Source: Stichopus chloronotus (taxonomy: Eukaryota; Echinodermata; Holothuroidea; Aspidochirotida; Stichopodidae). From it: a stretch of DNA of 64,000 bases. Shown piece by piece: positions 1 through 64,000 of the stretch (positions are counted from its first letter, which is position 1; each line of letters opens with the position of its first letter). The stretch lies in NCBI GenBank assembly GCA_021234535.1, contig CM037843.1, positions 11,741,979 to 11,805,978 on the forward strand, read 5' to 3'. The notes beneath the pieces were generated by a model that saw only the letters and a list, made by a program, of their open reading frames with translations, did not search any database and had not been told where the DNA came from. A program made the translations under genes and the position numbers.

Positions 1-754
1 TCCTATCATGTAAATTGAGACTAAGGAATGAAGGAATGGTATAGCTGCTGTACATTTGGGCTAGGGGGAGGCAAGGGGGGGGGCACAAATTGCATTTCGT
101 CAGCTAAAAAGGTACATGGATAAATGTAACTGGGAATGTCCACTAGGTGCTTACTTATAGTAAAACTGGCGTGTGACAGCAGTTGTATCATGTACAGAGC
201 CTCTGACAGTAGCCTTAAAGGGCCCCCAATTCATGTGTTATTTAGATGAAAAGGTACATGGATAATTCTTTTAAGGAACTCTAACTTGTCTTCATTTGCA
301 ATTTTTCAATTTTCTGATAGTAATTGATCTCCCTGGGATAATAATTTAACAATAACCAAGAGAGATTTAATTGCTAGCAACTATGTTATCGGAGTCAAAA
401 TACTCCAAGCCTACTGCTACTTGTTCGCCTATTAAAGATCAGGAAAAGGATTATGCACCTTCTGCAATATACTATAGTGCATGAGGGTTGAGCGACAATT
501 CACCTTATAGCGTGCTTTCTAATAGTTTCTAGATTCCCAGGAAAACGTCTTTTTGCACTGCCCCCAAAATGATATTCTAAGTCAATACGTGGCTAATTTG
601 ATTTGACGAATAATGACTTTCAAAGTTAATTATGAGGTTCTTTCAATTTTTCCACAATCCATGGGTCTTTAAGTGACCACTGGTTCAATAAACAAGAAAC
701 CATGACACTGTCAAGTGTAGTTAATAAGTGTTAAATTAAGGGGGTAATATGGAA
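1..754. other. non-coding, repeat fragments
   Basis: No gene is visible. A 16-bp word (AAAAGGTACATGGATA) occurs at 107-122 and again at 249-264, and there is a G-run near 75-84. The part from about 470 to 665 matches 21,055-21,250 in the same orientation. Confidence 0.5.
470..665. repeat. dispersed repeat, copy 1
   Basis: By eye about three quarters of bases align with 21,055-21,250. Shared landmarks are CTTATAG, GATATTCTAAGTCA and AATAATGACTT. In the second copy this stretch lies directly before the composite half-site repeat; here it precedes a gypsy remnant. Family unknown. Confidence 0.55.
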
Positions 755-1390
755 CGCCGATCGAGATGCTTACTAATTGAGGCAGTCAATTTGTGTCTAA
801 GGTGATGAAGAAAATTAATAGGTTATTGTCAATCCATCCCCTCACAACTACTCTGTACCCGTGTAATGGGCTAGTAGAACGTTTTAATGGTACCTTGAAA
901 AATATGTTGAGGAAAATGTGTGAAGAGAGACATAAAGATTGAAATAGGTTTATCAACCCGTTACTATTCGCATATCGCGAGACTACTCATCCTAGTACAG
1001 GGTTCTCACCGTTTGAACTTCTTTTTCGTAGAACTGTAAGGGGCCCTATGCTAATCCTTAAAGAGATATGGATGGGTACACAGGAAAATTCAGAAACAAA
1101 ATCCACTTATCAGTATGTAGCTGATCTACAAGAACGACTTGAAACAACTTGCAAGCTACCTAGAACGGAATTGCAGAAGGCTAAATGGAGAAATAAGATA
1201 TACTACGACAAGGAAGCAAAAGCGTGATCATTTGGAGAGGGAGACGAAGTACTGTTGTTGATTCCAACTGATGCTAACAAGGTTTTAATGCAGTGGAAAG
1301 GACCGTTTAAAATTATAGAGAAGGTTAACGCTCGTAGTTAAAGGCTTAAAGTAGGACATAGGACAAAATTACTGAAATGGGAGTGGTAAC
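755..1390 (+). pseudogene. Ty3/gypsy integrase fragment (Gmr1-like), disabled
   Basis: Translation in one frame gives the end of a retroviral-type integrase core: GSQFVS, then GLVERFNGTLK with the catalytic Glu (codon near 877), then FAYRETTHPSTGFSPFELLF, and a C-terminal part with QWKGPFKI. In-frame stops interrupt it (the TGA where DQGSQF is expected, another near 940, one near 1,227). The N-terminal zinc-binding region and first catalytic Asp are absent. It runs directly into reverse transcriptase sequence at about 1,390 with no LTR between, the INT-RT order of the Gmr1 group. Non-functional. Confidence 0.85.
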
Positions 1391-2548
1391 CCTAGCAAAG
1401 CCTAACAGTGAGTACGCATTTCCACTAGTGGCATAAGGAAACCAGACGGCTCACTCAGAAATTGTGTAGATATGAGGAAGCTTAACCAAGTTACTGTCAT
1501 TGACTCAGAACCCATTCCTGACCATAATGAGATTTGCGCAATTGGCCGTCGACGGATACCCTACAAAGATTGATCTCAGTAAAGGGTACTGGCAGATACC
1601 GTTAGAGCAGGAGACAAAAAGATACACTATATTTGTGACTTATAGCGGGCTTTATCAGTTTGAGATGATGCCTTTCGGATTAGTACATGCGGCAGCTACC
1701 TTCAGCAGCATAATGCGTAAATTGTTGCAAGGACTTGATGGGGTCCACCATTACATAGATGATATTTTGATTCATTCTCCAACTTGTGAAGAACACGTGA
1801 CAACTATTGGGAAAGTGTTGAAGCAGTTTAGGAAGGCTAATTTGACTGCCAGACCGTCCAAGTGCTTCGCTGGTTACAAACAAGTAGAATTTTTGGGTCA
1901 CGTGATGGGTAAAGGTCAAGTAAGATCAAAACCAGACAAAGAACAGGCAGTCAAATGTGCTGAACAACCTAAAACTAATACCCAAGTATGTTCATTATTA
2001 GGTCTAGCTGGGTATTACCGTAAATTTATTGCTAAATTTGCCGCAATAGCGTGCCCGTTGTTGGATTTAACTAAGAAGGGTCAACCTAACAGGGTAATAT
2101 GGGGAACTAGCCAAGAAAATGCCTTCCAAACCCTAAAGAATAAGTTAAGTACTTTACAGCTGTTATATCTGCCTGATTCGACGGAAGAGTTTGTCCTTAG
2201 AACTGATGCAAGTGAAAATGGAATAGGGGCGGTACTACTACAAGAACATGAGGGTATACTATTTCCGGTTGCCAACACCAGTAAAAAGCTGAACAAGGCA
2301 CAAAAAGCGTACTCTGTAATAGAAAATGCCTCGCGATAGTATGGGCATGTCAGAACTTTCAAACTTCTTTGTATGGCAGAGAATTTGTTTTCCAAACAGA
2401 CCATCAACCTTTAGCTTGTCTGAAAAGAAAAAATAGCGAATGGGGCGCATATTGCGTTCTGCGCTTGCCTTGCAGCCATATCAGTATCGCATTGAGGTGA
2501 TTAAGGGCAAGGACAACGTGGGTGCGGACTACATGAGTAGAGTGTAAA
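1391..2548 (+). pseudogene. Ty3/gypsy reverse transcriptase-RNase H, disabled
   Basis: The reading starts with SEYAFPLV and, after a frameshift near 1,435, IRKPDGSLRNCVDMRKLN. A second shift near 1,535 leads into the 279-residue open stretch at 1,500-2,339, with DLSKGYWQIPL, MPFGL and the catalytic YIDD at 1,752-1,763. The connection domain (FLGHVM, LGLAGYYRKFI) and the RNase H start (LRTDASENGIGAVL) follow. After a break near 2,340, RNase H resumes (FQTDHQPL) and ends with IEVIKGKDNVGADYMSRV and a stop at about 2,548. The longest open stretch is not a gene by itself: its ATG is inside the domain. Dead copy. Confidence 0.9.
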
Positions 2549-3000
2549 TTGGCAACAGCCCCAAAGTAAAGAGAACAAGGAATTCTCAGTTTGAGGTGGT
2601 AGGGTGGAACAGTCAGGCTTAACAATTGGCAAGGGAGTACGAAAATGGAAACATTTTCTTCTCGGAGAGGGAAGAAAATTGTCATCTCGTATGTTGTACA
2701 AGTTAATACTTGAGAACTTACGTAATTGATAAGGTATATCTACATAACGGTATATGTATGTCATTTTGTGAATTCACTGGATTTTTGGTAATGTGTTGCA
2801 TAATGTTGGTTGGTGATCAAAGTCATCAATATACATACGTCAGGTTTGATTGTAATGACAAACCAATACTAGACAGTGTTAGACTGTTTTCTTTACAGCC
2901 TGTCACCTTTTTCGGAAAGTTTTCTTTCGGGTCCCGTAGTCGAGGACTGGTCATCTCCGGGGTCCGTTATCGTTCCGAACGCTTCGAACGCTAAACATTA
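2549..3000. other. non-coding, possible 3' LTR start
   Basis: No gene. A purine tract (GGAGAGGGAAGAAAA, about 2,664-2,678) is followed by TG at 2,680. This could be the polypurine tract and LTR start of the gypsy remnant upstream. No second LTR copy is in the window, so this cannot be confirmed. Confidence 0.25.
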
Positions 3001-3140
3001 TGCAAATGAGTTTTGAATGAAAGGTTATAATGAAGGCTATTGAATGCTATACTGAATGAAACTGTTGAATGCCATACTGAATTCACATTCAGTATAATGA
3101 AGGATATTACAAACCGTAAACGAAGGTTATGTTTTTAATG
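3001..3140 (-). repeat. outer flank of composite repeat, inverted copy
   Basis: The reverse complement aligns with 30,290-30,383 and then with 31,985-32,010. Shared words are CATTCAACAGTTT, CAGTATAGCATTCAA and TTATAACCTT. In this copy TTATAACCTT runs straight into CATTCAAAACTCATTTGCA. In the other copy the two halves are split by the 1.6-kb element at 30,384-31,981, so this serves as its empty-site control. Confidence 0.7.
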
Positions 3141-3150
3141 ATACCACATA

Positions 3151-3400
3151 TTAACTATGCCATCTGTTTAGGTTCCCTTCTTGAGATAAGATGTCAACAA
3201 GAATTCCATACTGTGACCTTGTTGACCGCCAATGACCTTTGACCTTCACTGAAGACAATTCAAATTTTCGTATACTCAGTGAGATACACCTACAATCAAA
3301 TAGAGAGATCTGCCCAAGTTTTCCTTTTTCACACTTCCATACCAAATGTGAGATATAATGTTTACAAGTAAGCTGCATTAGCAGGAGCAAAGTATATATC
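3151..3400 (-). repeat. 145-bp half-site monomers (about 2, diverged)
   Basis: Reverse-strand copies of the ~145-bp monomer (see 5,262-5,856). An exact TGACCTTTGACCT lies near 3,232, followed by the usual GAGATACACC and TTGTAAAC-type stretches. This is the outer end of an inverted unit that continues to about 5,220. Confidence 0.7.
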
Positions 3401-3599
3401 GGTGTACTGGCTGCTCCATACCTGGTAATATCTGGTATACCGGACATTTTCGTGGAATCACTGTTTACTGTGTTACTTGTACATACACAAGTGTTGTCAT
3501 GTAGGAAGGTACAGTACCACAGTGTTGTCATGTAGGAATGTACAGTGTATGCACATGTCTGTGTAAACAGTGTCAATTTCTCCATGATTTTTTAAATGA

Positions 3600-5220
3600 G
3601 AACAAGTTTTGAAAAAAAAAAAAAAATTAGTTCCATATGTGTGTACTCTGCCTTTGAGGAAGCGTTACATTAACCTTCATCCCCTACTCTGCTAGTTGCG
3701 ATATTCCTTACTTCCTATAGGACTATATACTTGGTGCACCCGTAGCAGCAGTAACTTGAAATTTCATTAAATCACTGCTTACTGCATAAATTATACACAT
3801 ACCATCTCATTCCTGTTTCTCGTTCCCTGTGCTCGCAATGTCTGTTAAGTTGTTTACCACACACAGCCCTCTCGAGTAAGAAAAAATGCTACAGCAATTA
3901 CCATGCTAAAGTTAAATGGCTTTACCTCGGCTAAAGTAATTTTTACCACGACATCTTTGATAATGACCATCATCAAATGGCAGGAAAATATCCACTTTAT
4001 CTCTTCAACTCTGCCATCAATTAAGATCTGATTCACAGCTCTGTAACAACCCTGAAAAAAGTATGCATTTGTTTTCTTTTTAACAATATTGTGAAGAATC
4101 TCAATCCAAGTGACAATATGCAACTGTTAACTTGAAGACATTAAGTGGTCAGTGCCCAACAGAGGGGGGGGGGGGGAGGAGGATGACAGATAATAGGACG
4201 TTTAAAGTAGAACATTAAGGAGTGCCGGTGAATTGTTTTACCCATCCCTGTGACTATGAGCCAATATGATTGAGCTTGGTCTCAAATGCATTGAGTTGGA
4301 GTTATGAAATTGTGTTGGTTTCTCATAAAACTATTACATATGGTGAAATATTCTCCACACTTTCTTTTAGTTGAAGGTACAAAGTTTTATTGACAATATG
4401 CCATCCTGTTCCTGATGACCCAATATAAGCCTAGTAATATATAAGACAACATAAAGCACATTTTCAAACAGTCTGGATCAAACATTACTTGAAAATCTTA
4501 GTCTAGTCTGTCCCTCTACTGTATGTGTAGGGCACAACAGTAATGCATGTGTTGGCTAGGCTCTTACTCAGTATGTACGTATATATGTAAGGCTACAGCA
4601 AAAATTCCCTAGTCACTGTGGACGAAAGTATCTCGCAAGAGGAAACCTTCGAATTAAAGTTTGCGAAAATAATGCGCATCGCTAGTTTGGGGTCTTTTGC
4701 ACATGTCTTGTAAATTGTTTTGGCAGTTTTGACCGATTACGATTTCTTTTTATACTTTCGACGTTCAATCCTGCCTCCCTGAACAGGTGATAGTAACTAC
4801 AGTACAAAGTGTGCATGTTGAAACAACAATATTACTTGTGAGATCCAACGATGGCTTTGTGACTGAAATCTCCTACTTTAGTGAGTCTAAAACCTTAACA
4901 GCATCATCGCAGTTTGCATCAACAGAAAGTTTTTTTTTAAATAAACGTCGGTTAGGCATTCGTTCCGACCATAATACTTTGGTTTAGTGCTGTAGCTGCA
5001 TATGAACGTAATTACGTGAGCAGTATGTACTACGAATCTATGCAACGTTATGCAAGATAATGGACAGACAGGTACGGGTGTGTAAGTTTGCCGTCACAGC
5101 AGAGGATCGTAACACTGCGCAGAGACAGTATGTATATATGGATGGGCTCAATACTGTAGGCAAAAGCCTTATTTAGCTATTTTTGGTTTCGATGATAATC
5201 GTAACCTTTGTAATCATGCA
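3600..5220 (-). repeat. composite repeat, inverted a and b segments
   Basis: Reverse-complement copy of 6,540-7,730. For example CCTTCGAATTAAAGTTTGC near 4,645 pairs with the inverse near 7,045, and the G-run at about 4,164 pairs with the C-run at about 7,516. Short open stretches here are not conserved between copies, so no gene is called. Confidence 0.75.
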
Positions 5221-5261
5221 TATGTGTGTGTGTATGTGTGTGTGTATGTATGTCCGTGACG

Positions 5262-5860
5262 CCCTACCTTGTAAAAGCGATATCTCAAAAAGGGAAGCTT
5301 AAACAGATCTCATATTTGGTATGTAGGTGTACCATATTGATAAGAAGAACCTTATCGTTTTTGGTGGAGGTCAAAGGTCATTTGGGGTCAACAGGGGTCA
5401 AATTGTGAAAACCTTGTAAACACGATATCTCAAGAAGCAAAGCTTGGACAAATCTCATAGTTGGTTTGTCGGTATACCACATTAAGTAGAAGGACCCTAT
5501 TGTTTTTGGTGGAGGTCAAAGGTCATTTGGGGTCAACAGGGGTCAAATTGTGAAAATTTTGTAAATACAATATTTCAAGAAGGGAAGCTTGAACAAATGT
5601 CACATTTAGTGCGTTGGTGTACCACATTGAGTGCAACATCCGTATTGATTCTGGTGGAGGTCAAAGGTCATTTGAGGTCAACAGGGGTCAGACTGTCAAA
5701 ACCTTGTAAACACAATATCTCAAGAAGGGAAACTTGGACAGATGTCATATGAAGTATGTACTTGTATCTTATCGAGTACAAGAACGCTATTTTTTTTAAA
5801 TGGCGGTCAACGGTCATTTGAGGTCAACAAGGTTCAAAGTGTGAAAACTTTGTAAATAAA
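5262..5860 (+). repeat. tandem 145-bp monomers, 4 copies
   Basis: Monomer starts are marked by CCTTGTAAA-type sequence at 5,267, 5,412, 5,557, 5,702 and 5,848, a period of 145 bp. Each monomer runs GATATCTCAAGAAGG, AAGCTTGGACAGAT, TATGTAGGTGTACC, then GGTGGAGGTCAAAGGTCA and more half-sites. A (TG)n/(TATG)n microsatellite at 5,218-5,252 marks the outer edge, as at 21,520 and 26,240. No protein is encoded. Confidence 0.9.
5658..5690 (+). promoter_or_regulatory. cluster of four nuclear-receptor half-sites (DR1-DR4-DR4)
   Basis: AGGTCA (5,658-5,663), one spacer base, AGGTCA (5,665-5,670), TTTG, AGGTCA (5,675-5,680), ACAG, GGGTCA (5,685-5,690). A direct repeat with 1-bp spacing is the known site for RXR heterodimers, HNF4 and COUP-TF; 4-bp spacing is the TR/LXR type. 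The match is seen directly; binding or activity is inference. The same cluster recurs in most monomers of the window. Confidence 0.5.
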
Positions 5861-5869
5861 CTGTGTGGT

Positions 5870-7730
5870 ATACGTGGGCATGGCATTGACACCTACAGTA
5901 TCAAAATTAACAGCTAACAAGTATACCAAACATACCAGGTGTACCCGGAAAAATGGATAATACGTCGTAAAAAGTAAAGCCGTGTGAAGAAACCAATTGA
6001 TACCCCTCGCTTCTCAAGTTAGTCGATCAGAGAGTATGTAACTGAACTGTACGTAATTGGAATAGTCCGTGATTGGGGGTTACAGAAAATTCCAAGACAA
6101 CTTCTTCAAGTTGTGTACGCAAAAGTTGTGCACCTTACAGGGCACATGAACACAAACTAGCATTTTAGTAAAAAGAAAAAAAAACACGGTGACAATGGAA
6201 CATCAAAATAAGTAGCAATGTATGTCAGACAAAAAAACAAAAGCAAAGTGCGAGACAGAGGAGCATCCGAAGTACCGTACACCTACCTAGAAAAACAGTT
6301 GAAAGGCCGATATGGCTACTTCCCACCATATTAGAAACGTCACAATAGCAAAAACAGGAGTGAATTGCATGCATGTTTCTATTTCGTTACTACAAATTGG
6401 AAAACATTCGTCTTGATGAAACGTGGAGTAACATTTTCCCCGTAATTCCCGCCAAAAAGAGACCTTAGTTGTATAAGCGGGGGAAAAAAAATTGCTAAAT
6501 AAGGTTTTCACCCACAGTTTTGAGCCCATCTCTGTATACCATCTCCCTATACTGAGTCAGTTGCACAACCTGTCTGTTTCGTTAACGTTGCATAGAATGA
6601 TAGATTCGTCTCAAGTACATACTGCCCATGTAAGTTGCTGACATATACGTACAGTACACATACAGTACATCGCGTATGCAAGGCAGTACGGCCGGAACAG
6701 GGAGTAAATATTGTCAAATAGCAACTCCCTGGTCGGAACGAATGCCTACCCAACGTTTATTCCAAAGACAACTTTCTGTTGCAAACTGCGAGTGTTATTA
6801 AGGTTTTAGACTCCCTAAAGTAAGAGTTTCTACTCACAAAAACCATGTTGGATCTCACACGCTGTTTTGTTGTCTGTGTACACTTGGTACTGTAGTTACT
6901 CTCATATGTTCAGGATACCAAATCGAATTTCGAAAGTATAAAAAAAAATCTCAATCGGTCAAAACTGCCAAAAACATTTGCATGGCATGTGCATAACACC
7001 CCAAACTAGCAACCCGCATCATTTTCACAAATTTTAATTCGAAGGCTTCCTTCTACGAGATGTTTTCGTTCAGAATGACTTGGGACTTTTGCTGTTGCCT
7101 AACACATATACGTAATACTGAGATAGATCCTAGCCAACACATGTATTACTGGTGCCCTACACTTACTGTACAGGAACAGACTAGACTAAGATTTTCAAGT
7201 AAATTTTTACCCAAACTGTTTGAAAATGTGCTCTATGTTGCCTGATATATTGCTAAGCTTATATTGGGTCATCAGGAACAGGAAAGCATATTTTACACTA
7301 AAACTTTGCACATTAAACTTAAAAAAGAGTGGAGAAAATTTCACCATATATAACAGTGTTACGACAAACCAACACAACTCCAACTCAATGCATTTGAGAC
7401 CAAGCTCTGCTCAGTCATATTGGCTTATAGCCACAGGGATTGGTAAATAATTTACCAGCACTTCCATATAAATGTTAACTTCCTTATATCTTCCTTCCTC
7501 ATCCCTCATCCCTCACCCCCCCCCCCCCCATGTGTTTGGCACTTTATTTCTTCAAGTTAATGGTTGCATATTGACACTCAGTGTATCTCGATTCCTCACT
7601 ATTTTGTTAAAAAGAAAACAAATGCATACTTTTTCAGGGTTGTTACAGAATGTATCAAGTCTTAACTGATTGCAGAGTTAAAGTGATGAAGCGGATATTT
7701 TCCTGCCATTTAGGTATGGAGCAGCCATGT
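5870..7730 (+). repeat. composite repeat, c-b-a segments, forward copy
   Basis: Forward copy of the internal part of the composite repeat. Segment c (5,870-6,540) is inverted at 8,330-9,110; b (6,540-7,070) and a (7,070-7,730) are inverted at 3,600-5,220. The same order is found at 21,970-23,890 and 26,340-28,960. No ORF is conserved across copies, so it looks non-autonomous. Confidence 0.75.
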
Positions 7731-7734
7731 ATAC

Positions 7735-8270
7735 TGATATATGCGTAGTGCTCCTACCAACACAGCTTACTTGTAAACAGTATATTGCAAGAAGATTGGA
7801 CAAATTTCACATTTGGTATGTGAGTGTGTCCAAGCTTCTTACCAGATTCCTGTTGATTTTGGTGGAGGTCACAGGTCATTTGAGGTCAACAGGGGTCAAA
7901 TTGTGAAAATATATAAAATATATACTTCAGCACAATATTTCAAGAAGGAAATCATGGGCAGATCTCCCAATTAGATTGTAGGTTTATCTCATTGAATTTA
8001 CAAAAATTTTCATTTTCTTTAGTGAAGGTCAAAGGTCATTAGCGGTCAACATGGTCGCAGTGTGGAATTCTTGTGAACATATTATCTCATGAAGGGAAGC
8101 TTGGACAGATGTCGTATTCAGTGTGTAGTTGTATCTCATTTAGCACAAGAACGTTAGTCTTTAATGGAGGTGGAAGATCATTCCATGTCAACAAGCATTA
8201 AATTGTGAACATGGAGGTATGATCTCAAGAAAGGAAGCTTGTGTAGATCTCATACTGCATATAAAGCATA
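7735..8270 (+). repeat. 145-bp monomers, about 4 diverged copies
   Basis: Diverged forward monomers with GGAGGTCACAGGTCA (near 7,866) and an exact AGGTCAAAGGTCA near 8,027. Later monomers have lost the half-sites. Confidence 0.75.
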
Positions 8271-8329
8271 CGTAGCTCAATGTGACACAGTATATACTAA
8301 TGCTATTACATCAGATTCCGCAAAAATAT

Positions 8330-9110
8330 TCTTAATCGGATCATCGAAACCGCAATGCATTTCTGCATTCTGGTTTTTTTTCGCTTATATGACTGAGGTT
8401 TCTTTATGGCTACAATTACGCGGCAAAGGTTGCTTCATGTTTTTATCAACACGCATGTTTTCCATTTTGTAGTATTGAAATGAAACCATACATGCAATTC
8501 ACTCCTCTTTTTGTTATTCTCACGTACCTTATATAGTGGCAAGAACAAACATATCGGCCTTTCAAATGTTATTCTAGGTAGGTGTACGGTATTTTGGAAT
8601 ACATCTCGCTCTTTGATTTTGCTTTTTTGTCTGACAAACATTGCTATACTTATCTTGACGTTCCATTGTCGCCAAGTTTTCGTCTTTTTACTAAAATGCT
8701 AATTTGTGTTTGATGTGCCCTGCAAGGTGCACAGCTTTTGTGTACACAACTTGAAGCATGTGTCTTAGAATTTTCAGTAACCCCCAATCACGTACTATTC
8801 CAATTACATACTTCTGACCACAAGGTGTAGCTTCAACAAGTGGTGTACATGTGATTGGCCAATCAAGCAAAAGCCATTGTGTAAAGGTAAGAATATGTTT
8901 GCAGTTCAGTTACGTACTCTCTGATCAACTACCCGAGGAGCCGAACGAGTATCAATTGGTTTCTCCATACGGTTTTACTTTTCAGTATGTATTATCCATT
9001 TTTCGGGGGTATATACTTGATATGTTTGGTGTAACTGTTAGCTGTTAATTTTGATACCATCGGTGAAGGTGTCAATGTCATGCCCACGTACACCAGGTAT
9101 ATTGAAGGGG
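8330..9110 (-). repeat. composite repeat, inverted c segment
   Basis: Reverse complement of 5,870-6,540 and close to 25,010-25,640. Shared landmarks are CGCTTATA, GAATGCAATTCACTCCTC-type words and GTTAGCTGTTAATTTTGATACC. It makes 5.9-9.1 kb a large interrupted palindrome. Confidence 0.75.
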
Positions 9111-9590
9111 GTCATCGTTTTGAAGAATGACGCATCAAAAATCTCCTTTTATAAATGATTTTGTTCCTATATTCCAACAACTGAAGTCAATATCAATCGA
9201 TATATCACTTTTCCGAGTAGGTTTTGATGACACTTTGGTATATCAAATGCTTGCATGGAGGTATATCTGATGCAGCGTGCGAAAAAGCCAAGTCTTCGTT
9301 TTGTAAAATGAACATAATGTTACTATTCCTTCTATTTCATAGGAGAATAAAGTCAGTAACACTGTGTTGCTTTAAGGGAAAAATGACGAGTGTCCGCGTT
9401 GAAAATTGTGTGGAGATTAATACGCGAGCATATGGCTTGGGGTGGGATGGGTTAGCAATAAAAAAGGGGTCTTCGTTTTGAAGACTGACGTGTATGAAAT
9501 CGCCTTTTGAAATGATTTTATTTTTCTTCTCCAGCAACTGAAGTCGTAATGAATCGATGTATCACTTCTTCCGAGTAGGTAACTAACAAT
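9106..9590 (+). repeat. direct repeat pair, ~120 bp, offset ~357 bp
   Basis: The stretch beginning TCGTTTTGAAGAATGACG near 9,113 recurs near 9,470 as TCGTTTTGAAGACTGACG. Both continue with TGATTTT, CAACTGAAGTC, AATCGAT and TATCACTT, and end in TTCCGAGTAGG. Confidence 0.65.
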
Positions 9591-10780
9591 TCAGTCCATT
9601 GTTACATTATATTGATGTAAAGATGGAATTTTACAATGCTATTCTTAACCTTAATAAACTTGTAATAATTCGGCTTTTTTCTTCTGTCAAACTTGTTAAC
9701 CCGAGTCTCCGTCCCCCCCCCCCAATCACTAGAATTATTTAAGAAAATTCGGTCTGGACTTGTACAACCCCCCCCCTCCTTCATAAAGGGGAAACATGTT
9801 TTTCTCTTTCAACCCTACGAATTGATGTTAGCCATAACGACCCGCTATAGACTCCCCCAGACAAGACCAAATCTGCACCTAAACTTTACTTTTAGCCATC
9901 CCCCCCCCCCCCCATTTTAAACACAGGCAATCGTCTAGTTGCAACGTTAGAATACTTCCAAGATAAAAGAAGCCACAGTAGCCTGCACTGAGTTTCAATT
10001 TAAAAAAAAAATATTATCAACCAGTTTGTTGCTTTTTGTTTGAATAAATGTCACTCAAAGAACAGTATCCAACTGGATTTACATATATCAGGAGAAATCC
10101 ACCCAAAATATATTTGGGTGTATTTTACAATGCTTTTGATAACCTTTCGTAACTTGTATTACTTGTATATGTAATATATGTATACAGTATATGAATGGGG
10201 AAATCATTCCTCTAAATCCTTAGTGACGGTGTTTTTTTTTCTTCCCCCCCCCCCCATATACTGATGCACTTTGTTTGGACAATCACGCACCACTTAAACA
10301 CTCTTTCTGTTGTATTACTCTCGTGGGACATGAAGTTATGTAACATTGTAGCACCTTACAATCGACGCTGTAAAGCTTGTTGTCTGCCGTTGTTCATAAC
10401 ACTTCGTGTTCCGTTATTTGTGATCTGGTATACCCTGCCTCCACGAAGCGTGCTACCTCCTCCAAATTTATACGTTTACGTGGCCTGCCTGCAGCCATTT
10501 CGCTTCATTTAAATTACTGCAATGTATTTTGAAATACTCACATGACAAATGTAGACCGAGAACATGACCCGTAAAAACCCTATCGGGAATTTTATAACCT
10601 TTATATCTCGGTATGTTTACTGCAGGGTCAGTAAAACCGTCCGACATTTAATTTATCCTTGGTATCCGGGCACGTAACTCTGCTTCGACCAGGACATATC
10701 TCATCACTTTATTACGTAATCGAACAGGCACTGTCAGACAATATTTTTTGCGTGCATATGTCTCACCTGCTTGTGTACCT
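9591..10780. other. non-coding with poly-C runs
   Basis: No gene recognised. Long C-runs lie near 9,713, 9,768, 9,901 and 10,244. Short open stretches have no family features. Confidence 0.5.
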
Positions 10781-10799
10781 CAATTTCCGTTTGTATAAC

Positions 10800-11390
10800 G
10801 ATTTTGCTTGCTTACTTCGACTTCCTGTGGTTTATTTGTGTCTAATGAATTCGTTTGTACATAATGATTTGGTTTGTGTCCAATGATTTGGTTGTGTCTA
10901 ATGCTTTCGTTTATCTGTGATGATGGTTTGTGTCTACTGTTTTCGTTTGTGTAATGATTTGGTTTGTGTCCAATGTTTCGTTTGTGTCTTATGATTTGGT
11001 TGTGTCTAATGTTTCCTTTGTGTCAAATGATTTTGTTTGTGTGTAATGAATTCATTTTGTGTCTAATCATTTGGTTGTATCTAATGTTTTCGTTTGTGTC
11101 TAATCATTTGGTTGTGTATAATGGTTCGTTTGTGTCTACTGATTTGGTTTGTCTAATGTTTTCGTTGTGGGTAATGATTTGGTTGTGTCTAATGTTTTCG
11201 TTTGTGTCTAATAATTTGGTTGTGTCTAATGTTTTCGTTTGTGTCTAATTATTTGGTTGTGTCTAATGGTCCGTTTGTGTCCACTGATTTGGTTTGTCTA
11301 ATGTTTTCGTTTGTGCGTCATGATTTGGGTGTGTCTAATGTTTCGTTTGTGTTTACTATTGTCTTTTGTCTACCGTTTCGTTAAAAAAAC
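10800..11390 (+). repeat. minisatellite, ~37-bp unit of two half-units
   Basis: Alternating half-units of 18-19 bp, GTGTCTAATGTTTTCGTTT and GTGTCTAATAATTTGGTT, are repeated with small changes for nearly 600 bp. The clearest array is 11,040-11,350. Apparent hydrophobic open stretches (10,964-11,248 and 11,202-11,384) are translations of the repeat, not genes. Confidence 0.9.
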
Positions 11391-14025
11391 AGGGTATGTA
11401 CGCACTGTCAATAATATTTGTACGATCGGCGTTCCATACTAAAGGTCCGTATGCAACAGTGACGTGGAAGGATGAAAATATTAAGATTACATGCTATTGA
11501 TGTGAGGAGAGAAAACGTGGTAACCCCTTTCGACACCATGAAAGAATAACAAATGTTTTATCTTGGGTCATAAGCTTTGTTCATTATCATGAATAGGCCT
11601 AATACATAATCAATAATTACAAAATGTTAAGTCGACTGTTTAGACTGCATGCAGGCTTTTTCTGTATAGAGGGAGGTACACTCATAAATTTCTTAGTACA
11701 AAAACACCTCACCTCACCATCACTCCACCATGGTGACGACAACAACGTGTAACCAAGCATAGGCACAGAGATGTCTGTGTTAACATGTGTAATATATGAT
11801 CGGCATGGCTCCCAGATTAGGCCTACCTGAAATGCACCCGCAAGCAAACTCCTCATTTTGAAATGTCACTTTAAAGAAATTTACAGTTACTTCTCTAAAT
11901 TGTAAATGCGGAAACAACTTGCCAGGTAGGTAAGATCACTTCAAGAGGAACTTGTTTTACATGTGCAGAAGATACAATCATAAAGATGAATGAAACTATG
12001 CAATCAGGTGGCCTTTTACCTCACGTCAAACATCGTGTAAGATTAGTAACTATGCTAAACACCAACTATGAATTTGCCTGATAAAGTTAAGATTAAAACA
12101 CATAAATGTGAAAGTTTGACCAGCAGAAAGACCATATGGGCTCATCAAGGATCCTATACACCATGTTAATCAGCCCATGATCGGGGTGCTACTTAAAGAA
12201 TTTGATGGTGTGTAAATGCATTTACTGTTAAATCATTGCACCAGCATAACCCTTCTTTGAGCTAAAAAATTCACAGGAACCATAGCTGCAGTGATGCAAA
12301 AGAGATGGCAAACCTGATTCTTCTTTGAGAGGTGGGTGTTAGACTAGGGAGGGGGAATGGGTGCTAGACTATTTTAGAAATTAAAATGTAGGCCATGGGT
12401 TCATGTTATTAAACATTCACATACAGTATCAGAGGAACATTGATTTCATCTAAAATCAGCTCAAGCTTAGGTATTGTTGACTTAACATTGACAGTGTGTT
12501 GTGTGTATATGCGCAATTACACATACACAAAGCGCAAAGCGTAAGTTGTATCCCAATTGTGAACCACATGGACTACATGTTGTTACAATGTAAAACAAAG
12601 AAAACCGATAATGTAAAAACTGCTACAACGAGGATTGCCTATGGTCCTACGTACAAGTATGTATGTGTGTGTGCGTGTTTATGTAGACAGGTCGGTAGCT
12701 CTAGGTAGGCAGACAGGCAGCCCGGCGGGACAGGGAAGCAAATAGATAGGTTCGTGGGTGGGTGCTTGCGTACATGCGTACGCACGTGACCTTTGTGAAT
12801 ATATTTGTGTATAAAATATCTGTACAATGACAGTGTATTTATGACTGTTAAACAAAAAGATAGTAATAGTAATAAAACATGAGAACCCTAAATCACTGTA
12901 CCCAACATACATAGGTAATTGGCCTTGTTTTGTATGAGTGTCGCCTTTACCACTGGAGTAGACAGGATTTTTTATTAGGGTAGCCAACTGCAGCTAGGGT
13001 CCTATCCGAAAAGAAAGAGCATCTCAGGTTCATTTTGTTACAAAAGTAAATACTGTTAAACTACCTCTCGCAGACAGGAATCTACAAAGTTACTTTCTGA
13101 GAGTTACAAGTATATAACAAAGGCACAGCATGTTATTATTTGCCAATTTATTGTAGTACCCACAGTAAATAAAGGAAGTCAAAGTTGACTTTGTTCAGGC
13201 ACCTTCAGCAGAGGCTCTTGAACCCCTTAATCGTTCACAGCTAATCAAATTATATTCTTCCAGTCTTAAAATTAAAACGTTCTTCCCCGCAATCAATCTA
13301 TCTTTCGTTTGGACCACCAAAATATTCTCTGACGTATACGCACTGTTCTCCTCGATACTGCTTAACAATGACGTGACGGTTACCTCCCAAGGGAAATCAA
13401 GTGGTGGACTCCTTTTTGTGTTTAAAGGCTGTAATGCATCACCCCAGACAGTTTCAATTCTCCCAACCACCCACCTCTACTCCCTCCCTCAGCCTGTCTT
13501 AAATTCCTCCACATGTGTAACCAAAACAATGGATCCCTGTGTCCGCTGGGTAACACGAGCTGCTGTGCATGTTTCGAATTTGCTGTCAATCTAAGAGTAC
13601 TGTAACTTAGAGCCAGTTGAGCATTTTCCTTTCCGGGAGGTAAAAATATAGCTTAGGGTGATGCAATACGGCCTTTAAGTGCTCACCGATCCCTCAGACT
13701 CTCCCTCGAGTTTTGTGTTTAGATCCTTTGTTTTGGTGAAAAAGAAGGGGCGATCTGGTATAACGACAACGTTTTCAAATAATCTTAGCTTTTGACGGAA
13801 TCTTCTCCACGATGGAGAGCATATTGGAAAGCTTATTCATATGTTCGTTCACAAAGCATTGTTGATCCCTTTCCAAATTGCACTGCACACGCCAGCAACT
13901 CTTTTGGTACTACTGGTAATATCTGGTTGTCATCCATAGTTACTTGACTATTTTTGTTTTCTCCTCTCCAGATAAAATGCCAAGTCGGAATGAATACCTT
14001 TGTCAACAAGATCCCCTCTTTTATA
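11391..14025. other. non-coding, no gene recognised
   Basis: No conserved coding signal on either strand. A short GTAGGCAGACAGGCAG-type stretch is near 12,705, and a TG-rich stretch lies at 12,490-12,515. Confidence 0.45.
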
Positions 14026-14029
14026 GGCC

Positions 14030-14150
14030 CGTTCTCTAAAAATAGCGATGACTTCATTTATTCCTGCCCAGACATCAAAGTAACAAGATTACGAAAAAAT
14101 TGGATCGTTCTCTAAACATAGCGATGACTTTTATTCCCGCCTAGACGCGT
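14030..14150 (+). repeat. short tandem duplication, offset 76 bp
   Basis: CGTTCTCTAAAAATAGCG at 14,030 recurs at 14,106 as CGTTCTCTAAACATAGCG. Both continue GATGACTT, TTATTCC, GCC and AGAC. Confidence 0.8.
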
Positions 14151-14287
14151 TCTTACAAGCGCTTTGAAAATAAGGTGATTACGTCATGAAAAATATGTTA
14201 AGACGTGTCCCAACCTAACATTGCGTCATTGTTTCTATCCATGGCAACACGTAACACGGAGAAATAGCGCCCCCTCACAAAGGTGCC

Positions 14288-14341
14288 CGAAAAATAATAA
14301 TAGTAATAATAACAATACTACTACTACTAATAATAATAAAT
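14288..14341 (+). repeat. trinucleotide microsatellite (AAT/ACT)n
   Basis: Runs of AATAATAAT, then ACTACTACTACT, then AATAATAAT. Confidence 0.9.
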
Positions 14342-14559
14342 TAAATCATTAAAAAATGTCGCCTCCTCAACCACCTCAAGTAGGGCGGTACTGTCTCAAG
14401 GGGTCCTAAAAGGGGGTTCGTCCTAAAAAAAGGCTTCCCCCCAAAAGGTGTCCCTAAAGATGTTCCCAAAAGGGGGAGGGGTGTCCCAGGACCGCCTTGA
14501 AAAAGGAGGCGGGGCCGTCTCGGTGGGGGGGGGGGTGCCTCGGCACTTTACTGACATAG

Positions 14560-15575
14560 AGGTCAAAGCATCTGATACAAAGCAAGCAGTCAAAAGAATG
14601 TTGCTAGAATGTATAGTTGATGAAACCGTCTTGGCTGAAAGTGTCCTGCCCTCTCCTTCTCCACTTGCTCAATGCAGCATCGACCAAGCCCTAGAATTAA
14701 AAAAGCTAAAGGTAAAGAATTGCAAAGGGAAGAAGAAGAGAGAGAAAGATAAAGGGATGAAAAAGAAAGAGAAATTCAGTTGAGACGACTAGAAATGGAG
14801 ATAAGATTGAAAGAGTTTGAATTAGGGGGCAAAACTGCCCCGATTCCATCGTTTGACATTGACAAACATGTTAGGCCTTTCCAGAAATTTCATGAAAAGA
14901 AGTTGATAGATATTTCCTTCACCTTGAGAAACTGGCAAACTCACAGAAGCTGCTTGACGATCAGTGGGCCCTAGTTCTCCTGCAGAGTGAACTAGTAGGC
15001 AAAGTTCAGGAAGTGTATGCTGCATTATCCGTAGAACACTCTTGTCAATATTTTGTTGTCAAACAATTCTGAAAGCCTGCAAATAAGTTCCTGAAGCCTA
15101 TAGGCAAGTTCAGACTATTTTAAGAAACAGGAACATCAAATTTATGTTGAATTTGACAAGGAGAAGGAAACATTGTGTAATCGATGGTGCACCCCTAAAG
15201 ACGTTGAGACAGAACTTCAGAAATTGAGACAGTTGATGCTCATTGAGAAACTCAAACGATGTGTAACCCCCGAAATCAAAATACATTTAGATGAAAAAAG
15301 ACTTCAAAGCTACATTACATCTTACATTAGATACTCCTCTCCACCATTTGTATTTAGAATCAGACTTTGTTACTGGACCAGTACAGATTTGTATCAAACC
15401 AAACCCCCCTGCTAGAGGCGTCACACTATTACTTAGAAAAGACCCCACAAGCCCAGTGAAGAAAACAACAACGAGGCACTGGAACGAGAAATCACAGATT
15501 TATTTCCAGCATGTGCTGTCACTCGAGCTGTGTCAAAAAGAAAAGCCGAAGAAGGTTAGTCTAATTCTGCCCTAA
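14560..15575 (+). pseudogene. gypsy (Gmr1-like) gag remnant with SCAN-like region
   Basis: Several frames together give a gag-like protein. A lysine/glutamate-rich coil lies at 14,700-14,820, then FDIDKHVR and a helical stretch (QWALVLLQSELVGKVQEVYAAL, shifted frame, 14,960-15,040). Next come WCTPKDVETELQKLRQLML and KRCVTPEIKIHLDE at 15,180-15,290, which resemble the SCAN-like domain of vertebrate and invertebrate gypsy gags. Stops and frameshifts lie near 14,890, 15,070, 15,120 and 15,300. The start is unclear because upstream DNA is low-complexity and no 5' LTR is visible. Confidence 0.65.
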
Positions 15576-16120
15576 ATTTAGCTGACATCTTCATGGAACA
15601 CCTGGAGGAACTTACAGTCCCTGATGATGAAACTGAAGAGACAAATTATGCCCACATGGGAAAACCAGTGGAACAGTGTGACATGAAATAGTTGCATGAA
15701 CAACATTCAATTTAGGGCAGAAACACTATTAATTATGCAAGTTCAATCCACAAGGAAAACCTCTTAGGTCTTATTCTGACACACAAATGTTGCATGAACA
15801 CCAAGAGTTCAAAAATAAGGGCATGAGCCCTAATTCAAATTCTTTCCAGCAGGAAAAACCTATGGAATATGTTGAACAGCAACAGCCTGTTACAAAACAG
15901 GGCATGACCCGTGCAATTAATTCTCCTAGCAAGAACATTTCTGTAGAAAGTATTGATCAGAAAATTCTAAAGAGAGAACACCTAGTCACAGAAGAGGGAA
16001 GAGACCTTGAAATTAAAAACTTAGCTCTAAAAGTCAAGAAGAAGCGGAGAAAGTTCCAACCTGCTTCCATTTTAATCCAGGTATTCTAATGCGGAAGGAG
16101 ACCACAAGATGCCTTCGCTG
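15576..16120 (+). pseudogene. gag-pol linker remnant of the same element
   Basis: An open stretch of 100 residues (15,787-16,089) is rich in Gln, Lys and Ser. No protease DTG/DSG motif was found here, so the protease is either lost or too eroded to see. It continues into ILM/RP and ADDESC fragments at about 16,085-16,135, where the integrase zinc-binding region should begin. Confidence 0.4.
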
Positions 16121-16124
16121 ATGA

Positions 16125-17060
16125 CGAATCTTGCACAGGCAAACCTAATCAGAAAATTCCAAAGACTTTAATTCCAGTACTTGTTTTTGAGAACCATTCA
16201 GTAGAGTTTAAATTGATTGTGTAGGCCCATTGCCTAGAACAAAGTCAGGTACTCAGTATATTTTAACCATTACAGCGCCTAGACTATATTACATGCATTT
16301 CCCTCAGGAATATTAAGACACCAATTACGTGTTTTACTTTGGTGGGATTACCAAAGTCCATTCAGTCTGGTCAAGGATCAAATTTTATGTCAAAGTTTTT
16401 CAAATATATCAACTAGGAATTAAACAAGAAGAGTCAAGCCCATGTCAATCTCAGAGTCAAAAGGCTATTGAACGATTCCATCGAACACTTGAGTCCATGA
16501 TCGGAGCATACTGCTGTGAATATGAGACAGATTGGGACGAAGGAATTCCACTTCTACTGCTTGAAGTTCGAGAGTCTGTGCAGGCTTATCAGTTTTCACC
16601 GTTTGAGTTGGTCTTTAGTCATACACCAAGAGGAAATCTAAAATCGCTCAGTGAGAAATGTCTTGATGAGGACCAAGACATCAGTCTTCTAGACTATGCC
16701 ATACTCAGACTATGTCTAGACTATGTCCAGCCCATGCTGGTGAAATTGCAAGTTAATGAAGTCACAGGAAAAGATGAAGGAAAACTACGATCTCAATTCA
16801 GTAGAGCGTGAGTTTAAACCAGGCGATAAAATCTTGCAATCAATGCCTATTCCTGTTCCCTACAAGCACGTTATTATGGACCATACATGATAGACAAAAA
16901 GATCAATGAGGTTGACTATCTCATCCTCACCCCTAATTGTAGAAAACAGACCCAATTCTACCATGGGAATATGCTGAAAGTATATTATGAACGGCAGACT
17001 TCCAATAATGAAGAAGAATCTGTAAAATTAAATAGTGAGAACTGTATGACAGAGGACACT
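16125..17060 (+). pseudogene. gypsy integrase (Gmr1-like), disabled
   Basis: After GKPNQKIPK (about 16,138) the core starts with the D-C-V-G-P-L-P type motif and GTQYILTIT (16,215-16,275). A degraded second catalytic region (KVHSVWSRIKF for the usual SDQGSNF) follows near 16,350. Then come AIERFHRTLESMIGAYC with the catalytic Glu (about 16,470) and SPFELVFSHTPRG. The C-terminal part includes EFKPGDKIL and YYGPYMIDKKINEVDYLI (16,810-16,925). The N-terminal HHCC zinc finger is missing, apparently by an internal deletion near 16,130. Reverse transcriptase follows, not precedes it. Confidence 0.8.
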
Positions 17061-17074
17061 AGTGGTGACACTAT

Positions 17075-17868
17075 CACTTTTCTACTTCACTTTCCAAAGA
17101 GCGACTAATAACTTAACCTGTGATCTTAGTTATTGTGAAGCTTACATTGATGATTTTGTAGTGTATAGTTATACATGGCGTAATCATTTGAAACAAATCA
17201 GCACTTTATTTGACAGGCTGAGTTTTGCCAGTCTGACCATCAACTTAGTGAAGAATGACTTTTCAAAGGCCCGGGTTCAATTTTTGGGTAATGCTGTGAG
17301 TCAAGGACAGGCTATCAAGGCTAGGCTATTAAAAGTGTACACCATTACGGACTTCCCCAAATCTGCTAACAAGAAAGAACTCAAACGTTTTCTAGTTACG
17401 GTGGGTTACTACAGAGGGTACCGTTAAAATTTTCAGACATAGTGGCCATTAACAAATTTGTATGACGATGTTCAGACAGCCTTTGAGAGAATCAAGTCAT
17501 ATTTCGATGACTGATCCTGTTCTGATTGCTTCAGATTTAAGAAATAATTTAACCTTTCACTAGATGCAAAGATGTTGCCGCGGGTGTTGCATTATTTCAA
17601 GAAAACAATGATGGTATTGACCACCCAATTTGCTTACTTTTTAAAGAAGTGTAATCGACATTAATGAAACTACTCAACAATTGAGAGAGAAACTCTAGCT
17701 TTACGTCTAACTTGACATCATTTTGACGTTTATTTGAATGTAGTCATGTTTCCACTTATGATGACTTATAAGGTGGGGTTTGAGTTTACAAATGTAAAAT
17801 TTAGAAGTAAGACATACCAAAGGAAAAGACAATGTTATGGCTGATGCCCTTTCAAGAAGTACTTAAAA
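17075..17868 (+). pseudogene. gypsy reverse transcriptase C-part and RNase H, disabled
   Basis: Reverse transcriptase begins abruptly at TFQRATNNL, so the finger domain is deleted. YIDD lies at 17,143-17,154, followed by VQFLGNAVSQGQ and KELKRFLVTVGYYRGY. RNase H is in pieces: LSLDA/KDVAAGVALFQENNDG near 17,555-17,615, and TLALRLTLHHFD near 17,695. It ends in HTKGKDNVMADALSRS with a stop at about 17,868. This ending is the usual end of animal gypsy RNase H, and no integrase follows it. Confidence 0.8.
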
Positions 17869-18060
17869 TATTTTTTTACTATTTGTTGGTTTAAAATTTG
17901 CTTATGATCAGGCAAAAGCATGGAATGTGTTGGTCTGTGTGAAAGGAGACAGTTATGACTATTTAAGGGTCAGTCACATTCATAATACTTAACATTTTTA
18001 AAATAGTATGATGAATTGTAAACGTCTATATTGTAAGAAAGTTTTCATTACACTCCAACT

Positions 18061-18950
18061 TTTAGGGGAGTGTTAGGTTAATGCCGAACATTTAATTTCA
18101 TCATATGTAAGTGACCATCTTGTCATTCCAGGGACCTCTAGTGGTGGTGCATCTACAAAGGGCCGAATGCTCTGCTGTACGCGCTGGTAACTTCAAGACG
18201 ATTCGCGTATCAACTAGCCTGGAACGTCGACCAAGTCTCTACATATAAATACGTACTTTTTGGAAGGGACTGGAACTTTACTCTCTTCTATATTTAGTAT
18301 CAATTATTAAGCCGGTGCTCTTAAGAAGATTCTTGTGTGGAAGGTTCTAGCAAATGACTTTCGTATGTATACCCTTGTCGATTGACAATTTTCGAATGAT
18401 ACTTCCTCCCAATCTGAAGAAGACGCACACCTCCAACTTCTCTTTGTTTACTTAGTGCCTATGTAATTTCCCCTGCACAATAGAGTCAACAGTGACAGTC
18501 CAGGGAGGTGCAACTTAGACGGTCATATTCATTGCCGAAACCCGCCTAGCCTACACTTTGTGTACAGTCGTTGTTGTTGTGACATTCTATACCCTAGCTG
18601 GGATACTATTTTATTGATCCATTGACCAGGCTCAAATTATGGTTAACCGACGTTAGTCGTCAGTCCCATTATACGCCTACGTTGTATCCATCAATTCCAG
18701 TGTTCTCACCGCCTACAGTGTTCGCATACGACTCCACGTGAAGTCCAAGCTGTGTTGCCAATACCAGTTACCACCCTAATGATTAAGTCTAATTGTTAAG
18801 CTGTAATTAATTGAACACCCTTAACATTTTAACCTAATCACACATTTGTACACTGTAATCTGACTCTGTCTGAGCCTGAAGTCTGAATGGGTAATTATAT
18901 TTTAATTTATATATGTAGTAAACTGGAATTTTGACTGTGTTGGCGTTCCA
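18061..18950 (+). mobile_element. probable polypurine tract and 3' LTR of the Gmr1-like element
   Basis: A polypurine tract (AGGGGAG, 18,064-18,070) is followed at 18,071 by TGTTAGGTTAATGCC, a typical animal gypsy LTR start. A TATA-like ACATATAAATA lies near 18,240. The 3' end is not defined because the 5' LTR is missing; 18,950 (…TTCCA) is only one possibility. The roughly 200 bp before the tract show no gene. Confidence 0.45.
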
Positions 18951-21054
18951 TGGTGGTAACGCAACTATTGATTGTTCGTTCCTTTCTGCACGTGTATGGT
19001 TAGTGTTATACTGTATTATCTGTATAGCGTTCTTTACTTCAGGTTATCTCCGGCCGTTGTATCGTTTGGCCGGCGACCGGAGACTGCTCCGAGTTTCGGC
19101 TCGTAAAATGACGCCTTTCCCTTAAAAGATGGCCACATCTCATCACTACGTTCCTATTCCGATAAAATGTTGTTACACCTGTCGATGACGACGTCATATT
19201 CCATCGACATGGACTGATTTTCGTTGTATGCTGCCACTGGTTTCTATGGTTGGGCATCCTGCTAGGCTGTTGAGCCTAGGTCGATCCACACACATTGTAC
19301 CGGTACCTACCTGTTGTCGAGATGTAGAGACGGTCCGTCCTCCCGCGTAGCGTTCGCGACCAATTTCCGAGATGCCCGCGCCGCGTCTTCAATCCTCCAC
19401 TTAGATCGCGAGCGAGCCAGGACACAAAAGACACCAGTTAGGATAATTTAATAATGATTTTAAGAAATGTATTCCATCAATTTGTAACAAGATTTTGTAA
19501 TGTTTTTGTAACATTGTACTGTGGCCCTAGCGTAAGCTGAGGGTAGGCCTGTGTTTATCAATTCCCCGTGTATTGTTAGGATGTTATCGTTGAGTTATGG
19601 AATTTACGATGAATATTTTAGAGTAGAGAACCTATATGATTGGGAACTGTGTGTAATGCTTGTTGAAGAATTCTGAAATATGTTTTGTTTAGTATTTTGT
19701 TCTCACAAAGACGTGTTTGGAATGAATTAAGCTGCTTTAGCACAGAGGACTGAGCCGACAAAAGGAGTCCATTGTTTTAGGCCATGTGGGTCATGGAGGG
19801 CGCTGTGTTATTTGGGCAATGTCCACTGGTCAGTGATGAGTCATTTTGGGAATGAATGGAGGCTATTGTTTATTGGCTTCAAGTTTACAGCTCTGGTAGG
19901 GCTATGTGAGGATTTAGGGATTATTTTACAGTACTTGAGGTGGTTTGCTGTCATTTTAATAGAGTTGTATTGGATTCAGACACATCAGTTGTTATTGTGG
20001 TGATTAATGGTGGTAATGATCATGTAATTCAGCTGACATGGGGTGAAAATTTCTTGTTTTGCGGGAAGATAAGGTGGAAATTCCTATAGAGTTGGCAGGA
20101 GTCCATGGACTCTGTAGGTGCAAAAGTCCTTACATGCAGGGGATTACTGAGTCATGTCATGATTTTATTGCTTTATCATTTTATGTGTTTGACTGATACA
20201 ATTATGTTAATTTGCTGTTGTTTGATGATGTCTTTGATACACTTTAATGCTCTAAAGTCCTTACTTCTGAGTTAGTTTGCTTCGTTTTGAGTAGACCATT
20301 GAGTTACATTATCCCATAATTTCTGCAATTGTGTGCTAACTTATTGTTATGCTGCAAGGTCTTTGGTTATGAGTCTTTTACATTACATTTTGTTAGTGTT
20401 GTGTACTGGTTACAGGTTTAGATGGAGCAAGGGTTTATAGTGTTGCAGTCAATTCTTTTGGTTATCCTTGGTATGTGGCCAAGTGGATTTGTTCAGTGGA
20501 TGAACATAGTGTAAGACTGGGTTCACTACTTTCTTTGAGTCTCTCTATTCTGTACATTGCTGTTTCACAAAGTGTAATGTAGAACCCTTGGCAAAGAGTT
20601 ACCGTATGTCAATGATTTAAAGCATCATGTACTGTATGTGTAAGTATTGAAGAGTGACTATGTTCCCTTGAGTTTTTTGTATGCAAGCATTATTTACTGA
20701 AAGGTTATTGACCCCATTGTTTATGTTAATTAAAAGAGAAAAGTTCAGTTTCAAAGGTCTAAGCCAAACAGTCATTTTGTCATGCATCATGATAATTGTT
20801 GTACATTTTGTAAATTTTATGTAGAGATAGAACTAGAAATACACATCAGTCGTTGTTCGAAGCAAGAACACTCTTGCAGCGTTATTTATCACTTATAGCG
20901 TCGGAACCAAGGGACCTCAAAATCCTGTCCAGGTGTCACATCGGCCCTGTCCCATTAATTCAAAATATGGGCTCCTCTTCATATATAAACTTAAAGCAAA
21001 ACTCTTGTACCATTTGTCTTTTGCCTGGTTACATATGTATTAGTATTCTTTTTT
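18951..21054. other. non-coding; locally CpG-rich at 19,020-19,420
   Basis: No recognised gene. The 19,020-19,420 stretch has many CG dinucleotides (CCGGCGACCGG, CCCGCGTAGCGTTCGCG, GCCCGCGCCGCG), unlike the AT-rich DNA around it. From 19,440 to 21,050 the sequence is AT-rich with no ORF of note. Confidence 0.4.
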
Positions 21055-21250
21055 GTTGTCATGTTGTGACACTATAGTGCGTGGATTGAGCAACAATTGT
21101 CCTTATAGTGTGCGTGCTGACAATTTCTAAATTATCAGGAAACATCTCTTTGAAGTACATGATATTCTAAGTCATTATGTGGCTCAATGGATTTGGCAAA
21201 TAATGACTTACAAAGTTCATCAAATGGTTATCTCCATTTTTGCACCATTT
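21055..21250. repeat. dispersed repeat, copy 2
   Basis: Matches 470-665 in the same orientation. Here it stands immediately before the microsatellite and half-site array. Confidence 0.55.
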
Positions 21251-21539
21251 CCACTTTTTATGTGCCATGATAATAGCAACCTTTGTAATCATGCATATAT
21301 GTGTATGCACGCGTGTGTGTGTATGTATGTATGCCCTTGTTTTCGTGTGGGATCGAGGACCGAAACAATAGTTTAAGGTCCTCTGCAGAAAATTCAATAG
21401 ATTTCTCCGGTCCTCACAAGATTAACAATAGACAGTCTATTGTTCAGGTTAGGGTTGAGGAAGAAAAAACAAAAGAAAGCACAATGAATGAATGGAAAAC
21501 AAAGTACAAACAAAGTGTATGTATGTGTGTGTGTGTATG

Positions 21540-21960
21540 TATATCCGTGACGCACTACCTTGTAAACGCGATATCTCAAGAAGGGAGGCTTGGGCGGATC
21601 CCATATTTGGTATGTAGGTGTACCACATTGAGTAGAAGAAGCCTATTTTTTTGGTGGAGGTCAAAGGTCATTTGGGGTCAACAGGGGTCAGATTGTGAAA
21701 ACCTTGTAAACACAATATTTCACATTGAGTACAACATCCTTATTGATTCTGGTGGAGGTCAAAGGTCATTTAAGGTCGACAGGGGTCAAGTTGTGAAAAC
21801 CGTAAACACAATATCTCAAGAAAACAAGCTTGGACAGATGTCATATGAAGTATGTAGGTGTATCTTACAGAGTACAAGAACGCTATTGTTTTTAATGGAG
21901 GTCAACGGTCATTTGAGGTCAACAAGGGTTAAAGTGCGTAAACCTTGTAAATAAACTGTG
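21540..21960 (+). repeat. 145-bp half-site monomers, about 3 copies
   Basis: Exact AGGTCAAAGGTCA sites lie near 21,658 and 21,757. (TGTG/TATG)n microsatellites at 21,296-21,330 and 21,518-21,541 mark the edge, followed by CCGTGACGCACTACCTTGTAAA as at 5,254. The 217-residue open stretch across 21,301-21,954 is translated repeat. Confidence 0.85.
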
Positions 21961-21969
21961 TCGATTTAC

Positions 21970-23890
21970 CTGGTAACGTGGGCATGGCATCGACACCTAC
22001 GGTATCACTGAAAATTAACAGCTAACAAGTATACCAAACATACCAGGTGTACCCAGAAAATGGATAATACGTCGTAAAAAGTAAAGCCGTGTGAAGAAAC
22101 CAATTGATACTCCCTCCCTTCTCAAGTAGTGGATCAGAGAGTATGTAACTGAACTGTACGTAATTGGAAAAGTCCGTGATTGGGGGTTACCGAAAATCTC
22201 AAGACACATTCTTTAAGTTGTGTACGCAAAAGCTGTGCACCTTGCAGGGCGCATCAAACACAAATTAGCATTTTAGTAAAAACTATTAGATACATGAGAG
22301 TAACAAAAAGAAGAGTCAATTGCATGCATGTTTCCATTTCGTTACTACAAATTGCAAAACATGCGTGTTTATGAAACATGGAGTGACATTTTCCCCGTAA
22401 CTCCTGCCAAAAAGAAACCTCAGTCGTATAAGCGGGGAAAAATAGCTAAATGAGCCTTTCACCTACAGTTTTGAGCCCATCTCCTATACCATCTCCCTAT
22501 ACGCAGTTGCACACCTGTCTGTTGTCTGTCTGTTTCGTTAACGTTGCATAGAATGATAGATTCGTCTCAAGTACATACTGCCCATGTAACTAGCCGACAC
22601 ACATACAGTGTACATCGCGTATGCATGCCTAACCAACGTTTATTCCAAAGACAACTTTCTGTTGAGGCAAACTGCGAGTGTTATTAAGGTTTTAGACTCC
22701 CTAAAGTAAGAGATTTCAGTCACAAAAAAAAAATTGGATCTCAAAAGCTGTTTTCTTGTCTTTGTACACTTTGTACTGTAGTTACTATCGCATTTTCAGG
22801 AAAACAGGATCGAACGTCGAAAGTATAAAAAAATGTCAATCGGTCAAAATTGCCAGAAACATGTGCATGCCATGTGCAAAAGACCTCGAACTAGCAATGC
22901 GCATAATTTAATTCGCAAACTTTAATTTGAAGGTTCCCTTCTACGAGATATTTTCACACAGAGTGACGTGGGACTTTTGCTGTAGCGTAACATATATACG
23001 TAATTCTGAGATGGCGCATAGCCAACGCATGTATTACTGCTGTGCCCTACACTTACTGTAGAGGAACAGACTAGACTAAGATTTTCAAGTAAATTTTGAC
23101 CCAAACTGTTTGCAAATGTGCTTTATGTTATCTGATATATTGCTAAGCTTATATTGGGTCATCAGGGACAGGATGGCATATTTTACACTAAAACTTTGCA
23201 CATTCAAATTAAAGAAAGTGTGGAGAAAATTTCACCATATATAACAGTGTTACGACAAACCAATACAATTTTATAACTTCAACTCAATGCATTTGAGACC
23301 AAGCTTAATCATATTGACTACAGGCCCATAGCCAGAAAGTTCAGCCTGGAGGGGCTGGAAATTGTGAAAGGGGGGGGGGGCAAACAATTGGTACACTATC
23401 TAAGCGGAGCGCCACCGTCGGTTGGCGCGTAGTGTACAAGGAAATTTTGACGCCTACAACACCCCAGATCACCGGAAATAGCACTTCCCAGACTCAAATG
23501 TGACATCTGAACATCATATCTGAAAGAGATTTCATGTACTGAAATCAGGTGTCAAATCAAAATGGGGGGGGGGGGATATGTCGAGGGGACGCGTCCCCTT
23601 TCACCCCCCTTGACTACGAGCCTGATTGGCTAATAGCCACAGGGGACGGGTAAACGATTTTACCGGCAATCCTAAAATGTTCTACTTAAAACGTCCTATC
23701 ATCTTCCATCCTTATCTCCCACCCCACACCCAAATGTGTTTTGCACTTTTATTTCTTAAAGTTATGGTTGTATATTGTCACTTGTATCTGGATTCCTCAC
23801 TATTTTGTTTTAAAAAAAAAAAAAACTTTTTCAGGGTTGTTGCAAAACGTATCAGGTCTTAATTGATGGCAGAGGTAAAGTGATAAAGTG
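21970..23890 (+). repeat. composite repeat, c-b-a segments, forward copy 2
   Basis: Aligns along its length with 5,870-7,730. It is interrupted by the 304-bp MITE at 23,321-23,624. Segments c and b are inverted at 24,410-25,640, which makes 21.5-26.2 kb an interrupted palindrome bounded by arrays and microsatellites at both ends. Confidence 0.8.
23321..23624. mobile_element. hAT-like MITE, 304 bp
   Basis: Imperfect 14-bp terminal inverted repeats: CAGGCCCATAGCCA on the left, CAGGCTCGTAGTCA as the reverse complement of the right end. It is flanked by 8-bp near-duplicates, ATTGACTA (23,313-23,320) and ATTGGCTA (23,625-23,632). The sister copy near 7,410-7,430 has one uninterrupted ATTGGCTTATAGCCAC, which gives the empty site. 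It has two long G-runs inside and no coding capacity. Confidence 0.8.
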
Positions 23891-25640
23891 GATGTTTTCC
23901 TGCCATTTGATGATGGTGACATGTAAGAATAATCATGCTGTGGTAAAACTTACTTTAGACGAGGTAAAGCCATTTAACTTCAGCATTTTTATTGCTGCAG
24001 CAATTTTTTCTTACTCGAGAGAGCTGTGTGTGGTTAGCAACTTAACATAGATATTGCGTGTACAGGGAACATGTCTGTGTGACAATCATATGGTATGTGT
24101 CATTAATATAGTGAGCAGTGATTTCATGAAATTTCAAGTTGCAGCTGCTATGGGCGTACCAAGTATACAGTTCTATAGGAAGTAAGGAACGTTGCAGTGA
24201 GTAGAGTCGGGGATGAACGTTAATGTAACGCTTACTCAAAGGCAGAGTACACACATACAACTGAACACATTTTTTTTTTCAAAACTTATTCTTATTTTAA
24301 GAAGATCTTGGAGAAATTGACTCTGTTTACACAGACATATGCGTGCTCTGTACATTCCTACACCACAACACTGTGGTACGTACAAGTAACACAGTAAACA
24401 GTGTTAAAATCCTTCTCGTAGAAGGAAACCTTCGAATTAAAGTTTGCAAAAATAACGCGGATTGCTAGTTTGAAGTCTTTTGCACATGTCACGCAAATGT
24501 TTTTAGCAGTTTTGACCGATTGAGGTATTTGTTTATACTTTCGACGTTCGATCTCTCTGATCGACGTTCGTTCGATCTGAACATGTGATAGTAGCTACAG
24601 TACCAAGTGTACACAGACAACAAAACAGCATGTGAGATCCGAGGATGGTTTTTGTGACTGAAATCTTTAGGGAGTCTAAAGCCTTAACAACACTCGCAGC
24701 TTGCATCAACAGAAAGTTGTCTTTGGAATAAACGTTGGGTAGGCATTCGTTCCGACCAGGGAGTTGCTCTTTGACAACAGCAACTCCCTGTTCCGGCCGT
24801 ACTGCTTGGCATACGCGATGTACTGTATGTGTGTCGGCTAGTTACATAGGCAATAGGCCTATGTACTTGAGACGAATCTATCATTCTATGCAACGTTAAC
24901 GAAACAGACTAGACAACAGACAGGTGTGCAACTGCGTATAGGGAGATGGTATACAGAGATGGGCTCTAAACTGTAGGTGAAAACCATATTTAGCTATTTT
25001 TTTTCCCCGCTTATACGACTGAGGTTTCTTTTTGGCGGGAGTTACGAGGAAAATGTTACTCCATGTTTCAGTAACACCCATGTTTTCCAATTTGTAGTAA
25101 CGACATGGAAACATGAATGCAATTCACTCCTCTTTTTGTTATTCTGATGTATCTAATATGGTGGAAAGTACGACCTTTCAACTGTTTTTCTAGGTAGGCG
25201 TACGGTATTTCGGAATACTCCTCGGTCTCGCACTTTGCTTTTATTTTTGAGTCTTACAAACATTGTTACTTATTTTGATGTTCCATTGTCACCGTGTTTT
25301 TTTTTTCTTTTTACTAAAATGCTAATTTGTGCTTGATGTGCCCTGCAAGGTGCACAGCTTTTGCTTACACAACTTGAAAATGTGTCTTGGAATTTTCCGT
25401 AACCCCCAGTCACGGACTATTCCAATAACCTACAGTTCAGTTACGTACTCTCTGATCGACTAACTTGAGAAGCAAGGGGGTATCAATTGGTTTCTTCACA
25501 CGGCTTTACTTTTTACGACGTATTATCCATTTTTCCGGGTACACCTGGTATGTTTGGTATACTTGTTAGCTGTTAATTTTGATACCGTAGGTGCAGGTGT
25601 CAATGCCCTGCCCACGTATACCAGGTAAATCGACACATTT
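23890..25640 (-). repeat. composite repeat, inverted a-b-c segments
   Basis: The first part (23,890-24,410) is the reverse complement of about 3,600-3,960. The part 24,410-25,640 is the reverse complement of 21,970-22,950. A hairpin with 12-bp arms (CAGGGAGTTGCT, 24,757-24,768 and 24,779-24,790) lies within it. Confidence 0.75.
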
Positions 25641-26237
25641 TATTTACAAGGTTTTCCCACTTTGACCCTTGTTGACCTCAAATGACCGTTGACCTCCATA
25701 AAAAACAATAGTGTTCTTGTATTCTATAAGATACACCTACATACTTCATATGACATCTGTCCAAGCTTCCCTTCTTGAAATACTGTTTACAAGGTTTTCA
25801 CAACTTGACCCCTGCTGACCTTAAATAACCTTTGACCTCCACCAGAATCAATAAGAATGTTGTACTCAATGTGGTACACCAACACACTGAATATGACATT
25901 TGTCCCAGACGCTCTTCTTGAAAAATTTTTGTGAGGTTTTCATAATTTGACCACTGTTGACCCCAAATGACCTTTGACCTAAAGTAAAGACAATAGGGTA
26001 TTTCAACTCAATGTGGTACACCTACATACCAAGTATGAGGTTTGTCCAAGCTGTGTTTCTTGAGATATCGTGTTTACAAGGTTTTCACAATTTGACCCGT
26101 TGACCCCACATGACCTTTGACCTCCGTAAAAAACAATAGGGTTCTTCTACTTAACGTAGTAAACCTACATACCAAATATGAGATCTGTCCAAGCTTCTTT
26201 TCTTGAGATATCGTGTTTACAAGGTAGGGCATCACGG

Positions 26238-26240
<3 letters not shown>
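25640..26240 (-). repeat. 145-bp half-site monomers, 4 copies, inverted
   Basis: Reverse-strand monomers. TGACCTTTGACCT is exact near 25,970 and 26,109, with one-base variants in the others. The array ends with CTTGTAAAC-type sequence against GGCATCACGGACATA and an (ACAT)n tract at 26,240-26,285. It mirrors the array at 21,540-21,960. Confidence 0.85.
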
Positions 26241-26268
<28 letters not shown>

Positions 26269-26712
26269 TACATACATACACACACACATGCATGATTACG
26301 AAGGTAATTATTAATTAATTACAAAGGTTACGATTATCATCGAAACCAAAAACAAACGCAAAGCGCGAGAACGAGATGTATTCCAAAATAACGTACACCT
26401 ACCAGTTGAAAGCCCGATATGTTTGTACTTGCCACTATATGAGGTACGTGAGAATAACAAAAAGAGGAGTGAATTGTATGCATATTTTCATTTCGTATTA
26501 CAATTTGGAAGGATGCGTGTTGCTATAAACATGAAGTAACCTTTTCGGGTAATTGTCGCCAAAAAGAAACCTCAGTCATGTAAGCGGGGGAAAAATCGCT
26601 AAATAAGGCTTTCGCCTACGATTTTGAGTTCATCCACATATACACACTGGCTCTGCGCAGTGTTACGATTTTTTTTGTGAGGGCAAACTTGCAAACCTGT
26701 CTGTTGAGTTAA

Positions 26713-27334
26713 AGGGGAAATCAGGGTTTATTTTCACCATTTATTTCACTACAATTCCTTACCGATATCGCACAATGAGTTATAACTAACAAATATGATC
26801 AAGATCATCTCAAAACATGCAGAAAAGTTCGAGAAACGAGTCAAATTCGCCAAAAATCAGTGAAGAACTCCGACTGTCTGTAACATTCATATTCATCGAT
26901 CAAATATAAATATTCAATACTATCGCCTTTTCAAGGTATGAGAAGGTGGGGATGAACAGTTTCATACGTAGCCTACGTGTGGTGTATTTATTATGAACTA
27001 TCACTTAACTCGTAATTGTTTACTTAGCATTACGCAATGCACGAACAGCATGGGAACCGTAAACATTCGGTTATGTTTACTCATATAACGTCATCTCAGT
27101 CTTACGCTGTGATTGGTCATCGTATAGAGGAGGCCATCTTGTTTTGCACATGAAAGATTATTTTTTGTACCCGACAAATATTAAGAGTCCTCATTCAGCA
27201 GTAATTAACGCAATAATTACCGTTTCTTCTACCTTCAAACACCTCCCCAACCTGTCTATATTTCGGTGAACAATCAGTTTAGAAAGAAAAATCAACTAAA
27301 GGTGAATTTTCTCAGTCAAACTCTGATTTCCCCT
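26713..27334. mobile_element. TTAA-flanked MITE (Kolobok- or piggyBac-like), 622 bp
   Basis: Terminal inverted repeats of about 17 bp: AGGGGAAATCAGGGTTT on the left, AGGGGAAATCAGAGTTT as the reverse complement of the right end. TTAA stands on both sides (26,709-26,712 and 27,335-27,338). The sister copy near 22,525-22,545 has a single TTAA in CGTTAACGTTGCATAG. TTAA targets are used by Kolobok and piggyBac; the purine-first terminus fits Kolobok better. No transposase is encoded. Confidence 0.85.
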
Positions 27335-27669
27335 TTAAGGTTGCATAGATTCGTAGCACATACTGCACATGTAACTACGTTCGCATGCAACTGTGCTAAA
27401 CCAAAGTATTCTGGTCGGAACGAATGCCTAACTTACATTTATTCCAAGGACAACTTTCTGTTGATGCAAACTGCGATCATGTTTTTCAGGTTGTAGACTC
27501 CCTGAAGTAAGAGATTTCAGTCACAAAAGCCATCGTTGTATTGTTGTCTGTGCACACTTTGTACTGTAGTTAGTATCACCTATTCCGGAAATTGCAGGAT
27601 CGAACGTCAAAGGTATAAAAAAAAATTCTCAATCAGTCAAAATTGCCAAAATCATTTACATGACATGTG

Positions 27670-28222
27670 TTAAAGACCCCGGCTCCGACCCCGGTACAAC
27701 TGCAGAATACAACGTCTCTCCAAGACATATGACTAAGACTCCGGAGCGCAGTCGTAGTCACAGTGAATCGTACATGTATGTTTTTGTAACGAATGACTAC
27801 TGGGACTGCGACTGTGTCCCCACACCACACTAGAGGCCCAGTGAACTTAAAATATTTTTAAGCAATAGTGTATCACAATCACATGTTGAGTTGTTCTCAA
27901 AATGGCCACTCCTTGTTAGCTACCACTGGGACTACGACTGTGCCTCCACTCAGATGATAGAATCAGTGAAATTGGACTGTTTTCAACAAAGTATTCGATC
28001 GACCACCACTGGGACTGCGCCTCCACTCAGATGACAAAATCAGTGGACTTAAAATGTTGTTAGCCACCAGTGGGATTGCGACTGCGCCTCCACTCGGATG
28101 ATAGAATCAGTGGACTAAGAAAGTTGTATCTCAATCACATGTTGAGTCGTTCTCAAAATGGCCACTCTTTGTTAACTACCACTGGGACTACGACTGCGCC
28201 TCTACTCAGATGATAGAATTTG
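27670..28222. repeat. tandem/higher-order repeat block inside the composite repeat
   Basis: Five copies of a core beginning CCACTGGGACTACGACTG and continuing GCCTCCACTCAGATG and AGAATCAGTG start near 27,795, 27,921, 28,003, 28,063 and 28,178. A second word (ATCACATGTTGAGT…TTCTCAAAATGGCCACT) occurs at about 27,878 and 28,134, 256 bp apart. The block replaces about 450 bp present in sister copies between CATGTGCAAAAGAC and GACTAAGATTTTCAAG. Confidence 0.75.
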
Positions 28223-28300
28223 ACTATGATTTTCAAGTAAATTTTGGTCCAAACTGTTTGAAAACGTGCTTTATGTTGTCTGATATATTACTAAGCTTAT

Positions 28301-28529
28301 TGTAAGAACATAAAAAGGATCTGTTGTTTCGAAATGAGTGATCTTTATTCTTTCTCTAGTTTCTGCTTCTTCTTACTCACACAGTAGCACGTATAATAGC
28401 GCATACGGTAGCGGTAAAAGACGGTATCAGATCTGTAAGTTTGGATTAATTCTGTAACGTGGTCGTTCGGTTCCATCAATCAATGAATCACTTAACTTTT
28501 CCAACTCCCATTGGATCTTACGAACTACA
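28301..28529. mobile_element. solo LTR, 229 bp
   Basis: Starts TGTAAGAACA and ends CGAACTACA, giving the TG…CA ends of an LTR. A perfect 5-bp target duplication CTTAT flanks it (28,296-28,300 and 28,530-28,534). The sister copy at 7,250-7,270 (CTAAGCTTATATTGGGTCATC) is the empty site. It differs from the copia LTRs at 33,789 and 41,886. A short DNA element with 5-bp TSD is the alternative. Confidence 0.75.
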
Positions 28530-28960
28530 CTTATATTGAGTCATCAGGAACAGGATGGCATATTTTCACTAAAACTTTGTAGGCCTACATTCAACTAAAA
28601 AAATGTGGATAATATTTCAACATATGTAAGTGTTACGACAAACCAAAGCAATTTCATAACTCCATCTCAATACTTTTGAGACCAAGCTCAACCGTATTGG
28701 CTCATAGTCACAGGGGATGGGTAAAAGAATTCACTGGCACTCCGTTATGTTCTACTCTAAACGTCCTATTATCTTCCATCCTCCCCCCCCCCCCCTCCCA
28801 TGTGTTCGGCAGTGACAACTTAATTTCTTCAAGCTAACGGTTGCATATTGTCACTTGCATCGAGATTCTTAACTATTTTGTTTAAAAGAAAACAATATAA
28901 ATGCATACTTTTTCAGGGTTGTTGCAGAGCTGTGTGTCAGGTCTTAATTGATTGCTATGA

Positions 28961-29690
28961 TAGTACTATAACAGTTTCAATAAGTCGGTCATGTTATCAT
29001 TGCAAATTGTGAGCAGTTTGTGTATGGTTGTAACTTCATAGCCCTCTCCTCTTAAAAATAAAAATTGTTCAACAGAGGCATCTTGTTTACCTGTTTTGTG
29101 GTTATCCAGGCATTATTACCACACTCCACAGTAGTACAATCACACTTTCACAGTGTGTTTTCCCTCAAGCACCCATCTCCCTGGACCCACGCCCCATCAA
29201 TTACATGACTTCCCCCCCCCAAAAAACCAGAAATTATACCCCCCAAAACACAGCAAAAATGACTTGACCGTCTTCAGTTTTATTTAAGACACACTGAAAT
29301 GTTGGCTTCGTCGATCATGTACAATACAGTACGTGCCTAGCATCAAGAAATTGCACAGTGCAAAAAGCACTCTCCAATAATTAAGTCTGGTAAAATAGTA
29401 TTTAAATTGTCACAAACATAAAAAAAATGCATTCTATGTATAAATGAAATAGTTGGTATACTATTTCAAGGGATGAAACCATTATTTTCCGTGAAATAAA
29501 GTTTTTATTAAAATTGTTGTCGAAGATTTTGTGTACTTTTTCGAAACTCCGCACCGATTATCATTAGTGACCAGTTTCGCGATGATTTTAAAAGGAGTAG
29601 TCGGCGGCCATTTTGTAAACCGAAGTGGCGCCACTTTTCTATCACAGTGCAGCACGGCAATGTTGTCTCCAGATGTATATATTTACCTCA
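28961..29690. other. non-coding, unassigned insertion-like stretch
   Basis: Segment a of the composite repeat stops near 28,960 and its far end resumes near 29,690 (GCAGAGTACACACATGAAACTG, compare 24,242). The DNA between has no recognised gene, termini or repeat. It contains C- and A-runs near 29,210-29,225. Confidence 0.4.
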
Positions 29691-29879
29691 GTGCAGAGTA
29701 CACACATGAAACTGAACATATTTGTTTCCCCAAAAACTTGTTCTCCCTGTTTGCACAGACATGTGCATGCACTGCACATTCCTACATGACAACACTGTGG
29801 TACGCACAAGTAACTCAGTTAACTGTGATTCCACGAAAATGTCCTGTATACCAGGAATTAACAGGTATGGAGCAGCCAG

Positions 29880-30290
29880 TATAAGGATATATAGGCCTAC
29901 TTTTGCTCCTACAGACGGAGCTTACTTGTAAACATTGTATCTCACATTTGGTATACATGTATCACATCGATTGCAAGATTCCTGATGATTTTGGTGGAGG
30001 TCAAAGGTCATTTGAGGTGAATGAGTCAAATTGTGAAAATATTGTAAACACAGTATTTCAAGAAAGTAAACTTGGGCAGAGTTTACTTTCTTGAAATACT
30101 GTGTTTACAATATTTTCACAATTTGACCCATTCTCTCATTGAGTATACGAAAATTTCCATTGTCTTTAGTAAAGTTCATTTGCGGTCAACAGGGTCACAG
30201 TATGGAATTCTTGTAAACATCTCATCTGAATGAGGGAACCTTGTACAGATATGTCATATTCATTATGTAGTATCATTAAAAACATAACCG
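29880..30290 (+). repeat. 145-bp half-site monomers, partly inverted
   Basis: A forward monomer has an exact AGGTCAAAGGTCA near 29,998. At 30,025-30,127 the array turns back on itself as a perfect hairpin. Diverged forward monomers follow to about 30,290. Confidence 0.75.
30025..30127. repeat. perfect 47-bp inverted repeat with 9-nt loop
   Basis: The left arm 30,025-30,071 (GTCAAATTGTGAAAATATTG…) is exactly the reverse complement of the right arm 30,081-30,127, with loop TTGGGCAGA. It is made of 145-bp monomer sequence. The lack of any mismatch suggests a recent event, ongoing conversion or an assembly fold-back artefact. Confidence 0.95.
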
Positions 30291-30383
30291 TCATTTCGTT
30301 TCTGGTTTGTAATATTCTTCATTGTAGCATTCAACAGTTTTATTCAGTATAGCATTCAAAAGCTTTTATTATAACCTTCCACC

Positions 30384-31981
30384 CTTATAAAAAAAAAAAT
30401 CCCACCTTTTTCCTATAGGAAATAGCTAATTTCCCATAGGATTCCTATGGGAAAAGCCATTTTCCTATAGGAAATTAGCAAATCCCATATGGGAAGTTCT
30501 TCCCACAAACATTCCACATGGGATTTTCCATTTCTCATATGGGATGTTGTTCTTCCCATAAACTTCCCATATTGTTCTTCATTTCCCCATATGGGAAATC
30601 TTTCTTCCCATATTATTCTGCAACTTCCCATATGGGTTCCCATATGGGAATCTTCGAGTTCACTCTAAGAAGTAAGGATGACAGTTGTTCTTTCGCTCCC
30701 TGTACAGAATTTTCTAAATTAGGCCAATTATGATGTACTAAATTGTGCCCACAATTGTCACCAGATACCAATAAAATTGCAGAATCAACTATGCTGCAAT
30801 CACTTTCCAATTGCCAACAGATACATGTAAAAAACCTTACTACGAGTATTTCCTAGATGATATAGAATATTTCATAAAGAAAAAATGTTCTCATTCCAGA
30901 ATTGCTTTTAAATAGAAAGTAGAGAAAATACTCAGCTAGATTTCATTTGTCAAAGTTAAAAATACCTGAACACTTTCCAGTACACTTTTTCAATTGATAA
31001 AAAATTACAACTTAAGTAATAACTTCTTAAAAAGTAGTTTGCAGAAGTTCATAGCATTTCCTTATCATGCATTAAAAGGAATTTGATATTTTTTCAAGAG
31101 GGCAATTAAAGTAACATGAAACTCATTTTTCAGTGTATAGGAGATGTCAAATACCATTGAAACTAACATATATTGATATAAACTAGCAATCTAGTACACT
31201 TTAACCATTGATATATACTTCAGCACCATAGTATATAGGCAATGTGTACTCTAAATTTTACCAAAATGGAGCCACTAAAGGCATGTAAACACAATTTTCT
31301 CATTGAAGTGTATAGTTTTTCATGAGGAAGCAATATTTAACTACTTTCTCAGCCAATGGAAGAATTCTAACACTGTTAAATTTCGAAAATGAAGGGTTTG
31401 AACTAGCACACCTTCACCACTGATTACAGGTCCCAATATCTCAGTGCTTTGGCGCCAAAAATATCTTCCAATCAGAATGCTCGAAATAGGGTATTCCCTG
31501 TCACGTCCATTCAACTCAATGCAAAATTGTTCATGTATGGTGATAGTCAGTTACTCATACATCCTGCTCCCTGTTGCTTCTACAACTTGACAAAATACCC
31601 AACTTGGTGTACCACCTTGTTAAGAAGAAGACACTATACAGTCAGGGATAAGTCATGGAATTCAACAAAGTGCTTAGATCTAGCTGTCAATTCTAAGGAT
31701 TTCATCAAAGTAAGGGAGAGCTTTCCTGTAAGGGAAGATTTCTTCTAGAGGAATATTTCCCACATAGGAAAAGAAATCCCACAGATATCCCATATGGGAA
31801 AACCTTTCCACAGATTTCCCACACAGGAAAAATTTCCCATAAAGGGAAAAGTTGTCCCACAGATTTTCCCATAGATTTCCCATACGGAAACAGTCTCTCA
31901 ATTCCCACATGCCCAAATATATACCCACATAATTCCCACATCTCATTTCCTATAGGAATTGATGTGGGATTTTTTTATAAG
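30384..31981. mobile_element. non-autonomous element with palindrome-rich ends, ~1.6 kb
   Basis: Terminal inverted repeats read CTTATA(A)nTCCCAC at both ends. The first and last ~280 bp are packed with palindromes of the CCCATATGGG / CCTATAGG type (30,410-30,655 and 31,725-31,965). The middle kilobase is AT-rich with no ORF of note. The inverted flank copy at 3,001-3,040 lacks the element. The target duplication is not clear. Superfamily unknown. Confidence 0.75.
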
Positions 31982-32874
31982 AGCATTCATAACTCATTTG
32001 CATAATTCGCCTGTGGGGGAAGGTTATTGGAAGGCTATATAGCATACAAAGGCTTTTTCAAGGTTGTGCACCTATTAAGTTTCGAGTTCTGACATTTTTG
32101 GCTTGCATTCATTGAATTAACATTCGAATGTTGATTTGAAGGCTATAGGGATATCTCATTGAGCACAAAAACCAGTTGGTCTTTAATGGAGGTAAAAGTA
32201 CATTTGATGTCAACGAAGTGACATCAAAGGATTCAAAGAGGGATTGCGATGTGCTTACCGTGTGCAAAAGTTGAAAACAAACACCGCTTTTCACTACATT
32301 TTACCCACTAATCAACCAAAATATGACAAACACAGCGACAAATTAAAATTTTATCTCTATCATCTAAATCCTCTATTTGAAAAATACAAACTGACCAAAG
32401 ATCATCATCAATGTCTACAAAATGACGAAGTCATAACTAGTTTTTACAACCACTTGAGACCAGCTGGTCTGACAACATCTCCATACATATTGTGTATTGA
32501 AAAAAAAACCAGACGGATCATGTATAATCAGTTGTCACACCTACATAACAAATATGAGATTTGTTTAAGCCATGCTTACAAGGTAGGTGTCAGAAACGTA
32601 CAGACGCACATACACACCTGTGTAATTGAAAAGATTTCAATTATTTCTGAAATCAAAAATTGACCAAGCTTGGTGCTACGTCTCACCTATTAGGCACGAG
32701 GCCCCTTCTCAGTAGAGAGTCAGGAAATTTTCATTTATTGTCGCCAATAATTCCTGCATATTCCTTAACATACTATTGCATATCCTTTACATAATATTAT
32801 ATATTGTGTATATCTGCGTTTGTGATCCATCACTGTATTTCATATCGCTCAGAGATGATTGTCTTTCTCGTCTT
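31982..32874. other. repeat flank, degraded monomer, no gene
   Basis: 31,985-32,060 continues the outer flank of the composite repeat. 32,150-32,225 is a degraded half-site monomer (compare 8,130-8,215). The open stretch at 32,244-32,663 has no recognisable features. Confidence 0.5.
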
Positions 32875-32882
32875 CCCAGAGA

Positions 32883-33148
32883 CAGTGGCGGCGCTACGGG
32901 GGGGGGGGGTGTTCATGAGGGGGCATTTGCCCCTCCAGATTGTTTCCTTGCCCCCCAGTTGCTCTCACCCTTCTCAATCAGATCCATGTACTCATCCAAA
33001 ATTAATTTAATCACAAAACTATGTATTGGCATTGGAATGAATGAGAACAGCGTCCGGGGAACGCTTCGCCCGAAAATCTTTGCCCCCCCAACATTTTCCT
33101 CTGCCCTTAGTTTGTCCTCCCAAGTCTGACATTCTGGCGCCGCCACTG
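32883..33148. mobile_element. hAT-like MITE, 266 bp
   Basis: 12-bp perfect terminal inverted repeats CAGTGGCGGCGC. A perfect 8-bp target duplication CCCAGAGA lies at 32,875-32,882 and 33,149-33,156. Both features are diagnostic of hAT elements. There is a G-run near the left end and no coding capacity. Confidence 0.9.
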
Positions 33149-33156
33149 CCCAGAGA

Positions 33157-33783
33157 ACTCACTTCCAACCACCCTAGCAAGGCTACGTGCTTCGCGACAA
33201 GAAAGCGAACAGCAATTATTCATATACTGTACACAGACTTAAGATTTATTTTTGGTGAGTACATTCTGATTGCTTTATCGGTATAGTGCTTCCATACTCA
33301 CCTAACAGGGTACTAACAATGTATGTAAAATGCATTTTGCTACCACACATAATCACTTGATCAGCTCAAAACAGTGTTGCATAGGTTGGAGTACTGTGTC
33401 ACATAAATGGACGGCAAAAGTGTAATAAGTTACATAGATACCAGTGCCACCAACACCTACCAACTGTATGATGTGCTTTAATAAGCATGATCTTTGACCT
33501 TTGACGTCATCAATTGGGCGAACACTATCTTCCTCCATACTCACGCACATTAAAATTGCTGATGACTATACTTACCCTGGGGTCACATTCAATTACAATG
33601 ATAGATTTAAGCTGTGAATGCACAAGTAAATCAGGGAAGAAGAGATTTAATTATTTAGTATGACCAGTCTTAACACCATTGCCCACCACCTGGCATTCAG
33701 AGAAAATTGTTTCACCAGCTTTTCCTCCTGCTTCTTGCACATGGATATAGGCTTTCAAAGTACTGAAGTAATCAAATTAAGTC
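33157..33783. other. non-coding, no gene recognised
   Basis: Unique-looking DNA between the MITE and the copia target duplication. A minus-strand open stretch at 33,353-33,550 was considered, but no family is recognised. Confidence 0.4.
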
Positions 33784-33788
33784 CTGCA

Positions 33789-33950
33789 TGTTAAACCTGT
33801 AACCCTTTCATGAAGAGCGCCACCGGAACTGGCAATGCATTTTGTTCTGCGTGTTTATGTTTTTGTCGTGGTGAAGATAACTCACACGTGAGAATAAACT
33901 GCCAGGAAGAAAATCCAGCCAAATCTCGGCGTTTGTATTTTAGTTTCTCA
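33789..33950 (+). repeat. copia 5' LTR, 162 bp
   Basis: Starts TGTTAAACCTGTAACC and ends TTTAGTTTCTCA. About 90% identical by eye to the 3' LTR at 41,886-42,048. Confidence 0.95.
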
Positions 33951-33968
33951 TGGTAGCAGAACGAGGTT
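33951..33968 (+). promoter_or_regulatory. primer binding site next to 5' LTR
   Basis: TGGTAGCAGA begins directly after the LTR. This is the usual copia primer site, complementary to an internal part of initiator tRNA-Met. Confidence 0.8.
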
Positions 33969-33972
33969 AACA

Positions 33973-34690
33973 ATGAACGACAAATTCATGAACCCTCCGA
34001 AATTCCACAAAAATTACACCGTGTGGAGACAAGAAATCGACCTTTGGTCGCGAATCACTGGTCTAGCCAAGGCTAAGCGAGTAGTTGCACTGTGCTTAAC
34101 GCTCGAAGGTTAAGGCAAAGGAAATTGGCCTAGAAATAGATGTAAACGAACTTTCCACCGATGATGGCTTAAAGATCCTCCTTGATAAGCTAGACTCACT
34201 CTTAAAGGAATCCAAAGAGACGACCTACGAATATTACAAAGCTTTTGATACCGTAAATCGAAGTAACACTACAGACATATCGACGTACATTGTTGACTTA
34301 AATTCTGCTTATACTATGAAAAAAATAACATGGCACTGCTGGAAGTTGTGCTGGCATTTAAACTGTTAGATGGTGCAAACTTGGGACAAAGTCAAAGACA
34401 GATGGCACTGACAGCTTGTTCAGAACTCACATACGATTCTATGAAACAATCTCTAAGGAGAATATTTGGTGGTACTATTCCTAGTAGCGGCAACGGTGGA
34501 GCAGATGTATCAAACAGTGACATTACTGCCAGCCATGAGTCAGATGGTAACATACCAGTGAGGGTAAAGCAAGAGGTGCTATATTCAAGCTATCGTAACA
34601 GCAACAGGGGATTTTCTAAAGACAACACATCACGGCATGGTGCTGCTTCCAGTAGAAATGTCAGCAGGAAGCTGAGAGGCGCTAAGCAGT
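33973..34690 (+). pseudogene. copia gag, 5' part, disabled
   Basis: ATG at 33,973 opens MNDKFMNPPKF, followed by the copia gag signature YTVWRQEIDLW. A stop/frameshift lies near 34,110, another near 34,325. The last part (34,330-34,690) contains LGQSQRQMALTACSELTYDSM and a basic, serine-rich region. Gag homology is cut at about 34,690 by the LINE and resumes at about 38,700. Confidence 0.85.
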
Positions 34691-35106
34691 GCCAGACGCA
34701 CCCTGATTTGTTCCGTTATTTTCTGTTAGTATCCTCTCCATCCTTTAGTTTTCACGCATCCATTTAGGCAAATGGTGCTTTTCAGATGTTTCTTTTTATG
34801 CTGTCAATACTTTCATTGGTTTCCTAGGTTTCTGAAGGATCTTTTTTTTTGTGATTTTCCATTGCCTCTTTTGTGCCTCATTCCTGGTCTAGCTTCTTCA
34901 TAGATCTTGTGTTGGTACCAGCTCTGCAAGACTTTCCACGTGTCAGTGTTGCTTGTACAGTTACAGTTACTGTAGTTGACTATCGAACGACTGCATCCAG
35001 TATACAGTACTGCTCTCTGAAATCCGGTGAGACCTTTCCTTTTTGTTACATGCCTAGCCTAAATTAGGCTTCTTAGGAGTTCTTCGTATTACTCTATGCA
35101 TCCCAT

Positions 35107-35880
35107 GTGTATAGTATGCCACACAGATCTGCTTTGAGATCCAGCATACAGTTAGTGTGCTTCCTTTCCACTGTCATAATACTCACTTACATTAAGCCTA
35201 ATGTTAGGGTAATAAAAAATGATGCAGTGCCAATGTTCAAATTAACAATGGCTTTTGCAAGCATGAAGCATAGGTCTGGCTACCATCTGCTAGTGCACAC
35301 CAACTGTAACAGGGAAGCAAGTAAAACGTATCTACTTCTGTTCCTCCTGTTGGCAGGAGATATAGCCACCAACCCAGGGCCTACACAACTAAAATCTGTG
35401 TACCCATGTGGCATTTGTGAATATCCGGTGACTTGGTCCACAGATGGCGTATGCTGTGATGAATGTAGCTTATGGCATCATCGTTCCTGTATTGAAATGT
35501 GAATTGCCAACTATAATCTGCTACATAGGAGTAATGTCCAATGGTTGTGTTATAAATGTAACAGCATTAATGTGGACAGTTTTACCTATCTTAGCTTTCA
35601 TCTCAAATCCTCTAACTCTTTTAGTGTTTTGAGTGACTTATATCAAGATTCAAATTGTACGCTACCGTCAATTGATGAGTATGCAGATTGTGTACCCAAG
35701 TTTTCAAGTACACCTAAGTCATGTCATACACCGTCACAAATTAGTAATAGTAGTTCTGACCACTCAATAGGCTTTGGCATACCACAAAAATCAAATCTGA
35801 GATTGATGACTCTCAATTGTAGAAGTATCGCAGGTAAGGCTGCCCAGTTTGCCACTGTAGTGCTAGTACATCACACCTGA
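35107..35880 (+). pseudogene. LINE N-terminal region: 2A-like peptide and PHD-type zinc finger
   Basis: A hydrophobic stretch (TYLLLFLLLA) runs into GDIATNPGP (35,356-35,382), a 2A-like ribosome-skipping motif whose usual Glu is replaced by Ala. A C4HC3-type finger follows: CGIC (about 35,409), CCDEC, WHHRSC and, after an in-frame TGA at 35,500-35,502, WLCYKC near 35,538-35,555. The frame then stays open to LRLMTLNCRSIAGK, the start of the endonuclease. A frameshift near 35,865 joins it to the next segment. Confidence 0.75.
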
Positions 35881-38642
35881 CATCATTGTTGGAACAGAAT
35901 CGTGGTTGAAAGGTATCAAACGTGGCTCTCCACCAGCCCAAGACTGCATCAATTCCCGTGAAGTTTTTCCCCCCCATTTTAAAGTTTACAGAAATGATCG
36001 TTCTTCAGTGGGTGGGGGTGTTTTTATTGCCACTGAGTCCAGCACCCCCTCTTGTGAGCAACCTGAACTCACATCAGATTGTGAGATTGAATGGGCAAAG
36101 GTTAAATTAAAAAATAAGAAAGACCTCTACATAGGGGCATTTTACATGCCACATCGCTCAATGCGTGATATTCAGAGCCTAGACCACTCACTGAATAAAC
36201 TCTCCAATGGTAACTTTAAACACATAATATTGTCAGGCGACTTCAACTGCCCGGACATCGATTGGCGGAATTGTTGTATTAGAGCTAATGCTCATGATAG
36301 AGAGGTTCAGCAAGCTTTATTGAACCTCGCCTGTGACCATCAACTCATACAAATCCATGACTTGCCCACTAGGGGCTCAAGTAGGCTGGATCTTGTCTTT
36401 ACTAATATTCCTTCCCTTATTAAATCATCCACTAATATCCCTGGTATTTCAGACCATGATATCCTTGTTACTGACTCTACTATCAGGCCCGTTTATGTGA
36501 AACATAAACGTAGGAAAGTCTATGTTTACTCTAGAGCAAACTGGGCTAATATTAAGCTTGACACTGTTTCCATCAGTTCGAATATCACTAGACTATACAA
36601 TGAGAATGTTGATGTTATTGAGCTATGGGACACATTTAAAACCTCCATTCAGCAGTCTGTAGATAAACATGTCCCTTCTAAGAGCAGTAGACCACGCTAT
36701 CATTTACCGTGGCTGGACCGTAATATTAAAAGATTACTACGGCACAAACAGAAACTCTATAACAAAGCCAAATTAACAAACAATTGGTCATTGTATAGAA
36801 CACATCAGAAGTATTGTAAGGACAGTATCAAAAGAGCTGAACAGACTTATATTAACAACATTATCATAGATGGGATAAAAAACAAAAATAATAAACCTTT
36901 CTGGAGATATATCAAATCCAAGAAAAATGATAATTTGGGAACATTTCTCCTTAAGCAGGACGGAGAGCTAATCTGTGATGCCACCAGAAAGGCTGAGATT
37001 CTACTAAACCAATTTAAGTCTGTCGTTACGCCGAAATCTGACTTAGGTGATTCTCTACCAGGTTATCAGAAAGAAATATCCCGTCTCCCTCCACTTGTAA
37101 TAACAAGTGATGGGGTTGCCAACCTGCTTAATAACATTAACACCTCTAAAGCAAGTGGCCCTGACAATCTGCCAAATATTTATCTAAAAACGTGTGCTCA
37201 ACAATTAGCACCAGCCCTTTCACTAATATTTACTAAATCCTTAATCACAGGGCAACTCCCAGAGGATTGGAGAAATGCAAATGTTGCACCCATCTTTAAA
37301 AAAGGCAACATTCATTTGGATGAAAATTACCGTCCAGTCTCTCTCACCTCTGTGACCTCTAAATTGCTGGAGCATATCATTTTTAAACATCTCTTGGACC
37401 ATTTAGGTCGTAACAAAATCCTTACTGATCTAAATCATGGCTTTCGGAAAGGTTTCTCCTGCGAGACTCAATTGATGGTAACTATGGATGACCTTGTCAA
37501 ACAGTATGATAAAAATGTTCAAACAGACATCATCGTACTGGACTTTTCCAAAGCCTTTGACACTGTCCCACATAATAAGTTGTTGTATAAACTTGAAGCT
37601 TATGGTATTGAACTGGATAAGAACCTTCCTTACACAACGTAAGATGAGAGTCGTCGATGGTGAATTTTCTGAGTATGCTTCCGTTGAGTCAGGAGTCCCC
37701 CAGGGGACAGTTCTTGGGCCGCTTTTGTTCTTGTGTTATATCAATGACCTACCTGATTGTGTTTCATCCCAGGTGAGGTTGTTTGCTGATGACTATCTCC
37801 TGTATAGGCCCGTAAGGAATCAAAGTGACCACATTGCCCTACAACAAGATCTACACAGCCTATCTTCTTGGGCTAATACATGGGGAATGAGCTTCAACCC
37901 AGAGAAATGCTATTTACTGAGGACCCGACCAAAGTCATTTTTTCAATACACCATAAAAGATAGCATACTTCAGCAGTTAAAGAACAGCCCCTATTTGGGT
38001 GTCACCATCTCAGACGATTTGAAATGGTCAACCCATATAAACAAAATTACTACAAAAGCAAGCGCCATGTTAGGTCTTTTAAAAAGAAACCTCAGACACT
38101 GCACGGTGGAATGTAAAAAACTAGGGTACGTTTCCTTGGTTCGAAGCAACCTCGAATATGCTGCTGCCATATGGGACCCCCACCAACAAGGGGATGTAGA
38201 CCGCCTGGAAAAAGTCCAACGAAGGGCCCCAAGATTCATTAGTGGTAATTATATCTCCAGAGAGGAAGGTTTTATGACTGACCTTCTTGAAAACCTGAAA
38301 CTTCCTCCATTAAAGAACCGAAGGAAAATCGATAGACTTAGTTATATGTATAAAATACTTAACGATCAGTTACCAGCAGTCCCAAAGGATCAGTATCTCA
38401 CTTTCATTCCAGTAAGGCAGAGGAGGATTAGACCTACCCAATTTCGTGATTCTACCGTCCTTAACATCATTGAAAATCAGGTCACTAATAATACCAAAGC
38501 CCTGAAGTATATAAATTGTAAAACCCCCCAGTATAAGTCGTCCTTTTTTCCATCAACTATCCTCGATTGGAACAAACTACCCAATGAAATAGTCAATTTA
38601 CAGAACCTGGACACTTTCAGGTGCCACCTGGCGTCTTGCTGA
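35800..38642 (+). pseudogene. LINE endonuclease-reverse transcriptase, disabled
   Basis: The AP endonuclease shows LNCRSI (35,813), GTESWL (about 35,893), SGDFNCPDIDW (about 36,232) and SDHD (about 36,448). The RT shows NYRPVSLTSV (about 37,328), GFRKGFSCETQL, DFSKAFDTV (about 37,541), GVPQGTVLGPLLF and catalytic FADD (37,782-37,793). The C-terminal domain runs to a stop at 38,640-38,642, typical of CR1/L2-clade elements. One frameshift near 37,615 separates the two long open stretches (35,906-37,642 and 37,488-38,642). Otherwise well preserved, so the insertion is fairly young. Confidence 0.9.
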
Positions 38643-38699
38643 CCGCTCTCTCTTACTTCCGTTGCGTTTGTGCCCTTTGGGAGTCTGCAACGTATTCCA

Positions 38700-39096
38700 G
38701 AAGAAGAATCAATTTGGGAAACGAATGAAATGTAGAATTTGCCAGTCTGTGTTCCATTTTGCGAAAGAGTGCCCAGATGCAGACCAGGTAAATATTACTG
38801 ACGATTGTGTTGATGATACAGTGACAGTAACCACTGCTGCAGCTAGGCCTTCAGGGGAGGTCACAGATGCTAACACTTACATGGAAACTGTAAACATTAC
38901 TCTATTCACTGAAAGTGAAGCCATTGCATATGTGGCTGAAGCATATGGAACAGTAATCTTAGACACAGCATGCACTAAAACAGTCTGTGGGGAGAACTGG
39001 CTAGAAAATTTCATCCAAATGGGTGGAATTGTAAAGTCTTCAAAGAAGAGTAGTCGCCCATTTAAGTTTGGACATGGATCTGTTGTGAAGTCCAGG
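38700..39096 (+). pseudogene. copia gag zinc knuckle and protease
   Basis: Gag resumes at NQFGKRMKC. The zinc knuckle CRICQSVFHFAKEC is a canonical C-X2-C-X4-H-X4-C (38,731-38,772). The protease starts at VILDTACTKTVCGENWL (active Asp near 38,959) and continues to FGHGSVVKSR. Its C-terminal half is then lost: at about 39,096 the sequence jumps into integrase. Confidence 0.85.
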
Positions 39097-40021
39097 TATT
39101 AATGACTCTCATTTGTTTGAACTCTTACAGGATGTGGTTCGAGAGTGTCAAACAGGTGTAAAACACATGAAAGTGCCCGCAAGGCCAGTGGTAGGCCTCC
39201 CAAGAGCGAGAGACTTTAATGAATGTGTTGCTGTGGACCTACACCAGTTAAAAGACAGACTTTGGTATTTACATATTATTGACGAGTTCAGTAGACTGAG
39301 TGCAGGTTGTATTGTTAAAAGCAAAGATCCAGAAATATTTGTAAGTATGTTCATTAAGCATTGGATTGGAGTTCATGGTGCACCTAAGAAATTGTTCAGT
39401 GACAATGGTGGGGAGTTCAATAATGAGATAGTCAGAGACATGTGTCAAAACTTCAACATTGAAGTTGTGACCACACCAGCATACAGCCCATGGAGTAATG
39501 GCATTTGCGAGCGCCATAACATGATATTAACAGATATTCTCACCAAATTACAGGATAGTCATGGCTATGACTCTGAAACTTCATATTTTTGGGCATTAAT
39601 GGCGAAGAATTGCCTTCTGAATGTAAATGGCTTCAGTCCTTACCAAATTGCGTATGGTAGAAATCCTAATTTGCCATGTTCTGAATCTGATAAGCTACCT
39701 TCCCTTGAGGGTGAAACTGTCTCTGAAGTAACTGGTACCCATCTCAATGCCATGCACCATGCTAGACAAGCATTCATAAAAGCTGAAAGTTCTGAAAAAA
39801 TTAGAAGGGCACTTAAGAAAAACTTAAGGTTATCAAATGGTCCCTTTGAGTCAGGAGATAAAGTATACTATAAGAGGCCAGATGGTGAATCTTGGAAAGG
39901 TCCAGGTACAGTAATTGGATCTGAGGGGGTTCTTGTATTTGTAAGACATGGAGGCATAATCGTGCGGGTACACAATTGCAGACTGCAAAAAGTGTCTGAT
40001 GACATAGAAAGTGACCACTAG
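39097..40021 (+). pseudogene. copia integrase, core intact, zinc finger lost
   Basis: The core has the DDE triad with correct spacing. In the open stretch starting at 39,113 these are Asp42 (AVDLH), Asp97 (SDNGGEF) and Glu133 (GICERHN), so 35 residues separate the last two. The HHCC zinc finger is mostly deleted: only its last pair remains, with the second Cys changed (CQTG). The GKG-like C-terminal strand VYYKRPDGESWKGPGTVIG follows. The stop at 40,019-40,021 is within the polyprotein and premature. Confidence 0.85.
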
Positions 40022-41080
40022 GAAAATATTCAGTCTGACTGTAGTACTATAGAAAACGTGGACCACGTGAGCCGAAATCCAAACCAGAATTTGGATAATT
40101 ATCGTACCACCAAAGAAAATGTACAGTGTGGAGATAGAAATACACCCAATGATAATGATTCGCTGCTAAGTTGTAAAGACATATATAATGGAAATAAGAA
40201 TTACAGAAAATCTACAAGGAAATCATAGGCCTAGATGGACTAAGGATTATATTCATGTTGATGATGTAGATGAAACAGTCTTCAAGATTGATGACTTGTC
40301 AAAGGTGCAAAACTCTGTGAACTTGATAGTTGGAAAAAATATGATGTGTTTGAAGAAGTACCATTTAAGGGACAGAAACTAGTTTCCACCAGATGGGTAT
40401 GTACACTCAAGTCAGGCAAAAGTGGTTTGGAACCTAAGGCTAGATTGGTTGCCAGAGGTTTTGAAGAATTTCTCCCAGTGATTGACAAAGGTTCCCCAAC
40501 TTGTGCCCATGAGTCACTAAGACTAGTTCTAGCAGTACTTGCCCAAAAACAGTGGGAGTTGAGATCAATGGACATGAAAACAGCATTTCTTCAAGGCCAA
40601 CCTATCCATAGAGATGTTTATTTATTGCCACCTATAGAGGCTGACAACCCCCCTAATACTGTGTGGAAGCTTAAGAAGTGTGTATATGGATTGAATGATG
40701 CTTCATTTAGTTGGTACAATAGGGTCAAAACTTTAATGCTAAATTGTGGAGCATCATATCCAAAGTAGATCCAGCTGTATTTTATTGGCTGGACAACAGT
40801 AATTGTGTGTATGGAATTCTCGCTTGCCATGTTGATGACTTTGGGGTGGAACTGCTGCATTTGATGCTGTGGTTACAAAAATTAGGTCCGCTCTGAATGT
40901 GGGTAAGGAAACTGCTAAAGTTTTCAAATATTGTGGTATGGAACTAGAGACCAATCAACAGGAAATTTATCTACACCAAGAGTCCTACATTGATCCAATC
41001 ACTCCTATCAAAATTGATGCTGAGAGAGAGCAATGGAGAAGGATGGTGGGTTAACCCATTCTGAAACATCTGCAGTAAGG
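40022..41080 (+). pseudogene. copia reverse transcriptase, disabled
   Basis: RT starts near 40,319 (ELDSWKKYDVFEEVP), then KLVSTRWVCTLK, KARLVARGF, SMDMKTAFLQG and KKCVYGLNDASFSWY. A one-base shift near 40,762 leads to DPAVFYW and the catalytic HVDDF at 40,828-40,842. Further shifts near 40,850 and 41,054 break the frame. The ~300 bp before 40,319 are a degraded integrase-RT linker. Confidence 0.85.
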
Positions 41081-41772
41081 TCTAAAGTAGGTCAACTCCT
41101 TTGGGTTGCGCACCAGAGTCGTCCAGATTTGTTGTTTGATGTAACAAAAATTGCCAATAATAGAAATTGTGGTACAGTTGGTGACATTTTGAATATACTG
41201 TAAACAAGATCATAGGAAAGGCCAAGACTACCCCATCTAGATTAAAGTTTCAAAGACTTTGTGACAGTGATGAAAAGCTTAGTGTTGTTGTTTACACAGA
41301 TGCTGCCTTAGGTAATATGCCAGATGGTGGCAGCCAAGGTGGGCTTTTGATCATGCTAGTTGGCCACTCTACTAAATTTTCTCCAATATGGTGGAATTCC
41401 AAGAAAATTCGCAGGGTGGTAAGAAGCACCCTTGCAGCCGAAACACTTGCCATGGCAGAAGGCATTGACACTAGCTTATTTGTCTGCACTTTATTATCAG
41501 AGTTGTTGTATGGTACATCTGATCTATCGTGTATACCCATTACCTGCTTCACAGATTGTAAATCTCTATGGGAAGCTGTTAGATCACATAAATCAGTTAG
41601 TGAAAAGAGACTCTGTCTAGATATGAGTGGCATAAAGGAGCTCTTAGATGCTGGTCAAATTAAAACAGTTGAGTGGGTTAAAACAGAGCAACAACTAGCT
41701 GATTGCCTCACTAAGCAAGGAGCTTCTGCAGTACTCTTGAAAAGAGCCTTGCAGACTGGCACTCTACATTGA
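41081..41772 (+). pseudogene. copia RNase H, partly open
   Basis: The thumb/connection (KVGQLLWVAHQSRPDLLFDV) is near 41,085-41,145, with stops after it. RNase H then runs open from about 41,280: VVVYTDAALGNMPDG, STLAAETLAMAEG, CFTDCKSLWEAV, and the end EQQLADCLTKQGAS with a stop at 41,770-41,772. The ADxLTK ending is standard for copia. Confidence 0.9.
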
Positions 41773-41885
41773 TTTTTCTTTTGTGCTTTTCCTCTTTCTT
41801 CTCTTTTTTGTGTATTTCTTCCCTTCGCAAAAAAATAAATAAATAAATAAATAACAAAAAAAAACAACAAAAAACAGAACGAGTC

Positions 41886-42048
41886 TGTTAAACCTGTAAC
41901 CCTTTCATGAAGAGCGCCACTGGAAGTGGCAATTGCTTTAAGTTCTGTGTGTTTATGTTTTTGTCGTGGTGAAGATAACTCACACGTGAGAACAAACTGC
42001 CAGGAAGAAAATCCAGTCAAATCTCGGCGTTTGTATTTTAGTTTCTCA
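41886..42048 (+). repeat. copia 3' LTR, 163 bp
   Basis: Near-identical partner of 33,789-33,950, followed by CTGCA. A T-rich and then A-rich tract, (AAAT)n at about 41,830-41,875, precedes it instead of a clean polypurine tract. Confidence 0.95.
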
Positions 42049-42139
42049 CTGCATACCAAATTGTGTAAGAGATTTTCAGGCTACATTGAACTATATAAGA
42101 TAAGGGGAATTTGGACTGGAGGTTCTTCCTCTCACCATA

Positions 42140-42290
42140 CAGAGCAACATATCCAGTATCAACTCTTTTTAAGCCTTTCATTCTGATATATTGTGTTAAC
42201 AATGTTTTCTTTGTGGTAACCCCTGATGACATTTGACCCTCACCAAAAGCATTAGGGCCCTTCCTCTTATCACAAGGGGAGGGGGGACAT
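42140..42290 (-). repeat. single diverged 145-bp monomer
   Basis: GATATATTGTGTTAACAATG, then ATGACATTTGACCCTCACC, CATTAGGG and CTTCCTCTTATC: one reverse-strand monomer just outside the hAT-like element. Confidence 0.6.
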
Positions 42291-42719
42291 ACATACCAGT
42301 GCTGTAGTGGAGACCACACTATCCGAGTCAAAACCAAGTCCAACAAATCCGAGTCCATATCGAGTCACAGAGACCAGAAGAAATGCAATTTTCGTAATTA
42401 CTATTTTACTAGCATACATATTTTTTCACATATAGAGGCAGATACTCAGTACAGCTCCATAATAACAGACAGGAAATGTCTAAACTATATCACCTTCCAA
42501 ATCATGCAGTGCCATGTAGGGTACTACATATATACGAAGGCTGTTACAAATTAGCAAATAAGAGGATGGTTAAAATGTGTGAATGCCTTCTGACCATTGC
42601 TGTAGATGTCCTAGCTAAGAAAGACAACCAGAAAGTCTAAAGACTTTGTGATTCCTTGCCCATATTCATTAAGGATAACCCACATACAGTACAAATATTG
42701 AATCAAATACTGTAAAGCC

Positions 42720-44310
42720 TACTTTCCCAAAAGGATTCTCAGGGATATAATGTAAACAAGGTTTCACAGTTTGAACTCTCATGACCCCAAATGACCTCTG
42801 ACCTCCACCAAAAAACAACAGGGATCATCTACACACTAAGTATGAGATCAGTCAAGGTTACCGATAGTTTGACCTCTGGCCCTATTTAAGGCAACCCCTG
42901 GTGGCCTCAAATGACCTTTGACCTCCACAAACAACAATACGGATCATCTACCCAGTATGACTAAGTATGAGATCAGTCAAATGTACCCATCTTGAGATAT
43001 CACGTGAACAACCTTTTCACAGTTTGACATTTGGTAACCTGAAATGACATTTGACTTCCACCGACCAAAACTAATAGAGACCATCTACGCAGTATGAACT
43101 ACGAACACACCAAGTATGAGATCAGCGAAGGTTACCCATCTTGAGATATCGTGTAAACAAGGTTTTCACAGTTTGACCTTCGGTAACCTCAAATGACCTT
43201 TGAACTCCACCAAAACAATAGAGATTATCTATCCAGAATGACCAACCTTCACATGAAGTATGAGATCAGTCAAGGTTGTCCTTCTTGAGATATAGTGTAA
43301 ACAAGGTTTTAACAGTTTGACCTTTGGTGAACTCACATGACCTTTGACCTCAGACAAAAACAATAGGGTCATTTAATCAGACCAATCCATGCACCAAGTA
43401 TGAGATCTGTCGAGGTTATCCTTCTTGAGATATTGTGTAAACAGGGTTTTCACAGTTTGACCTCCAGTGACCTCAAATGATGTTTGACCTCCAACAAATA
43501 CAATAGGGATCATCTCCACAGTAGGAACAACGAACACACCAAGTATGAGATCAGAAGGTTACATAATCTTGGGATAACGTGTAAACAAACTTTTCAGTTT
43601 GACCTCTGGTGACCTCAGATGGTCTTTGATCTCCACCAAAAACAATAGGATCATCTACTCAGTATCAAAAAGCACCAAACTACGTATGAAAATAGCCACT
43701 GTTACCCATCCTGAGATATGGTGTAAACAAGGTTTTCACACTTTGACGTCTGGTGACCTGAAATGACCTTTGACCTCCACCAAAAACAATAGGGATCATC
43801 TATGCAATATGAACAACTCACACACTAAGTATGAGATCAGTCAATGTTACCCTCCTTGAAATATTGCATAAACAAGGTTTTCATAGTTTGACCTTTGCTG
43901 ACCTCAAATGACCTTTGACCTCCACCAAAAGCAATAGGGATCATCTACACAGTATGATCAACCAGCACACCAAGTATGAGATCAGCCACTGTTACCCTAC
44001 TTGAGATATCACGTAAACAAGGTTTTCTTAGTTTGACCTCTGGTGACCTCAAATGACCTTTGACCTCCATTAAAAACAATAGGGATCATCTACTCACTTT
44101 GATAAACCTGCACACCAAGTATGAGAACAGTCAATGTTACCCTACTTGAGATATCGCGTAAACAAGGTTTTCACAGTTTGACCTCTGGTGATCTCGAATG
44201 ACCTTTGATCTCCACCAAAATAATAGGAATCATCTACGCAGCATGACCAACCCGCACACCAAGTATGAGATCAATCAAGGTTACCCTTCTTGAGATATTG
44301 CGTAAACAAG
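42720..44310 (-). repeat. tandem 145-bp half-site monomers, about 11 copies
   Basis: The largest array. Monomer markers CTTGAGATAT recur every 143-146 bp (about 43,141, 43,286, 43,423, 43,568, 43,711, 43,855, 44,000, 44,146 and 44,290). Exact TGACCTTTGACCT sites lie near 42,912, 43,339, 43,763, 43,908 and 44,053; others have one or two changes. It ends in a CA-rich tract and the hairpin at 44,357-44,385. Confidence 0.9.
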
Positions 44311-44980
44311 CAGTGTCACACACACATATGCACACACACAGGCACACGACATCACCGATTCCTTGCTTGCCTTTGGCAAGGAATCAATAAATCAATCAGT
44401 GACAGCGTCTATGGTTGATGCCACATTTGGTAAAAATGCTGTTTGTATGCCATTAGTAATGCAACATTTTCTCCCATTTATTATTTTGCTGTCACATTTG
44501 GATAGGTATAACCAGAGTCAGCTCTAGGCCAAATTTGACATTGATACTGACCTCCTGTACATTACATAACTCAGACACTGTGTTACACATTCAACAGTGA
44601 AGTCTGTGTATGAAAGCATTGATAGGAATTTTTCACTGTGAGACCTTCTCTTTCCCCTGATGAAAAACATGTCTGGTGCACATTCAAGTTGAGGTAATTA
44701 TGATTATTTCAACAGAGGAGATTCAGCCACACTTAGCCAGCTGTATATCTAGATATAAGGATATTTGTAGAATCTTTTTAAAAAAGCATGCAAATACTAG
44801 TTAACACTTGTTACACAACCAGGGATGAATAGCAGTATTAGGCATCTATACCTCCTAATTTATGAGAAACCACATGTAACTTTCAAAAATACTACCCAGT
44901 AACACATACATGCTCTGGTGCTACTGTCAAATGAATGTTCCCAGCTGTTGTGTCCCTTCAATCACCATTACAATGAGCAT
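44311..44980. other. interior of hAT-like element, no gene
   Basis: A hairpin with 10-bp arms GATTCCTTGC (44,357-44,366) and GCAAGGAATC (44,376-44,385), then AT-rich DNA with no coding signal. Confidence 0.6.
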
Positions 44981-45199
44981 CATATTTTTGCGGTCTTGGG
45001 TCCAAGACCTTGAGTCATACCACTGGAGAAAGAGACCAAGATTGAGCCATTTCTGTTCGAGCCCAAGACTGGGCAATCCGAGACCAAAACGGTGGGGCAA
45101 GACTGGACTCGAGACCCGAACTGTTCGCAGTGACTCAACACTGATACATACCTGGTACGGAACTTATTCGAGCTTTTGTAGCTTTTGCACACTTTTTGG

Positions 45200-46300
45200 A
45201 GTGTAACCTCTGATGGCCTTTGATGCGTACAGGAAATAGAGTTCTTCCTCTCAAAATGGGGTATCTATTACTCAAAATTGAGAACTACCTGTTTCCCTTT
45301 CTTGAGATATTGTGTTAACAATAAAAGCATCATAGACACACACGCATGACCACATAGGTTTTTTCCCACTGAAAGTAAAAAACTGACACACACACATCAG
45401 AAAGCTCAAAGGCATTGTGGTTTCGATAAATGTATTGAGTCAAAATTGCAATGTTACAACAACTATGCACACAACATCATCTGCTACCAAAAGATAATGA
45501 GTGGTAGGTAGGTTTATCATAACTCAATATGCACACCTACATATGTACTAAATGAGAGGTATGTCCAAGATCCCTGTCGATGGAATTCTATGTGCACATG
45601 CATAGTGCTAAAAGATTCATCCCAGACATAATCTATGCATTTACAATCAATATTACACTTGCCTCTATTCTTCACATAAAAAAATATGACATCAGGACAA
45701 GCCTACCTCTCTTGTGGTAACATGTTTACAAGGTTTTCCCTATTCGACTCCTGTTGACCCCAAATGATCTTTGATCTCTGTCACAAACAATAGCCTTTAG
45801 TTACCCAAAAGGGTACATTTACAAACCAAATATGAGATCTGTCCAAGCTAGTCATCTTGGGATATCATGTTTACAATGTTTGCACTATTTGACTGCATTT
45901 GACTCCTAAATGACCTTTCATGTCAATCTAAAACAGAATGTTACTTGTACTTGATACACCTACTTTTCAAATAAGAAACTTTTTCAGACTCCTCTTGATG
46001 AAATATCATGTTTACAACATTTTCACAAATTATCTGACACTACTGATTCAATCCCAAATGACCCTTGACCTCCACCAGAAACAACAGAGTCCTTGCACTT
46101 AATGTGGTGCACCTATTTACGTAAAAGGAATCTTTCCAAAGTTTCCATCTTGAAATTTTGAGTGTACAAGGTTTTCACTATTTGACCCCTGTTGACCTTT
46201 GACCTCCACCAAAAAATACATTTTTTGTACCTAATAAGGTACATCTTTGAACCAAATATGAGATATCATCCATGTTTCTACTCTTGAGATAGCATGTGTC
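45200..46300 (-). repeat. diverged 145-bp monomers, about 6, interrupted
   Basis: One monomer at 45,200-45,330, then unrelated DNA, then about four monomers at 45,700-46,300 with an exact TGACCTTTGACCT near 46,192. Each ends in CA-rich tracts. Confidence 0.7.
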
Positions 46301-47450
46301 ACAAACACATATGCAGTGCACACACATACCCCTACATAGACATACCAAGAATGATATTGATCTGAGCTACATTGAAATATTGTTTAGAATCATGGTGTCA
46401 CACATACACACACCGTACACGCCATCTTGATTAGCTTAACATTTCATGGAAACCAGCTATAATCATACCTATTACAGTGTTCAATTTACACTAGAGCACC
46501 AATGGTGCAGAAGCTCATACCTCAACACCCCTAATGAACGTACCGTTTGCGTCACTATACCAAATTATCAACAGTATACAAGGGAATCTGTACAGTAGGA
46601 CAGCACAAGTTTCAGAAACAAGAGCAACATCCATGCAGAAGTTTGATCTTTTATCTTTGATATATTTGTGACAATTTTGATAGGTACTCCCAAATAACAA
46701 TGCTTATAATTAGCATCACTATTTACATGCAATGATTATGAAAACTCAATTTTTATTTTTTGTCCATGGTTTGTACTGGCTGTGGACATATGAATTAGTA
46801 CTAATGTGGAAAAACAAATATTAATAAGTTTCTAAATCCAATTTAAATCTTTAACAACTTTCACATTAGTGGTTATTTGTATGTGACACGTGGAAAAGCT
46901 CTTAGTTTGACCATCCATCTGTCACCAGAAGACTTACATACGTCATGCTTCACGCAAACTGACCTAAAAGATAGATTTGTTACTTTGTGATCAATAAAAG
47001 TGGGGATAATAATGTAGTTATCAACTCTTTTACCCCCTAATCATCATTTAGATCAGCTAGTGAGATAGAAACTAGGGCACCAATTGGTGCAGAAGCTCAT
47101 ACCGCAACATCCTGAAGGTACCATTTATGTATCACTATGTCACATAATAGGTATCACTGAGTATCACTCTACCAAATCATCAACACTGTACAAGAAAATC
47201 TGTAGGACTGCACAATTTTTCAGAATTTCATAAACAAAATTGCAGAACGTTGATCTTTTAGACTAACTGAAGTTCATGAAACAATTCAAAGTGCCCCTTT
47301 AAGTCCAAATACTGGTCAAAATACCTGAGGGCAATACAGAGTTTCAGTTAGCATAGCAACTGACACTGTCCAATTACTCAATTATCATTCATGCACGATA
47401 GGGATATTTGAGATGTGTATGACAGTTTAAAGGGGCACTTTAACAGTAGA
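46301..47450. other. non-coding with a diverged direct duplication
   Basis: 46,495-46,610 and 47,075-47,215 share GCACCAAT(T)GGTGCAGAAGCTCATACC, the word CAACA.CCTG-type, TACCAAAT.ATCAACA and GTACAAG. Both begin with a GCACCAATTGGTGC-type palindrome. No gene. Confidence 0.55.
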
Positions 47451-48060
47451 AAAAGAGGTAATTTGCAGAATCCCATAAAATGGGCCATTGGGCCCACAAG
47501 GGGGTCTTGGACTACCAATTCCTGAACACCCTGAAGGGACCAATAACTGAGCATCATTGTGACAAACCATCAACACTGTACAATATAATCTGTAGGAGAA
47601 GGGGCATTTTGTAGAATTTCATAAAATGGACCATTGGGTCCACATGGGACCTTAAACTGAAACTTTTTTGTACACCCCAGATGAAGCACCACCCAGGGAT
47701 TATTGTGTCCAAGCTAAATATAAATCCATGGATGCATGTGTGAGAAGCAACATTTCAAACAGAATTTCACATAATGGGTCATTGGGCCCACATGGGACCT
47801 TGGACCAAAAATTCCTGAACACCCCAAAGGAACCACTACCAGAGTATTATTATGACACACCATCAACACTGTACAAGAGTATCTGTAGGAGGAGAAGCAT
47901 TTTGTAGAATTTCATAAAATGGGCCACAGAGCCCACATGTGACCTTGGACCAAAATTCTTGAACACCCCAAATAGCCCACTACCTAGGGGACATTATGTC
48001 CGAGTTTCAAACAAATCCATGAAAGCATGTGGGAGGAGAAGCATTTTGAACAAGTGTGGA
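47450..48060 (+). repeat. second tandem family, ~146-bp period, 4 copies
   Basis: The marker TGGGCCATTGGGCCCACA-type lies at 47,481, 47,627, 47,775 and 47,920 (spacing 146, 148, 145). Each unit continues CTTGGAC, TTCCTGAACACCCC, CATCAACACTGTACAA and TCTGTAGGAG. Its sequence is unrelated to the half-site monomer. The open stretch at 47,668-47,907 is translated repeat. It ends in a GATAGATAGCTA microsatellite. Confidence 0.85.
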
Positions 48061-48105
48061 CAGATAGCTAGATAGATAGCTAGATAGACGCTGTGTGATA
48101 ACAAA

Positions 48106-48133
48106 AGCTCATACCAGCATGCTGGTATGAGCT
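48106..48133. repeat. perfect 28-bp palindrome
   Basis: AGCTCATACCAGCA followed by its exact reverse complement, no loop. It lies just after the tandem array. The half AGCTCATACC also opens the duplicated stretches at 46,513 and 47,093. Confidence 0.95.
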
Positions 48134-49060
48134 AAAAATAAAGTGAAGCTCACAGGCTTGGGAGTGTGCAATATAAAACACAAAAAAGTTTCTTAGTTGA
48201 AAAGCACTAAAATTTGACAGCAAGCTTTCCCAACATAGAAAATGCTCTCCACGTATGACTACAATCATGATGGCAATTCTATATGAAGCAATACCATTGA
48301 ATAATAAACTTTTTATTCCAGACAGCTTCGAGTACAAAATCTGTCATCTTCGCTTCTGTTATGGTTAGTTGTGGTCCTGACATGAACTGTAATATTAATG
48401 TTATGTTTTGCTGTCAAAAGATCACACAAAAGTGAAAACTTCAGCTGGAATCCACAAATTTGGACAGAGGGAATAGTATGACTGAATGATTGCCAAGATA
48501 TCAATTCAGTGATATGAGGATCACATTTCTAATTGTGAAAATGATCAATTTTCTGTTTTAGATGTTGCTAATGTTACTATTTGTAATGTCCATTACACTT
48601 TCAAGTGTAACATTAGCACATAATAAATGCATTCTACTGGAGAAATGTACAGTATTCATTCACTTTCATGGTCAAGTTATAGCATCTATTTGTATGAAGC
48701 TAGTATAATGGCTAACATCCATAACCTGTCTCCTCACCTGCATAGGAATGGTTGGCTCTCAAGAATATTTAACGTCTAGAACACAGTAACATTAGCACGC
48801 ATTTTTTTTCCAATTTTCTTTATCATAACCATTATTGGACACATCATATTTACATTTTGTCAGAAACCTTGCTCCTGCTGAACTTGTAAGGCATATGAAG
48901 TACAAATTTGTTTCCTATGCACATTAGGGTATGCCAAATGTTTGACACTGTGTGCTTATGTTACTAATATTACTATTGACAGCCCTGTATAGGACTTTAA
49001 CGCTAACACTAACACATTTCAATTTCATCTGGACAAAGGAAATGCACAAGGAAACATCTT
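48134..49060. other. non-coding, no gene recognised
   Basis: AT-rich, with no domain or repeat identified on either strand. Confidence 0.45.
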
Positions 49061-49067
49061 CTTTTTG

Positions 49068-49191
49068 AAACCAAATAAATGAGCAAAAAGAGACAAGAAA
49101 GAAGAGGAAGATGTGGAATCTTTGAAAATTTACGCATTTCAAAATGCCTCTCAAGAACTTTCTTGTCTGCATTTGCTCATTTATTTGGTTT
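49068..49191. repeat. 34-bp inverted repeat, 56-nt loop
   Basis: The left arm 49,068-49,101 (AAACCAAATAAATGAGCAAA…GACAAGAAAG) pairs with 49,158-49,191 with about three mismatches. Confidence 0.8.
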
Positions 49192-49945
49192 TACAACTGT
49201 ACAACTCTTCCAAAGTTATATCTCCTTTTTAACTTTTTAATTGGCAATTGGGGGCTGATGCCTCCAAACTAAGGGAACTTAAAGCATATTGGAAATTTTT
49301 ATTTCTTCTCCACTGCAGAAACAATTTGGTTTGTTATTGTGAAAGATGTTATATGTGAAGTTAATTTGACACAAAGCTGACAAGTTTGGGAAAAATTGAG
49401 TCTGAACTTCACTTACAGTGCCTCTTTAATGTCTCCATATACACCAATTGCCTCAGGGGAAGAACAGAGTTTCAGTTAGTACACCAACTGACACTGCACA
49501 ATTACTCAATAATCATCCATGCACCATAGAGGTATTTGAGGTATTTAACATTTACAAGCTGCACTGTATAAGTAAAGACATTTTGCAGAATTTCAAAAAA
49601 TGGGCCACACTCTGAGGATTTTGAGTATTTATGAAACAATAACAAGTCAACGAACTGTTGGGATTTACAATCATAATTTATTTTCAGTTTCATGCAAAAT
49701 TACTTTGTCTCAAAGGTCTGCTGATTAAAAAATGTAACAGATAAAATAGAACATCCTAATACAACAGCCAAAGAAAAAAAACCTGCCGTGCAGTTATCTC
49801 GAACTCAAAAGTGAGTATACATGAAGTACACACAGTGAAGTTTAACCTGAAGTTATTAATTGGTAAAAGGGTACTGTCATTTGCAACAGTGTATGCAGCT
49901 CCGAACGTTACAACTAAGGGTCTGTAGTTGATTGTGCATCTTTTG
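49192..49945. other. non-coding; stray piece of second tandem family
   Basis: A fragment (TTTTGCAGAATTTCAAAAAATGGGCC) near 49,581 belongs to the 47,450 family. Also CAGTTAG.ACACCAACTGACACTG, seen near 47,343 as well. No gene. Confidence 0.5.
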
Positions 49946-49949
49946 TTTT

Positions 49950-50900
49950 CACACTAGCTTGAAGTGAAATTTGACATCCATAAACCAGAAAACCAAAACT
50001 TTGTGATTTCTTGCCATATGGGTATATTGTAAGAAACATAAATCACCCACATGACATGTATGACATAAATTGCAATTCTTCTACTTGAAACACTATGTTA
50101 AGAAGCTTTTGAGCTTTGAAATATGTTGACTCAAAATGACATTTTACTTCCTCATGAAACAATATATGCTAATATCTATAGACATCATCTATTCAATATG
50201 GGCATCAAAACATGTCCAGTATGAGATCCCTCACAGTTACAGTACCCTTCTTATAATAGTGTGTTAACAACATTCTGACTTGTGGTGACCTAAAATGACC
50301 TTTGACTAAAACTACTGGATTGGAACAACAGACATGCAAAGTAACGTGATTCATCACAGTTTCTCATCTTGAGATAAAGGTGTTTATATGGTTTTGAACT
50401 TTAGAACTCTGGCAACCCAAAATCACTATTGACCTCCACCAGAAAGAATAAAGATCATCTCTTCAATATGAACAATCCATATGCTGGGTATGAAATTCTC
50501 TGACTTCCTTTCTCTGAGATTCTCTCACTTTCTTTTCTTAGAAGGATCTCTCATGAGATCATTGACACTTACCTTTTTTGGATATATTGTATTTACAAAG
50601 TTTTTACAGTGTGACCTCTGTTGACCCCAAATGACCATTCACCTCCATCAAACAACAACAGGGTTCTTCTACACAATGTGGTACACCAACATACCAAATA
50701 TGAGATCTGGTCCAGCTTCCATTCTTGAGATTAGGGTTTACAAGGTTGTCAAAATTTGACAACTGTTGACCCCAAACGACCTTTGACCTCCACCAAAATG
50801 GTAGGGTACTTCTACTTAATGTGGTAGACCTACATACCAAATATGACATTTGTCCAAGCTTCTCTTCTTGAAAAATCATGTTTAAAATTTAGGGCGTCAT
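49950..50900 (-). repeat. diverged 145-bp monomers, about 6
   Basis: Monomer landmarks (TTTGACCTCCACC, CATACCAAATATGAGATCT, TTGTCCAAGCTTC) are present. The best-preserved two are at 50,600-50,890, with CGACCTTTGACCT near 50,779. Confidence 0.75.
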
Positions 50901-51149
50901 TGACATGCATACATGCAAACACACACGCCATCATGATCACATAGGTTTTCTCTTTATGATTGAAACTAAAGATTGACAGCAACTATTTACTCATCAAGAA
51001 CTAATCATTTTTTTAGTTTGAAGTTCAAGCAACGTTCCTTTTCAGGTATCATGCCTCTTGATTATAAAAGTTATGATTATCACCAGAAAGCCCAAAGGAC
51101 ATTGTGGCTTTGATGATTCAATTATGAGTATTTTGAATCTGGCATATTG

Positions 51150-51975
51150 CATGTAAGGAGGACATGTTGACCCCAAATGATTTTACACTTCTAAGAACAT
51201 CAACAGGACACTTGCACCCAGTAAGGTGGATCTGAAAATCAAATACAAGATCCGTCCAAGCTTTTCTTAATGTTTACAAGGTTTTCACAACTTGACCCCA
51301 ACTGACCGTTGGCCTCAGCGGGAAGCAGTAGGCTAATTTTACTCAATAAGGTACAGCTTCAAACTCCATATTAGTTGTGTAGATGCCTCCCTTCTTGCAA
51401 TATCATGTTCATAATATTTTAACAATTTGACCCTTTTTGCCCCAATGTGACCTTTGACCTCCCCCACAATCAATAGGGTTCTTCTACTTGATGTAATGCA
51501 CTCACAACCTACATATCAAAAGTTTCCATAATTCCTACCTTGAGACATTGTGCTGACAAGAGTTTCAGTGTTTGACCTCTGGTGATCTCAGATGACTTTT
51601 GACCTCCACCAAAGACAATAAGGTTCTTACTCTCAATATGACCAATGCGCAAACTAAGTATGTTCTTGAGGTATTGTGTTAACAAGATTTTCAGTGTTTG
51701 ACCTCTGGTGACCTCAGATGACCTTTGATCTCCACCATAAACAATAGCATTCTTCCTCTTGACATGACCAACCCACAAACTAAGTACATGAAGTATCCAT
51801 CATTTACATCTTGAGATACTGTGTTAACAAGATTTTCAGTGTTTGACCTCTGGTGACCTCAGATGACCTGTGACCTCCAGCTTAAACAATAGGGTTCTTA
51901 ATCTTAATATGGGGCATCTATGTATCAAGTTTGAAAAATGCCCAAGTTTTCATTCTTGAGATATTGTGATAAAAA
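51150..51975 (-). repeat. diverged 145-bp monomers, about 5-6
   Basis: An exact TGACCTTTGACCT near 51,450, variants in the others, with GAGATA.TGTG.TAACAAG joints near 51,540, 51,670, 51,815 and 51,958. A (CA)n tract follows. Confidence 0.75.
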
Positions 51976-52845
51976 ACTGGGCATCACAAACACACACACA
52001 ATCACGATTGCATATGTTTCTTTTTTCATCGAAACCAACAAAACCAACCAGAAAAGTCAATGACTTTGTGATTCCTTGCCAATATCTCATTTTATCATAC
52101 ACACATAATCACTTACAAACAAAAGCAACCCAGTGGAGAAGCGAAGGGACCATATCAAAATGAAAAACAAAATGCAAGAATGATAACCACATTCTGTCTT
52201 ATGGGTTTGATGTTAAGTGCTAATATGACTGAGTAATGTCATTCACTCAGCACTGATGACAATTGTGGTCACAAAGGAGCTCAGTAATTCACAAGTTTGT
52301 GACACCAAATTGTGGTTACAGACCTGAGACTATGCAAGTCAACAAAGCCTCCCGAGGGAGTGGACTAAAACATCAAAGCACTTTGTAATCTTGACGGGGA
52401 GTTTCTGGCAATACAGATATTCTCTGAATGCTTAGAAAAAGTGATAAGAGCTATGGTATGTGGTTGTTTGGCATAGAAGATGGCATAATGTTCCTCAAAT
52501 TGAAAGACAATGAGAACAAAGTCTATCTAGCTGAAACCTCTGCTATGAAACATAGACCAACATTCTGGTAAATTTCAACAGGGAATAAATATGCATTATT
52601 TTCCTAATGTGAGTAACTTAACCGCTTTATATGTCGAGCATTCAGGACACACAAAACTATGTATCGCATGTTGGGCTTTTGAACCCAGGACAGATCTTTG
52701 AAATGACAGAACTTATTACAATCATTTCATGGCATATTACAGTGATGACAGGTCTCCTATGGGGCAATTCAAATGACAGACATCAGCTGCTCATCAAGTG
52801 CTAACAATGTTGACACCTTGAAGTTCTACCTGAATTCACACAAGT
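51976..52845. other. non-coding, no gene recognised
   Basis: Begins with CATCGAAACCAACAAAACC and TGTGATTCCTTGCC, words that often border the arrays. The rest shows no gene. Confidence 0.45.
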
Positions 52846-53455
52846 TTGAAGTTCAAGCACCTTTCCCTTCTCGAGAAACTGTGTATTGAAGGTTTTCTCA
52901 CTGCGTCTTCTACTGATGTCGCACGACCTTTGACCTCCATAAAAAATGACAGACATCATCTACTCATTAGGTGCTACCAATGGTTAGTTCAACCAACATT
53001 TAGTTGCAGAAATATCTCCCCCAATAGGTTTCTTAATTTAAGCTCTGGTGACCTCAAATGACCTTTGACCTCCATGACAAACATTGGGGATCATATACTT
53101 GCAGTGAACTACCAACAAACCAACTTCGAAGTTCAAGCACCTTTCCCTTCTGGAGATACTGTGTTTACAAGGTTTTTGAACAATGTCCTCTATTGACCTT
53201 ACATGACCTTTGACTTCCACAAAAAATGGCAGACATCATCTTCTCATTAGTTGCTACCAATGATAAGGGTTTGAAGTTCTAACAACATTCGGTTGCTGCG
53301 ATATCTCCCTTGATTGGTTTTCGACGTCAAATGACCTTTCACCTCCAAGAAAAACAATATGACTCATCTTCTCATGATGGACTACCAACACACCAACTTT
53401 GAAGTTCGAGCACCGTTCCCTCCTTGAGATATTGTGTTTACAAGCCGTCACATAC
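52846..53455 (-). repeat. diverged monomer variant, about 4 copies
   Basis: An exact TGACCTTTGACCT near 53,058. The variant contains TTCAAGCACCTTTCCCTTCT and GAAGTTC words at about 52,850, 53,130 and 53,400, giving a two-monomer (~275 bp) higher-order spacing. Confidence 0.7.
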
Positions 53456-53499
53456 ACACACACGCCATCACCATTGCATGGTTTCTTTGCCTGCATTTG

Positions 53500-54370
53500 T
53501 CAAGGAATCAACAACAGCCCAAGGGCACTGTGGTTCCTTGCACCGATGTACAGTATATAATGTAAATGATGAAGTAAAAGAAGCATTTGCATTATTTTGT
53601 ACAATAGCCCATATGGGCCATTTCTGACCATGAACCCTCACTTTTGTAACATAAAATCTATAGAGAAAGAAAGATATTTCATGCTTTTTTACATGGCCAA
53701 TTTCAGACATTGGACCCCAAATATGACAAACATGCACCCACATGGAACCACTTCCATAGCACTAATATGACCAACCATCAACAGTGTTACATACAATCTG
53801 TAAGAGATGAAGTATTTTGCATGACTTCACAACAGCCCAAGGGCACTATGGTTCCTTGTACTTGAAAAAAACATACTGTAAAATGATATGCTAGAGTTCA
53901 TAAATATCAAAAAAACCATTTTTATTAAGGCACTGAATTGAAGAAGTTGATTCCAACAATATACATCAATATCCCATTCATTTTACAAAGCACAAACAGC
54001 TGTGAATCTTTCATTTAAAGCCATAAAGAAGGGGTTCTACGAATTGCAAAAGGCTTATCACATCCATGCCCCTTTTAAGTCCAACCAACACTGACAGCAT
54101 ATGCCCTGGAGGAAACTCCTGGAGTCTAATTTCCACTGGTAAAAACACCAACTGAGTTATTTTCTTTCATTGTGTCTTGCCCTCCTAATTAAAAGCCATT
54201 TACATGAATGCACACATCTTACATGAATGCACACATCAGCATTGGAGCACGAGGAAGTAAACTGATCCGGGCAAAACTTGTCTGGTGTGACCACCTATCA
54301 TACTTTCAACAGCACTGCTGCTTCTTCATTTGATCATAAAGCTGCTATCTCAAGCAGGGCTTCCATGATT
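53500..54370 (+). repeat. duplicated non-coding block, copy 1
   Basis: 53,505-53,720 resembles 56,770-56,960 (AAGGGCACTGTGGTTCCTTG…ACCATGAACCCTCAC). 53,815-54,365 resembles 57,990-58,625 (AAATGATATGCT, CTTTTAAGTCCA, TTTTCTTTCATTGTGTCTTGCC). No coding signal is conserved. Confidence 0.7.
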
Positions 54371-54409
54371 CACTGGAGGGGGACTGATGAAGCATACAAG
54401 CATCCATAA

Positions 54410-54745
54410 CATAACAAGGTTTTCAGAGTTTTAGAGTTTGGCCCTCAGTGTCCCTAGATGACCTCCACCAAAAACAATAGGGTACACCTTCTCAATATGG
54501 CCAACCTACACACTAAGTTTGATTTTCATCCAACTTTCCCCTATTGAGTTAGAGCATACCTAAGCAAGTGTCACAGAAACAGAGTTTTACCCCCCCCCTG
54601 TGTCCACAGATGACCTTTGACTGCCACCAAACACAATATGGCACATGTTCTCAATATGGCAAACGTACATAACAAGTTTGACTTTCATTGGAACTTTCCC
54701 TATTGAGTTAGAGCATACCTAAGCAAGTGTCACAGATGCACACAC
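54410..54745 (-). repeat. tandem monomer variant, ~159-bp period
   Basis: TAAGCAAGTGTCACAGA starts at 54,561 and 54,720. Units contain CAGATGACCTTTGACTGCC, CTCAATATGGC and CTATTGAGTTAGAGCATACC. Related to 57,360-57,860. Confidence 0.7.
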
Positions 54746-54749
54746 ACAC

Positions 54750-55680
54750 GCACGAGAACGAACCTGACTGCATAGGTTCCTTTGCTGACGCAAGGAACAA
54801 AAACGGGAAATTTGTGTGCAAATATAGCAATCCTTATTGCAGAGCAAAATAAACGGAAGAGTATTTTAAAGTGATCTTCTCTCAGGATCCCTTAGCTGCA
54901 CACAAGCTTGTTAATCTCAAGGAAAAAAAGCAAAATGAGTTTTTAAAGAAGTTTTCAAAACATTTTACACTTGCTTTTAATTCTACAAAACTTAAAATGG
55001 TAACATTCAACATACACAATTATAGACACGTTACATACCATATTCAGCCTAGTATTTTATGAAGTATGAAAAGAGTCAAATATTGAGTCTACAATGTGAT
55101 GATTAAAAACGTGAAGAGGGAAGTAAAATTGGTTCAAAACCATGAAATGTTACAGCCAATTCATCATACTCTTAGTCTAACCATACTTGCACTAGGAACA
55201 AGGAAAGTTCAATGCTGGAAGTTTCAAGCTTTTATAAACATGAAAAGTTCCATAAGATTTACACTGATGGCATATGACACCCAATGTGCAGGTAGAAGTT
55301 GTTTCCACTTCCAGAGCAAGCAAATTACATTGTAATCATGATACACTATAACTTTAATATGAATAACTTTAATATGAGGTTAACATAAAATTAGGCATGA
55401 TTAGTTTCACCTGAAAAGTACCACAGAAAATTATTCTGAACATCAATAAGAAACATTAATTGACAGCTTCACACTCTTTCTACTAAAAGCGTGGCAAAAT
55501 CTGAATGACTGTTGCCTGGTATCTGCTTGAATATGTGTATGAAACTTCTGTGCTTTGCTAATTATGATTAACGATTCTTTTAGTTACAGAAAGCAGAGAT
55601 ATTAAGGGACAACATGAAGAGGGGAAAAGACACATCTACTGGCATGATGGACGGCTCCATATTACATATATTTTTACACT
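54750..55680. other. non-coding, 3' side of ALDH6A1
   Basis: No gene recognised. For a minus-strand gene ending at 55,809 this should include its 3' UTR. No clear AATAAA was found on the minus strand, only weaker ATTAAA-type words near 55,350-55,375. Confidence 0.4.
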
Positions 55681-55728
55681 AAGAGAGAGAGAGAGACAGA
55701 GGTTGAGAGAGTGAGTGAGTGAGATATA
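55679..55728 (+). repeat. GA-rich microsatellite
   Basis: AAGAGAGAGAGAGAGACAG followed by GAGAGAGTGAGTGAGTGAG. Confidence 0.9.
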
Positions 55729-55808
55729 GTGTGATAGTTTTAGGGAGGAAGAAAAAGGATTTTTGTGGACTCTTGTTAACAAAGGGCTATACATATGTCT
55801 GTTATTTT

Positions 55809-56009
55809 TTACTTCATTACTGGCATAGCTACTTGTGCCCTTTGATGAGATACGTCCTCTTCTTTCCACAGTTGTGTCACAGTCTTAACTTGGGTGTAAA
55901 ACTGAATGCCCTGTTTGCCATAGAAGTTGGTATCTCCCCGGAAAGATCCTCGTGATCCAGTGAAGGAGAACATAGGAAGAGGAACTGGAATGGGCACATT
56001 GATTCCAAC
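55809..56009 (-). CDS. ALDH6A1: methylmalonate-semialdehyde dehydrogenase, last coding exon
   Basis: On the minus strand this reads [20 protein letters not shown], then [20 protein letters not shown], then [12 protein letters not shown] and a short tail to the stop (TAA at 55,811-55,809): 66 residues. It is almost residue-for-residue the C-terminus of animal ALDH6A1. That mitochondrial CoA-dependent enzyme converts methylmalonate and malonate semialdehydes to propionyl- and acetyl-CoA in valine and thymine breakdown. The splice acceptor is clear: a pyrimidine-rich tract and CAG just above 56,009, then GTT as first codon (phase 0). The catalytic Cys and NAD-binding parts would be in upstream exons, not seen up to 64,000. 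No defect in this exon. Confidence 0.95.
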
Positions 56010-56770
56010 CTGGACAAGGAAGAATAAAGAAATATTAGAAACTAGAATACCAAAATGGATTGTGGTTTTAAAAGTGGTCTACAATAGTCATTCTAAAACC
56101 AGAGATGCCACCAGAATTAAAAAAAAATCTGAAAATTTTCCAAAAGGTTTCAAACTGCCAGAAAGGCGGTCACAGCCCATCTCAGCGCCATGAAGGTTGG
56201 GACTGAGGTTAGATTATTTTCAGTTTTGCCAGCTAGAAAGTAGAAATTCAAGTCTAAAATATAAATATGAAGACAATAAAACAAGGTAATCAGCTAACAC
56301 AGTAAAATTGCGGGAATGAAACATTTCAAATAACCTGCATGAAACTGAGTTGTCCTTATTATGAAACCAAAATGCACAAATGCATTGCAGTTTCAATGAA
56401 TTCATTATGAGGATTTTTTTAATGAATCTTATATAATGCATAAGGTGAGGAAGTGCAATATACTTGGTTAATGTAATATAACAGTAATGTATAATATCAC
56501 CAAATTGAGATGAACAATGACATTTGCTCACCTAAGTTGATGACTGATACTGCATGTATCCATCTGAACATGCACAAACTGCATACCACAGAGATATATC
56601 CAAGAGCTTGACTGCATACCAAATATCAAATATGTGGAAGCTTCCCATTTTCAGATATCATGTTTACAAGGTTGTCTTGAGTTGACTCCTTCTAATCTCA
56701 AATAACCTTTGACATCCATCACAAAACCATAGGCTATTTGCATTCAATAAAACACATTTACATATCAACA
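56010..56770. other. ALDH6A1 intron, first part; no other gene
   Basis: AT-rich. A diverged half-site monomer is recognisable at 56,630-56,765 (GATATCATGTTTACAAGG, ACCTTTGACATCCATC). Confidence 0.55.
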
Positions 56771-57355
56771 AGAGCCAAAGGGAACTGTGGTTCCTTGTGC
56801 AGATGTAAGGTAATGTGAATTATGATGTAAAAGGAGGATTTTGCATTATTTTGTACAATAGCTCACATGGCCCATTTCTGACCATGAACCCTCACAATTT
56901 GTAACAAAAAATCTATAGGAAAAGAAACATATTTCATGATTTTATACAAGACCCGATGGGCTCTGTGGTTCCTTGCATGGAGATTATTTTAACTGTAGTT
57001 CTTTAGTCTTTACAATGGGTAATCCACAATTTATCACATCCAAAAAAAGTTACTCCACTACCATAGTACTTATCTGAACTAGAAGGCAGCATGCAATGTC
57101 CTTTATCAAATTGCTAAAAAAGAAACATTTTGCATGACTTCATATAATGGGCCATGTAAGGACCAATAATCATGAAGAACCTGACGGAACCTCTACCACA
57201 GTAGTAATGTGACATAATTTCAACTTCATACCATTCAATCTGCAGGAGAGAGGCTTTTATCATGATTTTATAAAATGGTCCATAAATCTGTAATACCCCA
57301 AAATCTGTAATATCCAATAGGCACCACTACCATAATGCATCCATATACCAAGTAT
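56770..57355 (+). repeat. duplicated non-coding block related to 53,500
   Basis: AAGGGAACTGTGGTTCCTTG near 56,778, with the AC.ATGAACCCTCAC and AAAATCTATAG words, aligns with 53,515-53,660. A second TGTGGTTCCTTGCATGG follows near 56,960. Confidence 0.65.
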
Positions 57356-57359
57356 TAAC

Positions 57360-57860
57360 TCTGTCCAAACTTCATAAGTTGAGATATCCTGTTAAAGAGG
57401 TTTTCACAGTTTCGCCCCCAGATGACCAAAAACAGTAGAGCACACCTTCTCAATATGGCAAACATACATCCCAAGTTTGACTTTCATCTGACTTTCCCTG
57501 TTGAGTTAGAGTGTATCCAAGCAAGTGTCACAGAAACACAGTTTCGCCCACATTTCCCCCAGATGACCTTTAACTTCTACCAAAAACGATACGGCACATC
57601 TTCTCAATATGGCAAGCATAAATACCAAGTTTGACTTTCACCTGACTTTCCGCTGTTGAGTTAGAGTGTCCCCAAGCAAGTGTCACAGAAACACAGTTTC
57701 ACCAATAGTTCCCCCAGATTACCTTTGACTTCTACCAAAAATAATAGGGAACATCTCAATATGGCAAACATACATACCAAGTTTGGCTATCAGCTGACTT
57801 TCCCCTATTGAGTTAGAACAAGTGTCACAGACACGGACAAACACTCATACACACACATGC
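57360..57860 (-). repeat. tandem monomer variant, ~155-bp period, 3 copies
   Basis: CAAGCAAGTGTCACAGAAAC at 57,518 and 57,673. Units contain CCCCCAGATGACC, CTCAATATGGCAAACATACA, ACTTTC and TGTTGAGTTAGAGTG. It ends in a CA-rich tract and the GGTTCCTTAGC / GCAAGGAACC hairpin near 57,870-57,900. Confidence 0.75.
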
Positions 57861-57899
57861 CATCCTGACTGCATAGGTTCCTTAGCTGATGCAAGGAAC

Positions 57900-58640
57900 C
57901 AAAAGTGGCCCATATGGCCTATTTCAGACATTAAACCCCAAATATGGCAAACACCAACAGTGTTACATACAATCCATAAAAGAAGTAGTTTGCATGATTT
58001 CACAACAGCCCTAAAGCACTATGGTTCCTTGTACTTGGAATACACATACTGTAAAATGATATGCTGGAGTTCATACATATGAAAGAAGCCATTTCAATAA
58101 ATGCAATGAATTGAAGATGTGAGTCCTACAACAATAAAGCAATAGGGGTTCTAAACTACAAAATACAGAAACACAGTGGGCTATGCAATGTGGTAGCCTA
58201 GCAGTAAGGTTTGTTCCAACTGGTAATGTCTTCATTTATCCCATTCAATTTAGCAGAAGCAGCTGGGATTCTTTCACTTCAAGCCCTAGAGAAGGGATTC
58301 TGCAAATTGCAAAAAAGGCTTATTGCATCTATGCCTCTTTTAAGTCCACCACAAAACACTGACAGCTGCCCACGAAGGGCTGCTAGGGTGTAGTTTCCAC
58401 TGGTAGGAGCACCAACTGACTTATTTTCTTTCATTGTGTCTTGCCCACCTTATTAATTAAATGCCATTTACATCATTGCACACATCACCACTGACGCACA
58501 AGGATGTAAACTGTTCCAGCCAAAACTTGTCTGGTTTGACCAGCTACAGCACCTCCCATAGCACTGCTGCCTCTTCATTAGATCATAAAACTAAATACCT
58601 CAAGCAGTACTTCCATGATTTGTAGGTGGAGGACTGACGG
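57900..58640 (+). repeat. duplicated non-coding block, copy 2
   Basis: Direct copy of 53,690-54,370 with small indels. It lies in the same position relative to a monomer array and its closing hairpin, so the duplication probably included several modules. Confidence 0.7.
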
Positions 58641-59340
58641 ACCATATTAGCATCCATAGCATGTAGATGGACTGAAGGAATTTCAGTAACCAAAAGTCTA
58701 TTGCCAACAACATGCAAAAAAAGTACTTGATTTTCTGTACACACACTAACACACACTGAAGCAAAAATTCTTACCCCTTGCCAAAAATGCTAATGAGATT
58801 GAAAATAAAAATGTCATGGTCATACAGCTAATATCTAACACATTCCTACCACATTTGAAGCAAATCGGACAAGGCACTGCAAGATATTGCCATATCAGGA
58901 ATTTTACATTAAGTTCCGCATACTCATTAATATGCAAGACATAGGCACCAAAAACAATAGGGCACATCTGCTCAGTATGATACATGTACACACCAAGTTT
59001 GAGAAAACTGAGCGCTCAATTACTGAATTATTGAGTCACATATCTTGCATTCCAATTGTGACATTATAGACAGTGGGGAGAGCTGCATTTAAACGTTGTT
59101 TCGTAGTCCCCTCCTTGGGACGAGTAGAAATGGTATTCAAAATCTTTTAAATATTATGCTAAACAGAATATAGATTTGTTCACACGTTCATCATCACGTC
59201 ATTTTTGTTAAAATATGAACAGATTGCCATTGACGCAGCCTCGTACTTGAGGATATTTACCGTTACTAAATTGGCAGTGATAACCATAATCAACCGATCA
59301 GAGTAAGTGTAAATGATGTCATACACTAAATACGTTCGCA
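58641..59340. other. non-coding upstream of the plus-strand gene
   Basis: No gene. A short monomer-like stretch (CAAAAACAATAGGGCACATC) lies near 58,950. No TATA box or other promoter element is convincing before 59,354. Confidence 0.45.
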
Positions 59341-59353
59341 GTTGGCTAACAAG

Positions 59354-59700
59354 ATGGCTGCCTCCAGTTGTTCGCTTGGACAAGTCTCCAATAGTAACGA
59401 ATGCCTAATTCACTTTGAATCAATAACTGACACTGAACTGAAGAAGTTTACGGAAAAATCATGGGAGAGAGAAATGCATTTTTCGATGTTATGGCGAGCA
59501 ACAAAAAAACGAAAGGGCAAAAATTGCCGATTCATTCCTGGCCTTCGTTGACTCGAAAACACACTTGCCCAACACTAACGTTACAGCTACGAAGCTACCG
59601 AATGGCATGTTTCATCGTAGATGTTACCAAAAATTCACGGACAAAGTTCAGCTGGAACGGCAGGAAAAAATTGAAAGCCGGCGTTTAGACACAGAGAAAG
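59354..59700 (+). CDS. uncharacterised multi-copy invertebrate protein, exon 1
   Basis: ATG at 59,354 is in a strong context (AAGATGGCT). The reading gives MAASSCSLGQVSNSNECLIHF, ITDTELKKFTEKSWER and onward. One extra base in an A-run near 59,521 then shifts the frame. After it come IADSFLAFVDSKTHLPN and LPNGMFHRRCYQKFTDKVQ. The exon ends GAGAAAG before GTGAGT at 59,701, a consensus donor, phase 1. The HRRCY…FT motif and the overall plan match, from memory, a large family of unnamed proteins in cnidarians, echinoderms and amphioxus. Function unknown; DNA-element origin possible. The A-run indel could be a sequencing error. Confidence 0.7.
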
Positions 59701-61513
59701 GTGAGTAGGCCTATAATTTACGGAAAGTAAGCAGTAAGAGGTGGCATGTTAGCTACAGTATTACTATTAGGATAAGCCACTCAACAAGTTACTGCAGAAC
59801 AACAGTGCACCATAGCCTACACATGATAACACATAGGCCTAGCCTAAATAAATTTCTACAGCGTTACGAAGCAGTATAATTTGTGTGCAGTGATGCTAGC
59901 TCGATGCATATATCATATGTATTTGGCTTTGCAGTAAAGGCATGAAAACTTGCCAGGATGTACAGCTGCAGGAGGCATCATGGCCTTGGCTCTAAAAATG
60001 AGATTGAGAAGGGCTTCCCAAATAAAACATCCCTTTACCAAAACGTCCCCGAGCCAAAACGACCCCGTATCAAAACACTTAATCGTTGTAAGCTTTTATG
60101 ACAGTTTTTAACCATTTGAACAGTTTGTTAGGGCTGCCACGATATTTTTTTTCATTTATCGATATCGCCCAGGTTTCCACGATGATATCGTGATATCACG
60201 TAATTAGAAGTATACTATAGCCTAAATGTAGGCTATACATTTGTAGTGAATATGACCATGCTAACAATATAACGACGTATGTATAGTAGGCCTACCACTG
60301 AATAGACCCAAAGGAATTCAATTTTAAGCCCAAAGTATCATCCATAATCCACTTATTCCAAGACCTATGCCATTCCAAAAGTAATAAAACTAAAAAGGAT
60401 TAGCATAAATCAACAAACAAGCCCTTGGCCACCTACCTAACCAACGTAGTTAGACTTTACCCTAACGTTATGGACTTACATCAAAACAAACATTGATCCT
60501 AATCTTCTAGGGATTCCCCATGGCCCTACAAGAGGAAAAGTTATTTACCTTTCCAAATGGACTAGAAAAATCTTCTAATCTCATCATACTGTATAATAAA
60601 GTTTATGGGTCACACTGAGATTGTTTTGCAATGAACTTTTCTGTAAATTCACATTTAAAAATGGCAATGATTGCAGACTTAACTCACCACATGCAGCCAC
60701 AACTGAACGTGTGTTTCTATGAACAGTGTGTGTACAGTATATTAGGCCCAGTGTATATTTATACATGTGCGTGTGAGGATATAAAATCTTGCACATGCCT
60801 AATGTTGCTTCTGCACATAACGCACAAGTTCAAGTTGATTACGTAGGCTGTTGCAGCCGGCATTATAGTCCTTATAAACTGATGTTCTGATTTAATACCA
60901 TATTTTGGGTAAGTAAAGTAGTGTTTTTCATTTGAATCGTAATCATTTTATATTAATGACCAAATCAGAAAATTATAAGAGAAATACACACCCAGAGTTC
61001 ACAGAGGTTTAGATATTTATTTGGTTCTGTTGCAATATCACGATGTGAAAAACTCCAGTCGATATCTTCGTGGCAAAAGTATATCAACAAATATCGTGAT
61101 ATCACGATTATCGTGGCAGTCCTACAGTTTGTGTAACATTTTTAATTAACTTTAGTAACCATTGATCTGTTTCTTCATGGAAAATGAAATTTGCAGCTGC
61201 TTACATGTTGTAACAGTATGGCCTACATGAATTTACAGTAACTAGGCACGTACGGTTGCAAGTTGAGCGCGGTGCTAAGTTTTCTTCTTGTCACAATATT
61301 ACTCTTCTGAAAACCAAAATATCCCGACATCAGAAAAAAAAAGTTGCAAAGAAATATTTCTTTCCTAAAACTGTTAAGAAGTTTCAAGTATAATGTTATG
61401 TATCATTCATATTTTTAGATTTGCTTCATTGCTGAATAGTGAAGTGGGTTGCAAAAAATCTGTGGAGAGCACTGAAAAACATTTACATTTTTCATTGTGG
61501 TTATGTCTTTCAG
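59701..61513 (+). other. intron between exons 1 and 2 (1,813 bp)
   Basis: GTGAGT at 59,701 and a pyrimidine-rich tract ending in TTTCAG at 61,508-61,513. Splicing joins phase-1 ends to give GAT and an uninterrupted frame. It holds the MITE at 60,129-61,124. The open reading before 61,514 (from an ATG at 61,393) is intronic. Confidence 0.75.
60129..61124. mobile_element. hAT-like MITE in intron, 996 bp
   Basis: The left end TAGGGCTGCCACGATA and the right end, reverse complemented, TAGGACTGCCACGATA. A perfect 8-bp target duplication CAGTTTGT is at 60,121-60,128 and 61,125-61,132. Inner ATATCGTGATATCACG-type palindromes stand near both ends (60,185 and 61,095). No transposase ORF. Confidence 0.92.
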
Positions 61514-64000
61514 ATCATCATGATGAACCTGTGAGTAAAAAGCAGCGCCAAGGACTGCGTTCAGGAAGCGATCTCCCCAGTACAACAGGATGCAGATCAT
61601 CTCCTGTGCTACCCCATGTACGTATCATATGCAAAAGTAAGAAATATGTTTGTAACAAATTTAAAGGAACAAGACTTACTGAGCATCTCCGAACATGTGA
61701 AATGATTGATGGGGGTCAACTAGCTGTTCAAGCCAGGGCACAAAATGATGAAGGGATCTTGAAGCACATTGAGGGTAAGGACTGTGTAGCAATAGAAGTG
61801 AGGTATCATTTATCTTGTTACAGAGAATACATAAAGCCCTTGTCAAGGAAAGTTCAGCCTGATGGTGATTGTTCTATGGACAAGTGCTTTACGAAATCAT
61901 TTGATAAATTATGTGAAGAGATCATAGAACCTAAAATTATCAGAGATAAGGCTGTTTATTGTCTCACAAAACTTAGAAAGTTGTTTGTAAAAATAATAAG
62001 AAATACTGAAAATGTGAATGCTGAGCCATACAAAACATACAATTTGAAACGACGGCTGTTGATGCGATACCCACAATTAAAGTTTTTACGTCCAAAGAAA
62101 CGTAATCAAAGTGAAATGGTTTATGTTGATGAGCTGTCCACCGAATTTATGTTGAACGACGAACGATGTGGCTCAATTGAACCATCTGATGATAGTCCAG
62201 GCACTACTGATTCAGAGGACAGTGCTGCAGTTTGTGAAGGTATTGAGAACATCGCGGAGATGGAGTCATCTGTAGGTAGAACACTTGCTGAGTTGTATAA
62301 CTGTGCATTAGACCTTCGGGAGGATATTAATGATGTTCCTGCACAAACCATGCCATGGCCCCATACAGCGTCTGATCTGACACTGGATGCAGCACGAAAG
62401 CTTGTTCCTGCAAGGTTATTTAATTTTATTGCATGGATGTGTGATCTGTCATCTGACCCAGAAGAAAAGAACTTTGTTCAAGCGACAGATGATGAGCAAA
62501 GAAAGATTCTTTCCATATCACAAGATATTACTTATTTGGCATCCAAGGGAAGAAAAACAATGCCCAAGCACTCATCGTTGTCAATGGCAGTGCGACATTT
62601 GACAGGCTCTGCACAATTAATAGGCATTTTGAATGGATTCGGTCACTCAACCTCACACACTCTTTTGGAGCATGATACAGCATTAGCCAAAAAAGAATTA
62701 GAACAAGGAGATAATTCACTGCCCGCTTGCTTGCAGAAAGATATTTTCACAACCCTTGTTTGGGATAACAATGACTTCGGGAAGGAGACTGTCTGGTCGA
62801 GGAACGACACATAACACAAGTGGGATAGCCATTCAGCATCAACCTTCCCCATCAGAAAGTCCACAAACAGCAGAAGTCCCAACAAATGTAAAAAAAAGCA
62901 GACAGAGGTCTCTCCCAGCGCCAGACACAAAGTTGAATCCATTCTTTGGAAAAAAGAAAGCCAATCCCCAAACATTTGGGATGCAGATCAGCCTTGCAAA
63001 GGACCAATATAAAGGTCCCCTAGAAGAAGCAAACTGCAAAGATTATGGTTATTTTCTCACAAAGTATAAAGTATCTGACAATCATCCTCTTCTACCCGGA
63101 TGGACTGGATATAACCAGATGCTTGCTAATGAGGTTCCCCCAAAGGCAAAGATAGCCTACCTTCCAGTAGTAGATGCCACACCAACAGAGTTGAGTACAG
63201 TGAACACTGTTTTACATAAAAGTATGGATGCTGCAAACTCATTAGGGCTGAGAAGTATTGTAGTTGTTGTTGACCAGGCAATATATGCCAAGGCCCAAGC
63301 TATAAGATGGCAAACACCTGTTTTCATGGAACGGATAGTCCTGAGGTTGGGATCATTTCATACTGCAATGACTTTTCTTGCATGCATCGGGAAAAGGTTC
63401 AGAGATGCTGGTCTTGAAGACATTCTGATCGAATCGGAAGTATTAGCCCCAGGCTCGGTAAATGGTGTTATGAGTGGCAGACATTACAACAGAAGTGTGC
63501 GTTGCCACAAACTTATGGTTGAAGCTCTACACTGTTTACGATGGCAGAATTTTCTGAATTCTGCAACTGAAGATAATGCAATTAATTATACCTCACTCAT
63601 CAGTCAACTTCAAACAGCATTTCCGGAGCAAGACTACAAAGACAAAGTTGCTGGTGCCGATTTTAAAGCCATGATGGAGTCTTATTCAAACTTTGTTGAC
63701 AGGAAGAGGAAAGCAAATGCAAACTTTGCTTTTTGGTGCACATATATGGACATGGTGGAAACATTTCTTCAATTTATCTGAAGTTCCAGAGAGGGCAACT
63801 GGCTTCTTCATTTGGCATCAGTAAGAGAAATGGTACCGTGGATGTTTTCGTACGATCGTTACAACTATGCTCGATACCTGCCTGTCTAAAGGATAGAAAT
63901 GAATGATTTGCCAAAGTCCCATGCTTTTGTGTATGAACATTTTCAGAGAGGGTATTTTTCAGTACAGAGACAGGACAGCTATGGATTTGCTGGCATCCCA
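61514..64000 (+). pseudogene. uncharacterised multi-copy protein, exon 2 (continues past window), with indels
   Basis: The exon opens DHHDEPVSKKQRQGLRSG. It contains a Cys/His-rich module (CKSKKYVCNKFKGTRLTEHLRTC) ending in ARAQNDEGILKHIEGKD and YHLSCYREYI. A long acidic and helical middle follows, then TLVWDNNDFGKE. The frame shifts near 62,788 and resumes LSGRGTTHNTSG, VDQAIYAKAQAI, LRLGSFHTAMTFLACIGKRF, and ESEVLAPGSVNGVMSG. A stop at 63,779-63,781, an extra G near 63,840 and a stop near 63,887 break the rest (NWLLHLASVREM, YNYARYLP, LPKSHAFVYEHF). Domain order agrees with related unnamed proteins. Several breaks suggest a dying copy or base-calling errors. Confidence 0.65.

What the first reader, a model, noticed from the sequence alone, without database searches (positions are those of the whole stretch)
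5262..53455. Recurrent DR1-DR4-DR4 nuclear-receptor site clusters inside a mobile tandem repeat
Most 145-bp monomers contain AGGTCA-A-AGGTCA, then TTTG, then (A/G)GGTCA, ACAG and GGGTCA. At least 15 sites match the 13-bp DR1 exactly on one strand or the other (for example 5,368, 5,658, 21,658, 26,109, 43,763, 44,053 and 53,058). The half-sites are among the best-kept parts of diverged monomers. A repeat family spreading clustered receptor sites would parallel primate Alu elements with their DR2 sites, and could wire many loci to RXR/HNF4/COUP-type receptors. Binding is inference.
Basis: partly seen in the sequence, partly recalled or inferred. Interest (0 to 1): 0.8.

Follow-up and report, generated by a model that had tools for sequence, protein, structure and literature searches.

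The report
Mobile repeat with conserved receptor motif
A family of mobile DNA elements, probably from a sea cucumber, carries tandem 145-base repeats whose slowest-changing part is a textbook binding site for hormone-type nuclear receptors; the site is really there and unusually well kept, but whether any receptor binds it is untested.

Summary
The window has 18 exact AGGTCA-A-AGGTCA sites (0 in 100 shuffles), all inside monomers of one ~145-bp repeat, as are all 31 exact RGGTCA-N4-RGGTCA pairs. DR1 is the slowest stretch of the monomer: on trees that leave out the tested columns it is below all 95 non-overlapping windows, 10-fold on internal branches (0.005 v mean 0.049), 1.6-fold on terminal ones (0.072 v 0.112). 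The DR4 part is weaker: half-sites 3 and 4 change little less than average and their spacing is not protected. The 43-kb array sits in a HINE (non-autonomous Helentron), a second element nearly so; for most arrays, including those at 5, 21 and 26 kb, complete HINE ends were not found. Every named protein hit listed is from the sea cucumber Holothuria leucospilota. Three of 20 primer pairs for its differentially expressed coelomocyte genes lie in this monomer, so the family is transcribed. Constraint mainly on propagating lineages suggests that DR1 serves the element (inference). Genome-wide counts could not be run (tool unanswered nine times). Binding, open chromatin and species are untested.

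The parts
5266..5856 (+). 145-bp array, 4 monomers; exact DR1 at 5368, 5513, 5658
5221..5253 (+). TG/TATG microsatellite just before the array, followed by TCCGTGACGCCCT
7770..8256 (+). diverged array; exact DR1 at 8026
21557..21951 (+). array in a second copy of the 5.2-kb element; exact DR1 at 21658, 21756
25643..26225 (-). array in a third copy; exact DR1 at 25968, 26111
29939..30305 (+). diverged monomers; exact DR1 at 29998
42744..44310 (-). longest array, central repeats of HINE E1; exact DR1 at 42912, 43338, 43764, 43909, 44054
44376..44387 (-). 5' subTIR of HINE E1 (within the 12-bp TGATTCCTTGCC that is inverted at the 3' end); complementary inverted repeat at 44355-44366
42642..42659 (-). 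3' subTIR of HINE E1 (GCAAGGAATCACAAAGTC), running into stem-loop AAAGTCTTTAGACTTT at 42632-42647
45204..46297 (-). diverged monomers; exact DR1 at 46193
50115..51972 (-). diverged arrays; exact DR1 at 51448; 3' subTIR-like GCAAGAAATCACAAAGTT (2 mismatches) at 49997-50014, no 5' subTIR found
52062..53511 (-). E2, HINE-like: 5' subTIR-like 53500-53511 (11 of 12 bases), monomers 52841-53443 with exact DR1 at 53059, 3' subTIR 52062-52079 and stem-loop AAAGTCATTGACTTT
53530..54801 (-). E5, possible HINE: subTIR-like ends 54790-54801 and 53530-53541 (2 mismatches each, a level at which chance matches occur), two diverged monomers; no exact DR1
56959..57902 (-). E3, possible HINE: subTIR-like ends 57891-57902 (1 mismatch) and 56959-56976 (3 of 18), diverged monomers; no exact DR1

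Best explanation
The motif is part of a satellite-like central repeat carried by non-autonomous Helentrons (HINEs), most likely in a holothurian genome; HINE ends are shown for the 43-kb element, nearly so for a second, and the other arrays are taken to be relics or relatives. The element spreads by the rolling-circle machinery of an autonomous partner (inferred from its ends). DR1 is kept because lineages that go on spreading need it: it is most likely a cis-element bound by a host DR1-class nuclear receptor (RXR, COUP-TF, HNF4 or, from recall, TR2/4) or another protein of the same specificity, which makes the element transcribed or accessible in cells where it can transpose. After insertion most copies decay. 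The DR4-spaced half-sites 3 and 4 look like by-products of a short internal repeat (AGGTCAA / AGGTCATTTG / AGGTCAACAG / GGGTCAAATT). Shown: the sites, the anatomy of the 43-kb element, the column rates, the family in H. leucospilota and in its transcripts. Inferred: receptor identity, role in spread, partner transposase, species of the window.
For: 18 exact DR1, all in monomers. On block-out trees DR1 is below all 95 non-overlapping windows, 10-fold on internal and 1.6-fold on terminal branches (the 24 overlapping windows were not compared). Base-matched permutation p=5e-5, the floor of 20,000 draws. Same with a MAFFT alignment, at array-consensus level and in 120 translated relatives (0.862 v 0.645 codon identity, rank 3 of 133). 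HINE anatomy of the 43-kb element, by the definition in passages of PMC4067079 and PMC7492417. Primers of three genes listed as differentially expressed lie in the monomer. [quoted passage not shown]
Against: No binding or chromatin data. DR1 is also the lowest window on terminal branches, so some constraint after insertion is not excluded. In three copies of one element DR1 is not significantly slower than the right flank (2/52 v 57/695, p=0.20; other pairs p=0.12 and 0.21). Of 13 arrays whose flanks were compared, only the 43-kb one gave a subTIR pair of 11 bp or more. HNF4 prefers CAAAGTCCA, and the review calls the perfect consensus unnatural. Other blocks are also fairly well kept (exact consensus 13-mers in 20% at columns 102-114 v 33% for DR1).
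Confidence: 0.4

Rival explanations
1. The DR1-containing block is conserved for transposition, replication or array recombination, not for nuclear receptors: a binding site of the Helentron Rep/helicase or of a recombination protein that happens to look like a DR1.
For: Constraint is strongest on internal branches. In the bivalve BIV160/Cg170 family, which also occurs in Helitron/Helentron elements, two motifs are conserved and junctions group loosely around the longer one, though the authors found no statistical support for that link (passages of PMC5139131).
Against: In this window arrays do not join their left flanks at DR1: 9 of 12 array starts align from columns 108-111 and three from 123, 123 and 129, while DR1 is columns 65-77. 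The exact match to a 13-bp receptor consensus would be coincidence. I recall no Helentron protein with this specificity.
Confidence: 0.3
2. Host co-option: dispersed DR1 arrays act as enhancers for host genes and are kept after insertion, as proposed for Alu elements with DR2 and HNF4 sites.
For: DR1 is the lowest window on terminal branches too (0.072 v 0.112). Monomer sequence occurs in three unigenes listed as differentially expressed in challenged coelomocytes. Precedents with ChIP: PMC1785376 and PMC3252374 (abstracts).
Against: Most of the signal is on internal branches. DR4 spacing is not protected. DR1 does not differ significantly from the right flank between three copies of one element. 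Repeats in transcripts can be UTR or intron passengers. No host gene in the window was tied to an array; none was looked for beyond ten ORFs.
Confidence: 0.15
3. No selection: the block is kept by homogenisation of arrays, subfamily structure or alignment anchoring.
For: Arrays share ancestry; the internal short repeats make the region easy to align.
Against: Homogenisation within an array does not by itself favour one 13-bp block of the same monomer; resampling by array keeps the excess (+0.090, 0.062-0.118); a second aligner gives the same; base composition would predict a faster, not slower, rate (from the per-base rates).
Confidence: 0.1

Closest known systems
HINE / DINE-1 / Cg_HINE (non-autonomous Helentrons with central tandem repeats)
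   Same: In the 43-kb element: subTIR of 12 bp, inverted repeat beside the 5' subTIR, microsatellite, central repeats, 3' subTIR followed by a stem-loop, T-rich surroundings
   Different: The central repeat here has a perfect nuclear-receptor DR1 as its slowest-changing block; 'transcription factor' occurs 0 times in the oyster paper PMC7492417 and the DINE-1 passages seen name no such site. Host is an echinoderm by protein hits.
BIV160 / Cg170 / HindIII satellite family of bivalves and Pearl elements
   Same: Satellite-like monomers shared with Helentron-type elements, two conserved blocks per monomer, arrays next to microsatellites (passages)
   Different: Monomers of about 160-170 bp there, 145 bp here; their sequences were not in the passages seen, so homology was not tested. 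My recollection that mollusc repeats contain TGACCTTTGACC-like blocks is a lead only.
Alu elements with DR2 RAREs and HNF4 sites
   Same: High-copy mobile family spreading nuclear-receptor half-site repeats (abstracts of PMC1785376, and PMC3252374)
   Different: Alu-DR2 arose largely by CpG deamination of a non-consensus motif and has ChIP support; here the site is kept in the propagating lineages, repeated in tandem about every 145 bp, and has no binding data.

Membership tests
HINE (non-autonomous Helentron) | subTIRs, 11 bp or more identical | tested here: met
   Met for E1 only: 12-bp exact TGATTCCTTGCC inverted between its flanks. E2 has 11 of 12 bases. In the 12 other arrays compared no pair of 11 bp or more was found (one 10-bp match at 5.2 kb, none of 9 bp or more in the rest)
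HINE (non-autonomous Helentron) | 3' stem-loop after the 3' subTIR | tested here: met
   7-bp arms in E1 and E2; no perfect palindrome with arms of 6 bp or more in E3, E4, E5
HINE (non-autonomous Helentron) | inverted repeat, microsatellite and central tandem repeats in order | tested here: met
   E1 left flank and array
HINE (non-autonomous Helentron) | insertion at T-rich sites without target-site duplication | tested here: inconclusive
   T-rich flanks visible, no empty site available
HINE (non-autonomous Helentron) | autonomous Rep/helicase partner | not tested
   no Rep/helicase match among the 10 of 28 listed ORFs given to Pfam; genome search unanswered
Nuclear-receptor DR1 response element | consensus AGGTCA-N-AGGTCA with strict spacing | tested here: met
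   18 exact sites; DR1 columns have fewer indels (0.0036 v 0.0080 per column outside the motif)
Nuclear-receptor DR1 response element | constraint on half-sites | tested here: met
Nuclear-receptor DR1 response element | receptor binding and effect on transcription | not testable with these tools
   needs EMSA, CUT&RUN or reporter assays
Nuclear-receptor DR4 response elements | half-sites conserved with protected 4-bp spacing | tested here: not met
   half-sites 3/4 0.123-0.127 v rest 0.147; indels in columns 78-97 0.0124 v 0.0080. Sequence form itself is present: 31 exact RGGTCA-N4-RGGTCA
BIV160/Cg170 satellite family | sequence similarity of monomers and of the two conserved blocks | not testable with these tools
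   reference sequences not in the passages seen

The most novel reading that the evidence does not exclude
A Helentron lineage in sea cucumbers has tapped the host's nuclear-receptor network: its tandem DR1 array is a receptor-driven switch that times the element's transcription and, as a side effect, lays down very many perfect DR1 sites, making many loci (including transcripts that respond to immune challenge in coelomocytes) receptor-responsive.
Probability: 0.15. Interest if true: 0.8.

Novelty: new variant of a known kind. Interest (0 to 1): 0.5.

Why it matters
Central repeats of HINEs and related satellite families have conserved blocks for which the papers seen offer no established function. 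Here the best-kept block is a specific, testable site. If a receptor binds it, that gives a mechanism for how a non-coding rolling-circle element persists, and a natural case of tandem perfect DR1 sites spread through an echinoderm genome. If nothing binds it, the same data point to an unknown sequence need of Helentron propagation.

Tried and rejected
Rejected: array junction at DR1 (9 of 12 arrays start at columns 108-111, the other three at 123, 123, 129). Rejected: a known structured-RNA family (no Rfam match at gathering thresholds). Corrected: a first internal/terminal count used a tree built from the control columns and so favoured the result (terminal 3.46 v 4.46 changes per column, permutation p=0.06; internal 0.23 v 2.28); block-out trees replaced it, with a larger terminal effect and the internal one kept. 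No help: exact DNA patterns of the motif in viral contigs (two patterns, 0 matches) and in prokaryote genomes (one pattern, 0), where eukaryotes are not held. Literature: sequence strings, nuclear receptor with satellite terms (0 papers), transposable elements with receptor sites, sea cucumber Helitrons, Helentrons in echinoderms. Several listings were capped (15 of 3,203, 12 of 68, 15 of 160, 12 of 3,484); what was listed shows no paper on this monomer or on receptor sites in HINE repeats, apart from the primer table of PMC7161275 found. That is all that my view of novelty rests on. Dropped rows: 14 of 64 monomer hits with fewer than 95 aligned columns were left out of the trees; 13 of 64 lacked ungapped DR1 columns in the exact counts; the MAFFT alignment used 50 of 66 hits; minus-strand matches were skipped; the cytokine primers of the table were not tested.
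Full report
Observation. AGGTCAAAGGTCA occurs 18 times exactly in the window and in none of 100 dinucleotide shuffles. All 18, and all 31 exact RGGTCA-N4-RGGTCA pairs, fall in monomer hits of one repeat that cover 7,474 of 64,000 bases; outside them lie 0 exact and 2 one-mismatch DR1s. Of 64 monomer hits, 51 have ungapped DR1 columns: 17 exact, 32 with at most one mismatch; all four half-sites are perfect in 8 of 40. 'Most monomers' is therefore right only with mismatches allowed.

Conservation. An iterated nhmmer model found 64 monomer hits in 17 array groups. Weighted identity is 0.84 in the 24 half-site columns and 0.76 elsewhere (Mann-Whitney p=0.0035; 4 of 143 circular positions of the mask, the true one included, reach the observed value). 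On a tree of 50 of the 64 monomers built without the motif block, changes per sequence are 0.102 (half-sites) and 0.147 (rest); DR1 0.078, half-site 3 0.123, half-site 4 0.127, DR4 spacers 0.156. DR1 ranks 4th of 120 13-column windows, the three lower ones starting 1-3 columns to its right. Resampling arrays as clusters gives an excess identity of 0.090 (0.062-0.118) for half-sites and 0.136 (0.110-0.161) for DR1. Base-matched permutation gives p=5e-5 for both, the floor of 20,000 draws. A MAFFT alignment of 50 monomers gives DR1 0.904 against a mean of 0.743 for non-overlapping windows, the best of which has 0.842. At array-consensus level DR1 is 0.942, half-sites 0.888, rest 0.815.

Where the constraint acts. 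With trees that leave out a 38-column block around each tested 13-column window, DR1 has 0.005 internal and 0.072 terminal changes per column and sequence; the 95 windows that do not overlap it average 0.049 and 0.112, and none is as low on either. The ratio of internal to terminal change is 0.07 for DR1 against a median of 0.43. Lineages that kept spreading kept DR1; single copies lose it at a rate closer to normal. Against a clean reading: the terminal rate is also the lowest, so some constraint after insertion is possible. In three copies of one element (5.2, 21.5 and 26.2 kb), compared in pairs that are not independent, DR1 differs at 2/52, 1/39 and 1/39 sites, the rest of the array at 13-16% and the right flank at 7-9%; DR1 v array p=0.012-0.040, DR1 v flank p=0.12-0.21, not significant.

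DR4 part. Half-sites 3 and 4 are only a little slower than average. Their first base is A or G about equally (A 25, G 20 of 49; G 24, A 19 of 47), as a receptor half-site would allow. But indels in columns 78-97 (0.0124 per column) exceed those outside the motif (0.0080), while DR1 has fewer (0.0036); the whole 33-column motif (0.0090) is not protected, rank 35 of 99 windows. The 7/10/10-bp phasing of AGGTCAA, AGGTCATTTG, AGGTCAACAG, GGGTCAAATT suggests origin from a short internal repeat (inference from the sequence).

The carrier. The 43-kb array sits in an element with a 12-bp subterminal inverted repeat (TGATTCCTTGCC at -76, its complement at +84), a complementary inverted repeat, a TG-rich microsatellite, GTGACAC, the array, and a 3' stem-loop AAAGTCTTTAGACTTT. 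A second element (52.06-53.51 kb) has the same 18-bp 3' end, a stem-loop, and a 5' end with 11 of 12 subTIR bases. The 18-bp 3' end occurs 5 times with up to 3 mismatches against 0.04 expected. Similar end pairs bracket arrays at 53.5-54.8 and 57.0-57.9 kb, but without a perfect 3' palindrome and at mismatch levels where chance matches occur (18 found, 7.4 expected with up to 2 mismatches). Of 13 arrays whose flanks were compared, no other gave a subTIR pair of 11 bp or more; the 5.2, 21.5 and 26.2-kb copies, which hold 7 of the 18 exact DR1s, have the microsatellite and junction but no demonstrated HINE ends. The structures match those given for HINEs in passages of PMC4067079 and PMC7492417. 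Nine of 12 arrays start at monomer columns 108-111, three at 123-129, so most share one ancestral junction, and it is not DR1.

Other genomes. A translated array found six proteins. An alignment of relatives found 186 proteins at E<=0.1 and a second 182 at E<=0.01, 120 listed each time; every listed hit with a source name is from Holothuria leucospilota, the others are unnamed. The highest local identity to the window among 120 of them is 87%, so the window is probably from a holothurian, species unknown (inference). In these 120 proteins, mapped back to the monomer by tblastn on the plus strand, the DR1 window has codon identity 0.862 against a mean of 0.645, rank 3 of 133, the two better windows overlapping it. 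The set was gathered with window-derived words and is not a random sample.

Transcription. In the H. leucospilota coelomocyte mRNA-seq study PMC7161275 (passages seen), 3 of the 20 primer pairs listed for differentially expressed genes have both primers in this monomer (mismatch 0-24%; 800 shuffled primers: minimum 24%, 1% quantile 33%). The weakest of these six primers equals the shuffle minimum, its partner has 10%. The family is therefore in transcripts listed as differentially expressed after immune challenge; which challenge, the direction of change and the nature of these transcripts were not seen.

Judgement. The site is real, better kept than any other stretch of the monomer, and carried at least in part by a HINE. 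That it is the consensus DR1 of RXR, COUP-TF and HNF4 studies (passages of PMC10315846) makes a nuclear receptor the first candidate binder; HNF4 itself prefers another sequence. That it serves the element more than the host is inferred from the branch pattern. Alu-DR2 and Alu-HNF4 (abstracts) are functional precedents, not relatives. Genome-wide counts were not possible: the genome search did not answer in nine tries.

Noticed in passing
primer table of PMC7161275; monomer columns 60-139: Three genes listed as differentially expressed in challenged H. leucospilota coelomocytes have qPCR primers that lie in this repeat, so those qPCR signals may come from many repeat copies and not single genes.
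   Followed up: partly
window 3975-4971 and 6730-7711: About 1-kb inverted arms (80% identical) flank the 5.2-kb array; related arms recur at 22.6-24.8 and 27.3-29.0 kb, so that array also sits in a larger palindromic element.
   Followed up: partly
window 33789-33950 and 41886-42048: 94% identical direct repeats of about 163 bp bracket Copia-type pol ORFs (39.1-41.8 kb) and a LINE-type RT/endonuclease element (35.1-38.6 kb): they look like LTRs of a Copia element with a nested LINE.
   Followed up: no
window 35077-35502: N-terminal ORF before the LINE-type RT contains GDIATNPGP, which looks like a 2A-type ribosome-skipping motif (recalled), followed by a Cys-rich PHD-like stretch (by eye).
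   Followed up: no
window 47462-48048: A different tandem array of period 144-146 with GGGCCATTGGGCCC, not hit by the monomer model although of the same period.
   Followed up: no
window 10828-11352: Minisatellite with 18/36-bp subunits (TTGTGTCTAATGATTTGG) and a higher-order period of 145.
   Followed up: no
window 61378-63781: Two long overlapping ORFs (478 and 359 aa) in different frames, without a Pfam match at E<=0.01, perhaps one broken element protein.
   Followed up: no
monomer columns 70-77: The DR1 contains AAAGGTCA, which I recall as the monomeric NR4A (NBRE) site; exact in 25 of 51 monomers.
   Followed up: partly
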